DNA from: Oceanisphaera pacifica
GTDB lineage: Bacteria; Pseudomonadota; Gammaproteobacteria; Enterobacterales; Aeromonadaceae
Length of the DNA: 64,000 nt
Direction: 5' to 3'
Assembly: GCF_017498065.1 (NCBI RefSeq)
Contig: NZ_JAGDFX010000004.1
Location: 1 to 64,000 of the forward strand
Shown here: positions 1 to 64,000 of the stretch, one piece after another
How the letters are laid out: every line of letters begins with the position of its first letter
How positions within the stretch are numbered: the first letter of the stretch is position 1
Translations under genes and position numbers: made by a program
Notes under the pieces: generated by a model
Database searches by the model: none
What the model saw: the letters and a program-made list of their open reading frames with translations, nothing else
What the model was told of the DNA's origin: nothing

Positions 1-4
1 TCAT
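1..4 (-). CDS. Possible start of a minus-strand gene leaving the window
   Basis: An ATG on the minus strand sits at positions 4-2 and its reading frame leaves the window at once. Upstream on that strand is a weak purine stretch (TTGAGAG). The neighbouring upstream genes are wza and wzb, and in capsule operons the next gene is normally the wzc/etk tyrosine kinase, so this could be its first codon. Nothing of the protein is visible; this is inference from order only. Confidence 0.3.
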
Positions 5-385
5 GGCGAACTCTCAATATATAAAGAGTGTTATCTGATCATATCCGCCAATAAAAAGAAAGATACTAGATTAAATTAATGACTGCTAGCTTGTTGAATT
101 AACGACTTTTTTCATGCTCTTGCCCTGTTTTAGACCTGTTCTCTATTTTTTAGCGGGTTTCGTGGATTTCGTTGCCAAGAACTTTCTTTTTTAAGACAAA
201 TCCATACTAGCCTTTTGCAACTAAACCCGCGAAATCCACGAAAAGATCAATATTAAGAGCGGAAATTTTAATGGTTAAGAGCAAACTTACATACCTGTAG
301 ACTGTTACCTGTTTTTACAGTAAAAACCTTTTTTTAGACCTGTTCTCTATTTTTTAGCGGGTTTCGTGGATTTCGTTGCGAATAT
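5..385. repeat. Intergenic repeat block with class A palindromic element
   Basis: About 380 bp without a gene. A class A element runs from about 215 to 380: the left arm TTGCAACTAAACCCGCG and the right arm GGATTTCGTTGC are imperfect inverted repeats. A second copy of the right arm lies at about 131-178, with TAGACCTGTTCTCTA followed by the same GGGTTTCGTGGATTTCG. The A+T-rich first 110 bases hold nothing I recognise. Confidence 0.75.
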
Positions 386-817
386 TTACTTAAGCTTTTG
401 TGACCAGAGTTTGCTGTTTTCGGCTATTAGTTGGTATACGTGTTGGAAGGCTTCTTCGCTTTTTTTGTAAGGGTCGGGTATTTCTTGGTTGTTGTTCCAT
501 TGCCCTAGTAAGAAGGTTTTGCCGCGGGCCTCGGGGGCTAGTTTGGTGATGCCTTCTTTGTGTTTGCTTTCCATTACTAATATTACATCGGCTTGGCGGC
601 AGAGCTCTTTGGTTAACTGGCGTGCTTTGTGGGTTGGGCACGTTAGGCCGTTTTGTTCTGCTACTTGTTTGGCGGTGGCGTCTGTGTCGTGATCGACTAA
701 CGCGCCTAAGCCTGCTGAGTGTACGGTTTTATGCGGCAAAGCCTGTTTTAGTAAAAACTCAGCGGTTGGGCTGCGACAGATATTGCCCACACAGACCACT
801 AAAATATTATTAAACAT
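386..817 (-). CDS. wzb: Low-molecular-weight protein-tyrosine phosphatase (Wzb/Etp)
   Basis: A 143-residue cytoplasmic phosphatase that in capsule systems dephosphorylates the tyrosine kinase Wzc/Etk and so controls polysaccharide polymerisation and export. The P-loop CVGNICRS has the catalytic Cys9 and Arg15, and the DPYKKS loop supplies the general acid Asp115; the length is normal for the family. It lies 347 bp downstream of wza on the same strand, with a class A repeat element between the two genes. The kinase gene expected next would lie beyond the left edge of the window. Confidence 0.93.
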   Translation of the reverse strand: MFNNILVVCVGNICRSPTAEFLLKQALPHKTVHSAGLGALVDHDTDATAKQVAEQNGLTCPTHKARQLTKELCRQADVILVMESKHKEGITKLAPEARGKTFLLGQWNNNQEIPDPYKKSEEAFQHVYQLIAENSKLWSQKLK

Positions 818-1164
818 TTTTAATCACCTTAGAGATTAAATAATTTTGCAACGAAACCCACGAAATCCACGAAAAGATCGAGATAAGAGCGAATTTTTTC
901 ATAGTAAGAGCAAAGGCTTTAAAGCTGTAAAGTGGACAGACTAAGATAAACCACTAAGGAGTAAAGATAGCTGGATGCCTGAAGCCGAAAGCTAAGCCAA
1001 AACACTGCGGTATTTTTATTTTCGGTTTTACTTCCTGCTTCTAGCTTATCGCTTCCAGCTATTTTTTAGGTCTTACCATTAAAAGTCACTTTTCGACCTT
1101 ATCTCATCTTAATTTTTCCGTGGGTTCCGTGGATTCCGTTGCGAAAGGGGTTGAACACTAGAAT
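818..1164. repeat. Class A palindromic element between wza and wzb
   Basis: The inverted arms run from about 846 (TTGCAACGAAACCCACG) to 1142 (GGATTCCGTTGCG). The centre holds the secondary palindrome CTGAAGCCGAAAGC ... GCTTCTAGCTTATCGC and the stretch CACTGCGGTATTTTTATTTTCGG, which recurs at about 11200, 15710, 39540 and 39840. The element sits inside what is normally one transcription unit, so it is probably transcribed. Confidence 0.75.
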
Positions 1165-2283
1165 CTACTCGACGAGGCGGGTGCCGGTGTATACGCCACT
1201 TAAGGTGGGTAGTAACTGACCTATTACGCGGTTCCAGCGGGCTACTGGGGCGGCGGTAACGTAGACAATGTCGCGCTCTTGTAATTTAAAACTGTCTGCT
1301 AACACCATAGCGGCCATGTTTTTGGCATTTAACTGATACACGTCTGCTATGCGGCCACTTTGTTCTGGGGCTTTGCGCATTACAAACACACCGGTGGCGT
1401 CTGCTGTTACTTGGCTCATGCCTTCGGCATCGGCCAGGGCTTCGGCTAGGGTTTTGCCATTGCGGCCCATGGGTAGCGTTTGTTGTTTGCCTACTTCGCC
1501 TAATACAAATACTTTGCTGTCGTCGTTGCGGTTAATGTTAATAACATCGTTTGGTTGCAACAAAATATTTTGGCTTACGTCGCCGTCTTTATATAAATCG
1601 CGTAGCGAGAAACGATAAGTTTGTGCACCTCGGTTTAACACTACAGTTTGCCAGTCGGCGTGCTCGGTAATACCACCGGCTTTGCTTACCGCATCTACCA
1701 GCGTTAACGGAATATTGGTAATAGGCTGGGTGCCTGGGCGTTCTACTTCACCGGTAACGTATACCCACTTAGAACGAAACGCGGCAATGGTTACATCCAC
1801 TTGCGGGCTTTCTACGTAACGGGCTAAGCGGCGGCTAATAAGATCGCGAATTTCACTGATTTTTAATCCTGCTACTTTCACGTTACCTATGTAGGGATAA
1901 AAAATGGTGCCGTCTGCGTGCACCCAGTTGCCTGCTTCTTCTGAACTGCGGTATTCACCCGCTGGGGTGGTCAGCTCTGGGTGATCCCATACGATAACGC
2001 TTAATACGTCACCTGGGCCTACTTTGTAGTCGTAGTCGGCAATTTGTTGGCGCAGTGCTTGGTCGTTTGCCGGTAGTTGCTCTGTATTGTTGGTTTGTGC
2101 TTGTACAGACGCCGCCGTGATGGGGTAAATATCAATAAGTTCACTTAAATCATCGTTTTGATCGTGATATTGGTCTACTACAGTGCCATAGCTATTAGAG
2201 AAATGACTACCTGGGATCACGGTGCAGCCGCTAAGCAGGGCTGTGCCAAAAAGAAGAGCGGAAAGATACTTTGCTTTATACAT
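1165..2283 (-). CDS. wza: Outer-membrane polysaccharide export lipoprotein Wza/GfcE
   Basis: A 372-residue homologue of Wza/GfcE, which forms the octameric outer-membrane pore for capsule or exopolysaccharide. The N-terminus is a lipoprotein signal with lipobox LSGC (Cys20). A Poly_export domain follows (YKVGPGDVLSVIVWDHPEL near residues 90-110), then SLBB repeats (VYVTGEVERPGTQPI and VFVLGEVGKQQTLPMG), and a C-terminal amphipathic segment that in Wza forms the membrane helix barrel. It is the first gene of the minus-strand export unit and is preceded by a JUMPstart/ops sequence. In E. coli the homologue gfcE is co-transcribed with gfcABCD; here the two halves are divergent. Confidence 0.95.
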   Translation of the reverse strand: MYKAKYLSALLFGTALLSGCTVIPGSHFSNSYGTVVDQYHDQNDDLSELIDIYPITAASVQAQTNNTEQLPANDQALRQQIADYDYKVGPGDVLSVIVWDHPELTTPAGEYRSSEEAGNWVHADGTIFYPYIGNVKVAGLKISEIRDLISRRLARYVESPQVDVTIAAFRSKWVYVTGEVERPGTQPITNIPLTLVDAVSKAGGITEHADWQTVVLNRGAQTYRFSLRDLYKDGDVSQNILLQPNDVININRNDDSKVFVLGEVGKQQTLPMGRNGKTLAEALADAEGMSQVTADATGVFVMRKAPEQSGRIADVYQLNAKNMAAMVLADSFKLQERDIVYVTAAPVARWNRVIGQLLPTLSGVYTGTRLVE

Positions 2284-2330
2284 GTATGAGTGTCTGCCAG
2301 GTTATTTATGCAAGATATATGCGAAAAAGG

Positions 2331-2367
2331 TACGCTACCGCCCCAAGGTTACAGCCCCTCGATGCTG
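2331..2367 (-). promoter_or_regulatory. JUMPstart element with ops core (RfaH recruitment)
   Basis: Read on the minus strand, the 5' UTR of wza contains CAGCATCGAGGGGCTG followed by GGGGCGGTAGCGTA. The core GGCGGTAGCGTA (2331-2342) differs from the classical ops core GGCGGTAGCGTG only in its last base, and the flanking bases follow the JUMPstart consensus with a 2 bp shorter spacing. It ends 48 nt before the wza start codon. By established knowledge, ops in the non-template strand pauses RNA polymerase and loads the antiterminator RfaH. No gene for RfaH is in the window. Confidence 0.85.
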
Positions 2368-2718
2368 ATTTAGCCTGCCTAATTTTGTGCTGTATTGGCC
2401 GCAACCCAGTGTCTTTTTTTTTCAAAATGCAATAAATGGGCGCGCTCTTTTAAGAGCGAGTAAGTATTATTACGCGGCATTCTAAAAATAGCGCTGCATA
2501 CTACCACAGTTTTTTGCTGAGTAAACTCCATGGCCCGTGTGAAAATTAACCGCTCGCATTTTGCAACGGTGAATAAGGCAAGCCCTGCGATAGGTGAATA
2601 AGCGAATAAGGTTAAAACTAAATGTTATATTATACGGCTTATTGGCAAAACTGACTTTTACGTCAACAAGTATCGACTCACTTGACGACTATTTCGCTTT
2701 ATCGCTTGGCTAATAACA

Positions 2719-2747
2719 TTGGTTTTTGCCGTAAAATACCTTATATT
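2719..2747 (+). promoter_or_regulatory. Sigma-70-type promoter for gfcA
   Basis: TTGGTT at 2719-2724 and TATATT at 2742-2747 are separated by exactly 17 bp, about 75 bp upstream of the gfcA start codon. The rest of the 538 bp divergent wza/gfcA spacer is A+T rich and free of the repeat modules seen elsewhere, which suggests a real regulatory region. Confidence 0.5.
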
Positions 2748-2821
2748 GGCAGCTAAATGGGTTATCAATTAACTGTCTGTTAATATCAGCCCGACGGTAA
2801 TTTACTAATTAGGAGTATTAC

Positions 2822-3109
2822 ATGAAGAAGACAGCGATTGCTTTATTAATGGGTGCTGCGTTTGCATTGCCAGTTCAAGCACAAACTGAAGGTACTGGCG
2901 CTGCAGCTAGCACTACGGGTGCCGGCGCAGGTGCGGGTGCTACGGCCGGTGCTGCTGGCACTGTTGCCGGCGGTGCAGCTGTGGGTGTTGGTGCAGCTGT
3001 TGCAGCAACCGCTGCCACTGTTGCTGCGGTAACGGCCGTAGCCGTTGCTGCTTCTAGCGATGACGAAGACAACGCACCTGGTACTACTGGTACTACTGGT
3101 ACTAACTAA
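2822..3109 (+). CDS. gfcA: GfcA-like Ala/Gly/Thr-rich small exported protein
   Basis: A 95-residue protein with a clear signal peptide (MKKTAIALLMGAAFALPVQA) followed by an extreme low-complexity Ala/Gly/Thr body, a hydrophobic Ala/Val segment, then an acidic SSDDEDNAPG patch and TGTTGT tail. E. coli GfcA (YmcD) has the same design: signal, Thr/Gly-rich region, one hydrophobic stretch and an acidic Ser/Asp tail. Position at the head of gfcBCD supports the match. The start has a good ribosome-binding site (AGGAG, 2811-2815). A terminator follows directly, so gfcA can be made in excess over the genes behind it. Its biochemical role is unknown. Confidence 0.75.
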   Translation: MKKTAIALLMGAAFALPVQAQTEGTGAAASTTGAGAGAGATAGAAGTVAGGAAVGVGAAVAATAATVAAVTAVAVAASSDDEDNAPGTTGTTGTN

Positions 3110-3136
3110 TTTGTTATAAATTAGTGTTTTCTAGAA

Positions 3137-3161
3137 TAAAGGGGCTAAGGCCCCTTTTTAT
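3137..3161 (+). terminator. Terminator/attenuator between gfcA and gfcB
   Basis: A GGGGC-TAAG-GCCCC stem at 3141-3154 is followed by TTTTTA. It lies between gfcA and gfcB, where read-through probably sets the ratio of the two. Confidence 0.8.
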
Positions 3162-3169
3162 TTGCTTTA

Positions 3170-3853
3170 ATGGACAAACTGATGCTAAAAGCTGCTTGTT
3201 ACGCTATTACCTTGTCGGTATGTATGATTGGGCTAACTGGGTGTAGCCAAAAAGTAAAAGATGTAAGTGAGGTGGTTAAAGTGGCCACTTTAGGCTATTC
3301 CGATGTGGCCATTACCCAGCAACAAGTAGACACCCTGCCCTATGCGGCTATTCAGTTTAAGTGGGGGCATGGGCCTAGAGTATTATCGGCTTTGGCGTTT
3401 GCAGAAGGTGAGCAGTTAAAGTGGGTAACCCAAGACAAAGCCATGGTGGTCACTCAGCACGGGCGTTTGGTGAGCACAGTGGGCTTTAGCCATAATATTA
3501 CCTACACCGCTAATTTAGAGAATGATCCCCTGCCCCACTTATTAACACTGTGGCAAAACCGCAATGCTGAAGGGTTGCGCTGGTCTACCGAGCACGATTG
3601 GCAGCCTGGGTATTACAGTGGTTATCAGGCTTTATCGCGTTTTAGTTATCAGGGTAAAGAGCAGGTTACTATTTTAAATAAGCCGGTAACGCTGATTAAG
3701 TTTACCGAGCATGTCTCTTATACCAAGCTAGATGTGGAACAACAAAATCAATTTTGGTTATCGCCAATAACGGGCAAGGTAATTAAAAGTAAACAGTTTG
3801 TAGGGCCCGGCTTGCCGGCGATAGAAATGACTCTTCTTAAGCCTTTTTCATGA
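3170..3853 (+). CDS. gfcB: YjbF/GfcB family lipoprotein
   Basis: A 227-residue lipoprotein with lipobox LTGC (Cys25) and a body typical of the YjbF/GfcB family, including the conserved GHGPRVLSALAF segment and FWLSPITGKVIKSKQFVGPGL near the C-terminus. Such proteins belong to capsule and exopolysaccharide secretion loci; the molecular function is not settled. The stop overlaps the start of gfcC by ATGA, so translation is coupled. Confidence 0.85.
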   Translation: MDKLMLKAACYAITLSVCMIGLTGCSQKVKDVSEVVKVATLGYSDVAITQQQVDTLPYAAIQFKWGHGPRVLSALAFAEGEQLKWVTQDKAMVVTQHGRLVSTVGFSHNITYTANLENDPLPHLLTLWQNRNAEGLRWSTEHDWQPGYYSGYQALSRFSYQGKEQVTILNKPVTLIKFTEHVSYTKLDVEQQNQFWLSPITGKVIKSKQFVGPGLPAIEMTLLKPFS

Positions 3854-4608
3854 ATATAATCTCTCGTTTTTTTATCGCACTTAGCGTATTTATTATATTG
3901 CCGCTACAGGCTAACTCTGTGTCGGTTACCGTTCAGCCTATAGTGGGTGATGCTTGGCAATGGCAGCAACCGCAAGCAGTGCGTTGGCAGCAGTTGCTGG
4001 CAGCGTTACAAGCAAAGGGCGTTGATGCACGTTGGGCACAGTTGAGCTTGCCTGCAGAGCACCCTAAAACCGCCGCGTTAGAAGTAGAGCGTGCTCGGCT
4101 GCTAAAAGATTTGCATCAGTTAGGCCAATATTGGGCGCGTAATGGCAAGCACGGCTTGCTGCGCAGTGCCACTGAGCTAAGCGCACAAATTAAAAATCTG
4201 CCGTTAGTGGCCCGCCTGCCGGTTAATTTTAATTACGATCAGGTGCGTATTAATGCTAATGATAATCCGTTATTAACCGAGCATTATCAGCTGGCCATTC
4301 ACCCAAGGCCCACCTTTGTATGGGCACAGGGCTTAGTACGCCTGCCCGGTAAGCGCCCTTTTGTCGACTCGGCCTTTGCTTATGATTATGGCCGCCGATT
4401 AAATATGTTGCCTGGGGCCGAACACAATCAAGTATGGATAATTCAGCCAGACGGCCATGTTATGCCCAGCCCAATAGATCCGTTTGCCCCCGAATTTGTG
4501 GGTGTGGCACCGGGCGCAACCTTATTTGTGGGCTTTAAGTCTTTACCCCGCGCGTTTGCTGATATTAATCAGCGCATAATGACCTTATTTGCTAACCGAG
4601 AACTCTAA
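3850..4608 (+). CDS. gfcC: GfcC/YjbG family capsule biogenesis periplasmic protein
   Basis: 252 residues with an N-terminal signal peptide (hydrophobic FFIALSVFIILPLQA). The family (Caps_synth_GfcC) is periplasmic and has ubiquitin-like SLBB-related folds similar to those of Wza. The segment RPFVDSAFAYDYGRRLNMLPGAEHNQVWIIQPDG and the later GVAPGATLFVGF follow the GfcC pattern. It overlaps gfcB (ATGA) and gfcD (TAATG), so the three form one translationally coupled unit. Confidence 0.88.
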   Translation: MNIISRFFIALSVFIILPLQANSVSVTVQPIVGDAWQWQQPQAVRWQQLLAALQAKGVDARWAQLSLPAEHPKTAALEVERARLLKDLHQLGQYWARNGKHGLLRSATELSAQIKNLPLVARLPVNFNYDQVRINANDNPLLTEHYQLAIHPRPTFVWAQGLVRLPGKRPFVDSAFAYDYGRRLNMLPGAEHNQVWIIQPDGHVMPSPIDPFAPEFVGVAPGATLFVGFKSLPRAFADINQRIMTLFANREL

Positions 4609-6761
4609 TGAAACCTATTTTTCATTATGCCGCCTTGGCTACCGCTATTAACTTAGTGTTGCATAGCACAGCTTATGCCGAACAAGCATTAACCCCTTTT
4701 GCTACTCAGCCGTCGCAATCTGACTTTGGTGGCGTGGGCTTAATTCAAATGCCTTCTGCCCGTATGAATAAAGAAGGCGAGTTTAGTGTTAACTATTTTG
4801 ATACTGACCAATATCGCCGTTATTCATTATCTTTGCAGTTATTTCCTTGGTTAGAAAGCACGGTGCGCTATGTGGATGTGCGCACCCGAAAATACAGCGA
4901 CAATCCCGATTTTAGTGGGGATCAAACCCTTAAAGATAAAGGGATTGATGCCAAGGTACGGTTATTAAAAGAAAGCCAATGGTTACCCGAGCTTAGTGTG
5001 GGTGCAAGAGACTTAGGTGGCACTGGTTTATTTGCTTCTGAGTTTGTGGCGGCCAATAAACGATTTGGGCCGCTGGATTTTACAGTGGGTATGGGTTGGG
5101 GTTATTTAGGTAGCCGCGATAATATTAGTAACCCTTTTTGTGAAGCATCGGACCGATTTTGTGATCGCCCCCAAGGCACGCTGGGCAGCGGTGGTAAGTT
5201 TGATGTAAATAAGATGTTTAGAGGCCCTGCCGCTTTATTTGGTGGTGTAGAGTACCAAACACCTTGGCAGCCGTTACGATTAAAGCTGGAATACGACAGT
5301 AACGACTATAAAAATGGCAATGGCAATGGCAAGCAAGAGCCCGCCTTGGGGCAAACAGTGGGTGGGTTACCCGTAGATGCCCCAGTTAACGTAGGCGCAG
5401 TGTACCGAGCTTTTGACTGGCTAGATGTGCACGCCAATTATCAGCGCGGTAATACCTTTGGCTTTGGGGTGACTATGCGTACCAACTTTAATGAGTTAAC
5501 CCCAAGCTGGAACGATGTCTCTCATCCTAATTATGATGCCAAGCAGCAGCCTGAAGCTGGCCAAGCTGATTGGGGGCGTTTGCAGGGTGACTTAGCCGAA
5601 AATGCTGGCTATAAACGCACTCGTATTTATCAAGATAACAGCACTTTAGTTGTGAGTGGTGAGCAAACAAAATACCGAGATAGAAGCGAAGCCCAAGCCC
5701 GAGCCGCGGTATTATTAGCAAATCAGGTGCCTGCTGATATTAAGCAAGTGCAGCTAATAGAGCGCAAAAAGAACCTAGACCTTAGCGCACAAGAGTTTGA
5801 TATGACCAAGCTGCGCTTGGCGGCAGATAATGCCTATATTGGTGCAGATGTTACCGATGCCATGACGGCGATAGAGCCAAAACAGTATGCAAGCGCCACA
5901 CCTCTGGCTGAGCATAAACAACGTGTTCGCTATGGTATTTCGCCGGTATTAAAGCAGTCTTTGGGTGGCCCTGAGTCGTTTTATATGTATCAGGTTGGCT
6001 TTAATGCCAATGCAGAAGCCGATATCAGTAAGCAATGGTTGGTGTCTGCGGGCCTTTATGTGAACTTGCTAGATAACTACGATAAGTGGGATGAAAACTA
6101 TAACGGCTACACAGATAACACCCCTGCTTTGCCTCAGGTGCGTACTCTTATTCGTAAGTATGTTAGTGATAACCCCGTTCGTTTAGATAATGCTCAGTTA
6201 ACATGGATGGATAGAGTAACTGACGATTGGTATGCCCAAGCCTATGGTGGCTATTTAGAAATGATGTATGCCGGTGTAGGTGGCGAGGTGTTATATCGCC
6301 CTGCAAACAGTAAATGGGCATTAGGGGCTAACCTTAACCATGTAAAACAGCGCGATTATGACTCTCAGTTTGGTATGTTGGACTATTCGGTAAACACCGG
6401 CCATGTGAGTGGTTATGTTGAAATGCCGTGGCTAGAAGATACCTTGTTGCAAGTGCATGCGGGCCAGTACTTGGCGGGCGATAAGGGGGCTACTTTTGAT
6501 ATTTCGCATAAGTTTGACAGCGGCGTGATTGCCGGTGCCTTTGCCACCTTTACCGATGTGTCGAGTGACGAATTTGGTGAGGGCAGTTTTAATAAGGGCT
6601 TTTACTTATCGATTCCGTTCGACATTATGACGGTGAAGCCAAGTACCAGCCGCGCCAGCATTAGCTGGGTACCATTAACCCGAGATGGCGGTCAAATGGT
6701 AGGTCGCAAGTACAGCTTGTATAACTTAACCGACGCCAGAGCGCCGTATTATGGGCTTTAA
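4608..6761 (+). CDS. gfcD: YjbH/GfcD family outer-membrane protein
   Basis: A 717-residue protein with a signal peptide ending near AYAEQ, followed by the family signature SDFGGVGLIQMPSARMNKEGEFSVNYF. The body has alternating hydrophobic and aromatic strands as expected for a beta-barrel of the YjbH family, which is needed for group 4 capsule or Yjb exopolysaccharide secretion. It is the last gene of the coupled gfcBCD set. Immediately after its stop begins a tract of AGCTTGAAGCTGG repeats with no spacer. Confidence 0.88.
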   Translation: MKPIFHYAALATAINLVLHSTAYAEQALTPFATQPSQSDFGGVGLIQMPSARMNKEGEFSVNYFDTDQYRRYSLSLQLFPWLESTVRYVDVRTRKYSDNPDFSGDQTLKDKGIDAKVRLLKESQWLPELSVGARDLGGTGLFASEFVAANKRFGPLDFTVGMGWGYLGSRDNISNPFCEASDRFCDRPQGTLGSGGKFDVNKMFRGPAALFGGVEYQTPWQPLRLKLEYDSNDYKNGNGNGKQEPALGQTVGGLPVDAPVNVGAVYRAFDWLDVHANYQRGNTFGFGVTMRTNFNELTPSWNDVSHPNYDAKQQPEAGQADWGRLQGDLAENAGYKRTRIYQDNSTLVVSGEQTKYRDRSEAQARAAVLLANQVPADIKQVQLIERKKNLDLSAQEFDMTKLRLAADNAYIGADVTDAMTAIEPKQYASATPLAEHKQRVRYGISPVLKQSLGGPESFYMYQVGFNANAEADISKQWLVSAGLYVNLLDNYDKWDENYNGYTDNTPALPQVRTLIRKYVSDNPVRLDNAQLTWMDRVTDDWYAQAYGGYLEMMYAGVGGEVLYRPANSKWALGANLNHVKQRDYDSQFGMLDYSVNTGHVSGYVEMPWLEDTLLQVHAGQYLAGDKGATFDISHKFDSGVIAGAFATFTDVSSDEFGEGSFNKGFYLSIPFDIMTVKPSTSRASISWVPLTRDGGQMVGRKYSLYNLTDARAPYYGL

Positions 6762-6764
6762 GTG

Positions 6765-6906
6765 AAAGCTTGAAGCTGGAAGCTTGAAGCTGGAAGCTTG
6801 AAGCTGGAAGCTGAAAGCTGAAAGCTGGAAGCTTGAAGCTGGAAGCTGGAAGCTGAAAGCTGGAAGCTTGAAGCTGGAAGCTGAAAGCTGAAAGCTGAAA
6901 GCTGAA
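6765..6906. repeat. AGCTGGAAGCTTGAAGC simple-sequence tract
   Basis: About 140 bp made of 7-mers AGCTTGA, AGCTGGA and AGCTGAA in changing order, so the phase is kept while the seventh base set varies. It begins four bases after the gfcD stop. All frames are open and encode repeats such as SFQL/SSFKLPA, which explains spurious long ORFs here. The same units recur at 7380-7400, 10805-10950, 30424-30502 and 45485-45520 and inside class A and B elements. Confidence 0.9.
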
Positions 6907-6909
6907 ACA

Positions 6910-6944
6910 AAAAAACACCGAGCCATTAGACTCGGTGTTTTTCT
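6910..6944. terminator. Bidirectional terminator between gfcD and the four-helix-bundle gene
   Basis: AAACACCGAG ... CTCGGTGTTT is a perfect stem with loop CCATTAGA, flanked by A and T runs on both sides. It can serve gfcD (plus strand) and the four-helix-bundle gene (minus strand). Confidence 0.85.
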
Positions 6945-6958
6945 TCGAGCTTCTGGCT

Positions 6959-7312
6959 TCAAGCTTTATCTTCAAGTTTCAGTTTATTAATCAAGCCTGA
7001 TAGCATGGCGGCTATCTCTTTAGTCTCGCTTATCCAGCGGTTACCGTGCTCATAGTCTATATAGCCGATTTCTATACCGATGTAAGTTTGAGTTCTAAAT
7101 TCAGAACAAGATCCTTTTGCTACAAGCAAAAAGTGTATTTTGTCTTTGGGTGTCCGCCTGCTCATGCCTTCGGCTATATTACTTGGAACAGATAGCCCAG
7201 AACGGGTAATTTGATCTTTAAAACCAAAGTCCTTTAGCGCATGCAGTGTCTTATATATGTCAGCAGATAACCACACTGAACGCCGCCACACCTCCAACTT
7301 TTCGAAGTCCAT
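6959..7312 (-). CDS. Four-helix-bundle protein (23S rRNA IVS / Avd-like family)
   Basis: A 117-residue protein of the four-helix-bundle family known from 23S rRNA intervening sequences (TIGR02436), related in fold to Avd of diversity-generating retroelements. Typical features are FEKLEVWRRS at the N-terminus and the conserved SGLSVPSNIAEGMSRR. I chose ATG 7312 over the upstream in-frame GTG 7318 because GGGAG lies 8-9 nt before the ATG but only 2 nt before the GTG. The stop codon lies inside a GCTTGAAGC repeat, and the same repeat type lies upstream at 7361-7415, so the gene forms a repeat-bracketed cassette between gfcD and ung. Function is unknown; no reverse transcriptase or rRNA gene is nearby. 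Confidence 0.88.
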   Translation of the reverse strand: MDFEKLEVWRRSVWLSADIYKTLHALKDFGFKDQITRSGLSVPSNIAEGMSRRTPKDKIHFLLVAKGSCSEFRTQTYIGIEIGYIDYEHGNRWISETKEIAAMLSGLINKLKLEDKA

Positions 7313-7360
7313 AACCACTTCTCCCTGTTATCTTCTCAACCCTATTAACCTTAGCAGGGA

Positions 7361-7415
7361 ACTGAAGCTTAGTGTTTTTCCAGCTTCCAGCTTCTAGCTC
7401 TCAGCTTTCTCTTAA
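7361..7415. repeat. AGCTTCCAGCTTCTAGC tract upstream of the four-helix-bundle gene
   Basis: CTGAAGCTTAGTG followed by CCAGCTTCCAGCTTCTAGCTC, the same heptameric repeat family as at 6765-6906. It reaches into the last codons of ung (AAGCTT encodes the final Lys-Leu). Confidence 0.75.
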
Positions 7416-8077
7416 AGCTTTGCCCAGTTAATGGGTGTTTTGCCTTGTTGTGCTAACAGTGTGTTGGTCTGGGAGAAGTGCTTACAGCCGAAGAAGCCTC
7501 GGTAGGCGGATAAGGGGCTGGGGTGTACGGCGGTGAGTATGTGGTGGCGCAGGCTGTCTATTTTAGCGCCCTTCTTTTGGGCATGACTGCCCCACAGTAG
7601 AAATACTACGCCTTGGCATTGCTCATTAATGGTGGCAATGACTTTATCGGTGAAGGTTTCCCAGCCAAGCTTAGCATGAGAGTGTGCTTTGCCGGCTTCT
7701 ACTGTTAATACGGTATTAATCAGTAATACCCCCTGCTCTGCCCACGCGGTTAAGCAGCCGTGCTCGGGGGCAATAAAGCCGGGTATGTCTGTGGTGAGCT
7801 CTTTGTATATGTTGCGTAACGAGGGCGGTATTTTTACGCCAAGCTGCACCGAGAAGCTTAAACCATGCGCTTGGTTAGGGCCGTGGTAAGGGTCTTGACC
7901 GAGTATCACCACTTTTACTTGGTCTAATGGAGTAAGGCTAAAGGCGCTAAATACCTCTTGCTCGGGTGGATAAATTGTTTTACCCACAGCCCGCTGTTGT
8001 TCAACAAACTCAAGTGTTTGTTGTAGGTAAGACTGCTGCTGTTCTTGTTCGATTAATTGCTGCCAAGTTTTGATCAT
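7412..8077 (-). CDS. ung: Uracil-DNA glycosylase (family 1)
   Basis: A 221-residue base-excision repair enzyme that removes uracil from DNA. The water-activating loop GQDPYHG (residues 60-66, catalytic Asp62) and the minor-groove loop HPSPLS (185-190) are intact, and the length matches the family. It appears monocistronic: repeat blocks lie on both sides. The C-terminal Lys-Leu codons coincide with an AGCTT repeat unit. Confidence 0.97.
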
Positions 8078-8440
8078 TAAGTGCCTTCAATAACTGAGTG
8101 ATAAAATATTTTGCAACGGAATCCGCAGAAAGCACGGAAAAATAGGGATAAGATCTGAAAAGGCTAAAAGATAGCTGGAAGCGATAAGCTAGAAGCTGGA
8201 AGTAAAACCGAAAATAAAAATACCGCAGTGTTTTGGATTAGCTTTCGGCTTCAGGCATCCAGCTATCTTTACTCCTTACAGGTTTATCTTAGCTTGTCCA
8301 TTTTACAGCTTTAAAGCCTTTGCTCTTACTATAAAAAATTTCGCTCTTATGGTGATCTTTTCGTGGGTTTCGTGGATTTCGTGGATTTCGTTGCAAGTAT
8401 CTTTAGTCTTTTGTTTGTTAATTCAACATTGCCTTTAAAG
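8078..8440. repeat. Class A element between ung and tesB
   Basis: 363 bp. The arms run from about 8111 (TTGCAACGGAATCCGCAG) to 8396 (GTGGATTTCGTTGCAA), with AGCTGGAAGCGATAAGC and the complement of the 846-1142 centre inside. TGGATTTCG is duplicated near the right end. No coding sequence seen. Confidence 0.75.
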
Positions 8441-9313
8441 TCATTCAGCACTGCCCCCGCGGGACCTGATAATCCCTTCTTGCATGGTGCTTGCCACTAA
8501 GGTGCCGTCTTGGGTGTAGCAGCGGCCTTGTACTAGGCCTCGGCCGCCTATGGCGCGGGGGCTTTCTATGGCATATAAAATCCAGTCGTCTAGCCGAAAA
8601 TCTTGGTGAAACCACATGGCGTGATCAATGGTGGCTACTTGCAGTTCTCTGTCCCAGTACGAACGCCCGTGGGGCATGAGTGAAACCGGTAAAAAGTTAA
8701 AATCAGACGCGTAAGCTAGTAGGTATTTATGAATACGTACATCGTCTGGCAAAGGGCCATTGGCCTTTAGCCAGACATATTGTACTGGCTCTGCCACTTG
8801 TGGCTGCAAGGGATTGTTGTAATGCACTTGTCGCATTTCTATGGGCGACTCAGATAGCCATTTATCTTTTATTGATTTAGGCAAGTATTGCGCCAAGGCT
8901 TTTATATGTTCGCTATCGGGGGTAATGCCCTCGGGCCCTGGCACATCGGGCATAGGAGCTTGATGTTCAAAGCCCGGTACCGGCTGTTGAAAAGAAGCGG
9001 TCATGTAAAAAATGGGCTTGTCGTATTGCAGCGCTTTTATACGACGAGTAGAGGTAGTTTTGCCATCGCGAATGGTTTCTACGTCGTAAGTAATGGGTTT
9101 GTTTACATCACCTGGGCGCAAGAAGTAAGAATGAAATGAGTGTACGGGCCTGTCTGCCGCTAGGGTATATTTAGCCGCCGCCAGTGCTTGGCCCATCACT
9201 TGGCCACCAAATACGGCACCAAAGCCTAAATCCATGCTTTGGCCTGTGTATTGGCCGTCGCCGATAGGCTCTAGCGCCAGCAAGTTAAGTAGTTCATTTA
9301 ATGCTTGGCTCAT
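8441..9313 (-). CDS. tesB: Acyl-CoA thioesterase II
   Basis: A 290-residue double-hotdog thioesterase that hydrolyses medium- and long-chain acyl-CoA in the cytosol. The N-terminal hotdog contains GFGAVFGGQVMGQALAAA and VHSFHSYFLRPGD; the second has ATIDHAMWFHQDFRLDDWILY, which includes the conserved Asp of the TesB catalytic triad, and GRGLVQGRCYTQDGTLVASTMQEG. The length is the same as for E. coli TesB. The ATG is preceded by AGGGGAGAA at good spacing. It stands alone between repeat blocks. Confidence 0.95.
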   Translation of the reverse strand: MSQALNELLNLLALEPIGDGQYTGQSMDLGFGAVFGGQVMGQALAAAKYTLAADRPVHSFHSYFLRPGDVNKPITYDVETIRDGKTTSTRRIKALQYDKPIFYMTASFQQPVPGFEHQAPMPDVPGPEGITPDSEHIKALAQYLPKSIKDKWLSESPIEMRQVHYNNPLQPQVAEPVQYVWLKANGPLPDDVRIHKYLLAYASDFNFLPVSLMPHGRSYWDRELQVATIDHAMWFHQDFRLDDWILYAIESPRAIGGRGLVQGRCYTQDGTLVASTMQEGIIRSRGGSAE

Positions 9314-9842
9314 ATCATTCTCCCCTTTTCGTAAGGTTAAGGTAATGTTGAGTTAACTGACAAACACTCAAGACTAGGCCCTTTTGCCACGGAATACACG
9401 GAAGAACACGGAAAAATTAAGCTAACATAACAGCGAATAATCTTTAATGGTAAGAGCAAAGGCCATAAGGGCAATGTTGAATGTTGAATGTTGGATTAAC
9501 TGACAAACACTCAAGACTGGGCCCTTTTGCAACGAAATCCGCTAAACCCACGAAAAGATCACCATAAGAGCGAAAATTATCATAGTAAATGCTAAACACA
9601 CTGTTTTATAAGCTTTGTGTCTGCTCTTACCAAGAACAGTCTTTTTTCAGATCTTATCTCTATTTTTTAGCGGGTTTCGCGGGTTTCGTTGCAAGGTGTC
9701 TTAGTCTCTTGACCTTCATTCAACATTGCCATGTAGAAGTAAAGTGGACTGGCTGAGATAAACCCGTGAAGCGTGAGGGGGACGACACTCAACCAGTGCA
9801 ATATTTTACTTCCAGCTTCCGGCTTCTAGCTTCCAGCTCTTC
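9314..9842. repeat. Two nested class A elements between tesB and yciI
   Basis: 529 bp. A partial left arm at about 9383-9460 (TTGCCACGGAATACACGG) is followed by a complete element at about 9527-9694. The latter belongs to a variant whose centre reads TAAATGCTAAACACACTG ... TTTGTGTCTGCTCTTACC, shared with 28045-28210, 28255-28421 and 34699-34880. ATGTTGAATGTTG outer arms precede it. No gene seen. Confidence 0.75.
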
Positions 9843-10142
9843 TTAAGGCAGTACTTTCTTAAATGGCTTCACTGACACTGACGCGTATACACCTGCGGCT
9901 ACATACGGATCTTCGTTGGCCCAGGTTTGCGCCTCTGTTAAAGAGCCAAATTCGGCAATGACGGTGCTACCGGTAAAGCCTGCTTCACCTGGGTCTTCTG
10001 CATCAATGGCAGGATTTGGGCCTGCGACTAACAAACGACCTTCTTCTGCTAGTGCCTGTAAACGTGCCAAATGTGCAGGGCGCGCTTCTTTGCGCAATGC
10101 CAAACTATCCGCTTTATCTTGAGCAATAATTGCATACCACAT
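9843..10142 (-). CDS. yciI: YciI family protein
   Basis: A 99-residue ferredoxin-like-fold protein of the YCII family. It starts MWYAIIAQD, has the invariant His of the family in the [11 protein letters not shown] segment, and the [29 protein letters not shown] region typical of YciI. The E. coli homologue has no proven reaction. Synteny with yciB, about 65 bp upstream on the same strand, agrees with the enterobacterial order and suggests co-transcription. Confidence 0.92.
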
Positions 10143-10207
10143 CAGTGTGTTTTCCTTATCAGTTACGTTTAAATAAAAACTATGGCTAGATGATGATTAC
10201 CGACAGT

Positions 10208-10741
10208 TTACTGTTCGGTTTTTTGGTGACGGTATAAATACAGTACGGTGGCAAAGGTAAACAGCAAGGTGAGGCCCAGTAAGCCAAACACTTTAAAGTT
10301 AACCCATACTTCTTGTGGCAAGCTAAACGCTACATACACGTTAAGTGCGCCACACACCGCAAAAAATGCCGCCCAAGCCACATTGGCTTTGTCCCATACG
10401 GCATCGGGTAAGGTCATTTCTTTGCCTAGCATCTGCTTAATCAGATTTTTACCAAATCCATAGCGGCTTACCAGTAGCCCCAGGGCAAAAAAGCCATTTA
10501 CTGCGGTCACCTTCCATTTAATAAAGGCGTCATCTTGAAAGAACATGGTTAGGCCACCAAAAAACATCACCAGCACTAAGGTAATCAGGTGCATTTTCTC
10601 TAACCGTTTATGTTTTAGCCAAAACACCAGCATTTGCACACAGGTGGCCGCCATTAGCGCGCCGGTAGCGGCATAGATATCAACGGTTTTGTACACCGCA
10701 AAAAATATGATCAGAGGAATAAATTCAATTAGTTGTTTCAT
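10208..10741 (-). CDS. yciB: Septation protein A / inner-membrane protein YciB
   Basis: A 177-residue polytopic inner-membrane protein with about five membrane helices ([77 protein letters not shown]). Homologues (YciB/IspA) are needed for normal cell envelope and septation. I use ATG 10741, with AGGG 9 nt upstream, rather than the in-frame TTG at 10750, which has no ribosome-binding site. Confidence 0.93.
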
Positions 10742-12078
10742 TACTAGCAACCCTAAAAAACAATATGCTGTAGTCTACCACAACCCACAGTTATCAAGGC
10801 AATGCTGAATGGCTGAAAGCTCGAAGCTCGAAGCTGGAAGCTGAAAGCTGAAAGCTGAATCTGAAAGCTGAAAGCTGAAAGCTCGAAGCTCGAAGCTGGA
10901 AGCTGGAAGCTGGAAGCTGGAAGCTGAAAGCTGAAAGCTGAAAGCGGTAAGCTAAGCAAAAACACAGAGGCATTTTTGTTTTTACTTCCGGCTTCTAGCT
11001 TCAAGCTTATTACTATCTGTTAACTGGATTGCCGCGTCGCTGCGCTCCTCGCAATGACCCAAGGGCAATGTTGAATTAACTGACAAACACTCAACACTAA
11101 GCCCTTTTGCAACGAAATCCGCTAAACCCACGAAAAGATCAACATAACAGCGAAAAATTTTAATGGTAAGAGCAAGATCACCGATAGCTGGAAGCTAAGC
11201 CAAAACACTGCGGTACTTTTATTTTCGGTTTTACTTCCAACTTCTAGCTTATCGCTTCCAGCTATCTTTTAGCCTTTTCAGATCTGCTCCCTATTTTTCC
11301 GTGGGTTTCGTGGATTCCGTGGCAAAAGATCTTTAGACGTGCCGCTGCGCGCCACCAGCCAGCTGAAGCGGCCTCTACCTGGGCGGTGCAATGACCGATG
11401 TTGTCATTGCGAGGAACGAAGCAATCCATCCCAAACAAAGCTATACGTCTAACGCTGACCGCCTTACGTTAAAAACAAAACGGTTTTGGCTGTTTGTACA
11501 GCGCTCAGCGTAAAGCGTAGAGAAAGCCGGAAGCTGAGAGCTGGAAGCGGTAAGCTAAGCAAAAACACAGAGGCATTTTTGTTTTTACTTCCGGCTTCTA
11601 GCTTCAAGCTTATTACTATCTGTTAACTGGATTGCCGCGTCGCTGCGCTCCTCGCAATGACCCAAGGGCAATGTTGGATTAACTGACAAATGCTCAACAC
11701 TAAGCCCTTTTGCAACGAAATCCGCTAAACCCACGAAAAGATCACCATAACAGCGAAAAGTCTTAATGGTAAGAGCAAGATCACCGATAGCTGGAAGTCT
11801 GAAGCCGAAAGCTAATATTTTCGGTTTTACTTCCAGCTTCTAGCTTATCGCTTCCAGCTATTTTTTAGCTCTTACCAATAAAAACCTCTTTTAGATGTTA
11901 TCCCTACTTTTTAGCGGATTTAGTGGGTTTCGTTGCCAGTTGTCTTATCTTGATCTGTTGGCCTTTGAATTCATTCAACATTATTTTAAAGATTTATTGG
12001 CTTAATTTGGGTTTATGGTCAAGGCTTGATGATGTCCTACTGGACAATTTTTAAACACTTTCATCAAGGAGTGATGAT
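10742..12078. repeat. Large mosaic repeat region upstream of the comEA-like gene
   Basis: 1.3 kb without a gene. In order: an AGCTGGAAGC simple tract (10805-10950); a class B end at about 11024-11060; a class A element (about 11107-11324); a full class B element (about 11401-11663); a second class A element (about 11709-11937); then about 100 bp of unique sequence up to comEA. Bases 10943-11240 and 11547-11810 are near-identical direct repeats. Bases 11275-11880 have an inverted near-identical partner at 19068-19676. Confidence 0.85.
11275..11880 (+). repeat. Left copy of a ~600 bp inverted repeat
   Basis: The reverse complement of this stretch matches 19068-19676 almost base for base. Shared features in the same order are CAATGACCGATGTTGTCATT, the GCCACCAGCCAGCTGAAGCG segment, the AACGTAAGGCGG arm, the AAAACACAGAGGCATTTTTG stretch and the GGTTTTACTTCCAGCTTC core. 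By eye I count only a handful of differences, one a 6-base indel in an A/C-rich run. The copies face each other across about 7.2 kb. Confidence 0.9.
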
Positions 12079-12369
12079 ATGAATAAGCCCCTATTATTAA
12101 GCTTTTTATTGGCGTTATTTGCTTTTTCTACCCCGAGTTTGGCACAAGATGCACCTATGGCTGAAGATGCGGTGATTAGCAGTATTAACATTAACACTGC
12201 TAATACCGAGCAGTTGAGCATGTTAACCGGTATTGGCTCGGCTAAAGCTAAGGCCATAGTGGAATACCGTGAAGCAAATGGTCCTTTTAGCTCGGTTGAT
12301 GATTTAGCCAGCGTCAGTGGTATTGGCCCTGCTACTGTTGAAAAGAATCGACATTTACTAAGTAAGTAA
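12079..12369 (+). CDS. ComEA-like helix-hairpin-helix protein
   Basis: A 96-residue protein with a signal peptide (LLLSFLLALFAFSTPSLAQ) and a C-terminal double helix-hairpin-helix: ININTANTEQLSMLTGIGSAKAKAIVEYREANGPF and VDDLASVSGIGPATVEKN. This is the ComEA family, periplasmic DNA-binding proteins that pull transforming DNA across the outer membrane in competent Vibrio and relatives. AAGGAG lies upstream of the ATG. Whether it acts in competence here is inferred from the family; no other competence gene is adjacent. Confidence 0.9.
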   Translation: MNKPLLLSFLLALFAFSTPSLAQDAPMAEDAVISSININTANTEQLSMLTGIGSAKAKAIVEYREANGPFSSVDDLASVSGIGPATVEKNRHLLSK

Positions 12370-12475
12370 TTAAGGCAAGTAGTTAAGCAAGTAGCCGTTT
12401 ATTATTAAGCGCTAGTCCTCCTTAAGATGGTCGGGAGGGCTGCTATTGGTTATGATAGGGCATTCTTAATTTACT

Positions 12476-13468
12476 GTGACTTTATTTAGTATGCCATCTA
12501 CAAAATCATCTTCTAATACTCAACAAGCCAACGCCCAAGATACTCAATTAAAAGAAGCGCCTGCTGCTATTGCTGCACCGCTTATTCGTAAAGCCGTGAT
12601 CCCAGTTGCCGGCTTGGGCACGCGTATGCTGCCTGCTACTAAGGCGATTCCTAAAGAAATGCTGCCAGTGGTAGATAAGCCACTTATTCAGTATGTGGTG
12701 AATGAGGCTGTAAAGGCGGGTATTAAAGAGATTGTGTTGGTGACCCATGCCAGTAAAAACTCCATTGAAAACCACTTTGATACCAGTTTTGAACTAGAAG
12801 CTACTCTAGAAAAACGAGTAAAGCGCCAGCTGTTGGATGAAGTAAAACGCATTTGTCCGCCAGATGTCACCATTATGCATGTGCGCCAAGGCGAAGCAAA
12901 AGGCTTGGGCCATGCCATTTTATGCGCTCAGCCATTAGTGGGTAACGAACCTTTCGCAATTTTACTGCCCGATGTATTAATTGACGATGCCGCCTGTAAT
13001 TTACAGCAAGATAATACTGCCGCCATGATCACCGCCTTTGCGGACACTGGGCATAGCCAAATTTTGGTGGAGCCAGTGGCAGAAGAGCAAGTAGACCAGT
13101 TTGGTATTGTTGACTTAGGCAGTGCCTCATTAGCGCAAGGCGAGTCGGCCCCCATTAATGCCATGGTTGAAAAGCCCGATCGTGAAGACGCCCCTTCTAA
13201 CTTAGCCGTGGTAGGCCGTTATGTGTTGTCTGCTGATATTTGGCCGCTGCTAAGCAAAACACCTTTAGGTAAAGGCGATGAAATTCAGCTTACCGACACC
13301 ATTGCCATGTTAATGGAGCAGCAAGCGGTTGATGCGCATCATATTACTGGCAAAAGTCACGACTGCGGTAATAAGCTTGGCTTAATGATGGCCAATGTTG
13401 AATATGGTATGCGCCACACCCAATTGGGTGAAGACTTTCGCCAATATTTAAAACAGCTTAAGTTTTAA
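12476..13468 (+). CDS. galU: UTP-glucose-1-phosphate uridylyltransferase
   Basis: The enzyme makes UDP-glucose from UTP and glucose-1-phosphate, a precursor for LPS core, capsule and osmolytes. The nucleotidyltransferase signature [24 protein letters not shown] is intact, with EKP at the later substrate loop. The N-terminus is about 20-30 residues longer than in E. coli and rich in Ser, Gln and Ala. Two starts are possible: GTG 12476 (330 aa) and ATG 12491 (325 aa); neither has a convincing ribosome-binding site. The stop lies inside an 11 bp tandem repeat. Confidence 0.95.
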
Positions 13469-13503
13469 TTAAGTTTTAATTAAGTTTTAATTAAGTTTTA
13501 AAA
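13458..13503. repeat. 11 bp tandem repeat spanning the galU stop
   Basis: The unit TTAAGTTTTAA is repeated about four times head to tail. The first unit encodes the last residues and the TAA stop of galU; each later unit carries further TAA codons. It is not a hairpin terminator. Confidence 0.85.
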
Positions 13504-13582
13504 CACCGCATTGAATGTTAGCCACGGCTAACTAACGTGACGTTACTCATATAACCAGATAACAAGGGAGTAGGTAACAAGA

Positions 13583-14344
13583 ATGACACCGGCAGAGTAT
13601 CAGGCGCTGACGTCTCCTAAGTTGTCTCACCCTGCACGCAGTTTGTATCAGTTTTACCTGCAACATCAGGCGCGCGGTGAATATACCCAAGCGCTAGACT
13701 ACCCAGTGTTAGGTAAAGCGTTAGCGGTGCAAGGTGAAGGAGAATATCGTTATCGGGTAACCCCTGCTACTTTAACTGACTTGGTTGATGAGTTACTGGA
13801 TATAGGGTTATTAAACGTGGTAGAGAATCCGCACCCACAGCATTATCACGGTGCGGTGTTTTCATTACCGTTAAAGCGCTTGCAAGGGCTGGCCGCCCTG
13901 CCATCTCGCCAGTTTGCAATGCATCCAGACTGGCGACCAGATGAGCAGTTTGCGGGGTTGGCTCGGCTGTGCGGTTTGCTAGATAGCCATATTGATGAAA
14001 CTGAGCTGGGTGAGTTTATTGCCTATTGGCTAGGTCGCCCAGAGGTGTTTGAAAATCAGCACCAATGGATGTTGAAATTAGTACGTAAGCTAAAAAATCA
14101 GCGTAGTATTAAGCGCACTTCTGCTCCTGTAGCTGAAGCCGGTTACCAACAACAAGCGGTATCGCCTCAGCAAAGTGACACTGGCCCCAGTAAACGGGCA
14201 CAGCAAATGATGGCAGAGGCGCAGCGCCTTAACACATCCCTTAATGCCGACTCGTCTTATACAGACGCTGCTAATACAGACACTCGGGCGAATAAACCAA
14301 CCCCACCAACAGAGGACAGTGATGCCAATGAAAAAGACAGCTGA
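13583..14344 (+). CDS. dnaT: DnaT-like primosomal protein
   Basis: 253 residues. The segment RQFAMHPDWRPDEQFAGLARLCGL ... TELGEFIAYWLGRPEVFENQHQWMLKLVRKL lines up with the C-terminal DNA-binding region of E. coli DnaT (KFAMYPDWQPD ... [23 protein letters not shown]). E. coli DnaT is 179 residues; this protein has a longer N-terminal winged-helix-like part and a disordered Gln/Thr/Asp-rich tail. DnaT works with PriA/PriB to reload DnaB via DnaC at collapsed forks. The downstream dnaC overlaps it by 23 nt, which supports the call. Confidence 0.85.
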   Translation: MTPAEYQALTSPKLSHPARSLYQFYLQHQARGEYTQALDYPVLGKALAVQGEGEYRYRVTPATLTDLVDELLDIGLLNVVENPHPQHYHGAVFSLPLKRLQGLAALPSRQFAMHPDWRPDEQFAGLARLCGLLDSHIDETELGEFIAYWLGRPEVFENQHQWMLKLVRKLKNQRSIKRTSAPVAEAGYQQQAVSPQQSDTGPSKRAQQMMAEAQRLNTSLNADSSYTDAANTDTRANKPTPPTEDSDANEKDS

Positions 14345-15173
14345 AGAAATTGCCGCCGATCTTAATGATATCGCTCGTCGTCGTCGCCGCCCTAAGCCAC
14401 AAAAAGATACCACGCCAACCGCTGCCGGTGGAGAGGTCACTCAGGTGCTAAACAGAATACAGCAGCTGCGCGCAGGGGGCACATTGCCGGAATATGATTA
14501 TTTTGAGCTTAAGCGCCAATATGAACAGCAAGCGAATAAAGATGTGCAACAAGCTCAGATGCAAGCTAAGCAGCAACGCACCGAGCGCTTGTTAGCTCAG
14601 GCCGATCTCAACCCTGAATGGGTGTTCGATAATATGGACATTAACGACCCCGCTTTGGGCCATCATATTGAAACGGCACATCACTTTATTAATGCCTTTG
14701 AGCATTGGAAAGAAAAAGGCGGCGCGGCTATTCTCATTTATGGGGACTTTGGTACTGGCAAGTCGACCTTGGCGGGTTCTATTGCTCATGAGTTAATTCA
14801 GCAACATCAAAAGTCGGTGATTTTTCAACAATGGGCGTCTGTAGTCGATCGACTGTTTTTTGGGGTACTGGAAGAGCAAGAAACGCGTAATCAGTATCGT
14901 AAGGCGTTAGAGGAAGTGGATTTATTGATCCTAGATGAAGTATCGGCGAACCGCGCGCGCTTGGCCGAAAGCCAGTCGAGCTTTTTGGGGCATTTATTGC
15001 GCCGACGCCGTAACTTAGCGAAAAGTGTGATTATTATTACTAACCACGACCCTCAGTCTTTACACCGCGCCGTGGGGGATTTTTGTTTTGAGGCCATTAA
15101 GGCGTTTCATCCGGTTGATATTGCCCTACACGGCCCCAGCCGCCGACCCGACATAGGGGAATACCGGAGCTAA
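14322..15173 (+). CDS. dnaC: DnaC-like helicase loader ATPase
   Basis: 283 residues of the DnaC/IstB AAA+ family. Walker A GDFGTGKST and Walker B DLLILDEV are intact, followed by SSFLGHLLRRRRNLAKSVIIITNHDP, which carries the sensor-1 and arginine-rich part. ATG 14322 is chosen because GAGG lies 6 nt upstream; a longer in-frame extension overlaps dnaT throughout and is unlikely to be coding. IstB-type transposon loaders are a possible alternative, but pairing with dnaT and absence of a transposase make DnaC far more likely. An AGCAATGTTGAATGAAGG repeat arm begins about 10 nt after the stop. Confidence 0.9.
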   Translation: MPMKKTAEEIAADLNDIARRRRRPKPQKDTTPTAAGGEVTQVLNRIQQLRAGGTLPEYDYFELKRQYEQQANKDVQQAQMQAKQQRTERLLAQADLNPEWVFDNMDINDPALGHHIETAHHFINAFEHWKEKGGAAILIYGDFGTGKSTLAGSIAHELIQQHQKSVIFQQWASVVDRLFFGVLEEQETRNQYRKALEEVDLLILDEVSANRARLAESQSSFLGHLLRRRRNLAKSVIIITNHDPQSLHRAVGDFCFEAIKAFHPVDIALHGPSRRPDIGEYRS

Positions 15174-15890
15174 AGGCTATTAACAGCAATGTTGAATGAA
15201 GGTCAAAAGATAAACCCCTTTTGCCACGGAATACACGGAAGAACACGGAAAAATAGAGATAAGATCTGAAAAGAGCTTTCTTGCTAGGTTAGAACTTACT
15301 AACAAGGTCACTTAAGAGCTTAGTCTTAAGTGTTTGTCTATTAATTCAACACTGCCCTTGAGTCATTGCGAGGAGTGCAGCGACGCGGCAATCTATTGCA
15401 CAGACAGCGATACGCTTTACGCTGAGCGCGGTACGAACAACCAAAATCGGTGTGTTCTGCTCTTGTCATTGGTAGGGGCGAATTTATTCGCACAAAAACC
15501 ATGGCACACCTTAAAATCGGTCGAATGAATTCGACCCTACACAGGGTTGGATTGTTTAACGTAAGGCGGTCAGCGTTAGACGTATAGCCTTGGTTTGGGA
15601 TGGATTGCTTCGTACCTCGCAATGACCCAGATGTTGTCATTGCGAGGAGCGTAGCGACGCGGCAATCTAGGTAACAGATAGCAATAAGCTTGAAGCTGGA
15701 AGTAAAACCGAAAATAAAAGTACCGCAGTGTTTTGGCTTCAGACTTCCAGCTATCGGTGATCTTGCTCTTACTATTAAGATTTTTCGCTCTTATGTTGAT
15801 CTTTTAGTGGGTTTCGCGGATTTCGTTGCAAAAAGGCTTAGTGTTGAGTGCTTGTCTGTTAATTCAACATTCAAAATTTAACATTCAACA
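15174..15890. repeat. Class A halves interrupted by a class B/C composite
   Basis: About 715 bp. A class A left arm at about 15220-15280 (TTGCCACGGAATACACGG) and a right arm at about 15700-15831 flank a class B element at 15355-15670 (GTCATTGCGAGGAGTGCAGC ... CGTACCTCGCAATGACCC). Inside that lies a class C element at 15473-15541 (GTAGGGGCGAATTTATTCGC ... GGTCGAATGAATTCGACCC). Three levels of nesting can be read here. No gene seen. Confidence 0.8.
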
Positions 15891-15898
15891 TTGCCTTT

Positions 15899-15936
15899 CA
15901 AGCCCTTAAAGCCCTTAAAGCCCTTAAAGCCCTTCA
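15899..15936 (+). repeat. 9 bp tandem repeat upstream of the HD-GYP gene
   Basis: AAGCCCTTA is repeated about four times, immediately before the ribosome-binding site AAGGA (15936-15940). In frame it would read as Lys-Pro-Leu repeats, which produces an artificial N-terminal extension of the HD-GYP gene. Confidence 0.85.
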
Positions 15937-15947
15937 AGGATGTTTTT

Positions 15948-18785
15948 ATGCACTGGATGTATGCGCGCTTTAGTTTGCGGTTTTATATTAGCTGCTTATT
16001 CTCTATCTTGATTATAGTGTTGGGCAGTGTGCTGATTTATACACAGCAGCGCCATAATAGTCAGTTTCTTTTGGCTAATAGTCAGCAACGGCTAGACACA
16101 CTTGAAAACACACTCAGTCAGCGGCTAGAGCACAGCCTACAAAATATCAATACCAGCCTCACGCTTATGCAGAGTAATGGGGTGACCTTAGCAAATACAG
16201 AGCAAGACTTAACCCACTGGCTACCTCTTATTCACCCGTTATTAAGCGCAACGCCGAATGTTACTACCCTTTTAGTCGGCGAGCCCGATGGCCGAAGCCT
16301 GATTTTTCATCTCACTCAACGGCAAAGTAAACGAGATGAACTGTTAGCTCCGCAGGCCACAGAGTTAGTTATAGACATTATGTCTCCTGATCATGACACA
16401 AAGCGCTTTTATTTTAATAAGCAGTATCAGTTATTAGGCGAGACAATAATAACGCTTGCCGACAATGAATCCTCGTTTGATGTACGTAAACGCCCTTGGT
16501 TTGCCCCCACGCTTAACCATAAGGGCATATACATTACCTCGCCTTATCTTTTTCATGGTAAGCAAAATATTGGCTTAACCCTGTCGGTGGGAGATAGCCG
16601 CCAACAAAGGGTGTGGGCAGCGGATTTATTGTTAACCGATATCAGTGCACTGTTAAAAGAAGAGCTGCCTAATGCCGATACCTTTTTACTGCAAGCTCCT
16701 CATTTTAATCTGTTAGCCAGTAGCCGTCGTCAACCTGAGGGCTCTTCATTACCAGAGGTTAACGAGATTTTCGGACTCGCGCCTTTACTCGAAAAGCCTA
16801 GCCTTCAACATTGGCGTAAGAATATTAACGGAGAAACTTGGTTAGGCCATCAGCAAGCGTTAACGCTAGATATTGGGTTAGATCATTCACTGGATTTACG
16901 TTTAGCAACGTTAGTGCCCTATTCAGTACTTATGGCTGACGCACTTAAGTTTGGCCGTGAACAAATTTGGTTAACCTTACTGATTATTCTGCTGTGCTTA
17001 CCGGTGGTAATGCTGGTTTCTCGTACTATGACGAGGCCATTGGCGCAAATGGCGCAAGATATGAAAGCGATTAATCATTTTGATTTTTCTTGCTTTAAGC
17101 CACGCCGTTATTTTTATAAAGAGTTGGATGATCAGGCGTGCACTATGGCGCTGGTGAATAATACCTTGGCCGACTTTGCTAAAGAGCTGAGCTTGTTATC
17201 GCAAAGTGATGACTTTAATGGCTTCTTACAAAGAGTAGGCATCAGTATTACTCAGCTAGGCGGTGGGCAGCGCTGTTTGCTTTATCACGTTGAGCAAGAG
17301 GGGGATAACTGCACCTTAGTGTTGTTAGATAAAAAGCGCCAACACCGTATTGTGCTGCCTGAAGGGTTGTCTGACGAAGCCTTATCTAACTTTATGTTAG
17401 CGACTTTTTCTGAGCAAGCTTTGCGCTTTGAAACGCCTTGGTTATTGCATGACAGGTTTGGCAAATTGAACGGCGTTATTCTGCTAGGTATGAGCCATAG
17501 CGCCCCTGCCCTACCCATGGGCAAGCGCCGTTTTATTGGCCATTATTGTGATCTTGCTAATATTGCGCTTGAAGGTATGCGCTTATTTGAACAGCAGCGG
17601 TTAATGACTCAGTCTATGGTGCGCGTATTAGCGGCGGGCATTGATGCTAAGTCTCCTCACACTAGCAAACACTGTCAGCGTGTGCCCGAGCTTACCTTGA
17701 TGCTGGCTAAAGCGGTGCATAATAGTGACAGTGGCATTTATGCAGACTTTAAAATGACAGATCAAGAGTGGGAAGAGCTGTACTTAGCCGCTTGGTTACA
17801 TGATTGCGGCAAGTTAGTCACCCCAGAGTATGTGCTGAATAAAGCCACTAAGTTAGAAACTTTATATAACCGCTTGCATGAAATTAGAATGCGTTTTGAG
17901 GTATTAAAACGCGATGCCGATGTGCGTTATTGGCAAGGCATTGCCAACGGCGAGCCAGAGGCAGTATTGGCGGCTCAGCGCCAACAAGCGCAACAGCAAC
18001 TGGACCATGACTTTGAGTTTATTGCGCAGTTAAATAAGGGTGAAGTGGCAATTAACCCCGCCCAGCAAGCCAGACTGAACCAAGTTGCTAACCAAACATG
18101 GCTAAGAACGCTCAATAATCGTATTGGCTTGTCTTGGGAGGAAGAGCAGCGCTTGTGCCCTGACACTCAGTTACCTGCATGGGAACCCTTGCTGGCCGAC
18201 TTACCAGGGCATCATATTCCTTACCTGCCAGAAGAGCGGATTACCCCTGATAACCGCTGGGGAATTACCTTAACTCAGCCGCCGCTAAAGCAGCATTTAG
18301 GGGAGCGGTATAATTTGCTGGTTAAACATGGCACCTTAACCGATGAAGAGCGCTATACCATTAATGCTCATGCGGTGCATACCCTCACCATGTTAAGTGA
18401 ACTGCACTACCCTGATCATTTAAGTCAGGTCACTTTGTTAGCCGCCAGCCATCATGAAAATATGGATGGCTCCGGCTACCCAAGGAACATTAAAGCCGCT
18501 GAGCTACCATTGCAGACACGCATGTTAACGTTGGCAGATGTATTTGAGGCGTTAACCGCAGTCGATCGCCCTTATAAGCAAGCCAACGGTTTACAAAAGA
18601 CATTATTAATTATGGCCGGCATGGCAGCCCGCCAACATTTAGATGCGGCACTGTTTCGCTTTTTTGTGGAGCAAGAGGTTTACCTTGAATATGGCCGTTT
18701 GTATTTAGACGCCGAGCAGTTAGATGCGGTGGATAAGCCCCAAGTTTTAGCAGTAAGCGAAGGGAATGCTGAAGGGCAATGTTGA
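15948..18785 (+). CDS. Membrane Cache-type sensor with HD-GYP phosphodiesterase domain
   Basis: 945 residues from ATG 15948 (AAGGA at 7 nt spacing; the longer ORF is repeat-derived). Membrane helices lie near residues 8-28 and 330-352 and enclose a ~300-residue periplasmic Cache-like sensor (KRPWFAPTLNHKGIYITSPYLF). A GAF-like or linker region follows. The HD-GYP domain has HDCGKL (His618-Asp619) and HHENMDGSGYP (from about 835), so metal ligands for cyclic-di-GMP hydrolysis appear present. The two motifs are about 217 residues apart, roughly 150 more than in RpfG-type domains. The final codons and stop lie in a GGGCAATGTTGA repeat arm. It is monocistronic; ligand unknown. Confidence 0.9.
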   Translation: MHWMYARFSLRFYISCLFSILIIVLGSVLIYTQQRHNSQFLLANSQQRLDTLENTLSQRLEHSLQNINTSLTLMQSNGVTLANTEQDLTHWLPLIHPLLSATPNVTTLLVGEPDGRSLIFHLTQRQSKRDELLAPQATELVIDIMSPDHDTKRFYFNKQYQLLGETIITLADNESSFDVRKRPWFAPTLNHKGIYITSPYLFHGKQNIGLTLSVGDSRQQRVWAADLLLTDISALLKEELPNADTFLLQAPHFNLLASSRRQPEGSSLPEVNEIFGLAPLLEKPSLQHWRKNINGETWLGHQQALTLDIGLDHSLDLRLATLVPYSVLMADALKFGREQIWLTLLIILLCLPVVMLVSRTMTRPLAQMAQDMKAINHFDFSCFKPRRYFYKELDDQACTMALVNNTLADFAKELSLLSQSDDFNGFLQRVGISITQLGGGQRCLLYHVEQEGDNCTLVLLDKKRQHRIVLPEGLSDEALSNFMLATFSEQALRFETPWLLHDRFGKLNGVILLGMSHSAPALPMGKRRFIGHYCDLANIALEGMRLFEQQRLMTQSMVRVLAAGIDAKSPHTSKHCQRVPELTLMLAKAVHNSDSGIYADFKMTDQEWEELYLAAWLHDCGKLVTPEYVLNKATKLETLYNRLHEIRMRFEVLKRDADVRYWQGIANGEPEAVLAAQRQQAQQQLDHDFEFIAQLNKGEVAINPAQQARLNQVANQTWLRTLNNRIGLSWEEEQRLCPDTQLPAWEPLLADLPGHHIPYLPEERITPDNRWGITLTQPPLKQHLGERYNLLVKHGTLTDEERYTINAHAVHTLTMLSELHYPDHLSQVTLLAASHHENMDGSGYPRNIKAAELPLQTRMLTLADVFEALTAVDRPYKQANGLQKTLLIMAGMAARQHLDAALFRFFVEQEVYLEYGRLYLDAEQLDAVDKPQVLAVSEGNAEGQC

Positions 18786-19067
18786 ATTTTGAATTTTGAG
18801 TGTTGAATGAAGTTCAAAAGACTAAGACACCTTGCAACGAAACCCGCGAAATCCGCTAAAAAATAGGGATAAGTTCTGAAAAGAGCTTTTGATTGTAAGA
18901 GCTAAAAAATAGCGCCCAGAAGACAGAGACAATGTTGAATTGTGAATGTTGAATGTTGAGTTAAGGTCAAAAGAGCAAGATAAAACACTTGGCAACGCTT
19001 CTTTGTAACAAGAGGCGCTAAACCCGCTAAAAAATAGGGATAAGTTCTGAAAAGATCTTTTGATTGT

Positions 19068-19676
19068 AAGGGCTAAAAAATAGCTGGAAGCGATAAGCTA
19101 GAAGCTGGAAGTAAAACCGAAAATATTAGCTTTCGGCTTCAGACTTCCAGCTATCGGTGATCTTGCTCTTACCATTAAGACTTTTCGCTGTTATGTTGAT
19201 CTTTTCGTGGGTTTAGCGGATTCCGTGGCAAAAGGGCCTAGTCTTGAGTGTTTGTCAGTTAATCCAACATTGCCCTTGGGTCATTGCGAGGAGCGCAGCG
19301 ACGCGGCAATCCAGTTAACAGATAGTAATAAGCTTGAAGCTAGAAGCCGGAAGTAAAAACAAAAACAAAATGCCTCTGTGTTTTTGCTTAGCTTACCGCT
19401 TCCAGCTCTCAGCTTCCGGCTTTCTCTACGCTTGACGCTGAGCGCTGTACAAACAGCCAAAACCGTTTTGTTATTAACGTAAGGCGGTCAGCGTTAGACG
19501 TATAGCTTTGTTTGGGATGGATTGCTTCGTACCTCGCAATGACAACATCGGTCATTGCACCGCCCAGGTAGAGGCCGCTTCAGCTGGCTGGTGGCGCGCA
19601 GCGGCACGTCTAAAGATCTTTTGCCACGGAATCCACGAAACCCACGGAAAAATAGGGATAAGATCTGAAAAAGACT
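19068..19676 (-). repeat. Right copy of the ~600 bp inverted repeat
   Basis: Inverted near-identical partner of 11275-11880, about 7.2 kb away. It contains a class A right half, a complete class B element, the CGCCCAGGTAGAGGCCGC stretch and the left arm of the class A copy at 19621. The segment between the copies carries the comEA-like gene, galU, dnaT, dnaC and the HD-GYP gene. Confidence 0.9.
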
Positions 19677-19849
19677 GTTCATGGTAAGAGCTAAAAGATA
19701 GCTGGAAGCGATAAGCTAGAAGCTGGAAGTAAAACCGAAAATATTAGCTTTCGGCTTCAGACTTCCAGCTATCGGTGATCTTGCTCTTACTATTAAGATT
19801 TTTCGCTCTTATGGTGATCTTTTCGTGGGTTTAGCGGATTTCGTTGCAA
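19621..19849. repeat. Full-length class A element (type copy 1)
   Basis: 229 bp from TTGCCACGGAATCCACG to GCGGATTTCGTTGCAA. It is almost identical to 21299-21526 and 29302-29530. The two halves form a long imperfect palindrome, with an inner palindrome AGCTGGAAGCGATAAGC ... GGCTTCAGACTTCCAGC. Confidence 0.9.
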
Positions 19850-20202
19850 AAGGGCCTAGTCTTGAGTGTTTGTCAGTTAATCCAACATTCAAAATTTAGC
19901 ATCCAACATTACCCTTATGGGCTTTGCTCTTACCATTAAGATTTTTCGAGCTTATGTTAGCTTAATTTTTCCGTGGGTTTCGTGGATTCCGTGGCAAAGG
20001 GGGTCTTAGTGTTGAATGTTTGTCTGTTAATTCAACATTCAAAATTTAACATTCAACATTACTTTAAGCTCTTCAACATTGCTTTAAGCCCTTCCATCCA
20101 TTATTTTTTAACTGGATAAATACTGAGTTAGTCGATAAAGTAAATACGCTAAACTTACTTTTAAAAGTAACCCCGTTTACTACTTACTTATCAGGAGGCG
20201 CT

Positions 20203-20520
20203 ATGAGCCAGAAATATGAAGCAGAACGAGCGGTACTATTGGATGATGTAAAGCAAGTACTAAAAGATGCCGAGGCGCTTTATAAAGCTGCCGTTGACGA
20301 TGGTACGAAAGAAAGCAAAGCCTTAAAAGAAAAGCTAAAAACACAGCTAAACAAAGCGCAGCAGCAATATGCCGAGCTAGAAGGCTCAGTGGTAGAGCGT
20401 ACCCGCCAAGCTGCTGCTAACACTAACGATCTTGTCCATCAAAAGCCTTATCAGGCCATCGGTATTGCCGCCGTTGTAGGGCTAGTTGTGGGTGCATTTA
20501 TTAGCCGCTGCGGCCGCTAA
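20203..20520 (+). CDS. yqjD: DUF883 family protein (YqjD/ElaB-like)
   Basis: 105 residues: a Lys/Glu/Ala-rich helical N-terminal region (residues 1-75) and a C-terminal membrane anchor AIGIAAVVGLVVGAFISR. This is the ElaB/YqjD/DUF883 plan; the E. coli members sit in the inner membrane and bind stationary-phase ribosomes. AGGAGG precedes the ATG. It heads a three-gene unit with yqjE and yqjK homologues. Confidence 0.92.
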   Translation: MSQKYEAERAVLLDDVKQVLKDAEALYKAAVDDGTKESKALKEKLKTQLNKAQQQYAELEGSVVERTRQAAANTNDLVHQKPYQAIGIAAVVGLVVGAFISRCGR

Positions 20521-20604
20521 CAAATATTGCATTATATTATTATCTGCTGCCGAGTTTGGTTACCTCCACACTCGGCAGCACTTTATGCAAAGGACGGTTA
20601 ACTA

Positions 20605-21000
20605 ATGAGTAGCCAAATCAATTCGTTGAAAGAGTTGCTGCATACCGTTACCGAGCTAGTATTTGTACGCGCTAAAATGGCTCGCCTAGAGTTTGTCGCC
20701 CAAAAAGAGCGTATGGTGCGTTTGGGGATACTGGCATTTATGGCTGTTATGCTGTTTTTAATGTCCTATATTAGCCTGCTATTCGGCTTAAATTCGGTAT
20801 TATCACCAGCTGCTAAAATTTGGGTGTTTTTTGCGTTATCGGCGGTATTATGTTTATTAATGATATGGGCATTTTGGTCTATAAGCCGTAACTTAGCCGG
20901 GCAACGTCAGTTTTTGGCCAATACCCTACATGAGTTACAAGAAGATGTAGCCTATGTGCAAGGTAAAAAAACCATGGCCGATTGGTCGGCAAAGGAGTAG
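20605..21000 (+). CDS. yqjE: YqjE family inner-membrane protein (phage-holin-like)
   Basis: 131 residues with two membrane helices (LGILAFMAVMLFLMSYISLLFG and WVFFALSAVLCLLMIWAFW) and charged ends, the pattern of YqjE/putative Actinobacterial holin-X family proteins. Four bases separate its stop from yqjK. Function in the cell is not known. Confidence 0.9.
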   Translation: MSSQINSLKELLHTVTELVFVRAKMARLEFVAQKERMVRLGILAFMAVMLFLMSYISLLFGLNSVLSPAAKIWVFFALSAVLCLLMIWAFWSISRNLAGQRQFLANTLHELQEDVAYVQGKKTMADWSAKE

Positions 21001-21003
21001 CGG

Positions 21004-21246
21004 ATGCATAAGTCATTACAAGAACAACAACAGCTATTACAACTACAAGCTGAAGCGCTACGACTTAAACTATTAACAAACCAAATACGTCGCAAACAGC
21101 AACAATCTGGGTCTGATTTCTTCAGCATCGCCCAGCAGCTCCCTAAAGCCGGAATAGTATGGCGACTTGCCAACACCCCACGCAAATTAAGAAATAAGCT
21201 GCTAATAGGCACCGGCCTGCTGGCTTTACTTTATTTCAAACTCTAG
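21004..21246 (+). CDS. yqjK: YqjK-like protein
   Basis: 80 residues, Gln- and Leu-rich helical start (EQQQLLQLQAEALRLKLL), then a C-terminal hydrophobic segment (LLIGTGLLALLYF). Position directly behind yqjE and the composition fit the small YqjK family. AAGGAG lies upstream within the yqjE end, so the three are probably co-translated. Confidence 0.8.
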   Translation: MHKSLQEQQQLLQLQAEALRLKLLTNQIRRKQQQSGSDFFSIAQQLPKAGIVWRLANTPRKLRNKLLIGTGLLALLYFKL

Positions 21247-21625
21247 TTTAAAGGTGAAGGGGACGAGATGGAAAACAAACACTCAACACTAAGCCCTTTT
21301 GCAACGGAATCCACTGAATCCGCGGAAAAATAGAGATAAGATCTGAAAAGGGCTTTTGATTGTAAGAGCTAAAAGATAGCTGGAAGCGATAAGCTAAAAG
21401 CTGGAAGTAAAACCGAAAATATTAGCTTTCGGCTTCAGACTTCCAGCTATTGGTGATCTTGCTCTTACTATTAAGATTTTTCGCTCTTATGGTGATCTTT
21501 TCGTGAGTTTAGCGGATTTCGTTGCAGGTATCTTTAGTCTTTTGTTTGTCTGTTAATTCAACATTGTCCTGCAGTCCACCTCACCCCTCACGGGTTTATC
21601 TCATCCCGTCCTCTTTACCATCTCT
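21247..21625. repeat. Class A element (type copy 2) between yqjK and the yfaZ-like gene
   Basis: A 228 bp class A copy occupies 21299-21526, preceded by the CAAACACTCAACACTAAGCCC arm. After it comes TTGTTTGTCTGTTAATTCAAC. The last 70 bases contain CCTCACCCCTCACGGGTT, shared with the reverse complement near 9770. The two flanking genes converge here. Confidence 0.85.
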
Positions 21626-22258
21626 TTAAAAATGCGCTTTTACGCCTAAGATCCAACCTTTAGATTTTAGATCGGCGTCTTTGTTGCCGGCTACGTCGTC
21701 AAAGGTAAGATCAGAGATTGAATAGCCTACCCGTACTCCTAAATCGAGGATCATGTCTGTTGACCATCCTAAACCTAAGGTGACCTCTTCGCCTTTTACA
21801 TCTTTCAGGCCCATAAACTTGGCATCAGCAAAAAGTGAGAAGTTAGAAATAGGGAGCATTATTTCTGAGGCGATATAAGCATGGGGAGTGGTTTCGCTGC
21901 TGGTTCCCTCAATGGCGGTAATATCAGAGTAATGTGTTGCACCAGCACCAAAATCGAACGCCACTAAGCCGTTATCTAACAGTTCATAATAAGCGGTTGC
22001 TGACAGCTGCTCAAAACCTGCGGCATCGCTACCGTGGGTTGAGTATTCAAGCAACGCATTAGGAATAAGCGGAATGAAGTGTTCGAAGGCGGCATAAGCA
22101 CGGTAGTTATCTTGGTTATCATTTAAAGTTATATTGTTAACTTCAAGATCGGAGTAGAAGTAATCAAGGCCCATTTTGGCACCTAATACGTCTGCATAAA
22201 CAGGGCTAGAGAGTGTCGCCACGGCGGCGGTACATAAAATAACAGCTGACTTTTTCAA
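21626..22258 (-). CDS. YfaZ-like outer-membrane protein
   Basis: 210 residues with a signal peptide (MKKSAVILCTAAVATLSSPVYA) and alternating amphipathic strands ending in ...GWILGVKAHF with a terminal Phe, the outer-membrane beta-barrel signature. The pattern (GAKMGLDYFYSDLEVNN..., YEDL-like strands, VRVGYSISDLTF) fits the YfaZ family of predicted small porins. It stands alone. A general small barrel protein is the alternative. Confidence 0.72.
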   Translation of the reverse strand: MKKSAVILCTAAVATLSSPVYADVLGAKMGLDYFYSDLEVNNITLNDNQDNYRAYAAFEHFIPLIPNALLEYSTHGSDAAGFEQLSATAYYELLDNGLVAFDFGAGATHYSDITAIEGTSSETTPHAYIASEIMLPISNFSLFADAKFMGLKDVKGEEVTLGLGWSTDMILDLGVRVGYSISDLTFDDVAGNKDADLKSKGWILGVKAHF

Positions 22259-23453
22259 CGTGTAATACCTTTATAAAGAGAAAAACGGCCATAAAGCCGA
22301 TATTGATAAATTAAACGAGAAGGATTTCAGCACAAAAGCCACAACGATGCCAACTCTTTACCCCCAACCCTACCCAATTTGGGCTTGTGATAAAGCAGCG
22401 AAACACATAAGAGCAATGTTGAATTAACAGGCAAACACTCAATACTAATACCTTTTGCAACACTTCTTTGTAACAAGAGGCGCTAAATCCGCTAAAAAAT
22501 AGGGATAAGATCTGAAAAGGACTTTCTTATTGTAAGGGATAAAAGATAGCTTGCAGCAATAAGCTAGAAGCCAAAAGTAAAGTAATTGACCGGCTGAGTG
22601 TCGTCCCCCTTACCTCTTCACTAAATACACTTTTATGTGCGTAATAATGTGAGGCGCGGTATCAAACGCTTAGTGCCGCTTCGCGCCAGGCGCTGCTCTT
22701 GGGTCATTGCGAGGAGCGCAGCGACGCGGCAATCCATTGAACAGACAGCCATACGCTTTACGCTGAGCGCGTTACGACACCGACAACCCGTGTATTCTTT
22801 AACGTAAGGCGTACAGTGTTAGGCATAGCGCTGTCTGTTAAATGGATTGCTTCGTACCTCGCAATGACAGGCTGAGGACTTTGCAGTGGTAGGCCGCGGC
22901 CGATAGCGCGTCTTTATACCAATATTTTGCTGCGCAAATTCAGCCGGCTGAAGCGGCTTCTACCAGTAAAAGTAAAGTGGGCAGCAGGGCAATGTTGAAG
23001 GGCTTAAGGGCAATGTTAAACTTTGAATGTTGAATTAACAGGCAAACACTCAAGACTAAGACCCCCTTTGCCACGGAATCCACGAAAAGATCAAGATAAG
23101 AGCGACATTTTTATAGTAAGAGCAAACACATGCTTGTAGGCCTTGTGTCTGCTCTTATAATCAGAGAATCTTTTAGATGTTATCCCTATTTTTTAGCGGA
23201 TTTAGTGGGTTTCGTTGCCAAGTGTTTTATCTTGCTCTTTTGACCTTCATTCAACATTCATAATTCAACATTGCCTCTGGTATCTTGGGCGCTATCTTTT
23301 AGCCCTTACCAATAAAAATCCCTTTCAGATCTTATCTCTATTTTTCCGTGGGTTTCGTGGATTCCGTGGCAAAGTCTCTTGTCGTGAGCTCTTGAACTTC
23401 ATTCAACATTCAACACTCAAAATTCAACATTGCTCTTAATAAAGCATTGCTCT
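22259..23453. repeat. 1.2 kb mosaic repeat region between the yfaZ-like gene and gcvH
   Basis: After about 120 bp of unique promoter-like sequence come a class A left half with the CTTCTTTGTAACAAGAGG insert (about 22448-22590), a class B element (about 22697-22870), a class A copy (about 23068-23219) and a class A right arm (about 23300-23372) with ATTCAACATTCAACACTC arms. Also present are GCCGGCTGAAGCGGCTTC and CGCGGCCGATAGCGCG, other short palindromes. No gene seen. Confidence 0.8.
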
Positions 23454-23840
23454 TCAGTCTTCTAGGTTGTTTTGGTACTCGGTGGCGGTGAGTAGTGAGT
23501 CGAGGCCGAACGCGTTTGATAGCTTGATGCGAAAGAGCCAGCCGTCGCCGTAGGGGTCGGAGTTAATGAGCTCGGGGCTGTCTTCTAGCGCGTTATTAAT
23601 GGCGATGACTTCGCCGCTAACGGGCGCGTAAATATCAGACGCGGCTTTTACTGACTCCACTTGGGCACATTCTTTTTCTGCTAATACACGGTGGCCTAAG
23701 CTAGGTAACTCAACAAAAACGACATCACCTAATAGATCTTGGGCATGCTCGGTAATGCCCACCACTACTTCATCGGTATTTTCAACACGAACCCATTCGT
23801 GGGTAGCAGCATATTTTAGTTCGCTTGGCAGATGGCTCAT
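23454..23840 (-). CDS. gcvH: Glycine cleavage system H protein
   Basis: A 128-residue lipoyl carrier that shuttles the aminomethyl group between P and T proteins. The lipoylation site is Lys65 in VESVKAASD, within a normal H-protein fold ([33 protein letters not shown]). It overlaps the ubiI stop by ATGA, so translation is coupled to a ubiquinone-synthesis gene. In E. coli gcvT lies between ubiI and gcvH and gcvP follows; here neither is present and a repeat region follows. The P and T genes would have to be elsewhere. Confidence 0.97.
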
Positions 23841-25066
23841 TGACGGTTTCCTTGTGATGTTGACGACACTTTTGATAGCTCGGCTTGTAAGCCTGTGGTG
23901 CCTAAGGCGTGAGCGGCAAGTGTGCGCTTAAGGGGCGTAAGGCGGTTGGTGAGGTTAAGCCCAATGCCGCGTACGCTTTTAATAATAGGGTTAGCTTGGC
24001 CAAATAGACGCTTTAAGCCTTCCATGGTGGCGAGCATAGTGGCAGCTTCGGCTTTGCGCCAGCGTTCAAAAGATTTTAGCTCGGCTAAGGCGCCAATATC
24101 ACGACCTTGTTGGTGCAATTTAGTGAGGGTTTCGGCTAAGGCGGCGGCGTCTTGCAGACCTAAGTTAACTCCCTGCCCTGCTAAGGGGTGTATGGTATGT
24201 GCCGCGTCGCCAATAAGCGCCCAGCGCGGCCCACAAAACTGTTGGCTAAAGCGCGCTTTAAGCGGGATTGCCATGCGAGGGCTTATCACTTCACATTGCC
24301 CTAGCTGCATATCAAAGGCGAGGCTAAGCGCTTTGTTAAAGTCAGCGTCTGACAGTGCCAGCCGAGCAGCGGCGTCGTCTGGCTTACAAGACCAAACAAT
24401 TGAACACTGATGAGCGTTGGCCAAAGGCAAGAAGGCTAAAATGTCGTTGTCTCTAAAGATTTGCCGCGCGGTTTGCTGGTGTGGCTCTTGGGTGGTAACA
24501 GTGGCAACTAATGCGCTGTGATCATAATCCCACTCCACCATGCCTGGCTGTAATTGTTGGCGTAGCCAAGAGCGAGCGCCGTCTGCGCCAACAATTAAGC
24601 GCCCGGTAATGGGAGTGCCATTATCTAGTAATACAAAGGCGCCCTGCTCGCTTACCGAGACGGTGTTAGCCCGTGCCGGCAAATGTAGGCTAATGTGCGC
24701 TCGCGTTTTGGCTTGCTCAAGTAAGCTCAGCTGCAACACGCGGTTTTCAATAATGTGCCCTAAGTGCGACTGATGCATTAGCGCGGCTGAGAAGTCGATG
24801 TGGGCGTTGCTGTCGGCTTCCCACACGGCCATTTTTGTATAGGGCCCTAAACGATCGGTTTGACTAGGCCAGGCATGAAGGTGCTCAAGTAAGGTTTGAG
24901 ACGCCAAATTGATGGCGCTAACTCTGTTTTCAGGAATAACAGGTAAAGTAGGGTCGGGCGCTTGTCCTTCAATAACAGCGACACTTAAGCCACTGTGCTC
25001 TAATGCTAGGGCTAAGGTGAGCCCTACCATGCCGCCGCCTACGATGATCACATCTGTTGCTTGCAT
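23837..25066 (-). CDS. ubiI: 2-octaprenylphenol hydroxylase (UbiI)
   Basis: A 409-residue FAD-dependent aromatic hydroxylase of the UbiH/COQ6 family, acting on C5 of the ubiquinone ring. It has the N-terminal dinucleotide motif VGGGMVG, the [10 protein letters not shown] motif and the second FAD motif [18 protein letters not shown]. Along its length it resembles E. coli UbiI more than UbiH ([30 protein letters not shown]). It is 5 bp downstream of ubiH and overlaps gcvH. Confidence 0.94.
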
Positions 25067-25071
25067 TAGAC

Positions 25072-26364
25072 TTACCTCTTGCCCATGGCCTGCCAGGCCA
25101 AGGTGTGTTTTAGAGCACCACAGGCTGCCATAATATTCAGCCCCATATTACGGCCCGCTGCCAGCAGGGGATCATTATTTGAAAATAATAATGCCAATGC
25201 TGAGGTTATGCCCACCAGATTTGCTTGATCGCCTTGGCGTGCTTGGCCATAACGACTTAGCATCTGATATCCGCCTATATTGGCTAACGCCTGCTCGCTA
25301 CAAGCCGAGTCATTTAGGCTTGGCTTATTTGAACTGCCAGGCGCCGGCGCATTAGTGCGAGCAAATGACAATGTTTGTCGCGTTTGTTCAATTAAGGCGG
25401 CCACATCACGCAACCCTAAGTTAAAGCCTTGCCCGGCGATGGGGTGCAATAAGTGCGCGGCATTGCCCACTAACACCACTCTGTGGTGCCAGGGCTTGGG
25501 CACTTCATCTAGCACTAACGGGTAACAATGTCGGGTGCCGGTGCGAATAAAACGCCCAAGTCGGTAGCCAAATGCCTGTTGCAGCTCGCTTAAAAAGTCG
25601 TCTTCGTTCAGCGCCATTAATTGCTCAGCCCGAGCATTGCTCACACACCACACTAAAGAGCTACGCCCCTGACTCATGGGTAAAAGTGCCACTGGGCCTT
25701 GTGCTGTAAAGCGTTCAAACGCGCGGTGTTGATGATGTTGTGCGGTTTGTACGTTGGCAATAATAGCGCTTTGCTGATAATCAAATTGGCGACGCGGCAA
25801 ATTAAGTTGGCGGCTAATAGCGGAGTGATTTCCGTCTGCCCCAACTAATAACCCTGTGGTGAACTGCCGATGGCCGGCAGCACCCTGCTTTTCGCTACTG
25901 TCACTTAAGGTGATAGTGACTGCGTCTTGTGCTTGCTGCCAGCTTTGTATGTGTGTCGGGCAAAATAGGTCAATGGCAGGAGTTTGCAACAATTGCTGGT
26001 ATAACACTTGCCCTATGGGGTTAAGCTCAATCACATAGCCCAGTGCGGGCAAGTTGTAGTCTGTGGCCTGTAAATTAACTTGACCAAAATGACCCCGATC
26101 AGACACCTGAATGTCGGTAATGGGGGTGGCAAGCTCAGCAAACAATGGCCAGAGCCCGAGTTGTTGCAATAAATACTGGCTGTGCCCGGCAATGGCAATG
26201 CTGCGCGCATCAAAACCTGGGTGCAGGTTGTGCTCGGGGCGTGACTTTTCTATTAGCGCAATGCGCAGCGCCAAGCCATTGGAATGCTTCAGCTGGCTTA
26301 AGCCAAGCGCCAGCACGGCGCCTGCCATGCCACCTCCGTTAATTACCACATCATAATGGGTCAT
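25072..26364 (-). CDS. ubiH: 2-octaprenyl-6-methoxyphenol hydroxylase (UbiH)
   Basis: 430 residues, the C1 hydroxylase of ubiquinone synthesis. It has the N-terminal FAD-binding stretch GGGMAGAVLALGL, HPGFDARSIAIAGHS, GADGNHSAISRQL and GNAAHLLHPIAGQGFNLGLRD. About 20 residues of extra Ser/Pro/Asn-rich sequence (near FARTNAPAPGSSNKPSL) form an insert relative to E. coli UbiH. It lies 17 bp after ygfB; pepP, found between these genes in E. coli, is absent. Confidence 0.94.
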   Translation of the reverse strand: MTHYDVVINGGGMAGAVLALGLSQLKHSNGLALRIALIEKSRPEHNLHPGFDARSIAIAGHSQYLLQQLGLWPLFAELATPITDIQVSDRGHFGQVNLQATDYNLPALGYVIELNPIGQVLYQQLLQTPAIDLFCPTHIQSWQQAQDAVTITLSDSSEKQGAAGHRQFTTGLLVGADGNHSAISRQLNLPRRQFDYQQSAIIANVQTAQHHQHRAFERFTAQGPVALLPMSQGRSSLVWCVSNARAEQLMALNEDDFLSELQQAFGYRLGRFIRTGTRHCYPLVLDEVPKPWHHRVVLVGNAAHLLHPIAGQGFNLGLRDVAALIEQTRQTLSFARTNAPAPGSSNKPSLNDSACSEQALANIGGYQMLSRYGQARQGDQANLVGITSALALLFSNNDPLLAAGRNMGLNIMAACGALKHTLAWQAMGKR

Positions 26365-26381
26365 AAGACTAGCCGTCGCTA

Positions 26382-26948
26382 TTAATGCAAAGTGGGTCTT
26401 GGTGGTTGAGTTTGGCCTTTGCCAAATTCTTCAAACGCTAAGGTTGCGCCCAACTTTAGGTGCTCATATAACACCACAAAGGCGGTTTCACTTTCTTCAT
26501 CTTCTTGATCAAAATCGGCTGATACTTGGGTGATGCTGCTAATATCTTGAATAATTTCTTGTAGCTCTTCAGAGGCTTTATAGAGATCTTGCTGCACCAC
26601 ACCAAACCCGGCAAGAAAAGCCGCAGACCATTCCATCATGGCTTCTAGGCGGTCATCGAGGGGATCATCGTCGTGGGGCATTAATAATTCAAATTGCGTT
26701 TGGCTTAGCAGCTCTTCATATACCCGAGAAAACAGCAGGTTAACGGCTTTCTTCACTTCGCTTGGTAACTCAAAGTCGTCGTTTAATAAGGCATTAAAGT
26801 GTTGCTGCCAGCGGGCGTCATTTTGCGCCATGCCACCACAAATAAGCCCACAGATAACCCCGTGGACTTCGGCTGTAGTAACCACCATGTTGTGATGCTC
26901 GAGTAAATCGGTAAATGCATCATAATTTGGACGGGCCTTGTCGTTCAT
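26382..26948 (-). CDS. ygfB: YgfB (UPF0149) family protein
   Basis: 188 residues with the UPF0149 signature EVHGVICGLICGG and the WSAAFLAGFGV segment. In Pseudomonas a YgfB homologue modulates AmpDh3-linked beta-lactam tolerance; the general function is open. It is the first gene of the ygfB-ubiH-ubiI-gcvH unit and is divergent from zapA, as in other gammaproteobacteria. Confidence 0.93.
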   Translation of the reverse strand: MNDKARPNYDAFTDLLEHHNMVVTTAEVHGVICGLICGGMAQNDARWQQHFNALLNDDFELPSEVKKAVNLLFSRVYEELLSQTQFELLMPHDDDPLDDRLEAMMEWSAAFLAGFGVVQQDLYKASEELQEIIQDISSITQVSADFDQEDEESETAFVVLYEHLKLGATLAFEEFGKGQTQPPRPTLH

Positions 26949-27098
26949 CTGCTACTCTATTGGTTAATTGGGGTGAATATAGGGCAGATCCTAGCATTGT
27001 GCCTCCTCTCAGGCCAGTCGCCCCTTGAAACTTATGGTGTTGCGCTATATAGTCGCCAGAATTTATATCGCCACTGCAATCAGCATCTGAGGATCACC

Positions 27099-27419
27099 AT
27101 GACCACAGCCTCAATAGACATTGTTATTCTCGGTCGACCTTACAAGATTGCTTGCCCTGTGGGGCAAGAAACAGCATTGCAGCGAGCGGCAGATACGCTT
27201 AATGAGCGTATTCGCAACTTTAAGCAAAGTGGTAAGTCGGGCTCGAATGAGCAAATAGCCATTATGTTGGCACTTAATGCGTGCCATGACCTTGAGCTTG
27301 AAAAAGATAAGAATCATCAATATGCTGAGGCGATGGATACGCGCATTAAGTTGCTGCAAGAAACCATTGAAGATGCGCTTGCTACCAAGCTAGGTGATGA
27401 GCAAAATAGCGATAATTAG
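27099..27419 (+). CDS. zapA: Cell division protein ZapA
   Basis: A 106-residue FtsZ-ring stabiliser. It starts MTTASIDIVILGRPYKIACPVGQE and has the C-terminal coiled coil DLELEKDKNHQYAEAMDTRIKLLQETIED. I use ATG 27099, with TGAGG 8 nt upstream, instead of the upstream-extended ORF that lacks family similarity. 6S RNA follows about 80 bp downstream, the usual zapA-ssrS order. Confidence 0.96.
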   Translation: MTTASIDIVILGRPYKIACPVGQETALQRAADTLNERIRNFKQSGKSGSNEQIAIMLALNACHDLELEKDKNHQYAEAMDTRIKLLQETIEDALATKLGDEQNSDN

Positions 27420-27502
27420 GTGTTGATGTCACTTAACGATTAAGTACAATTAGCCCATCGCTACAGTAAAATAGCAAATAGATAAGTATAAACCAGTTTA
27501 GC

Positions 27503-27685
27503 TTTCCCTGGGGTGTTCGTCAGTAGGGTGACGTCCCTGAGCCGATAATTAAACCAACAGGAAAGCCGTGTTGTTTACTATTGAGCATGCTCGGCCTGAC
27601 CGAGAAGCCTGCGGTAGATACCGGGTTTCCGCCTTGAACCGTACGGTTCGAGGACTCATACCCACAACGGCACCTTGGGGATCCC
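27503..27685 (+). ncRNA. ssrS: 6S RNA
   Basis: About 183 nt. Recognisable conserved elements are TTCCCTGGGGTGTTCGTCAG at the 5' end, CCCTGAGCCGATA, GAGCATGCTCGG, CCGAGAAGCC, CCTTGAACCGTACGGTTC and the closing stem strand CACCTTGGGGATCCC, in the same order as E. coli 6S RNA. The two ends pair through GGGGTG and CACCTT. It binds and regulates sigma-70 RNA polymerase in stationary phase. Ends are placed by eye; a TATAAA at 27487-27492 may belong to its promoter. Confidence 0.92.
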
Positions 27686-27770
27686 TTCTTTACTCCTCAC
27701 AGACTCCATTTGTCTGTATAAATCCTGTTACAATTTACAATTAGTGTGTGTTAATTGAATAGGTCATGAT

Positions 27771-27998
27771 ATGAACGAGCAACCTAATAATCCTTTGCAT
27801 GGTATTACTCTTAAAGCCCTTCTCACCGAATTGGTGGACAGTCTTGGCTGGGAAGAGCTGGCGCGACGAGTGAATATTAATTGTTTTAAGAGCAACCCAA
27901 GTATTAAGTCGAGCTTAACCTTTTTACGCCGCACCCCCTGGGCCCGCGCCGAAGTAGAAGCCGTGTATTTAGAGCTTAAGAGCAATGTTGAATTTTGA
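27771..27998 (+). CDS. VF530 family DNA-binding protein (DUF2132)
   Basis: A 75-residue protein starting [34 protein letters not shown] and containing [22 protein letters not shown], the hallmark of the VF530 family, small proteins with a homeodomain-like or helical fold thought to bind DNA. It lies between ssrS and the 5-formyl-THF cyclo-ligase gene, a place where E. coli has nothing. The last residues SNVEF and the stop TGA come from a GAGCAATGTTGAATTTTGA repeat arm. Confidence 0.9.
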
Positions 27999-28649
27999 AT
28001 GTTGAATGTTGAATGTTGAATGAAGGTCAAGAGACTAAGACACCTTGCAACGAAACCCGCGAAAACCGCTAAAAAATAGAGATAAGATCTGAAAGAGCTT
28101 TTGATTGTAAGAGCAGACACAAAGCTTATAAGACAGTGTGTTTAGCATTTACTATGATAATTTTCGCTCTTATGGTGATCTTTTCGTGGGTTTAGCGGGT
28201 TTCGTTGCAAAAGGGCTTAGTGTTGAGTGTTTAAAGTCAAAAGATTAAGACTCTTTGCAACGGAATCCACTGAAAACACGGAAAAATAGGGATCAGATCT
28301 GAAAAAGACTGTTCATGGTAAGAGCAGACACAAAGCTTATAAAACAGTGTGTTTAGCATTTACTATGATAATTTTCGCTCTTATGGTGATCTTTTCGTGG
28401 GGTTAGCGGATTTCGTTGCAAAAGGGCCTAGTCTTGAGTGTTTGTCAGTTAATTCAACATACAAAATCTAGCATTCAACATTGCCCTTATGGGTTTTGCT
28501 CTTACCATTAAGATTTTTCGCTCTTATGTTGATCTTTTCGTGGGTTTCGTGGATTCCGTGGCAAAAAGGTTTAGTGTTGAGTGTTTGTCAATTAATTCAA
28601 CATTCAAAATTTAACATTCAACATTGCCCTTAAAGTGGAGGTTTGGTTA
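27999..28649. repeat. Tandem class A elements between the VF530 gene and fau
   Basis: Two class A copies of the GTGTGTTTAGCATTTACT variant lie head to tail (about 28045-28210 and 28255-28421), followed by a right arm near 28500-28563. Outer arms are TTTTGAATGTTGAATG at 27990-28020 and TTCAACATTCAAAATTTAAC at 28600-28625. The right outer arm ends about 25 bp before the fau start codon, so any fau promoter must lie in or beyond the repeat. Confidence 0.85.
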
Positions 28650-29228
28650 ATGATGGTTAGGCAGACTATTCGCCGGCAGGTGAGAGAGGCTCGTCGTCAA
28701 TTGAGCCATGCTCAGCAAGCCTCGGCGGCATTGCGCGTGGTGCAACATGTTGCTCAAGACGCTTACCTCGCTGATGCCAACAAAGTGGCTTTGTATTTAG
28801 CCAATGATGGCGAGCTAGACCCACAACCGCTAATTGATTGGTATTGGGCTAGAAATACACAAGTTTACTTGCCGGTGTTACACCCTTTTAGTACTGGGCA
28901 CTTGCTTTTTTTGCGCTATACCCCAAACACGACCATGACGCACAACCGCTTTGGTATTCGCGAGCCTAAGCTTGATATTCGCCTACTTATCCCTAAAAAC
29001 GAACTTGATGTAATTTATACGCCCTTAGTGGCGTTTGATGCTAGGGGTAATCGCATGGGCATGGGTGGCGGCTTTTATGACCGCACTCTTAGTGCTTGGC
29101 AACAAGGCACAGGCCCTAGACCTGTCGGCTTGGCGCATAACTGCCAGCAGCTAGCAGCCATTGCTATCGATCACTGGGGTATCCCCCTACCCGAACTGAT
29201 TACCCCAGATCAACACTGGCGGTTTTAA
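28650..29228 (+). CDS. fau: 5-formyltetrahydrofolate cyclo-ligase
   Basis: 192 residues. The enzyme converts 5-formyl-THF to methenyl-THF with ATP. It has KVALYLANDGELDPQPLI, the substrate region FGIREPKLD, and the conserved GNRMGMGGGFYDRTL loop. ATG 28650 has GGAGG 8 nt upstream; the GTG at 28635 overlaps that site and is rejected. In E. coli the homologue (ygfA/fau) follows ssrS directly; here a VF530 gene and two repeat elements lie between them. Confidence 0.95.
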   Translation: MMVRQTIRRQVREARRQLSHAQQASAALRVVQHVAQDAYLADANKVALYLANDGELDPQPLIDWYWARNTQVYLPVLHPFSTGHLLFLRYTPNTTMTHNRFGIREPKLDIRLLIPKNELDVIYTPLVAFDARGNRMGMGGGFYDRTLSAWQQGTGPRPVGLAHNCQQLAAIAIDHWGIPLPELITPDQHWRF

Positions 29229-29560
29229 AAGCAATGCTATTAAAAGCAATGTTGAATTTTGAGTGTTGAATGTTGAGTGAAGTTCAAAAGATCAAGACTC
29301 TTTGCCACGGAATCCACTGAATCCACGGAAAAATAGGGATAAGATCTGAAAAGAGCTTTTGATTGTAAGAGCTAAAAGATAGCTGGAAGCGATAAGCTAA
29401 AAGCTGGAAGTAAAACCGAAAATATTAGCTTTCGGCTTCAGACTTCCAGCTATCGGTGATCTTGCTCTTACTATTAAGATTTTTCGCTCTTATGGTGATC
29501 TTTTCGTGGGTTTAGCGGATTTCGTTGCAAAAAAGCTTAGTATTGAGTGTTTGCTTTAGC
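29229..29560. repeat. Class A element (type copy 3) between fau and rpiA
   Basis: The 229 bp copy at 29302-29530 closely matches 21299-21526 and 19621-19849. It is preceded by the outer arm AGCAATGTTGAATTTTGAG, which starts some 20 bp after the fau stop, and followed by TTAGTATTGAGTGTTTGC. Confidence 0.9.
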
Positions 29561-29583
29561 TTGGTGGTTTGATAAAGACAAGT

Positions 29584-29592
29584 TGCTATAAT
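29584..29592 (+). promoter_or_regulatory. Extended -10 promoter upstream of rpiA
   Basis: TTGCTATAAT contains a perfect TATAAT (29587-29592) with an upstream TG one base away, the extended -10 form. No good -35 box is at the right distance. It lies 57 bp before the rpiA start and just outside the class A element. Confidence 0.6.
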
Positions 29593-29648
29593 GCCTGCAT
29601 TAGCAATGGCGAGTGTCGCCACATACCACCTTAAAGCAGAGAGCAATA

Positions 29649-30302
29649 ATGACACAAGATGAAATGAAAAAAGCGGCCGGTTGGGCGGCGTTAGAGTATG
29701 TAACCGCCGGCAGTATTGTGGGTGTGGGGACAGGCTCAACAGTGAATCACTTTATTGATGCGCTTGCTAGCGTTAAAGACCAGATTAAAGGCGCCGTTTC
29801 TAGCTCTGAAGCCTCTAGCATCCGCCTGCAAGAACTCGGCATTAAGTTATTTGATTTAAATGAAATCAGTGAGTTTGCGGTTTATGTAGACGGTGCCGAT
29901 GAAATTGACCCTAGCATGGCCATGATAAAAGGCGGAGGGGCGGCCTTAACTCGCGAAAAAATAGTGGCCGCAGTAGCAGAGCGTTTTGTGTGTATTGTCG
30001 ATGGCACTAAAACAGTGGATGTGATGGGTCAGTTTCCACTACCGGTAGAAGTGATCCCCATGGCCCGCGAATATGTGGCACGAGAGCTGACCAAGCTTGG
30101 GGGCCAGCCGGTGTATCGCGAAGGCGTGGTGACTGATAACGGCAACCATATTTTAGATGTGCACGGTTTATCGATTACCGAGCCTGTTGCCCTTGAAGCT
30201 CGCATTAATGCCATTGTGGGCGTGGTAACCAATGGATTATTTGCCGAGCGCGGCGCCGATGTACTGTTAGTCGGCACCCCCGAGGGTGTGGTTAAGAAGT
30301 AG
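29649..30302 (+). CDS. rpiA: Ribose-5-phosphate isomerase A
   Basis: 217 residues, interconverts ribose-5-phosphate and ribulose-5-phosphate. [51 protein letters not shown] and [11 protein letters not shown] are all standard RpiA motifs, including the catalytic Asp/Glu of DGADE. ATG 29649 ([18 protein letters not shown]) matches the E. coli start; the longer ORF is not supported. An AAGGCAATGTTGAATTG repeat arm starts about 12 bp after the stop. Confidence 0.96.
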
Positions 30303-30963
30303 CGCTATTAAAGGCAATGTTGAATTGTGAATGTTGAGTGAAGGTCAAAAGATCAAGATTAAAGACTTTTTGCCACGGAATACACGGAAGAACACGGAAA
30401 AATAGGGATAAGATCTGAAAAATAGCTGGAAGCGATAAGCTGGAAGCGATAAGCTGGAAGCGATAAGCTGGAAGCGATAAGCTGGAAGCGATAAGCTGGA
30501 AGCCTGGAGTAAAAGTACCGCAGTGTTTTGGCTTAGCTATCGGTGATCTTGCTCTTACTATAAAAATTTCGCTCTTATGGTGATCTTTTCGTGGGTTTAG
30601 CGGGTTTCGTGGCAAAAGGGCTGAGTGTTGAGTGTTTGTCAGTTAATTCAACATTCAAAATTTAACATCCAACATTGCCCTTACGGCCTTTGCTCTTACT
30701 ATTAAGATTTTTCGCTCTTATGTTGATCTTTTCGTGGGTTTAGCGGGTTTCGTTGCAAAAGGGCTGAGTATTGAGTGTTTGTCAGTTAATCCAACATTCA
30801 AAATTTAGCATTCAACATTGCCCTTACGGCCTTTGCTCTTACCATTAATAATTCTCGTTCTTATGTAAGCTTAATTTTTCCGTGGGTTTCGTGGATTCCG
30901 TGGCAAAGGGCTTAGTATTGAGTGTTTGTCAGTTAATTCAACATCCAACATTGCCCTTACGGG
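30303..30963. repeat. Class A elements between rpiA and modC
   Basis: A class A copy (about 30369-30614) contains a 14 bp tandem array in its centre. After it come two further right arms with GTTAATTCAACATTCAAAAT outer arms (about 30620-30790 and 30850-30960). The region joins two convergent genes and has no ordinary terminator. Confidence 0.8.
30424..30502. repeat. 14 bp tandem array (AGCTGGAAGCGATA)x5.6
   Basis: Five perfect head-to-tail copies of AGCTGGAAGCGATA plus a partial sixth, inside the class A copy at 30369-30614. Other class A copies have one such unit at the same place, so this is a local expansion. Confidence 0.92.
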
Positions 30964-32028
30964 TTAGCTTAATAAAGCGGCGGCTTTGATCAGGGCGTAG
31001 CAGTGGCTGCCTTCGGTTAGGTTTAATTGGCTGACTGAGTAGGCGGACAGTTGCGCCGGTATTTGTTGGCCACCGGCAAGCGTTAAACGTAATAATACGC
31101 TGCCTGTTGCTGCTGGCGTGATGCTTAATACCTTGGCAGGTAATTGATTGACTATCGAAATATTGGCAACCGGCGCCAGCGCTATGCTTACATCGCTGGC
31201 TAAAATGCGCACTCGGGCTGGGCCTGCGCCTGCTGGATTATTGCCTGCTAACCATAAGCGCCCTGCTTCGCTGTCAAACGGGAGGCGACCATCGGCTAAT
31301 GACTCAGTAATGCGCCCTTCTATAATGCCGGCGACTTGCTCATAACGATATAAAGGGGTATTGGGTCTGGCCAGTGCTTGCTGCAAGCTGTCGTTATGAA
31401 TAATGCGCCCTTTATCCATTAACAGCACCCTATTCGCTAAGCGCTCTACCTCTATGGGAGCGTGGGTCACATAAAAAATGGGCACCTTGGCCTGCTCCGA
31501 TAAATGCTCTAGCAGCGGCATAATCTCTTGTTTGGCACCATTGTCGAGCGCCGACAAGGGTTCATCTAGCAATAATAATTCGGGGCTGGTTAATAACGCT
31601 CGCCCTATTGCCACTCGCTGGCGTTGGCCACCCGAGAGTTGCTCGCCCCCTTGTTGCAATAACGGCGTTAGACCTAACCAATCAATAAGCTGGTCTTTGT
31701 CCTCTCGTCGCTGCGCTTGTGGCAGGCGGCGCCAGCCATATTCGAGATTTTTTTGCACCGACAAATGCGGGAATAAACTGGCTTCTTGAAACACATAGCC
31801 TAAGCGCCGTTTATAAGTGGGCACAAACAAGGTCTCGTCTTGCCAGCATTGTTGGCCTAACCAAAAACGCCCCTTACACTGCTCTAAACCGGCAATGGCT
31901 CGCAGTAAGGTGGTTTTACCACACCCCGAGGGGCCAAACAGAGCGGTAACGCCGGTGGCAGGTAGGGTAAAGTCGACATCTAACTGAAAGTTTTTTCGCT
32001 GTACCTGAAAAGCGGCTTGAATGGTCAT
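30964..32028 (-). CDS. modC: Molybdate ABC transporter ATP-binding protein
   Basis: 354 residues. Walker A GPSGCGKTT (32-40), signature LSGGQRQRVAIGRAL, Walker B LLLLDEPLSALD and the H-loop YVTHAPIEVERL are intact. The C-terminal MOP/TOBE domain (RVRILASDVSIAL ... SVLLRLTLAGGQQIPAQLS) binds molybdate in this family. Its start overlaps the modB stop by 4 nt. It powers molybdate uptake through ModB. Confidence 0.96.
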   Translation of the reverse strand: MTIQAAFQVQRKNFQLDVDFTLPATGVTALFGPSGCGKTTLLRAIAGLEQCKGRFWLGQQCWQDETLFVPTYKRRLGYVFQEASLFPHLSVQKNLEYGWRRLPQAQRREDKDQLIDWLGLTPLLQQGGEQLSGGQRQRVAIGRALLTSPELLLLDEPLSALDNGAKQEIMPLLEHLSEQAKVPIFYVTHAPIEVERLANRVLLMDKGRIIHNDSLQQALARPNTPLYRYEQVAGIIEGRITESLADGRLPFDSEAGRLWLAGNNPAGAGPARVRILASDVSIALAPVANISIVNQLPAKVLSITPAATGSVLLRLTLAGGQQIPAQLSAYSVSQLNLTEGSHCYALIKAAALLS

Positions 32029-32708
32029 ACTCGCACCACCGAAAAACGTCGATTTAAGGCATATACGGCCAATAAAATACTAAATGATAGCACCAGCAAT
32101 ATTCCTGACAGTAAATGTGCCTGACCGTATTGTAGGGTTTCTACGTGATCGTAAATGGCAATAGACACTACTTGGGTTACGCCTGGAATATTACCGCCAA
32201 TCATTAGTACCACGCCAAACTCACCCAAAGTATGAGCAAAGCCCAGCACCACAGCGGTTAAAAAACCATTGCGCGCCAATGGCAGCACCACAGTAAAAAA
32301 GCGGTCGAGGGGAGAAGCCCGTAAGGTAGCCGCCACTTCAAGCGGCCTGCTGCCTAAGTTGGCAAAGGCCCCTTGCAGCGGCTGCACCACAAAGGGCAGA
32401 GAATAAAAGGCAGAGCCAATTACTAAGCCGGTAAAACTAAAGGCCAGTGTGCCGCCGCCCAAGGCGTGAGATATTTTGCCAAAAATACCGTTTGGCCCTA
32501 GCGCCAGCAGCATATAAAAACCCAGCACCACAGGGGGTAGCACTAATGGCAGCGCCACCATGGCCTCAACCACGGTTTTAAAGCGGTTTTGAGTTTGGCT
32601 TAGCCACCAAGCCAGCGGCATACCGATGATCAATAACACCACCACGGTAATACCCGCTAGGCGCAGTGTAACTAAAAGCGCGGTAATATCATCCGCAGAC
32701 AAGGACAT
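32025..32708 (-). CDS. modB: Molybdate ABC transporter permease
   Basis: A 227-residue inner-membrane permease with about five or six helices (VVLLIIGMPLAWWLS, MVALPLVLPPVVLGFYMLLALG, LTAVVLGFAHTLGEFGVVLMIGG, LLSGILLVLSFSILLAVYAL). The EAA loop EVAATLRASPLDRFFTVVLPLA is the ModC docking site. Length and motifs match ModB. It is separated from modA by 215 bp with a long hairpin. Confidence 0.95.
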   Translation of the reverse strand: MSLSADDITALLVTLRLAGITVVVLLIIGMPLAWWLSQTQNRFKTVVEAMVALPLVLPPVVLGFYMLLALGPNGIFGKISHALGGGTLAFSFTGLVIGSAFYSLPFVVQPLQGAFANLGSRPLEVAATLRASPLDRFFTVVLPLARNGFLTAVVLGFAHTLGEFGVVLMIGGNIPGVTQVVSIAIYDHVETLQYGQAHLLSGILLVLSFSILLAVYALNRRFSVVRV

Positions 32709-32923
32709 ATTGGTTCCTTTTGGGGCTTACGGCTGATAGCTGTCAGCTATCAGCCGTAAGCTGTCAGTTAAAGAAAAAGCCTTTCTGCTTCGCAGAATCC
32801 ACAGCTAAAGCGTGGAACTACAGAAAACCCAGATCTTGGGTCATTGCGAGGCAGCTCAATTTTTACCTGACCGCTGAAAGCTGATAGCTGATAGCTGATA
32901 GCTGACGGCTGACGGCTGACGGA
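32709..32923. repeat. Hairpin and GCTGATAGCTGACGG tract between modA and modB
   Basis: A perfect 16 bp inverted repeat with a 3-base loop occupies 32726-32760 (CTTACGGCTGATAGCT and its complement). At 32872-32922 the 7-mers GCTGATA and GCTGACG are repeated in tandem. A fragment of a class B end (GGGTCATTGCGAGGC) lies near 32837. All are between two genes of one operon, so they are expected in the mod transcript. Confidence 0.88.
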
Positions 32924-33685
32924 TTAAAGCTGCTCTTGAGTCGTCACACTATAACCGTAAGATTCGATAACTTTAACTGCTTCTGGTGAACGGATATAGT
33001 CTAATAAATCTCGTGAGGCTTGATTGTCTTTTAACAATACCGCTTGCTGCACAATGGGGTCGTACATGTCGCTTGGTACTTCCCAGTGTGAGCCGCTTTT
33101 ATACTCGCCATTTTTAAATACTTGAGACTTGGCAACAAAACCCAGCTCGGCGTTTTCGCTGTATACATACTGATAAGCTTGACCAATATTTTCGCCACGC
33201 ACCATTTTTGGTTGCAAGGCATCCCAAAATTCCAGCTCAGTTAAGGTTTGCTGAGCAGCGCGACCATAAGGAGCGGTTTTAGGGTTAGCAATAGAGATGT
33301 GATTAAAGGCTTGGTCTTTTAGCACATTAAGATCGCCATCTACCGTCTTATCTTGTGGGCTCCATAACACCAGTGTGCCAAGGGCATAGGTAAAACGGGT
33401 GTCGGCAATGGCGACCTCTTCTTCATCTAACAAAATAGGGCGGGCATCGTCGGCGGCTAAAAAGATGTCGTAAGGGGCGCCGTTTTTAATTTGCGCATAT
33501 AATTTGCCCGTTGCACCAGATGATACCAGCACATTATGGCCAGTTTGCTCACCAAACGACTCACCCAATTGCTTCATCACATCAATAAAGTTGGCCGCTA
33601 CCGCTACCTGAATGTCGTCTGCAAACGTCGGCGCTGTGCACCCCAAGGCCGCGACCAATACCGATACTTTAAATGTTTTATTCAT
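32924..33685 (-). CDS. modA: Molybdate-binding periplasmic protein
   Basis: A 253-residue solute-binding protein with a signal peptide (MNKTFKVSVLVAALGCTAPTFA). VAVAANFIDVMKQL and VSSGATGKLYAQIKNGAPYDIFLAADDARP are the oxyanion-binding segments of ModA. AELGFVAKSQV near the C-terminal part is also typical. It is the first gene of modABC and is divergent from modE. Confidence 0.96.
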   Translation of the reverse strand: MNKTFKVSVLVAALGCTAPTFADDIQVAVAANFIDVMKQLGESFGEQTGHNVLVSSGATGKLYAQIKNGAPYDIFLAADDARPILLDEEEVAIADTRFTYALGTLVLWSPQDKTVDGDLNVLKDQAFNHISIANPKTAPYGRAAQQTLTELEFWDALQPKMVRGENIGQAYQYVYSENAELGFVAKSQVFKNGEYKSGSHWEVPSDMYDPIVQQAVLLKDNQASRDLLDYIRSPEAVKVIESYGYSVTTQEQL

Positions 33686-33701
33686 GGTGGTGATATCCTT
33701 T

Positions 33702-33725
33702 GGCTATATAATTAAATGCATAACG
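33702..33725 (-). promoter_or_regulatory. Putative ModE operator 1
   Basis: GGCTATATA-N6-TGCATAACG fits the ModE operator (CGTTATAT ... TACATAACG in E. coli modA), with the right half almost exact. It is 17 bp upstream of the modA start codon, a position where ModE-Mo would block transcription or its start. Confidence 0.7.
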
Positions 33726-33737
33726 CTAGCACTCTAT

Positions 33738-33761
33738 CGCTATATAGATAAAAATACAACG
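33738..33761. promoter_or_regulatory. Putative ModE operator 2
   Basis: CGCTATATA with a second half AATACAACG, giving a second operator-like palindrome 12 bp from the first. It is weaker than site 1 by eye. It lies between modA and modE, so it could also serve modE autoregulation. Confidence 0.5.
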
Positions 33762-33840
33762 CTAGGCTTACGTAAATTATTATTTGAAGTGCCCTGCCCG
33801 CTTGGGGACAATGAGTGGCGCCAACCTCAAGGACTTTTTT

Positions 33841-34629
33841 ATGGATCTGCAATTACTGCTTAGTTTGCACAGCCAAGATACGCTGTTTGTTAACCCTCGC
33901 CGCATTCGCTTACTCGAACAAATTCGTGAGCAAGGCTCGATTAGCCGCGGCGCTAAAGCAGCGGGCATTAGCTATAAATCGGCATGGGATGCCATTAAAG
34001 AGATAAATGCGCTTGCAGATAGCCCAGTGGTGGTCAGCGAAACCGGCGGCAAAGGCGGCGGCGGGGCTTTGCTCACGCCTTATGGTGAGCGCTTATTAAA
34101 AATTTATGGCTTACTTAATCAAATTGAGCGCATGGCGGTGGACGCCCTGCAAGATGAGTCCACCTCGCTCGATAGCCTGTTGTCTGTGGTGGCACGCTTT
34201 TCATTACAAACCAGCGCCCGCAATCAGTTTTTTGCCCGTGTGGTGTCACTAGACCCTAATGATATTAGCCGTAAGGTGTGTTTAACACTGCAAGGCGGCG
34301 TTAAGCTTTATGCAGATATCACTCAGCGCAGTTGTCAACGTTTGGGGCTAAGCCTAGATAAAGAAGTATTGGCGCTGATTAAAGCCCCTTGGGTGAGCTT
34401 GAGCCGCCATAGCGAGCCTGTTAACCCTGGCGATAATGTGTTGTCTGGTGTGGTGGGTGAGGTGATCCCGGGGGATGAATTTGATGAGGTGATATTAACT
34501 CTGGATTGCGGTGACAGCTTATGTGCTTTGTTGGCTAAAGAAACCGGCGCATTACAAAACTGGCAACTGGGCGAGCGTGCCTACGCACACTTTGCCCCGT
34601 CACAAGTGATATTAGCGACATTGTCTTAA
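33841..34629 (+). CDS. modE: Molybdate-responsive transcriptional regulator ModE
   Basis: 262 residues, the same length as E. coli ModE. An N-terminal LysR-like winged helix (RRIRLLEQIREQGSISRGAKAAGISYKSAWDAI, then ETGGKGGGGALLTPYGERLL) is followed by two MOP domains, the first with the molybdate signature SARNQF. ATG 33841 has AAGGA 7 nt upstream and gives the standard N-terminus; the longer ORF from 33784 is rejected. It represses modABC when molybdate is bound. Confidence 0.96.
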   Translation: MDLQLLLSLHSQDTLFVNPRRIRLLEQIREQGSISRGAKAAGISYKSAWDAIKEINALADSPVVVSETGGKGGGGALLTPYGERLLKIYGLLNQIERMAVDALQDESTSLDSLLSVVARFSLQTSARNQFFARVVSLDPNDISRKVCLTLQGGVKLYADITQRSCQRLGLSLDKEVLALIKAPWVSLSRHSEPVNPGDNVLSGVVGEVIPGDEFDEVILTLDCGDSLCALLAKETGALQNWQLGERAYAHFAPSQVILATLS

Positions 34630-35242
34630 GGGTTTGAAGGGCAGCTTTGAATAGCAATTTTGGATGTTGAGTTAAGGTCAAAAGATTAAGATAAGCCCTT
34701 TTGCAACGAAATCCGCTACTCTCTATTTAAGATAAGCACGAAAAGATCACCATAAGAGCGAAAATTATCATAGTAAATGCTAAACACACTGTCTTATAAG
34801 TTTTGTGTCTGCTCTTACCATGAACAGTCTTTTTCAGATCTGATCCCTATTTTTCCGTGGATTCAGTGGATTCCGTGGCAAGGAGTCTTAATCTTTTGAT
34901 CTTAAACACTCAACACTAAGCCCTTTTGCCACGGAAGAACACGGAAAAATTAAGCTAACATAAGAGCCAAAAATCTTAATAGTAAGAGCAAGATCACCGA
35001 TAGCTGGAAGTCTGAAGCCGAAAGCTAATATTTTCGGTTTTACTTCCAGCTTCTAGCTTATCGCTTCCAGCTATTTTTCAGATCTTATCTCTATTTTCCG
35101 TGGATTCAGCGGATTCCGTTGCAAAAAGTCTTATTTTCATCTGTTGTTTTTTGAATTAACAGACAAACAAAAACCCCCGAGCTGTTGGGCTCGGGGGTTT
35201 CTTTAGCTGGGCGCCGAGCGCCGGGCACTCGGCGCTGCTCTA
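34630..35242. repeat. Two class A elements between modE and acnA
   Basis: 613 bp between convergent genes. One copy (about 34699-34880) has a short foreign insert ACTCTCTATTTAAGATAAG in its left arm; a second copy (about 34924-35124) follows. Outer arms GATGTTGAGTTAAGG and AAACACTCAACACTAAGCCC are present. The acnA terminator is at the right end. Confidence 0.8.
35170..35201 (-). terminator. acnA terminator
   Basis: AACCCCCGAGC-TGTTGG-GCTCGGGGGTT is a strong stem with A and T tracts outside; placed 40 bp after the acnA stop. Confidence 0.85.
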
Positions 35243-37972
35243 TTAATCCAGCATTTGGCGGATGACGTAGTTTAAAATACCGCCGTGTTGGTAGTAAGTG
35301 AGCTCGTTACTGGTGTCGATGCGACAGCGTACTTTGGCCTCTTGTTGAGTGCCGTCACTTGACTCAATCACCACTAGCAGCTCTTTGCCAGGAGTGAGTT
35401 CGTTCAGCCCTTTTACGCTGATAAGCTCGTCACCGTTTAGCCCTAAACTGCTGGCATTGTCGTTAATAAACTCTAACGGTACCACGCCCATGCCAATCAG
35501 GTTAGAACGGTGAATTCGCTCATAAGATTCAGCAATTACAGCTCTTACTCCTAGCAATAAAGTCCCTTTGGCTGCCCAATCTCGACTCGATCCGGTGCCG
35601 TATTCTTTACCCGCCACCACCACTAATGGCACTTCTTCTTGCTGATAACGCATGGCCGCATCGTAAATAGAGAGCTGTTCGCCACTGGGGAAGTGACGGG
35701 TTTCGCCCCCTTCTACGTTGTCGAGCATTAAGTTACGAATGCGAATATTGGCGAAGGTGCCGCGCATCATCACTTGGTGGTTACCGCGGCGCGAGCCATA
35801 GGAGTTAAAGTCTTTACGCTCTACCCCTAACGACTGCAAGTAACGCCCTGCGGGGCTATTAGCATTAATGCTACCCGCCGGTGAAATATGATCCGTGGTT
35901 ACTGAGTCGCCCAATATGGCTAATAAGCGAGCTTGGTTAATGTCTTCAACTGGCGCGGGCTGTTTTTCCATGGTTTGGAAAAATGGCGGATGCTGAATAT
36001 AGCTAGAATCAGACTGCCAGTTAAAGGTGCTGGTATTTTCAACATCAATGCCTTGCCAGTGCTCGTCACCATCAAAAACTGCAGCATATTCCTTTTGGAA
36101 CATCTCGCTATTAACTAATGCCACGGCCTCGGCAATGTCTTTTTGTGATGGCCAAATATCTTTGAGATATACAGGCTTGCCATCTTTATCTTGGCCAAGG
36201 GCATCGTTAGTCAGGTCGATGTTCATGCTGCCGGCTAGGGCATAAGCAACCACTAACGGAGGCGAGGATAACCAGTTAGATTTAACTAATGGATGAATAC
36301 GCCCCTCAAAGTTTCGGTTACCCGATAATACCGCGGCCACCGTCATATCTTGCTGTTTAATGGCCTCTTCTATGGGCTCAGGCAGCGGGCCTGAGTTACC
36401 AATACAGGTGGTGCAGCCATACCCGACTAGATGAAAACCTAGCTGCTCTAAATAGGGCATTAAGCCGGCTTTAATCAAGTAGTCTGTGACCACCTTAGAG
36501 CCCGGAGCCAAGGAGCTTTTAACCCAAGGCGCACGGGTTAAGCCTTTTTCTGCCGCCGCTTTGGCCAGCAAGCCTGCCGCCATTAATACGCTGGGGTTAG
36601 AGGTGTTGGTACAAGAGGTAATAGCGGCAATCACCACAGCGCCGTCTTGCAGATGATGAGTTTGACCATCTAATGAAAACTCGGTGCCATGTAGCGATTG
36701 CTTAGCCGCCACAGCTGTTTGGCCACCTTCGTTTTCAAGGTTTTGCTCTTGCTTGCATTCTGTTTTGGGCTGAATTTTTTGCGAGTGATTCAAACTAAAG
36801 GCTTGAGGCACATTAGAGAGCTCAACTCTGTCTTGTGGCCGTTTAGGCCCAGCCAAGCAGGCCACCACTTCGCTCATATCTAAGCTAAGGGTGTCAGTAA
36901 ATTGTGGCTCGTCGCCGGCATGTCGCCATAGCCCTTGGGCTTTGCTGTACGCTTCGACTAACTCTACTTGCTCGGCACTGCGCCCAGTAAGCGTCATATA
37001 ATGTAGCGTTTCTTCATCAACCGGGAAGAAACCACAAGTGGCGCCATATTCGGGTGCCATATTGGCAATGGTGGCACGGTCGGCAAGGGGTAAGGTTGCT
37101 AAACCATCACCATAAAACTCAACAAACTGCCCTACCACACCCTTTTCGCGCAGCATTTGTACCACTGTAAGTACTAGGTCGGTGGCGGTGATCCCTTCAC
37201 GCAATTGGCCGGTCAGTTTAAAGCCCACTACTTTGGGGATCAGCATTGAAATAGGCTGCCCTAACATGGCCGCTTCAGCTTCTATGCCCCCCACACCCCA
37301 GCCCAAAATGCCCAAGGCGTTAATCATGGTGGTGTGAGAGTCGGTACCCACCAAGGTGTCGGGGGAAATAATGGTTTGGTTATCTTTATCTTGCTGCCAC
37401 ACCGTTTGCCCTAAATACTCAAGGTTAACTTGGTGACAAATACCGGTACCCGGTGGCACCACTCTAAAGTTATTAAAGGTTTGCTGGCCCCAACGCAAAA
37501 AGGCGTAGCGCTCACCATTGCGCGCCATTTCCATATCAACGTTAGTAGCAAAGGCGTCTTCATTGGCAAAGGCGTCCACCATAACAGAGTGGTCTATCAC
37601 CAAGTCTACCGCAGAAAGCGGGTTGACTTGCTCGGCCTTGCCGCCCAAACGTTGTACGGCGTCGCGCATGGCGGCTAAATCGACCACAGCAGGTACGCCG
37701 GTAAAGTCTTGCATCAGTACGCGCATCGGGCTAAAAGCAATTTCGCGACTCGACTCCCCCTGCTTTAGCCAAGCGGCCATGGCATCTAAGTCAGCTTGCG
37801 TGACAGTGTCGCCATTGAGGTTGCGCAGTAGGTTTTCGCTAAGCACTTTTAATGATTTAGGTAAGCGAGCAAGCTCATTACCTTGAGGCAGCTTTTGTAA
37901 GCTGTAATAAAGATAAGACTTCTGACCCAGCGTCAGCGTCTCAGTATAAGATGTATTTGTTGTAGACATCAT
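35243..37972 (-). CDS. acnA: Aconitate hydratase A
   Basis: 909 residues. The TCA-cycle enzyme isomerises citrate and isocitrate using a [4Fe-4S] cluster. Cluster ligands appear as Cys454 ([10 protein letters not shown]), Cys520 and Cys523 ([11 protein letters not shown]). Other family motifs are [31 protein letters not shown] and [17 protein letters not shown] in the swivelling C-terminal domain. Domain order is that of AcnA/IRP, not AcnB. It is monocistronic and divergent from rimK. Confidence 0.97.
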
Positions 37973-38274
37973 TTCCCCCTTAACGATGGAAACGGCTGGT
38001 TAAGATCACCAGCACTGCTATTACCTATTTAGTCATACTCGAAGCAACAAAGAAAGCCCAATCCCTAATACCATGATAATTAACAAACATTACTCACAAT
38101 ATTAACGCAAAAATCAACAAGGGTGACTAGATTAAGACTAATCCAATTTTTTTATGCTGACGCAGTGTTTTTTTATTGACGTAAATGGCGAGGTTGGCGT
38201 ACATAGTGCGTTTAATATCACGACTACCCTCGCTGTACTTCACTTTTCCCCTAGCTAAAAGAGATCCTTTACCG
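37973..38274. promoter_or_regulatory. Divergent acnA/rimK promoter region
   Basis: 302 bp, A+T rich and free of the repeat families, as in other divergent gaps of the window. TTGACG at 38176-38181 could be a rimK -35 box, but the matching -10 is poor. No clear operator was recognised. Confidence 0.4.
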
Positions 38275-39177
38275 ATGAAAATAGCGATTCTGTCTCGTAA
38301 TGCCAACTTATACTCTACCCGCCGCCTACGTGAGGCGGCACAAGCGCGTGGCCATGAAGTACATATTATTGATGCCTTAAAATGTTATATGAACATTAAT
38401 GACAATAAGCCCAGCATTCATTATCAGGGTAGTGAGCTTGAACACTTTGACGCCATTATTCCGCGCATTGGCGCCAGCGTGACCTTTTATGGCTGCGCCG
38501 TATTACGCCAGTTTGAAATGATGCATTGTTATTCACTTAATCACTCAGCAGCGATTAGCCGCTCTCGCGACAAGTTGCGCTCGCTGCAATTATTATCTGG
38601 CCAAGGAGTAGGTATGCCCGTTACGGGATTTGCCTGTAAGCCCGATGATGTGCCCGATTTAATTGACATGGTGGGTGGCGCCCCCTTGGTCATTAAACTA
38701 TTAGAAGGCACGCAAGGCATAGGCGTGGTATTGGCCGAAACCCGTAAGGCTGCCGAAAGCGTGCTAGAAGCTTTTATGGGGTTAAAAACCAATATTATGG
38801 TGCAAGAATTTATTGAAGAAGCCGGCGGGGCTGATATTCGCTGCTTTGTGTTAGGCGATAAGGTGATTGCCGCCATGAAACGCCAAGCAAAAGAAGGGGA
38901 ATTTCGCTCTAATTTACACCGTGGAGGGGCTGCACAATTAATTAAAATTACCCCTGAAGAGCGTAAAACCGCAGTGGCTTCAGCCAAGGCCATGGGTTTG
39001 AGTGTGGCTGGGGTTGATTTGCTGCGCTCTAAGCGTGGGCCCTTAGTGATGGAGGTCAACTCCTCCCCAGGCTTACAGGGCATTGAAGTGGCAACCGGTA
39101 AAGACGTGGCCGATTTAATGATCCAACATATAGAAAATAACTATCACAAAAGATTTAAAACACGAGAGCGCGGTTAA
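38275..39177 (+). CDS. rimK: Ribosomal protein S6 glutamate ligase RimK
   Basis: 300 residues, the same length as E. coli RimK, an ATP-grasp ligase that adds glutamates to the C-terminus of S6. [53 protein letters not shown], the ATP-grasp strand [23 protein letters not shown] and the metal site [14 protein letters not shown] are all present. ATG 38275 is chosen because it restores the standard N-terminus; the 30-residue longer ORF has no family match. Confidence 0.95.
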
Positions 39178-39911
39178 TGATTGCTCCTTTTGAACTAGCA
39201 GGAGAACGACACTTATAAACTCTGCTCCCTACGCTCGCTTTAATCAGTTTTCTTTATCTCACCCCCTTTACACCTCACCCTTTACAAACTTTATCCCTAT
39301 TGTTCCGTGGGTTTAGTGTTATTCCGTGGCAAAAATGTCTGACAAACAAAAGACTAAAGATATTTGCAACGAAATCCGCTAAACCCACGAAAAGATCAAC
39401 ATAACAGCGAAGAACCTCTAATGGTAAGAGCAAAGGCTTTAAAGCTGTTAAAGCGGCTTCTACCAGTAAGGTAAAGCGGAGTGGCTGAGATAAACCTGTG
39501 AGGTAAAGATAGCTGGAAGCCTGAAGCCGAAAGCTAAGCCAAAACACTGCGGTACTTTTATTTTCGGTTTTACTTCCGGCTTCTAGCTTCAAGCTTATTG
39601 CTGTCTGTTAAATGGATTGCCGCGTCGCTGCGCTCCTCGCAATGACGGCGAAGAGCAGCGCTCGGCACCAAGCTTAACCCCGGTCATTGCGAGGTACGAA
39701 GCAATCCATTTCAAACCAAGGCGCTACGTCTAACGCTGACCGCTTTACGTTAAAAGAAAACACCGGTTTTGTTTTTGTACCGCGCTCGGCGTAAAGCGTA
39801 TAGAAAGCTTAAAGCTGGAAGCCGAAAGCTAAGCCAAAACACTGCGGTACTTTTATTTTCGGTTTTACTTCCGGCTTCTAGCTTCAAGCTTATTACTGTT
39901 TGTTAAATGGG
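39178..39911. repeat. Class A and class B fragments between rimK and kdsA
   Basis: 734 bp between convergent genes. A class A right arm is at about 39285-39332, a class A left half from about 39363, then the AGCCTGAAGCCGAAAGC core (39510-39600), a class B end pair (about 39612-39710), and a class B half whose right part runs straight into the kdsA stop at 39912 (TTGTTAAATGGG). No gene seen. Confidence 0.75.
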
Positions 39912-40769
<858 letters not shown>

Positions 40770-41582
40770 TTAATGAAGGGTTTGGGGAATTGAGTCTAGC
40801 GCCAGCATTTGCACTTTTAGCACATCAGACACCGGATCGTCTGGGCATTGCTCAATAAAATACTCAAAGTCTTCGCTGGCCAATTGGTGACAGTCGAGTT
40901 GTTGATATAAGAAGCCCCTGTCTCGGCGCTCAAAAGGACAGTCCGGCTTTAATTTTAATAACAGCTCGCAACACATCAGCGCTTGTTCTAACTGCTGGTG
41001 ATGAATAAAAGCCCCTTTGGAGACGTTTAATAGTCGAGTGAGGATCTCGCTGGGCGAGACCTGTGCTAAATGCACGGGCTTAAGGGTGGCAAGGTTACCT
41101 CTGGCACCGCGCAGCATCAGCTTCATTTTGTCGCGGGTTAAGGCTTTACCCGTAAAAGGGTCGATTATCTCGCTGTGCTCACCCTCGCCAATTCGCACTA
41201 AGAAATGGCCCGGAAAACCAATGCCCTCGGCATGAATATTAAAACGTTCACACAAATATAAAAGTACAATGGCCAGTGTGACCGGAATACCGCGACGACG
41301 GCTCAACACCTCGCTGATAACGCAGTTATCAACCGAGAAAAAGCGTTCCCAGTCACCGGCAAAACCTAATGGACCAAAAACAGCGGCCAATAAGTCATGG
41401 CCGGTTATTTGCTCTTGTTCGGCAAAATGACGGGCCAACTCTTGTTCGAGAGCAAACAAGGCCACTTCAGCTTGATCGCGCTCGGCTAAGCCATACAGGC
41501 TTTCCACTACATCTAGCGCCAGCGTCATGGCACTGGCAGGCTCGTCATTTAACCAAGTATCACTAATGTTAGTTTTTAGCAT
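40770..41582 (-). CDS. sirB1: SirB1 family protein (transglutaminase-like/TPR)
   Basis: 270 residues from ATG 41582 (AGGAGAG upstream). The N-terminal part is a transglutaminase-like fold (VISEVLSRRRGIPVTLAIVLLYLCERFNIHAEGIGFPGHFLVRIG); the C-terminal part is TPR-like (FERRDRGFLYQQLDCHQLASEDFEYFIEQ). The gene occupies the conserved place between prmC and kdsA and overlaps the prmC stop by 7 nt. Biochemical role unknown. Confidence 0.92.
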   Translation of the reverse strand: MLKTNISDTWLNDEPASAMTLALDVVESLYGLAERDQAEVALFALEQELARHFAEQEQITGHDLLAAVFGPLGFAGDWERFFSVDNCVISEVLSRRRGIPVTLAIVLLYLCERFNIHAEGIGFPGHFLVRIGEGEHSEIIDPFTGKALTRDKMKLMLRGARGNLATLKPVHLAQVSPSEILTRLLNVSKGAFIHHQQLEQALMCCELLLKLKPDCPFERRDRGFLYQQLDCHQLASEDFEYFIEQCPDDPVSDVLKVQMLALDSIPQTLH

Positions 41583-42418
41583 TGTGTCTCTCCTGGCCAC
41601 TGAGCCAGCGTAATACGTTCTTGGTCGCCGTAATCTCGCAGGGTGTGGATATGTTGATAGCCTTTGGCTGCAAAATAATCTCGCACCAAGGCGCCCTGCT
41701 GCCAGCCATGCTCTAATAACACGTAGCCATTGGCCACCAAGTAATGGGGGGCGTGAGTAATAATATGTTGTAAGTCGGCCATGCCGCCCTGCTCGGCAAT
41801 CAGCGCAGAGTCGGGCTCAAAGCGCACATCCCCTAAGTCTAAATGCACATCTTGAGCATCGATATAAGGCGGGTTAGACACAATCATAGTTACCCGCAGC
41901 CCCGCTAAGGGCTCAAACCAACTGCCTTGGCGCACTTCTACTGCCAAACCTAAACGTTCGCTGTTAAGTCGGGCTAAGTTGGCAGCTTTGGCATTAAACT
42001 CCACGCCAATAAGGGTGTCTTGTGGGCGCTCACTTTTTAGCGCCAAGGCAATGGCACCCGTGCCTGTGCCTAAATCGACCACAGTGGCCGGTGCTTGCGG
42101 CAAACGAGCCAATGCCGCCTCTATCATAAGCTCGGTATCGGGCCTTGGGATCAGGGTATCGGGAGAGACGGCGATAGGCAGCGACCAAAACTCTCGCTCG
42201 CCGGTTAAGTGTGCTACCGGCTCGCCCACTTGGCGACGAGCGGTCAGGGCTGTTATTTGGGCTTGCTCAGCCTCATTGAGCTCATAGTCTGGCCAAGCAA
42301 TTAAAAAGCTTAATGGCTTGGCCAGTACATGGCACAACAACACATCTGTGTCTAAGTGGGCTGACTCTGAGTTAACCAGCTGCTCTCGCATCCAGTGGCG
42401 CCATTGTGCAAGTGTCAT
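41576..42418 (-). CDS. prmC: Peptide chain release factor N5-glutamine methyltransferase
   Basis: 280 residues (HemK/PrmC). It methylates the Gln of the GGQ motif in release factors. The SAM-binding motif VVDLGTGTGAIALAL and the catalytic NPPY (182-185) are present, plus the N-terminal recognition domain. TAATG overlap with prfA couples its synthesis to its substrate. Confidence 0.96.
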   Translation of the reverse strand: MTLAQWRHWMREQLVNSESAHLDTDVLLCHVLAKPLSFLIAWPDYELNEAEQAQITALTARRQVGEPVAHLTGEREFWSLPIAVSPDTLIPRPDTELMIEAALARLPQAPATVVDLGTGTGAIALALKSERPQDTLIGVEFNAKAANLARLNSERLGLAVEVRQGSWFEPLAGLRVTMIVSNPPYIDAQDVHLDLGDVRFEPDSALIAEQGGMADLQHIITHAPHYLVANGYVLLEHGWQQGALVRDYFAAKGYQHIHTLRDYGDQERITLAQWPGETQC

Positions 42419-43503
42419 TAGTGCTCTGCCAAAGACGCCAGCAAATCGGCCTGATGTTCTTGCAAAATAGGTTCAGACAGCATTTCAAGCTCGCCTTCTA
42501 ATACCTCATGCAACCGATATAGCGTTAAGTTAATGCGGTGATCCGACACTCGCCCCTGAGGATAGTTATAGGTACGAATACGGTCTGAACGGTCACCTGA
42601 ACTTAATAAGTTACGGCGAGTATCTTGCTCTTCGGCATGGCGCTTTTCTTCTTCTATTTGCGCTAGACGCGAGTTTAATACCGTCATGGCTTGGGCACGG
42701 TTTTTATGTTGTGAGCGGCCATCTTGACATTCCACCACCACACCGGTTGGCAAGTGGGTAATACGAATAGCGGAGTCGGTTTTGTTCACGTGCTGACCAC
42801 CGGCCCCCGAGGCTCTAAAGGTATCCACTCTTAAATCGGCTGGGTTAATGACAATGGCTTCGGCTTCTGGAATTTCAGGCATGACCGCCACAGAACACGC
42901 CGAGGTATGCACTCGCCCTTGTGATTCGGTTTCGGGCACCCGCTGTACTCGGTGGCCACCAGACTCAAATTTGAGTTTGCCGTACACACCGGTGCCGGTA
43001 ATGTGGGCAATTAATTCTTTATAACCGCCGTGTTCGCCTTCGTGCACACTAATAATTTCTATCTGCCAACGTTGTTGCTCGGCATAGCGGCTGTACATGC
43101 GAAATAAGTCACCGGCAAAAATGGCCGCTTCATCACCGCCGGCCCCGGCTCTTATTTCTAAGAAGCAGTTATTGTCGTCGTTAGGGTCTTTAGGCAGTAA
43201 CAGCACTTGCAGCTCGCTACCCAGGGCTTCAATGTCGGCTTGGGCGGTGGCAATTTCTTCTTCTGCCATGGCCTGCATCTCGGCATCGTCTTCGCCTAGC
43301 ATTTCTTGCGCCGCGGCTAAGTCGGCTTCTGCTTGTCGGTAGCGCGCATAACAGGCGACGACGTCTTCTAATTGGGCATATTCTTTGGTGAGGGTGCGAT
43401 ATTGGTCTTGATCATTGATCACAGAGGCTTCACTTAGCAGCGCTTCTATTTCTTCGTGACGCTCCTGTAGCCCTTCCAGTTTTTTTAATATGGATTTATT
43501 CAT
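42418..43503 (-). CDS. prfA: Peptide chain release factor 1
   Basis: 361 residues; reads UAA and UAG stops. The GGQ motif is at 235-237 (SGAGGQHVN). The codon-recognition tripeptide, PAT in E. coli (RVPATESQGR), is PET here (190-192), which keeps the PxT form. Between hemA and prmC as in most gammaproteobacteria. Confidence 0.97.
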
Positions 43504-43526
43504 GGTGTCTCGCCGGTGTGGCTCAA

Positions 43527-44786
43527 TCAGTGTTGACCCAGTTTAAGATTATTGGCTAATACGGTAAGCATATCTTGATCACCGTTTTGGCCTGCTTGGT
43601 TCAACGCTTGAGTAGGAGTATGGATCAGTTTATTGGTAAGGCGACGGGCTAAACGTTGCATAACCTGTGCGCTGTCTTTGCCCTGTGCCAACGCCTGTAG
43701 CGCAAGCGCTAATTCTTGTTGCTGCAACAGCTCGGCTTGGCTGCGATAATCGACTATCAGCTTCACCGATTCGAGTGAACGAAACCACGCCATAAAATGA
43801 TCGCGCTCTTCTTCTATGATCACTTCTGCTTGAGTTGCCGCTTGCTGGCGGGTTGCCATATTTTGCTCAATAATGCCTTGTAAATCATCCACTGTATAAA
43901 GATAAGCATCATTTAGCTCATCCACTTCAGCTTCTATATCACGAGGAACGGCAATATCGACCAACAAAATAGGTTGCTGGCGGCGTGCTTTTAACGCCCG
44001 CTCCACCAAGCCTTTACCAATAATCGGCAAAGGGCTGGCGGTGGAGCTGATCACAATATCGGCCTTGGGCAAATAATCGGGAATTTGCTCTAGGGTTATC
44101 ACATCGCCATTAAACTCTTGCGCTAAGTTTTGTGCCCGCTCAAGGGTGCGGTTAGCCACCGTCATATCGGTTACCGACTGCTCTTTTAAATGGCGTGCCA
44201 CTAACTCTATGGTTTCGCCCGCCCCCACCAGTAATACCCGTGTGCGGCCTAAATCAGAAAAAATACGTTTGGCTAAACTCACGGCGGCAAAGGCCACCGA
44301 TACCGCACTACTCCCAATTTCGGTTTCGGTGCGTACTCGCTTGGCCACAGAAAAGGTTTTTTGCAATAACCTATCGAGCACGCCATTTAGGCTGCCTACT
44401 TTTTGCGATTGGTTATAAGCCAGTTTCATTTGCCCTAAAATTTGCGGCTCGCCCAGCACTAATGAGTCTAGCCCACAGGCAACACGCATAATGTGGCGCA
44501 CGGTTTCTTCACCATGATATTGATATAAACAGGCATTAAGCTCTTGTTCATCAAGTTGGTGAAAGTCTTGCAGCCAGGTTTTTACCAAACGACTATCGCT
44601 ATTAGGGTCGAGATGACAATACAGCTCGGTGCGATTACAGGTAGACAAAATCACCGCTTCTTCTACGCCTGAGATACGCACTAGCTCCTGCAATGCCCGA
44701 GGGGCAATTTCAGGTCCAAATGCTACCTTCTCGCGGAGGGCGACGGAAGCTGTCTTATGATTAATTCCTAGTACCAGCAGGCTCAT
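43527..44786 (-). CDS. hemA: Glutamyl-tRNA reductase
   Basis: 419 residues, first step of C5-pathway tetrapyrrole synthesis. [17 protein letters not shown], the catalytic Cys50 in [27 protein letters not shown] and the NADPH-binding [17 protein letters not shown] are standard. The C-terminal dimerisation helix is present. It is divergent from lolB, the usual order. Confidence 0.97.
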
Positions 44787-44908
44787 GAGGGTTTTGCGCG
44801 GCTCGTTGCATCTTTCAAATAGCCTTACATTGTACGAGAAAGAGTAAGGCTTTAAAAGGCACCAAACTTAGCCTTATACTGACAACACATTTTAAGGGGG
44901 ATTGAGAC

Positions 44909-45484
44909 GTGCGCATTATACTAATGATGATTGCCTTGTTGTGGCTCTCGGGTTGTGCTTATAAAGCAGAACGTGCCCCTGCGGGCAGCTGGCAAGCTCA
45001 AAAAACGACACTTCAACAATTACACACTTGGCAACTGTCTGCCAAGCTTGGCATTATTACGCCCGACGAGCGCGGCAGCTTAAGTTTATTTTGGCGACAA
45101 AACAGTGATGACTACCGGATGAACCTGACCAATGTGGTGGGTAAACGGGTATTTGATCTTACTCGTCGTGGCCAAGATGTGCAGTTAACAGATAGCAAAG
45201 GCCAGCTTCATCAAGCCGATAATGCCCGCGAGTTAGTATGGCGCCTTACCGGCTGGAATTTACCGGTGGAGCAATTGTCGTATTGGATAAAAGGCCTACC
45301 CGGTGACGGCGATAAAGTGACCTACGACGAACACGGCCGCCCCCAAACTATTCACGCTCATGGTTGGCAGTTACGTTATTTAGGCTATACCCAAATTGAC
45401 GGTTTATGGTTACCAAGCCGATTAGATCTCACCCATAATGACACCAAACTACGCCTAGCCATTAGCCAGTGGGAACGGGGGTAA
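44909..45484 (+). CDS. lolB: Outer-membrane lipoprotein LolB
   Basis: A 191-residue lipoprotein with lipobox LSGC (Cys16), the outer-membrane receptor that takes lipoproteins from LolA. WQLSAKLGIITPDERGSLSLFWRQ, LVWRLTGWNLPVEQLSYWIKGLP and WQLRYLGYTQIDGLWLPSRLDLTH fit LolB. The start is GTG, with AAGGGGG 8 nt upstream. An AGCTGAAAGCTGGAAGC tract starts right after the stop, separating it from ispE by 422 bp instead of the short gap in E. coli. Confidence 0.95.
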   Translation: MRIILMMIALLWLSGCAYKAERAPAGSWQAQKTTLQQLHTWQLSAKLGIITPDERGSLSLFWRQNSDDYRMNLTNVVGKRVFDLTRRGQDVQLTDSKGQLHQADNARELVWRLTGWNLPVEQLSYWIKGLPGDGDKVTYDEHGRPQTIHAHGWQLRYLGYTQIDGLWLPSRLDLTHNDTKLRLAISQWERG

Positions 45485-45906
45485 AAGCTGAAAGCTGAAA
45501 GCTGGAAGCTGGAAGCTGGAAGGGCAATGTTGAATTTTGAATTTTGAATGTTGAATTAAGGTCAAAAGACCAAGACTTTTTGCCACGGAATACACGGATA
45601 TGATTTGTAAAGGGTGAGGGGTTATCTTAGCCAGTCCGCTTTACTGTTACTGGCACGCAATGACCCAAATGTTGTCATTGCGAGGAGTACCGCGACGCGG
45701 CAATCTATGTAACAGGGGACTAGGGAGTGGTGAATAGGGAATAGTCACTGAAAGACAAGTGATGTGTTCTAATCACTAGTCCCTAATCACCCATCCCAGC
45801 AACCCAGGTTGGCTAGGGTACGGGCCTGAATGATGGATTGCTTCGTACCTCGCAATGACCGAGGGTAAGCTCGGCGCTGCCCTTACTTTCTTTTAGAGAC
45901 TTAACT
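45485..45906. repeat. Mosaic repeats between lolB and ispE
   Basis: AGCTGGAAGC units (45487-45521), an outer arm GGGCAATGTTGAATTTTG, a class A left arm remnant, a class B element (about 45658-45860, GTCATTGCGAGGAGTACCGC ... CGTACCTCGCAATGACC) and, inside it, a class D palindrome GACTAGGGAGTGGTGAATAG ... CACTAGTCCCTAATCACCC. A second class D copy is at 52676-52745. Confidence 0.8.
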
Positions 45907-46761
45907 ATGTTCACATTACCGGCTCCGGCTAAGCTTAATTTGTTTTTATCTATTATTGGTCGGCGTGATGATGGCTACCACAATCTGCAAAGCTTATTTC
46001 AGTTTGTGGATTATGGTGATGCGCTAACTTTTTCGGCTGCCCCAGCTCATGAGCTTACACTGACTCCCACACTGGATGGGGTTTTACCTGAGCAAAATTT
46101 AATTATTAAAGCCGCGCGTTTGTTACAAAAGCACACTGGCTGCACGCAAGGGGCGAAAATTCATTTAACGAAACGTTTACCTATGGGTGGCGGTTTGGGC
46201 GGTGGTTCTAGTGATGCGGCCACCACCTTAGTGGCGCTCAATCGTTTGTGGCAGCTTAAATTAAGCACAGATACGCTAACCGAGCTGGGGGTAAGCTTGG
46301 GGGCAGACGTGCCTGTCTTTGTAAGGGGTTATGCGGCTTTTGCCGAAGGAGTAGGCGAGCAATTAACGCCGGCTTTTCCGGATGAGCCCTGGTATTTAAT
46401 CTTGTGCCCTGCCGTTGAAGTCGCCACTACCACTATTTTTAACGACCCCGAACTAGTACGTAACAGCAAAGCGTTAAGCTTACAACAATGGCTTAATACC
46501 CCTTGGCATAACGATTGTGAGGCCTTGGTCAAAAAGCGTTACCCCGAGGTTGCCAAGCTCATTCGCTGGTTGCTAGAATATGCGCCGTCAAGAATGACGG
46601 GCACAGGCGCCTGTATTTTCGCCAGTTTTAACAGCCAACAAGCGGCTGAAGAAGTGCTTGCGAAGGCCCCAGTGGGGGTGCTGGGTTTTGTTGCTAAAGG
46701 CTGCAACCAGTCACCTTTGTTTAGTGCACTAGCTGAGCTAGACACCCAGCCATTACCTTAA
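45907..46761 (+). CDS. ispE: 4-diphosphocytidyl-2-C-methyl-D-erythritol kinase
   Basis: A 284-residue GHMP kinase of the MEP isoprenoid pathway. [21 protein letters not shown] at the N-terminus, the ATP loop [14 protein letters not shown] (92-104) and [14 protein letters not shown] are intact. It precedes prs as usual. Confidence 0.96.
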
Positions 46762-47017
46762 GTTAGCGCTTTAGGTACGCCGTTTTATACGACAATTTAA
46801 GCAGTTATTATGAGTCGTCATAAGCACAATAAGCTCACTCTTTTGTTGCTTAGCATAAGAGTTAATTGACTACTTAGTGTACAAGCAGGATGATAGTTGC
46901 AGTACACTGTAATAAATGAATTTAAAACGGGCTGGATAGCGAATGTGTTTTCGTGATCACGGGTTCACGGCCCCGTCCAGTCTCGCCACCCATGAAACAA
47001 TCCCGAGGTTTTCAACC
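46762..47017 (+). promoter_or_regulatory. prs upstream region and leader
   Basis: 256 bp between ispE and prs, free of the repeat families. The last 80 bp are GC-rich compared with the A+T-rich first part and include CACGGGTTCACGGCCCCGTC, which can form a small hairpin in the mRNA leader. An in-frame ATG at 46943 gives a 25-residue extension of Prs without family similarity. Confidence 0.35.
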
Positions 47018-47965
47018 GTGCCCGACATGAAGCTGTTTGCTGGTAATGCAACGCCGGAACTTGCCCAACGTATCGCCGACCGTCTTTTTATTAAACTAAG
47101 TGCTGCCGATGTAGGTCGCTTTAGTGATGGTGAAATTAGCGTACAAATTAACGAAAATGTACGGGGCGGTGATGTGTTTATCATCCAGTCGACCTGTGCA
47201 CCGACTAACGATAACCTAATGGAACTGATTGTGATGGTGGATGCGCTACGCCGAGCTTCTGCCGGTCGTATCACAGCCGTTATTCCCTACTTTGGTTATG
47301 CTCGCCAAGACCGCCGCGTTCGCTCTTCTCGTGTTCCTATTACCGCTAAGGTAGTGGCAGACTTTTTGTCTAGCGTAGGTGTAGACCGCGTATTAACCGT
47401 AGACTTGCACGCTGAGCAAATTCAAGGCTTCTTTGATGTGCCAGTAGATAATGCCTTTGGTACCCCTGTACTACTAGAAGATATGCTGTCTAAAGGCTTG
47501 CAAGATGCTGTGGTAGTGTCGCCCGATATTGGTGGCGTGGTGCGTGCTCGTGCCGTGGCTAAACTGTTGGATGAGACCGAAATTGCCATTATCGACAAAC
47601 GTCGCCCACGCGCAAACGTGTCTCAGGTAATGAACCTAATTGGCGACGTTGAAGGCCGCGACTGCGTGATTGTTGATGACATGATTGATACCGGTGGCAC
47701 CTTGTGTAAAGCCGCTGAAGCACTAAAAGAGCGTGGTGCTAAGCGTGTTTATGCTTATGCGACACACGCTGTGTTCTCGGGTAGTGCTTATGAAAACATT
47801 AAAGATTCTGTGATTGATGAAGTGATCATCACCGACTCTGTACCATTAAGCGAAGAAATGAAAACCTTGAGCAAAGTGAAGCAATTGACCTTGTCACCTA
47901 TGCTGGCCGAAGCAATTCGCCGTATTAGTAACGAAGAGTCTATTTCAGCTATGTTTGAAGGTTAA
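47018..47965 (+). CDS. prs: Ribose-phosphate pyrophosphokinase
   Basis: 315 residues, makes PRPP from ribose-5-phosphate and ATP. GTG 47018 gives the same N-terminus ([20 protein letters not shown]) and length as E. coli Prs, which also starts with GTG; GAGG lies 9 nt upstream. [26 protein letters not shown], the PRPP-binding [13 protein letters not shown] and [11 protein letters not shown] are intact. Confidence 0.97.
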
Positions 47966-48004
47966 GCTACCCGCTACGCTTAATGTTGAATGAAAAACTT
48001 GACT

Positions 48005-48046
48005 AAAAAGCCCCGATACCTGCACTGGTATCGGGGCTTTGTTTTT
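48005..48046 (+). terminator. prs terminator
   Basis: AAAGCCCCGATACC-TGCACT-GGTATCGGGGCTTT, a 14 bp stem, followed by GTTTTT. Confidence 0.92.
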
Positions 48047-48096
48047 ACGTATCGCGTACGGCGTTTAGCGATAAGCGTGTTTAATAAAGGTGAGTG

Positions 48097-48825
48097 ATGT
48101 TTGAATTATTGGGCTGGTCGTTATTGGCTGGGGTGGTTAATGCCCTTGCGGGGGGCGGCTTGTTCTTTACCCTGCCTGCCCTATTGGCATTGGGTATTCC
48201 CAGTACCTCGGCGGTGGCCACGGCGAGTGTTGCCTCTTGGCCCGGTTACGTTAGTGCCTATTGGAGCATTAGACAGCAGTTGCAAACCGGCCCTTGGTTA
48301 GCCTTAACCTGTATTGGCCTATTAGGCGGGGGCTTAGGTGCCTTGGCCTTGGTGCAATTTGATGCCAGCCACTTTAACTATTTAGTGCCTTGGTTACTGC
48401 TTACCGTAAGCCTGCTTTATGCCCGCCAATTATTAAGTAAAGCCGGCTTTGAAGGCCCCTTAGTATTGCGCCGTCGTGGCTGGCCTTTGCTGTTAAGCGG
48501 CAGCTTTTATGGCGGTTTTTTTGGCGGTGGCTTAGGGGTGTTGCTGATGGCCATCACTGGCCAGTTACGCATGGGATCTAACCTGCAGCAGCATGCGATT
48601 AAGCTGTATCTGTCGATGCTGGCCAGCGGGGCCACCATAGTGGTGTATTCACTGTCGGGGTTGGTGTATTGGCAAGGGGGAATGGTACTCGCCTTGGGGT
48701 ATTTGGTTGGTGGAAAAGTGGGCGCTAAGGTGATCACTAAAATTAACCCTAAGCTTCTTGCTTGGCTGATTGTTACTTTTGGTGTCGTACTCAGTGGCTA
48801 TTATTTTGCGAAGTTTTATTTGTAA
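48097..48825 (+). CDS. TSUP family membrane transporter (TauE/SafE)
   Basis: 242 residues with about seven to eight membrane helices and the duplicated TSUP pattern: GWSLLAGVVNALAGGGLFFTLPALLALGIPSTSAVATASVASWPG in the first half and GSFYGGFFGGGLGVLLMAI in the second. The family exports sulfite, sulfoacetate or related anions; the substrate here is not predictable. ATG 48097 is taken over GTG 48094 because AAAGG lies 6 nt before the ATG. Confidence 0.88.
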   Translation: MFELLGWSLLAGVVNALAGGGLFFTLPALLALGIPSTSAVATASVASWPGYVSAYWSIRQQLQTGPWLALTCIGLLGGGLGALALVQFDASHFNYLVPWLLLTVSLLYARQLLSKAGFEGPLVLRRRGWPLLLSGSFYGGFFGGGLGVLLMAITGQLRMGSNLQQHAIKLYLSMLASGATIVVYSLSGLVYWQGGMVLALGYLVGGKVGAKVITKINPKLLAWLIVTFGVVLSGYYFAKFYL

Positions 48826-49347
48826 ATAAAAGTCGGAAAAGCTTAGCGCCAAGCTTAAGGCTTTCCAAGATTTGGGTCATTGCGAGGCACGAAGCAATCC
48901 ATTCCAAAAAAGAATGCTACGTCTAACGCGGTGCGCCTTACGTTAAATAAACACTATTTTTTCGTCGCGTTCTACGTAAAGCGTAGAGAAAGCCGGAAGC
49001 TGAGAGCAGGAAGCGGTAAGCTAAGCAAAAACACAGAGGCATTTTTGTTTTTACTTCCGGCTTCTAGCTTCAAGCTTATTACTATCTGTTAACTGGATTG
49101 CCGCGTCGCTACGCTCCTCGCAATGACCCCTGTGTTGTCATTGCGAGGCACGAAGCAATCCATTGCAAAAGAGAACGCTACGTCTAAAGCGGTAGGCCTT
49201 ACGTTAGGTTTGGTGGTTACGTCAGGCGTATGACGTAAAGCGTAGAGCTGTTTAATACTATTATACGGCTTTGATTATGACTAAGGTGGCCATTATTGCT
49301 GCCGTTAATTAGAATGTAGCGTAATTTTTTATTGGCCAAGTCGGTTT
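48826..49347. repeat. Class B elements between the TSUP gene and pth
   Basis: A full class B element lies at about 48875-49130 (GTCATTGCGAGGCACGAAGC ... GCTCCTCGCAATGACCCC) with the AAAACACAGAGGCATTTTTG centre shared with 10960, 11560 and 19360 (inverted). A second class B left half follows at 49135-49250. The last 90 bp are unique and should carry the pth promoter. Confidence 0.82.
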
Positions 49348-49950
49348 ATGTCTATGGATGCTATCAAATTGATTGTTGGGCTCGGTAATCCGGGACCAGA
49401 ATATGCGCCGACGCGCCACAATGCCGGTGCTTGGTATGTGGCCGAGCTTGCTCGCATGCACGGCGTGTCGCTAAAAGAAGAAGCCAAATTTTTTGGCTGG
49501 ACGGGACGGGTGCGTATTAAAGGCCACGATGTGCGCTTGTTAATACCCAGCACTTTTATGAACCGCTCAGGAAAAGCCGTATCGGCTATGGCCAATTTTT
49601 ATCAAATTGCGCCAGAAGAAATCTTAATCGCGCATGACGAGCTCGATTTAAGCCCGGGCATAGTTCGCTTTAAGCAAGGCGGCGGTCATGGTGGTCATAA
49701 TGGCTTGCGCGACTCTATTAGTTGTTTGGGCAATAATAAAAACTTTTATCGACTGCGCATTGGTATTGGTCATCCTGGCCATAAGTCTCAGGTGGCGGGT
49801 TTTGTATTAACCAAAGCGCCGGCCAGCGAACACGCACTGCTTGAAGACGCAGTAGATGAAGCGACGCGCTGCACCGATATTTTATATAATGATGGCATTA
49901 ACAAGGCCATGAATCGTCTGCACTCTTTTAACGCCGACGCTAAACAATAA
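49348..49950 (+). CDS. pth: Peptidyl-tRNA hydrolase
   Basis: 200 residues; releases tRNA from peptidyl-tRNA. [21 protein letters not shown] with catalytic His24, [16 protein letters not shown] and [27 protein letters not shown] are family motifs. A weak ribosome-binding site precedes the ATG. It is followed by ychF, the conserved pair, but with a terminator between them. Confidence 0.97.
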
Positions 49951-49956
49951 TTTTTC

Positions 49957-49991
49957 GCGCGCTTGAGTTATCACTCTTAGCGCGCATTTTT
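49957..49991 (+). terminator. Terminator between pth and ychF
   Basis: GCGCGCTTGAGT-TATC-ACTCTTAGCGCGC stem with one internal mismatch, then ATTTTT. Confidence 0.75.
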
Positions 49992-50016
49992 AGTTATCAC
50001 TTTCAGGACACTTATC

Positions 50017-51108
50017 ATGGGTTTTAAATGCGGTATCGTGGGCCTGCCTAACGTAGGCAAATCCACTCTGTTTAACGCACTCACTAAAGCGGGCATTGAT
50101 GCCGCTAACTTTCCTTTTTGTACCATAGAGCCCAACACAGGCGTGGTGCCGGTTCCTGATAAGCGCCTAGATGCGTTAGCAGAGATCGTTAACCCGCAGC
50201 GCGTTTTAACCACCTCAATGGAGTTTGTGGATATTGCCGGCTTAGTGGCTGGGGCCTCTAAAGGCGAAGGATTAGGTAATAAATTTTTAGCCAATATTCG
50301 CGAAACCGATGCCATTGGCCATGTGGTGCGCTGCTTTGATAACGATAATATTATTCATGTTGCCAATAAAATATCTCCTAAAGATGATATTGAAGTGATT
50401 AATACCGAGTTATCTCTGGCAGATTTAGATACCTGTGAACGCGCCATTCAGCGCAACGCTAAAAAGGCCAAAGGCGGCGATAAAGACGCCAAGTTTGAAG
50501 TGACAGTGCTAGAGAAGTTATTGCCAGCCCTAGAAAACGCCCAAGTGTTACGTAGCGTAGAGCTAAGTAAAGAAGAAAAAGCGGCCATTGATTACCTGAA
50601 CTTCTTAACCATTAAGCCCACCATGTACATTGCCAATGTTAATGATGATGGCTTTGAAGATAACCCTTATCTTGATCAAGTGCGTGAGATTGCCGCTGCT
50701 GAAAACGCCATAGTCGTGCCTGTGTGTGCCGCTATGGAGTCAGAAATAGCCGAGCTAGACGCCGAAGAAGCCGCCGAGTTTATGGCCGACTTGGGCATAG
50801 AAGAACCCGGTCTTAATCGCGTGATCCGTGCCGGTTACGAGCTATTAAACCTGCAAACCTATTTTACCGCTGGGGTAAAAGAAGTGCGCGCTTGGACTAT
50901 TCCGGTAGGGGCAACAGCGCCACAAGCGGCAGGTAAAATTCATACCGACTTTGAAAAAGGCTTTATTCGTGCCCAAACCATCGCCTATGAAGACTTTATT
51001 GCTTTTAAAGGTGAGCAAGGCGCAAAAGAAGCCGGTAAGCAGCGTGCTGAAGGTAAAGAGTATGTTGTGAAAGACGGTGACGTTTTAAACTTCTTATTTA
51101 ACGTTTAG
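50017..51108 (+). CDS. ychF: Redox-regulated ATPase YchF (Obg family)
   Basis: 363 residues. G1 [46 protein letters not shown] and a C-terminal TGS domain ([39 protein letters not shown]). The motif replacing NKxD gives ATP preference in this family (NVNDDG). Associates with ribosomes and the stress response. Confidence 0.97.
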
Positions 51109-51202
51109 CACTATTAGGGCCTGGTTAATGTTAACTGTGCCCTAAGCTCGCATAATCAGATAAAATATTCGGGTAGTGGTGTTAACTTTGGCGATTTTTA
51201 CG

Positions 51203-51208
51203 TATAAT
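51203..51208 (+). promoter_or_regulatory. -10 box of a probable ndk promoter
   Basis: A perfect TATAAT lies 49 bp upstream of the ndk start codon, followed by a GC-rich CGCGCCG. The -35 region is weak (TGTTAA at 51180 with 17 bp spacing). Confidence 0.5.
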
Positions 51209-51257
51209 CGCGCCGTTTTCACCCTGAACTTATTGATTTACATATTAAGGAATCAAG

Positions 51258-51689
51258 ATGGCTATCGAACGCACTTTTTCTATCATCAAGCCTGATGCAG
51301 TAGCAAAAAACCTAATCGGCTCTATCTACCAGCGCTTTGAAACTGCTGGTTTAAAAGTTGTTGCCGCTAAAATGGTACAACTGGATCAAGCTAAAGCAGA
51401 AGGTTTCTACGCTGAGCACAGCGAGCGTCCTTTCTTTAAAGCTTTGGTTGATTTCATGATCTCTGGCCCTGTTATGGTTCAGGTATTAGAAGGCGAAAAC
51501 GCTATTCTGCGCCACCGCGAAATCATGGGTGCAACTAACCCAGCTGAAGCGCTAGCCGGTACTTTGCGTGCAGACTACGCAGACAGCATCGACGAAAACG
51601 CTGTACACGGTTCAGACGCTGCTGCTTCTGCAGCACGTGAAATCGAGTACTTCTTTAGCAACGAAGAGCTTTGCCCACGTACTCGCTAA
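51258..51689 (+). CDS. ndk: Nucleoside diphosphate kinase
   Basis: 143 residues. Transfers phosphate among nucleotides through phospho-His117, seen in [30 protein letters not shown] and [14 protein letters not shown] are standard. AAGGAA upstream of ATG; strong terminator behind, so monocistronic. Confidence 0.97.
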
Positions 51690-51720
51690 GCGATGCGTTA
51701 ACACCAATACGTTGTTAATA

Positions 51721-51748
51721 AAAAAAGGAGCTTAGGCTCCTTTTTTTT
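51721..51748 (+). terminator. ndk terminator
   Basis: AAAAAAGGAGC-TTAG-GCTCCTTTTTTTT, 36 bp after the ndk stop codon. Confidence 0.92.
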
Positions 51749-52765
51749 GTGTCTCGCGTTCCGCTCCCTTTTATAAGCAGCTGTACGCCTTACGCTGACC
51801 GCTGTACGAAAAAGCAAAACCGGTGTTTCTTTAACGTAAGGCGGTCAGCGTTAGACGTATAGTCTTGGTTTGGAATGGATTACTGCGCTCGCAATGACCA
51901 AAGGGGCGCTCTGACTTTTCGTAGGGGCGAATTTATTCGCACAAAGAAGGCCAGCGCCGAGCACCAAGCTAAAAGAGAAAGCCCCAGCCAATCAGTCTGG
52001 GCTGTTTTCTTTGACGTAAGGCGGTCAGCGTAAAACGTACCGCGCTCTTTTGGTCGAATGAATTCGACCCTACACGCGGTTGGATTTTTTAACATAAGGC
52101 GGTCAGCGTTAGACGTAGCGCTTTATTTAGCCGTCATTGCGAGGAACGCAGCGACGCGGCAATCCATTTAACAGACAGCAATAAGCTTGAAGCTAGAAGC
52201 CGGAAGTAAAACCGAAAATAAAAGTACCGCTGTGTTTTGGCTTAGCTTTCGGCTTCCAGCTTTAAGCTTTCTATACGCTTTACGCTGACCGCGGTACGAA
52301 AAAACAAAACCGGTGTTTTCTTTTAACGTAAAGCGGTCAGCGTTAGACGTAGCGCCCTGGTTTGAAATGGATTGCTTCGTACCTCGCAATGACCGGGGTT
52401 AAGCTTGGCGCCGGGCGCTTGGCGCTGCTCTTCGCCGTCATTGCGAGGAGTGCAGCGACGCGGCAATCCATCGCACAGACAGCCATACGCTTTACGCCGA
52501 GCGCGGTACAAAAACAAAACCGGTGTTTCTTTAACGTAAGGCGGTCAGCGTTAGACGTATCGCTTTGGTTTAGAATGGATTGCCACGCTGCGCTCGCAAT
52601 GACCGGGGTTAAGCTTGGCGCTCGGTGCTGTTTTAGTCATTGCGAGGAGTGCAGCGACGCGGCAATCCATTCTACAAGGGGCTGGGGATTGGTAAATAGG
52701 GATTAGTCACTGATTAACCACCAATCCCTAATCACCAGTCACTGCTTTAATGAAATCCACAAAGC
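51749..52765. repeat. About 1 kb of class B, C and D elements before the tRNA cluster
   Basis: A class B half (51776-51895), a class C pair of ends at 51921-51940 and 52053-52073 with another class B arm between them, a class B element at about 52133-52394 that is the inverted counterpart of 39680-39900, another at about 52437-52605, a half at 52635-52672 and a class D palindrome at 52676-52745. AACGTAAGGCGGTCAGCG recurs at least four times. No gene seen. Confidence 0.82.
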
Positions 52766-52794
52766 AAAAAGCCAACCTTTCGGTTGGCTTTTTT
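52766..52794 (-). terminator. Terminator of the tRNA operon
   Basis: On the minus strand, GCCAACC-GAAA-GGTTGGC is followed by TTTTT. It lies 5 bp beyond the last tRNA. Confidence 0.88.
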
Positions 52795-52798
52795 AATA

Positions 52799-52873
52799 TG
52801 GCTGGGGTACCAGGATTCGAACCTGGGAATGACGAGATCAAAACCCGTTGCCTTACCGCTTGGCGATACCCCA
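52799..52873 (-). tRNA. tRNA-Gln (TTG)
   Basis: 75 nt including encoded CCA. Acceptor TGGGGTA pairs with TACCCCA; anticodon loop TTTTGAT gives TTG; T-loop GGTTCGAATCC. Identical to the copies at 53167 and 53346. Confidence 0.97.
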
Positions 52874-52912
52874 ATTTTTACTCGACTAAGATAACATTTA
52901 TTATCTTAAATA

Positions 52913-52997
52913 TGGTGCGGGAGGCGAGACTTGAACTCGCACACCTTGCGGCGCTAGAACCTAAATCTAGTGCGTCTACCAATTTCGCCACTCCCGC
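52913..52997 (-). tRNA. tRNA-Leu (TAG)
   Basis: 85 nt with CCA. Begins GCGGGAGTGGCGAAATTGG, long variable arm, anticodon TAG in ATTTAGG, T-loop AGTTCAAGTCT. Class II architecture as for leucine. Confidence 0.97.
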
Positions 52998-53004
52998 TAA
53001 AAAG

Positions 53005-53081
53005 TGGTGGCTATGGCGGGATTCGAACCTGCGACCCCATCATTATGAGTGATGTGCTCTAACCAGCTGAGCTACATAGCC
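53005..53081 (-). tRNA. tRNA-Met (CAT), elongator
   Basis: 77 nt with CCA. Begins GGCTATGTAGCTCAGCTGG, anticodon loop CTCATAA gives CAT. The sequence follows E. coli metT (elongator type), with no initiator-type acceptor mismatch. Confidence 0.96.
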
Positions 53082-53166
53082 ACATATGCAAACCAATTTA
53101 ATTACATCAGCTTACATTGCAAATTTCTTACTTCTTAGAACTCGCTTTACAGCCAATTCTTTAATA

Positions 53167-53241
53167 TGGCTGGGGTACCAGGATTCGAACCTGGGAATGA
53201 CGAGATCAAAACCCGTTGCCTTACCGCTTGGCGATACCCCA
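53167..53241 (-). tRNA. tRNA-Gln (TTG), second copy
   Basis: Base-identical to the copy at 52799-52873, CCA encoded. Followed upstream by 104 bp of spacer to the next tRNA-Gln. Confidence 0.97.
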
Positions 53242-53345
53242 ATTTTCTATGGTTGATACTTATATCATATTATCAACACATTACAAGTGTCATAGAATTT
53301 TATGTTACTTGTAATTCTTACAGCTTATTGCTGTAAGCTTTTTTT

Positions 53346-53420
53346 TGGCTGGGGTACCAGGATTCGAACCTGGGAATGACGAGATCAAAACCCGTTGCCT
53401 TACCGCTTGGCGATACCCCA
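53346..53420 (-). tRNA. tRNA-Gln (TTG), third copy
   Basis: Same 75 nt sequence as the other two tRNA-Gln genes, including the anticodon TTG and encoded CCA. The TTTTTT before its 3' end on the plus strand belongs to the spacer. Confidence 0.97.
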
Positions 53421-53467
53421 ATTGTACTTTACTACTAAGGCAAGCAATAGCTGCATACCTTTAAATG

Positions 53468-53552
53468 TGGTGCGGGAGGCGAGACTTGAACTCGCACACC
53501 TTGCGGCGCTAGAACCTAAATCTAGTGCGTCTACCAATTTCGCCACTCCCGC
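53468..53552 (-). tRNA. tRNA-Leu (TAG), second copy
   Basis: Identical in sequence to the tRNA-Leu at 52913-52997; class II with long variable arm. Confidence 0.97.
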
Positions 53553-53557
53553 AGAAA

Positions 53558-53634
53558 TGGTGGCTATGGCGGGATTCGAACCTGCGACCCCATCATTATG
53601 AGTGATGTGCTCTAACCAGCTGAGCTACATAGCC
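53558..53634 (-). tRNA. tRNA-Met (CAT), second copy; first in the operon
   Basis: Identical to the copy at 53005-53081. It is the 5'-most gene of the cluster, about 75 bp downstream of a strong promoter. Confidence 0.96.
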
Positions 53635-53709
53635 ACTGTGTCAATAACTGTTAAATACTGCTTTAACCAACGTTTCGCTTTGCTTGCGTTGCGTTACTGA
53701 ACGGTGCGC

Positions 53710-53738
53710 ATTATGCGCATCAGGCCGAAAATGGTCAA
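53710..53738 (-). promoter_or_regulatory. tRNA operon promoter with GC-rich discriminator
   Basis: On the minus strand, TTGACC (53738-53733), 17 bp spacer and CATAAT (53715-53710), then GCGCACCG. A GC-rich discriminator after the -10 box is the usual mark of stringently controlled stable-RNA promoters. Confidence 0.8.
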
Positions 53739-53759
53739 CCCCTTTTTTAATAAAAACAC

Positions 53760-54333
53760 ACTCTTTTAAGTCGCCTGCTGATAAAGTAGTCGCTTAGGTG
53801 GAGAAATGAGCTAAAAGCACCCCTTCGGAGCTGTAAGCCGTCCACAAAATAAAGCTATACACCTAACGCTGTACGCTTTACGTTAAAGAAAACATTGGTT
53901 TTGTTTTCGTACCGCGCTCGGCGTAAAGCGTATAGAAAGCCGGAGGCTGAGAGCTGGAAGCTATAAGCTAGACAAAACACTGCAGCATTTTTATTTTTGG
54001 TTTTACTTCCGGCTTCTAGCTTCAAGCTTATTACTGTCTGTTATGGATTGCCGCGTCGCTTCGCTCCTCGCAATGACGGCGAAATAAAGCGCTACGCCTA
54101 ACGCTGTACGCTTTACGTTAAAGAAAACACCGGTTTGTTTTTTGCGTACCGCGCTCAGCGTAAAGCGTATAGAAAGCCGGAGGCTGAGAGCTGGAAGCTA
54201 TAAGCTAGACAAAACACTGCAGCATTTTTATTTTTGGTTTTACTTCCGGCTTCAAGCTTCAAGCTTATTGCTGCCTGTTATGGATTACCGCGTCGCGGTA
54301 CTCCTCGCAATGACGGCGAAAAACGCGGTCTCT
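53760..54333. repeat. Tandem class B elements upstream of the tRNA operon
   Basis: Two direct class B copies of about 235 bp each (53850-54087 and 54087-54320) share CCTAACGCTGTACGCTTTAC, AAAGCGTATAGAAAGCCGGA, CACTGCAGCATTTTTATTTT and the end CTCCTCGCAATGACGGCGAA. No gene seen. Confidence 0.85.
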
Positions 54334-54369
54334 AAAAAATAACCCCCAAACCTAGGGGTTGGGGGTTAT
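54334..54369 (-). terminator. isc operon terminator
   Basis: On the minus strand, ATAACCCCCAA pairs with TTGGGGGTTAT, followed by TTTTTT, about 30 bp beyond the iscX stop. Confidence 0.9.
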
Positions 54370-54400
54370 GTAATATTCAACATCGATACGCACTTGTGCT

Positions 54401-54604
54401 TTAGTCGTCGAATTCGTCCATCCAGATCATGATCACGGCTTCTAGTACCTGCTCGTTGGAGGCATTAGGATCGTCATCGAAGTTTTCTAGTTCGCAAATC
54501 CAGCGGTGTAAGTCAGTAAAGCGTACCGTTTTAGGATCGGTATCAGGATAAGCGTCTAGCAAATCCAGTGCGATATCCTGACTGTCTGTCCATCTAAGGC
54601 TCAT
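54401..54604 (-). CDS. iscX: Fe-S assembly protein IscX
   Basis: 67 residues, acidic, starting [24 protein letters not shown] and ending WMDEFDD, the IscX/YfhJ pattern. It binds IscS and iron and tunes cysteine desulfurase activity. Last gene of the isc unit, 14 bp after fdx. Confidence 0.96.
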
Positions 54605-54618
54605 TTGCCCTCTCCTGC

Positions 54619-54957
54619 CTACTGGCTTTCCGATACCATATTAAGAGTATATTTAGGGATCTCGATAACCAAGTCTTCGTCAACCACTTGTGCTTGGCAG
54701 CCAAGGCGTGAGTCTGGCTCTAAGCCCCAGGCTTTATCTAGCATATCGTCTTCTAGCTCGCAGCTTTCTTCCATGGAGTCGAAGCCTTCGCGCACTATTA
54801 CATGACAGGTAGTGCACGCACAGGACTTCTCACAGGCATGTTCAATGTCGATGCCATTGCGCAAGGCGACATCCAATACGGTTTCACCCTGTTTGGCTTC
54901 AATTTCTGCACCTTCTGGGCACAGCTCGGGGTGAGGCAAAAATATAATTTTTGGCAT
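54619..54957 (-). CDS. fdx: [2Fe-2S] ferredoxin of the ISC system
   Basis: 112 residues. Cluster ligands Cys42, Cys48, Cys51 ([12 protein letters not shown]) and Cys87 (LGCQAQ); the free Cys46 of E. coli Fdx is also kept. It donates electrons for cluster assembly on IscU. Two bases separate it from hscA. Confidence 0.97.
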
Positions 54958-54959
54958 TG

Positions 54960-56804
54960 TTACACCTTATCTACACGTTGTCCGGCCAAGGCTCGACGAA
55001 TGGAGGCATCCATGCGTCGCTCTGCAAACTCAGCCGTTTGTTTGTCTGTTTGCTCAATGGCAAGTTTAATGGCGACCACATCGCTACCGGTCACACTTTG
55101 TTGTAGCGATTCAACCACAGCCATAATGTCGGCCCGCTCTTTATCATTCAGCAAGGCATCGCCGTCTTGATTGAGTGCCGCTACTATATTTTCGATAACC
55201 CGTGCCGCTTCTACTTTTTGCTCGGCCAGCATGCGGGCATCTATGTCTTCTTTAGCATGCTCAAACGACGCTTTTAGCATGGTGGCAATGTCGTTTTCAT
55301 TTAAGCCGTAAGAGGGTTTAACTTCAATTTCGGCTTGTACGCCCGAGGATTTTTCCATGGCACTGACCGACAATAAACCATCGGCATCTACCTGAAAGGT
55401 CACGCGAATATGTGCCGCTCCCGCCGCCATGGGCGGAATGTCGGTGAGGTTAAAACGGGCCAATGAACGGCAATCGTCCACCAGCTCTCGCTCACCTTGC
55501 AACACATGAATAGCCATGGCAGTTTGGCCATCTTTAAAGGTGGTAAACTCTTGCGCACGCGCCACCGGAATGGTGGTGTTGCGTGGGATCACTTTTTCAA
55601 CTAAGCCACCCATGGTTTCTAAACCCAACGACAAGGGCGTAACATCGAGCAATAGCATATCGCTGTCGGGCTTATTACCAATTAGCACATCCGCCTGAAT
55701 GGCGGCACCAATGGCCACCACTTTGTCGGGGTCTAGGCTGGTTAGGGGCTCGGTAGAAAAGTAATCCCCCACCCGTTGGCGCACTAGCGGCACACGGGTT
55801 GAACCGCCGACCATCACCACTTCTTGTACATCATCGGCACTCACACCAGCATCTTTTAATGCGCGACGACAGGCCATAAGCGTTTTATTGATCCAAGGCG
55901 TAATAAGCGCATCAAAGTCGGTGCGGCTTAAGCTGCCCTGCCACCCTTGCCATGCCACATCAACGCTATCATTGTCGGTTAAGGCTTGCTTAGCGCTGCA
56001 GGCTACATCCAATAAATTACGTTGCTGAGTTGGAGTGAGCTCGGTGACTTGGGCTTGTTGCTGGATCCAATCTGCTACTGCATGGTCAAAGTCATCGCCG
56101 CCTAAAGCCGAATCACCGCCGGTGGCTAATACTTCAAATACACCACGATGCAAGCGCAAAATAGAGATATCAAAGGTTCCGCCCCCTAAATCAAACACCG
56201 CAATCACCCCCTCTTGCCCCGAATCGAGTCCGTAGGCTATGGCGGCGGCTGTGGGTTCGTTTAATAAGCGCAGTACTTCTAAACCGGCTAATTGGGCGGC
56301 GTCTTTGGTGCCTTGGCGCTGGGCATCATCAAAGTAAGCCGGAACGGTAATCACTGCCCCTTGAATGGGATTACCCACACTGCGCTCGGCACGCTCATTT
56401 AATTCTTTTAAGATTTCGGCCGATACTTGCACCGGGTTTACCGGCCCTTGGGGCGTGTCTAGCTCTATAATGCCATTGTCGGTATCTCGAAAGGCATAAG
56501 GCAGCCGGTGATGCGGGATATCGGCCAAGGCCTTACCCATGAGTCGCTTTACCGAAGAAATAGTATGCTGGGGATCTTGGTCGGCTTCGTGTTTAGCGTC
56601 GTGACCCACGCGCAAGCCCTCTGCGGTGTAGTGCACCACTGAGGGTAGTAAATCGCGGTCTTGCTCATCCACTAAGGTTTCGGGCACACCACTGCGTACC
56701 AGTGCCACCAAAGAGTTGGTGGTGCCTAAATCAATACCGACTGCCCATTTTTGCTCATGAGGAGCCGCGCTTAAGCCCGGCTCTGATATTTGTAATAATG
56801 CCAT
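54960..56804 (-). CDS. hscA: Fe-S protein chaperone HscA
   Basis: A 614-residue Hsp70 specialised for Isc[20 protein letters not shown], the phosphate loops [17 protein letters not shown] and [14 protein letters not shown], and the substrate-binding domain starting [17 protein letters not shown] are intact. It recognises the LPPVK motif of IscU, present in this window. It starts 5 bp after hscB. Confidence 0.97.
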
Positions 56805-56809
56805 TAGGG

Positions 56810-57328
56810 TTAGAATTCCTGCTGCGCATCTTCCAAACGTTCGAGTTCGGTCTGCAGCTTAGTCATGAATTTAAGTTTACGTACCGTATCGGCGGCCTCT
56901 TGCAGCAGCTGTGCGCTTAACTGCTGTTCAAGCTCGGCATAATAATCTGCTGTTGCCTGTTGCAGCTGTTGATCAAAGACCATAATAGCGGCAAATACAT
57001 CCTCTGCATCGCTAATATCGGCTAATTCTTCACGCCACTCCATTTGCTGCATCAAAAATTCAGGATCTTTCAGAGTTTGCTGTTCAGCATGTAGCTCAAC
57101 GCCTTGTAAAGATAACAGGTATTCGGCGCGACTAAGAGGGTGTTTAAGCGTGGTGAATGCATCATTGATTTGGGCGGCACTTTGTACCGCCTGAAGGCGC
57201 TCGCGCTCAGGATGAGCGGCAAACTTATCGGGGTGAAACTGCATTTGCAGTGTTCGGTATGTTTGTGCCAGCGCTTGGCTATCTAATGCAAACGCTGGCG
57301 TTAAACCAAACAGCTCGAAGTAGTTCAT
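56810..57328 (-). CDS. hscB: Co-chaperone HscB
   Basis: 172 residues. The N-terminal J domain has HPDKF (32-36) in [25 protein letters not shown]; the C-terminal three-helix domain binds IscU ([11 protein letters not shown]...). It delivers IscU to HscA and stimulates its ATPase. Confidence 0.96.
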
Positions 57329-57337
57329 GCTGCGTCC

Positions 57338-57661
57338 TTAAACGTTAAAGCTTTCGCCGCAACCACATTCCCCACTGGTATTGGGGTTGTTGAATTTGAA
57401 GCCTTCGTTCAAGCCTTCTTTGGCAAAATCGAGTTCGGTACCGTCGAGATATACTAAGCTTTTGCTATCGACGACCACCTTTACCTCGCCATGCTCAAAC
57501 ACTTGGTCGCCTTCTGACAGTTCGTCAACAAACTCAAGTACATAAGCCATGCCTGAGCAACCGGACGTTTTCACGCCCAAGCGCAGACCTAGGCCTTTGC
57601 CTCTGCTGTTTAAAAACGTCTGCACCCTGTGTGCAGCTGCATCGGTAATGGTGATCGCCAT
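57338..57661 (-). CDS. iscA: A-type Fe-S carrier IscA
   Basis: 107 residues. The three conserved cysteines are Cys35 (TSGCSG), Cys99 and Cys101 (GECGCGESF). It carries or delivers clusters to targets. Confidence 0.97.
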
Positions 57662-57672
57662 AGTGTCTCCGT

Positions 57673-58059
57673 TTACGCTTGTGCTTGCTTTTGCTTGTAA
57701 TCATCAATGGCTGCTTTAATGGCGTCTTCTGCCAATATAGAGCAATGAATTTTTACCGGAGGCAATGCCAGCTCTTCGGCAATATCGGTGTTGCTGATAC
57801 TGGCTGCTTCTTCTAAGTTTTTACCCTTTACCCACTCGGTAATCAGCGAGCTAGAGGCAATGGCTGAGCCACAACCATAGGTTTTAAACTTAGCATCTTC
57901 AATAATGCCGGCGTCGCTAATTTTTAGCTGTAGTTTCATTACGTCACCACAGGCCGGCGCGCCCACCATACCGGTTGCAACACTGGTATCGTTTTTATCG
58001 AAACCGCCCACGTTACGGGGGTTTTCATAGTGATCTATTACTTTTTCGCTGTAAGCCAT
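57673..58059 (-). CDS. iscU: Fe-S scaffold protein IscU
   Basis: 128 residues. Scaffold cysteines Cys37 (PACGD), Cys63 (GCGSA) and Cys106 (IHCSI), and the HscA-binding motif LPPVK at 99-103, are all in the same positions as in E. coli IscU. Confidence 0.98.
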
Positions 58060-58097
58060 GATTATTTCCTCACCCTTGCTTCTATGGTGTCAACACC

Positions 58098-59312
58098 TTA
58101 GTGGTGTGCCCATTCAACTTGATCCAAATCTATTCCGTCTTTAAACATTTCCCACAATGGAGACATGTCACGCAGACGATCGATGGCGTCATTAACCAGC
58201 TTTATTGTGTAATCAATTTCTGCTTCTGTGGTAAAACGCCCAATGCTAAAGCGAATTGAGCTGTGCGCTAACTCGTCATTAAGACCTAAGGCACGCAATA
58301 CGTAAGACGGCTCTAGGCTGGCAGAAGTACAGGCGGAGCCTGATGAAACGGCTAAGTCTTTTAATGCCATAATTAAAGACTCACCTTCAACATAGGCAAA
58401 ACTGATATTAAGAATGCCGGGTACGCGCTGCTCTAAATCACCGTTAACATAAACTTCTTCTATGTCTTTTACGCCATCGTATAGGCGCTGGCGTAGCGCT
58501 TCAATGCGCTGGCCTTCGGCGTGCATTTCTTGTTTAGCAATACGAAATGCCTCGCCCATACCAACAATTTGGTGAGTCGCTAAGGTGCCTGAGCGCATGC
58601 CACGTTCGTGTCCACCACCGTGCATTTGCGCTTCTAAACGCACACGCGGCTTACGCGATACATACAATACGCCTATGCCTTTAGGACCATAAATTTTATG
58701 ACCTGATAGCGACAGTAGATCTATTTTCATGTCTTTTACGTCTATGTCGATTTTGCCGGCACTTTGTGCAGCATCAACATGGAACATAATTTTACGGCTA
58801 CGGCACAGCTCGCCAATGGCTTTAACGTCTTGGATTACGCCAGTTTCGTTATTCACGTGCATGATGCTCACCAAAATGGTGTCTTCACGCAAGGCGTTTT
58901 CAATTTGCTCTAGGGTAAACAGACCGTTAGATTGTGGCTCAAGGTAAGTTACTTCATACCCTTCGCGCTCTAACTGACGGCACGGATCCAATACCGCTTT
59001 GTGTTCAGTTTTAGAGGTAATAATGTGCTTACCCTTTTTGCCATAGAAATTGGCAATGCCTTTAATAGCCAAGTTATCAGACTCAGTTGCACCTGATGTG
59101 AACACAATTTCACGAGGGTCGGCATTAATCAGATCAGCAATTTGATTACGCGCAATATCTACCTGTTCTTCTGCTTGCCAACCAAAACGGTGGGAACGAG
59201 AAGCAGGGTTACCGAAAATTCCGTCTGTGGTAAGGCATTGCATCATCTTTTCGGCAACGCGAGTATCTACCGGGCAGGTAGCCGCATAGTCGAGGTAAAT
59301 GGGCAGTTTCAT
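58098..59312 (-). CDS. iscS: Cysteine desulfurase IscS
   Basis: 404 residues from ATG 59312 (GGAG 6-7 nt upstream), matching E. coli. PLP enzyme that supplies sulfur to IscU, tRNA thiolation and others. The PLP-lysine motif [12 protein letters not shown] and the catalytic cysteine loop [21 protein letters not shown] are intact. Confidence 0.98.
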
Positions 59313-59405
59313 TATATTCTCCATTACGACGCTGCTCTATTCGGCAGTCTTGTCATCGACATTAAACACATTATATTTATTTACAGACTGTCACTGTTAA
59401 GCGCA

Positions 59406-59864
59406 TTAATCTAGCGTTAACAAGCTGACATGACTATCTTGTTGCTCGGCCGTTTGACGGGCACTTTGCTGGCTTACCAGCTCAGCTAAGCTAATACCTT
59501 CCAGAAAATCACTGATGCGATCACTTAATGCACACCATAGTGAATGGGTTAGGCACTGATTACCACTCTGACAGTCCCCTTTGCCTTGGCACTTAGTGGC
59601 ATCTACGGACTCGTCTACGGCCCAAATAATGGCACCAACAGAAATATCTGCTTGCTCTAATCCCAATCGATAACCACCACCTGGTCCACGTACACTGCTT
59701 ACTAATCCATGCTTACGCAAACGGGCAAACAATTGTTCGAGGTAAGACAGAGAAATTCCCTGTCGTTCAGAGATGTGGGCAAGAGATACAGGTGCGGTAT
59801 CGCCGTATAAGGCGACGTCTAACATAGCCGTTACTGCATAGCGCCCTTTTGATGTCAATCTCAT
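59406..59864 (-). CDS. iscR: Fe-S cluster regulator IscR
   Basis: A 152-residue Rrf2-family repressor. Winged helix [19 protein letters not shown] ... [14 protein letters not shown]; [2Fe-2S] ligands Cys92, Cys98, Cys104 and His107. Holo-IscR represses this operon via type 1 sites, two of which lie just upstream. Confidence 0.97.
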
Positions 59865-59900
59865 GTTATTAGCCTCTTACTGATATGCAGCAAGATTGCC

Positions 59901-59925
59901 ATACCCGAGTAATTTAGTCAAGTAT
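59901..59925 (-). promoter_or_regulatory. IscR type 1 site over the iscR promoter
   Basis: Minus strand reads ATACTTGACTAAATTACTC-GGGTAT, matching the 25-position type 1 consensus as I recall it at all but one place. TTGACT inside it is a plausible -35 box, so binding would block polymerase. Confidence 0.85.
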
Positions 59926-59950
59926 TAACCTGACTAAAACACTCAACTAC
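59926..59950 (-). promoter_or_regulatory. Second IscR type 1 site, abutting the first
   Basis: Minus strand GTAGTTGAGTGTTTTAGTC-AGGTTA fits the same consensus at about 21 of 25 positions. It overlaps the last codons and stop of trmJ and touches site 1 without a gap. Confidence 0.7.
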
Positions 59951-60686
59951 TTCCTTTGCCTTTTTTACGCCCAGGATTTTGGATTGAGGTAAGAATGCCG
60001 CGCAAGATATTTAACTCGTGATCTTCTGGTCGTGCCCGATTAAACAAGCGCCGTAGCTTGGTCATCACTTGCCCTGGATGGGGCTTAATTATAAAACCGG
60101 TCTCTAATAAGGTGTCTTCTAAATGACCGTAAAAGCGCTCTAAATCTTGTGATAAAGGGTAGGTTTGCTCTGCCTCTGCAACATCGGCTTGAGTTTGGCT
60201 ATTTAACCAAGCCATACGGGTTTCATAGCTAATTGTTTGTACTGCCATGGCCAAATTAAGCGAGCTGTAGTCAGGATTAGCCGGAATGGCAACATGAAAG
60301 TGACACTGATGCAGCTCGTCGTTACTTAAGCCGGTGCGTTCACGGCCAAATACCAGTGCCACCTTATGTTGTGGCGCCTCAGCTATGGCTTTTTCGCCGG
60401 CTTCTCGGGCATCCAGCATGGGCCAAGACAAAGTACGAGAGCGGGCACTGGTGCCGATCACTAGCCCGCAGTCAGCCACCGCCTCGGCTAAGGTAGCCAC
60501 GGTATGGGACTGTTCTAAAATATCTTTGGCGCCAGCAGATAGGGCTTGTGCTTGCTCATCAATCGGCGTGACTGGGTCAACCAGCCATAAGTCACTTAAC
60601 CCCATGGTTTTCATGGCGCGAGCCGCCGAGCCTATATTGCCGGTGTGAGAGGTATTTACTAATACGATTTTTATGTGTTCAAGCAT
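59943..60686 (-). CDS. trmJ: tRNA (cytidine/uridine-32-2'-O)-methyltransferase TrmJ
   Basis: 247 residues from ATG 60686. SPOUT methyltransferase for position 32 of tRNAs. [34 protein letters not shown] and the knot motifs [16 protein letters not shown] and [22 protein letters not shown] are intact. The longer ORF start is rejected, since this ATG gives the family N-terminus. It is upstream of iscR as usual; suhB, its usual neighbour, is replaced by nlpI. Confidence 0.95.
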
Positions 60687-60721
60687 TACAAGAGTCCAAG
60701 GGTGCTTAGCCGTAAATTCTA

Positions 60722-60800
60722 TCACAGACAAATAGCACTCGTCTTCAAAGCTCGAAGTCAAAAGCCGGAAGCCGGAAGCCGGAGGTCACTTCGAGCTTCC
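60722..60800. repeat. AAGCCGGAAGCCGG repeat within an inverted repeat
   Basis: AGCTCGAAGT ... ACTTCGAGCT are inverted arms around tandem AAGCCGG units, between the nlpI stop and trmJ. It is shaped like a hairpin but has no T tract. Confidence 0.7.
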
Positions 60801-60805
60801 AGCTT

Positions 60806-61675
60806 TTAGTTGTCGTTAGCTTGTTCCATTAAATCTAGCTCAAGCAAGGAGTAGCGGTGTTCGACAAAGTCGTAGACATTGGTAGATAAGGACAATTTAA
60901 AATAGACTTCGGCTTTATCAATATCACCTGCTTGCTGAGCGCGTTTTCCTAAATAAAAATAAGCCTCACATAATCGCTCTGCTAATTGTTGATTATTACT
61001 ACTCTCTTCGGCAATGCGATTTAATAATTGTTCTTCACTTTTGTTACCTAAGTAAACATGAACAATATCCCATGCCCATTCATTAGTGCCGTAGTTTTGT
61101 TGGAATTGTTGCAGCATCATATTAGCCAAAGAGGGATCTAAACGCTCCAACGCCAAGTGCCAAAGTAATAACCGATAAGGATCATCAGGCTGGGCATCAA
61201 GAAAAATCTTAAGATCTTGCGCAGCTAATCGAGGTCGCCCACCGTAATACAAGGCAATGCCGCGATTAAGGTTGGCATATTCATAATCAGGATCTAGTTC
61301 TAATGCCGAATCAAAGGCTTCATAGGCTTCACTAAATTCTTGGTTTTGCGTGAAGTAAACGCCATTTAGATTATAGGCATCAGCAAAGTCAGGCTTTTCT
61401 CGCAATGCTCGATTAAAGTCTAATCGCGCCATGGCGCGTAAACCAACGCGATCAAAAATAACACCACGCTGAAAAAGTAATTCAGCACGCTGCTCTGAGG
61501 TTAACCCAGGAGAACTTAACATTTGCCCAATACGGGCTAGGCCTAATTCGTTTTCATAGGATACTTGCATAGGTACAGGCAACACCAAAGTAGCAGGAAC
61601 TACCGGTGATGAGCTGCAGCCAATTAATAAGCAGCCAAGAAATACTAAAGGGCCGAGCAATAATCGTTGGTTCAA
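60806..61675 (-). CDS. nlpI: TPR lipoprotein NlpI
   Basis: 289 residues with lipobox LIGC (Cys20) and tetratricopeptide repeats (ELLFQRGVIFDRVGLRAMARLDFNRALREKPDFADAYNLNGVYFTQNQEFSEAYEAFDSALELDPDYEYANLNRGIALYYGG). The overall layout and C-terminus (YSLLELDLM) are those of NlpI, an adaptor that scaffolds peptidoglycan hydrolases and the Prc protease. Here it lies between secF and trmJ rather than near pnp. A GAAGCCGGAAGCCGG repeat follows its stop. Confidence 0.92.
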   Translation of the reverse strand: MNQRLLLGPLVFLGCLLIGCSSSPVVPATLVLPVPMQVSYENELGLARIGQMLSSPGLTSEQRAELLFQRGVIFDRVGLRAMARLDFNRALREKPDFADAYNLNGVYFTQNQEFSEAYEAFDSALELDPDYEYANLNRGIALYYGGRPRLAAQDLKIFLDAQPDDPYRLLLWHLALERLDPSLANMMLQQFQQNYGTNEWAWDIVHVYLGNKSEEQLLNRIAEESSNNQQLAERLCEAYFYLGKRAQQAGDIDKAEVYFKLSLSTNVYDFVEHRYSLLELDLMEQANDN

Positions 61676-61756
61676 GACGGCTCCGAACTTATTTTATTAT
61701 GAATTCATCTTATGCAGCTGCGCAGCATTTGTCATTAGACAAATGCATTATGATAG

Positions 61757-61782
61757 AAAAAGGGTCCCGTAGGACCCTTTTA
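61757..61782 (-). terminator. secDF terminator
   Basis: AAAAGGGTCC-CGTA-GGACCCTTTTA, symmetric so usable on either strand; it follows the secF stop by about 12 bp. Confidence 0.88.
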
Positions 61783-61794
61783 TTTACGCTAATA

Positions 61795-62739
61795 TTAAAC
61801 CAATGGTTCTTGGTCTGCGCCTTCTTTTTCTATTTGTGGCGGTAGCATATGTTCGCGCTTTACCCCCAACATCATTGCCCAAGCACTGGCAATATAAATA
61901 GAAGAATAGGTACCAAATGCAATGCCTAACAATAAGGCGGTGGCAAAACCGTGGATTAACGCGCCGCCTTTCCAGAACAAGGCAACCACCACCACTAATG
62001 TAGTAATGGATGTGATCAAAGTACGGCTTAGGGTATCGGTAATGGCCTCATTAAATACCTGTGCTGTGGTATCTTCGCGAACACGACGAAAGCTTTCTCG
62101 CACTCGGTCAAACACCACTATGGTATCGTTAAGTGAGTACCCCACGACTGTGAGTAAGGCGGCCACTATGGTTAAGTCGACTTCTATTTGGCTCCATGAG
62201 AATACCCCTAAGGTAATAATCACATCGTGCGCCAAAGAAATCACTGCCCCTGAAGCCAGTCGCCACTCAAAGCGTACCCCCACATAAAGCATGATACACA
62301 AGAGCGCGACCAAAATGGCTAGGCCACCTTGTTCGGCCAGCTCTTTACCAATGGCCGGCCCCACAAACTCTAATCGCTTCATTACCACATTAGGCTGTAC
62401 TTGCTCCATGGCGGCCAGTACGGCTTCACCTTGTTGCTGTACGTCTACCCCGGCTTGAGGCGTTAAGCGTATTAGCACATCGCGACTGCTACCAAAGTTT
62501 TGTACTGTGGCATTGCTTAGGCCAGCTTGCTCTAAGCTAGTGCGTACTTTGTCCAAGTCAACCGATTGCTCAAAGGCCACTTCCACCACTGTACCACCGG
62601 TGAAATCTAGCCCCCAGTTCAGCCCTTTGGTGAATAGGGTGGCAAAGCACAATACAATAAGCACTGCTGAAAAGGCGCTAGCCAGTTTTGAGTAGTGCAT
62701 AAAGCGAATGGGCGCTCGGGTTTTGAGGATCTCAAACAT
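61795..62739 (-). CDS. secF: Protein translocase subunit SecF
   Basis: 314 residues with six membrane helices. KGLNWGLDFTGGTVVEVAFE in the first periplasmic part and VVGYSLNDTIVVFDRVRE in the membrane are hallmark SecF segments. It uses proton motive force with SecD to complete export. It is 9 bp downstream of secD. Confidence 0.97.
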   Translation of the reverse strand: MFEILKTRAPIRFMHYSKLASAFSAVLIVLCFATLFTKGLNWGLDFTGGTVVEVAFEQSVDLDKVRTSLEQAGLSNATVQNFGSSRDVLIRLTPQAGVDVQQQGEAVLAAMEQVQPNVVMKRLEFVGPAIGKELAEQGGLAILVALLCIMLYVGVRFEWRLASGAVISLAHDVIITLGVFSWSQIEVDLTIVAALLTVVGYSLNDTIVVFDRVRESFRRVREDTTAQVFNEAITDTLSRTLITSITTLVVVVALFWKGGALIHGFATALLLGIAFGTYSSIYIASAWAMMLGVKREHMLPPQIEKEGADQEPLV

Positions 62740-62748
62740 TTTCTTTCC

Positions 62749-64000
62749 TCATATCGATAATTTGCTGAGACGCTTACCGCCCCAGAGCAAGTTAACCAGC
62801 GCTCGGGTTCCCACAATCGCGGTAAACATGGACGCCAAAATGCCGATAATCAGTGTCACGGCGAAGCCCTTAATGGGGCCAGTACCAATGGCAAACAAAA
62901 TAATGGCAGTGATAAGGGTAGTAATATTAGAGTCGGCAATGGTGCCTAACGCTTTATCGTACCCCACATGAATGGCCTGTTGAATGCTGCGGCCATCGCG
63001 TATTTCTTCGCGTATACGCTCAAAAATAAGCACGTTGGCATCCACCGACATCCCTATGGTTAACACAATACCGGCAATACCGGGCAGCGTCATAGTGGCA
63101 CCGGGTACCATAGACATCACACCAATAATAATGACCAAGTTAGCCAATAAAGCGGCATTGGCCACCAAGCCAAACTTACGATAATAAATCGCCATAAACA
63201 CCACCACCGCAATCATGCCAAAGACCATGGCCATCATGCCGTTTTCGATGTTTTGCTTACCCAAGCTTGGACCTATGGTGCGCTCTTCTACTATTTGAAT
63301 GGGGGCGATTAAGGCACCCGCACGCAACAGTAAAGACAGATTTTGTGCTTCTGCCATAGAATCGATACCGGTAATACGAAAGCTTCTACCCAGTCGCGAC
63401 TGAATAGTGGCAATGTTGATCACTTCTTGGTGCTTGTTGAATTGGCGTGAGCCATCTTCATTGATCTTGTCGCCGGTTTTATACTCGGTAAACACAGTCG
63501 CCATAGGGCGGCCTACGTTATCTTTAGTAAAATCGGCCATGCGGCTACCGCCAGGGGCATCTAGGCTAATGTTGACCTGAGGACGGCTAAATTCATCCAT
63601 GCTCGAGCTGGCATCAACAATATGCTCACCGGTTAAAATAACACGCTTATGCAGCACCACAGGACGGCCATTACGATCTTTTAGCAATTCGCTATTAGGC
63701 GGCACGCGCCCAGCGTTGGCGGCAGCAGTGTCGGCCTTTTCGTCCACTAAACGAAACTCTAAGGTGGCGGTTGCGCCTAAGATTTCTTTCGCACGAGCTG
63801 TGTCTTGAATACCGGGCAACTGTACCACTATACGCTCGGCACCTTGGCGCTGTACTAACGGCTCGGCAACCCCAAGTTCATTGACTCGGTTACGAATAAT
63901 CGTAATGTTTTGCTGTAGTGCGTATTCTTTGACTTCTTTAAGGCGCTGCTCACTCATTTGAGCAAATACGCCAAAATTATCGCCGCTATCACGCTCAGCA
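62749..64000 (-). CDS. secD: Protein translocase subunit SecD (5' part outside window)
   Basis: The C-terminal ~416 residues are visible and the frame stays open to the edge of the window (upstream codons read ...[17 protein letters not shown]), so the ATG at 63957 is internal. [39 protein letters not shown] and the membrane domain ([27 protein letters not shown]) are standard SecD. Family length is about 615 residues, so roughly 200 are missing. Confidence 0.96.

Follow-up and report, generated by a model that had tools for sequence, protein, structure and literature searches.

The intergenic spacers of the 64,000-nucleotide stretch of Oceanisphaera pacifica DNA analyzed here (the window) repeatedly hold a palindromic sequence that we call class A, which raises the question of what these repeats are and how they came to lie between so many genes. 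A preliminary description, made from the sequence alone, compared them in logic to MITEs or BIMEs and proposed recent spread or gene conversion.

Architecture and inventory of class A

Class A elements are short hairpin-like repeats with an exchangeable middle, sited between genes. When complete, a unit forms an imperfect hairpin: an alpha arm, the left type, faces an arm of a different, right type (beta or gamma), and the loop can contain other repeats. The ends read TTTTGC[CA]ACGGAA.. (about 20 nt of end sequence), and in the mirrored ends conservation extends ~20 nt outside TTTTGC, where the consensus has a run like ACTAAAACCTAAAAC and the GTAG head is absent. The commonest form of core 1 (AGCTGGAAGC..GCTTCCAGCT) is 91 nt long, core 2 (AGACACAAAGCTTATAAGACAGTGTGTTTA) is 30 nt long, and the outer arms are AATGTTGAAT. 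From TTTTGC to GCAAAA, class A measures 140 to 388 nt, with a median of 187 nt (50 pairs drawn from the window and from fetched stretches of four genomes). In form class A matches a MITE, being short and non-coding with terminal inverted repeats. The copies on both strands, the TTTTGC[CA]ACG.. ends, both "second shells", the two cores and the outer AATGTTGAAT arms of the preliminary description were recovered, but the second shells proved to be two arm types, nearly always one each per element.

Arms are paired by type. Alpha faces beta or gamma in 46 of 53 pairs, compared with 26.6 for random pairing of the same arms, and 46 heterotypic pairs were never reached in 20,000 such random pairings. 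When both arms are typed at ≥0.6, 37 of 38 pairs are heterotypic. The exceptions are five alpha+alpha and two beta+gamma pairs, with weak typing in all except one. Folded as single-stranded DNA, two of three elements are far more stable than shuffled sequences (z of -6.3 and -7.6), but the third is no better than shuffles (z of +0.6). Arms of one element complement each other no better than permuted arms, and perhaps even less well.

Using an arm profile (E<1e-3), we called 45 class A arms at positions 116 to 39431 of the window, of which 13 stand alone as halves and the others make up 16 facing pairs:

116..382: lone alpha-like arm 116-178 (minus strand) and paired element 213-382, with beta 213-282 (plus) and alpha 315-382 (minus), both weakly typed; core 32 nt
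844..1146: paired element, beta-like 844-911 (plus) and gamma 1069-1146 (minus); one of the two beta+gamma pairs among the 53
8109..8384, plus: paired alpha/beta element, core 160 nt; ung-tesB spacer, occupied in other species too
9382..9694: lone gamma arm 9382-9457 (plus) and paired element 9525-9694 (core 30 nt)
11067..11938: composite of elements 11105-11327 and 11708-11938, with ~380 bp of other repeats between
15219..15285, plus: lone alpha arm
15765..15833, minus: lone beta arm
18832..18902, plus: lone alpha arm
19002..19233, plus: paired element, core 91 nt
19619..19851, plus: paired element, type copy, core 91 nt
19926..19998, minus: lone gamma arm
21297..21526, plus: paired element, type copy, core 91 nt
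22467..22538, plus: lone alpha arm
23067..23373: paired element 23067-23221 and lone alpha arm 23302-23373 (minus)
28045..28566: paired elements 28045-28212 and 28254-28423 and lone beta arm 28498-28566 (minus); 6S RNA-fau spacer
29301..29532, plus: paired element, type copy; fau-rpiA spacer
30368..30907: paired element 30368-30617 and lone arms 30692-30760 (minus) and 30835-30907 (minus), spacing ~143 nt
34699..35126: paired elements 34699-34881 and 34924-35126
39282..39431: two lone arms back to back, 39282-39334 (minus) and 39363-39431 (plus)

The family had been described as spanning positions 5 to 54333, but beyond 39.4 kb we found only a 21-nt class A end fragment at position 45578 (E=0.03) and, at 49 to 54 kb, only repeats of a separate AGCTTCC core type (families D9 and D12). 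The three type copies are close rather than "almost identical," as two of them are each 94% identical to the copy at 19613 to 19872; the copy at 29301 matches that copy at E=2e-110, which is beyond chance.

None of the 45 arms lies within the sequences that we took as genes (34 ORFs and the 6S gene, 70% of window positions 1 to 40000), a result that depends on this choice of genes: the mechanical ORFs at 27764 to 28120, 30292 to 30615 and 39275 to 39592, which were left out of it, do overlap arms. Arm-bearing spacers are co-directional, convergent and divergent. As a check for lagging-strand bias, we counted by hand 34 of the at least 150 arms of the genome G005, and found 7 plus/10 minus and 8 plus/9 minus in the two chromosome halves (origin assumed at base 1), a count that is weak because the arm type is not known.

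Distribution and orthologous sites

Among 23 genomes of the genus, in each of which up to 150 places were scored, arms were found in seven and none in the other 16. The genome that contains the window has at least 150, five others have at least 150, 149, 111, 24 and 13, and the seventh has one weak match (5.9e-5). The six genomes with at least 13 arms form one split with a support of 99, which shows that, across the genomes searched, class A is confined to a single clade. An exact pattern scan with the alpha shell gave no match in a collection of genome contigs, from which records near the window may be absent, and the plasmid collection gave no match. Another multi-genome search is a weak negative, with 17 places scored per genome and the window's own genome as the sole arm-bearing positive control listed.

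Two sister species, with blocks 87 to 92% identical, offer 13 comparable sites, of which 4 are common to both species, 8 are private to one and 1 is rearranged. At 5 or more of the 8 private sites the other species is not empty but carries a different sequence, which in many cases consists of other repeats; in two cases its spacer is short (65 nt and about 121 nt). A class A site in the genome G014 corresponds to a 65-nt spacer in G005. The paired element between fau and rpiA is present in its own genome only; G005 has one different arm there, and no arm was called at this locus in 21 of the remaining 22 genomes of the genus. This argues against the case in which the same elements would stand at all orthologous positions as ancient fixed sequences. 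Presence/absence polymorphism of class A was found at the level compared, that is, between species.

Some class A sites are nevertheless old, namely the four common to the sister species and the ung-tesB spacer, in which arms were called by profile in three species and a related hairpin was seen by eye in a fourth. The ung-tesB interior differs among three of the four occupants' lineages, and a three-way alignment of the spacer is uninformative because the interiors are unrelated. Comparison of empty with filled sites, as the preliminary description had suggested, revealed neither a target duplication nor a clean point of insertion. In 50 pairs, whose exact ends are uncertain, the mean longest direct repeat is 4.96 nt versus 4.83 nt when permuted, and direct repeats of at least 7 nt occur in 3 pairs versus 4.1 expected.

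Spread, recombination and the search for a mobilizing enzyme

All four combinations occur for outer shell with inner arm, for inner arm with core and for outer shell with core, and therefore class A copies recombine. Positions 11067 to 11934 align in inverted orientation with 19007 to 19889 (893 columns, 92% identity), so that the composite is present twice. Seventeen of the 22 beta arms scoring ≥0.7 are in the window, 3 are in C37, 2 are in C16, and none are in the other stretches fetched from the same genome. Alpha-arm identity drops with distance in the window (r of -0.17; 32 of 2000 permutations as low), and a distance dependence of beta arms is not clear (r of -0.15; 158 of 2000 permutations).

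Based on these observations, we favor, at a probability of roughly 0.6, the reading that class A is a non-coding, non-autonomous, lineage-specific MITE- or BOX-like repeat that spread between genes and was diversified by ectopic recombination. The private sites, the 92% identical composite copy and the module shuffling support the MITE- or BIME-like logic and the spread or gene conversion that had been proposed earlier. Against this reading weigh the lack of target duplication in the 50 pairs, the failure of a limited search to find an autonomous parent, the private sites that are filled with other sequence in the other species, the seven pairs that break the alpha-with-beta-or-gamma rule, the 13 halves among the 45 window arms, the weakness of the distance dependence and the fold that is no better than shuffles. 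Class A would have arisen in one lineage and then spread into intergenic spacers, probably inserted by an enzyme acting in trans on two different ends. Copies have then recombined, presumably through ectopic gene conversion, and traded modules and cores as well as entire composites, and the clustering of beta arms points to a burst in which the beta form multiplied locally, in the region of the window. We tentatively suggest that the arms may serve as recurring homology borders and the hairpins as recombination platforms, by which spacer contents such as other repeats and whole composites would be swapped as cassettes from one intergenic site to another.

It is possible, if rather unlikely, that class A itself never transposes and that old palindromes were duplicated or replaced via recombination, template switching and slippage, with the hairpins as break or switch sites. 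The copying of the composite together with its passengers, the halves at 143-nt spacing, the shuffled modules and replaced spacers, the lack of target duplication in the 50 pairs, the weak distance dependence and the old common sites are all consistent with this. Against it stand the pairing rule of left-type and right-type arms, the arm counts of 150 or more in several genomes, and elements where relatives' spacers are short (the G014 site and fau-rpiA). That class A is instead a conserved functional RNA or terminator under selection is highly improbable: two folds are far stabler than shuffles, but the third is not, arms of the same element show no excess complementarity, arm-bearing spacers have every orientation, the fau-rpiA element is absent from the orthologous site, and Rfam at the gathering score matched only tRNA, 6S and JUMPstart in the window.

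We also consider it improbable that class A consists of REP or BIME elements moved by a RAYT (Y1 HuH) transposase. The repeats are palindromic, intergenic and numerous, a Y1_Tnp match is present in 18 of the 23 genus genomes, and in G011 (L206) an IS200-like gene has one class A arm in its vicinity. In contrast, the flanks of six RAYT-type genes from three arm-bearing genomes (one in G000, three in G005 and two in G014) have GTAG-type repeats by eye and no called class A arm, so the proposed RAYT link fails for the genes examined. Furthermore, arms occur in G017 and G022, which lack a Y1_Tnp match, and such a match occurs in 13 of the 16 genomes without arms. Class A units are also much longer than REPs and lack the GTAG or GTGG head beside a short hairpin that characterizes REPIN/RAYT systems. 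A limited search for an autonomous parent found none; three stretches with arms 1 to 5 kb apart (L166, L169 and L183) contain ORFs that are host-like by eye, with no transposase, and the one ORF scanned is Abi_2.

Relation to known repeats and significance

The comparisons with BOX, ERIC, YPAL and Correia elements are by published description. Pneumococcal BOX elements are reported to have terminal inverted repeats and target duplications, and their middle consists of tandem boxB modules (PMC3049150). Like class A, they are composite, with two different end modules, a variable middle and lone modules, and are nearly confined to close relatives; unlike BOX, class A has no duplication that we could see, and its middle may be other repeat families. 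ERIC, YPAL and Correia elements are also small palindromic intergenic repeats, but differ in the target duplications listed for these MITEs; YPAL targets reportedly span or adjoin dyad symmetry, and Correia elements occur with or without an internal segment (PMC2229807). REP, BIME and REPIN sequences with RAYT are likewise dispersed intergenic palindromes in mosaics, but class A has no GT[AG]G head, has longer units and is absent at the RAYT flanks examined (PMC2817692, PMC6006769). Small variable segments between strains are intergenic, differ in close genomes and are in some cases palindromic; they are described as a within-species phenomenon, whereas our comparison is between species and is tied to one repeat family (PMC2884548). 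A likeness to integron attC sites was considered and dropped.

A literature search, with most subscription journals outside its coverage, found no paper on class A repeats, and the matches listed in a text search with class A sequence strings look unrelated by title. We take class A to be a new family within a general type of repeat that is already known, set apart from BOX, ERIC, YPAL and Correia by their descriptions. Because two close sister species carry it and other relatives lack it, it is a natural system for studying how palindromic repeats of bacteria spread, how they exchange their cores and how they rewrite spacers, and it raises the question of whether a fixed asymmetry of left and right arms marks a mobilizing enzyme. 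If the arms do act as recombination platforms, repeat-bearing spacers would be rewritten between species while their flanks are still ~87 to 92% identical.

Arm types and their pairing

A profile of the arms, started with four seeds and refined by iteration, identified 45 of them in the window at E<1e-3, 32 in 16 facing pairs and 13 single. None of the 45 lies inside an accepted gene (34 ORFs plus the 6S gene, together 70% of positions 1 to 40000); three smaller mechanical ORFs that overlap arms were excluded from this set. The last arm stops at 39431. The range up to 54333 given in the preliminary description for this palindromic family (class A) is supported by arms as far as 39431; its 49- to 54-kb part is of the AGCTTCC core type. 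This core is an independent family and is wider than the class A arms. Element DNA was matched in 19 of 80 genomes, all of the same genus, and in 13 of these 19, among the matches listed, only the core part (query about 75 to 158) was matched.

The arm alignment, which took in 44 of the 45 window arms, has a common TTTTGC[CA]ACG end and, in most arms, an inner GTAAGAGC, while the segment between them varies.

Middle segments of the three arm types in the arm alignment
Alpha arm: ATAGGGATAAGATCTGAAAA
Beta arm: GATCACCATAAGAGCGAAAA
Gamma arm: TTAAGCTAACATAAGAGCG, in other copies TTAAGATGAGATAAGATCGAC

We typed the arms of 53 pairs from the window and from fetched stretches of five genomes (41 from the O. 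pacifica genome, G000; 6 from G014 and 4 from G005, two species that are sisters of each other; 1 each from G017 and G011). When arms are typed by best score with no floor, alpha faces beta or gamma in 46 pairs, alpha faces alpha in 5, and beta faces gamma in 2. When these arms are paired at random, the mean is 26.6 alpha-beta/gamma pairs, and 46 occurred in 0 of 20,000 trials. At a both-arm score of ≥0.6 the combination accounts for 37 of 38 pairs and at ≥0.7 for 27 of 27. The 46 pairs typed without a floor are evenly divided in orientation (23 versus 23). Gamma is the partner of alpha in all 9 such pairs from G005, G014, and G017, and beta arms of G000 scoring ≥0.7 are confined, in the stretches examined, to the window and contigs C37 and C16; beta thus seems to have been derived locally.

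The conserved sequence reaches about 20 nt beyond TTTTGC; past this point, similarity is at background in G005 and in G000 stretches other than the window, and nearly so in G014. Within the window it extends further owing to the local outer shell AATGTTGAAT. Over the outer 40 nt, arms of the same G000 element are slightly less complementary than permuted pairs (15.5 versus 16.7, with 15 of 4,000 permutations as low; 73 of 4,000 with 34 nt), and gamma pairs of all genomes alone gave no clear effect (564 of 4,000). This small effect may reflect a loss of perfect palindromes.

Exchange of modules between copies

Outer shells of alpha arms in the window
GGAATCC type: arms at 19619, 28254, 34811, 29301, and 21297
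GAAACCC type: arms at 9623 and 28045

Each of these shells is found with both inner segments, GACTGTTC and GCTTTTGATTG; each inner segment is found with both the 30-nt and the 91-nt core; and both shells are found with both cores (11868 is an example of GAAACCC with the 91-nt core). The module variants differ at several positions, and all four combinations of three module pairs occur in one window, which points to recombination between class A copies. Positions 11067 to 11934 and 19007 to 19889 are inverted copies with 92% identity over 893 columns, each consisting of two class A elements with about 380 bp of other repeats in between; identity is highest in the middle part.

Several other features were observed.
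27502 to 28635: a pair of class A elements plus a single half, situated between the 6S RNA gene and fau
6730 to 6954 and 10829 to 10990: arrays of AAGCTGA/AAGCTGG-like units with a 14-nt period (D1)
15556 to 52591: nine copies of another repeat family, TTAACGTAAGGCGGTCAGCG.. (D17), five of them within 51831 to 52591
52799 to 53634: a tRNA Gln-Leu-Met block in two copies, 90% identical over 300 columns
Contig C16 of G000 (stretch L169, 1216 to 1989): an Abi-like gene (Abi_2; Pfam PF07751, E=2.2e-46) between class A arms

Distribution and orthologous sites

The window is positions 1 to 64000 of contig C32 in the 3.1-Mb draft genome of G000 (37 contigs). In this genome, R1, a sequence-only arm model built from window arms, finds at least 150 arms. 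A hand count of the 150 listed places 45 in C32:1-40000, 36 in C37, and 69 elsewhere; thus, 81 of the best 150 fall in about 182 kb, a clustering that is favored by the origin of R1 in the window. C32, at the start of the window, and C37 (L161, C37:1-4800) share the core type GGTAACAGTCTACAGGTATGTA in the class A arrays with which both begin, and may therefore adjoin each other.

Among 23 genus genomes, R1 finds at least 150 arms each in G000 and G005, 149 in G014, 111 in G011, 24 in G017, 13 in G022, and 1 in G015, and no arm in the other 16. A four-protein tree, in which some genomes are represented by two proteins only, has one split (support, 99) that comprises exactly G000, G005, G011, G014, G017, and G022. 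We take this arm-bearing clade to be Oceanisphaera, which is placed in the Aeromonadaceae. In an rpiA-fau tree, G008 and G016 are at zero branch length from the named loci of Oceanimonas baumannii and Zobellella taiwanensis. Across 295 genomes of the order (best 17 places per genome), there were three weak single matches outside the genus (3e-4 to 7e-4), which are probably due to chance. Palindromic interspersed repeats with exchangeable modules are a known kind, as described for BOX (PMC3049150), ERIC and YPAL (PMC2229807), and BIMEs (PMC2817692, PMC6006769). Rfam gave no match for the window part of the class A family, and a literature search found no publication on it.

The fau-rpiA spacer holds a complete element in the window. 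Of the remaining 22 genus genomes, only G005 has an arm called there (E≤0.01), a single one of a different sequence; in the 21 without a call, the spacer between match ends measures 50 to 127 nt in 14 and 196 to 441 nt in 7. We found tesB in 21 of the 23 genus genomes; ung adjoins it in 18. The ung-tesB spacer has arms at matching places in G000, G005, and G014; in G017 a similar hairpin is visible by eye, for which the profile made no call, and no arm was called in the other 17 genomes. The interiors are unlike: G000 has a AGCTGGAAGC core, the loop of G005 and G014 is short, and G017 has other repeats. The rpiA (L128) and tesB (L238) genes of G005 each have an in-frame stop, with rpiA in two pieces; these may be sequencing errors.

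G005 and G014 were compared on fetched stretches (mean block identity, 87 to 92%), counting only sites with flanking synteny and omitting six clusters without clear synteny. Four of the 13 syntenic sites are common, 8 are private (5 in G005 and 3 in G014, two adjacent ones being separable in only one of two comparisons), and 1 is occupied in both but rearranged. At 5 or more of the 8 private sites the spacer of the other species is a different sequence, often with other repeats; at 2 it is short.

Mode of spread

The proposal that a REP-associated Y1 transposase (RAYT) mobilizes the family was not borne out: the six RAYT-type genes whose flanks were examined have GTAG-type repeats there and no class A arm. 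Y1_Tnp domain matches occur in 18 of the 23 genus genomes and are absent from G017 and G022, which have arms. An arm lies near one of two IS200-like genes in G011, and none lies near that of G000. One RAYT-type gene of G000 (L007, contig C2) is flanked on both sides by GTAGGGTCGAATTCATTCGACC-like repeats. We found no target duplication in 50 pairs and, in a limited search, no mobilizing enzyme for class A.

The pairing of two arm types, together with the clade-wide spread, argues for a unit that has a left and a right end and was moved as such. Recombination among class A copies is shown, and it may be the main present way in which the family changes.
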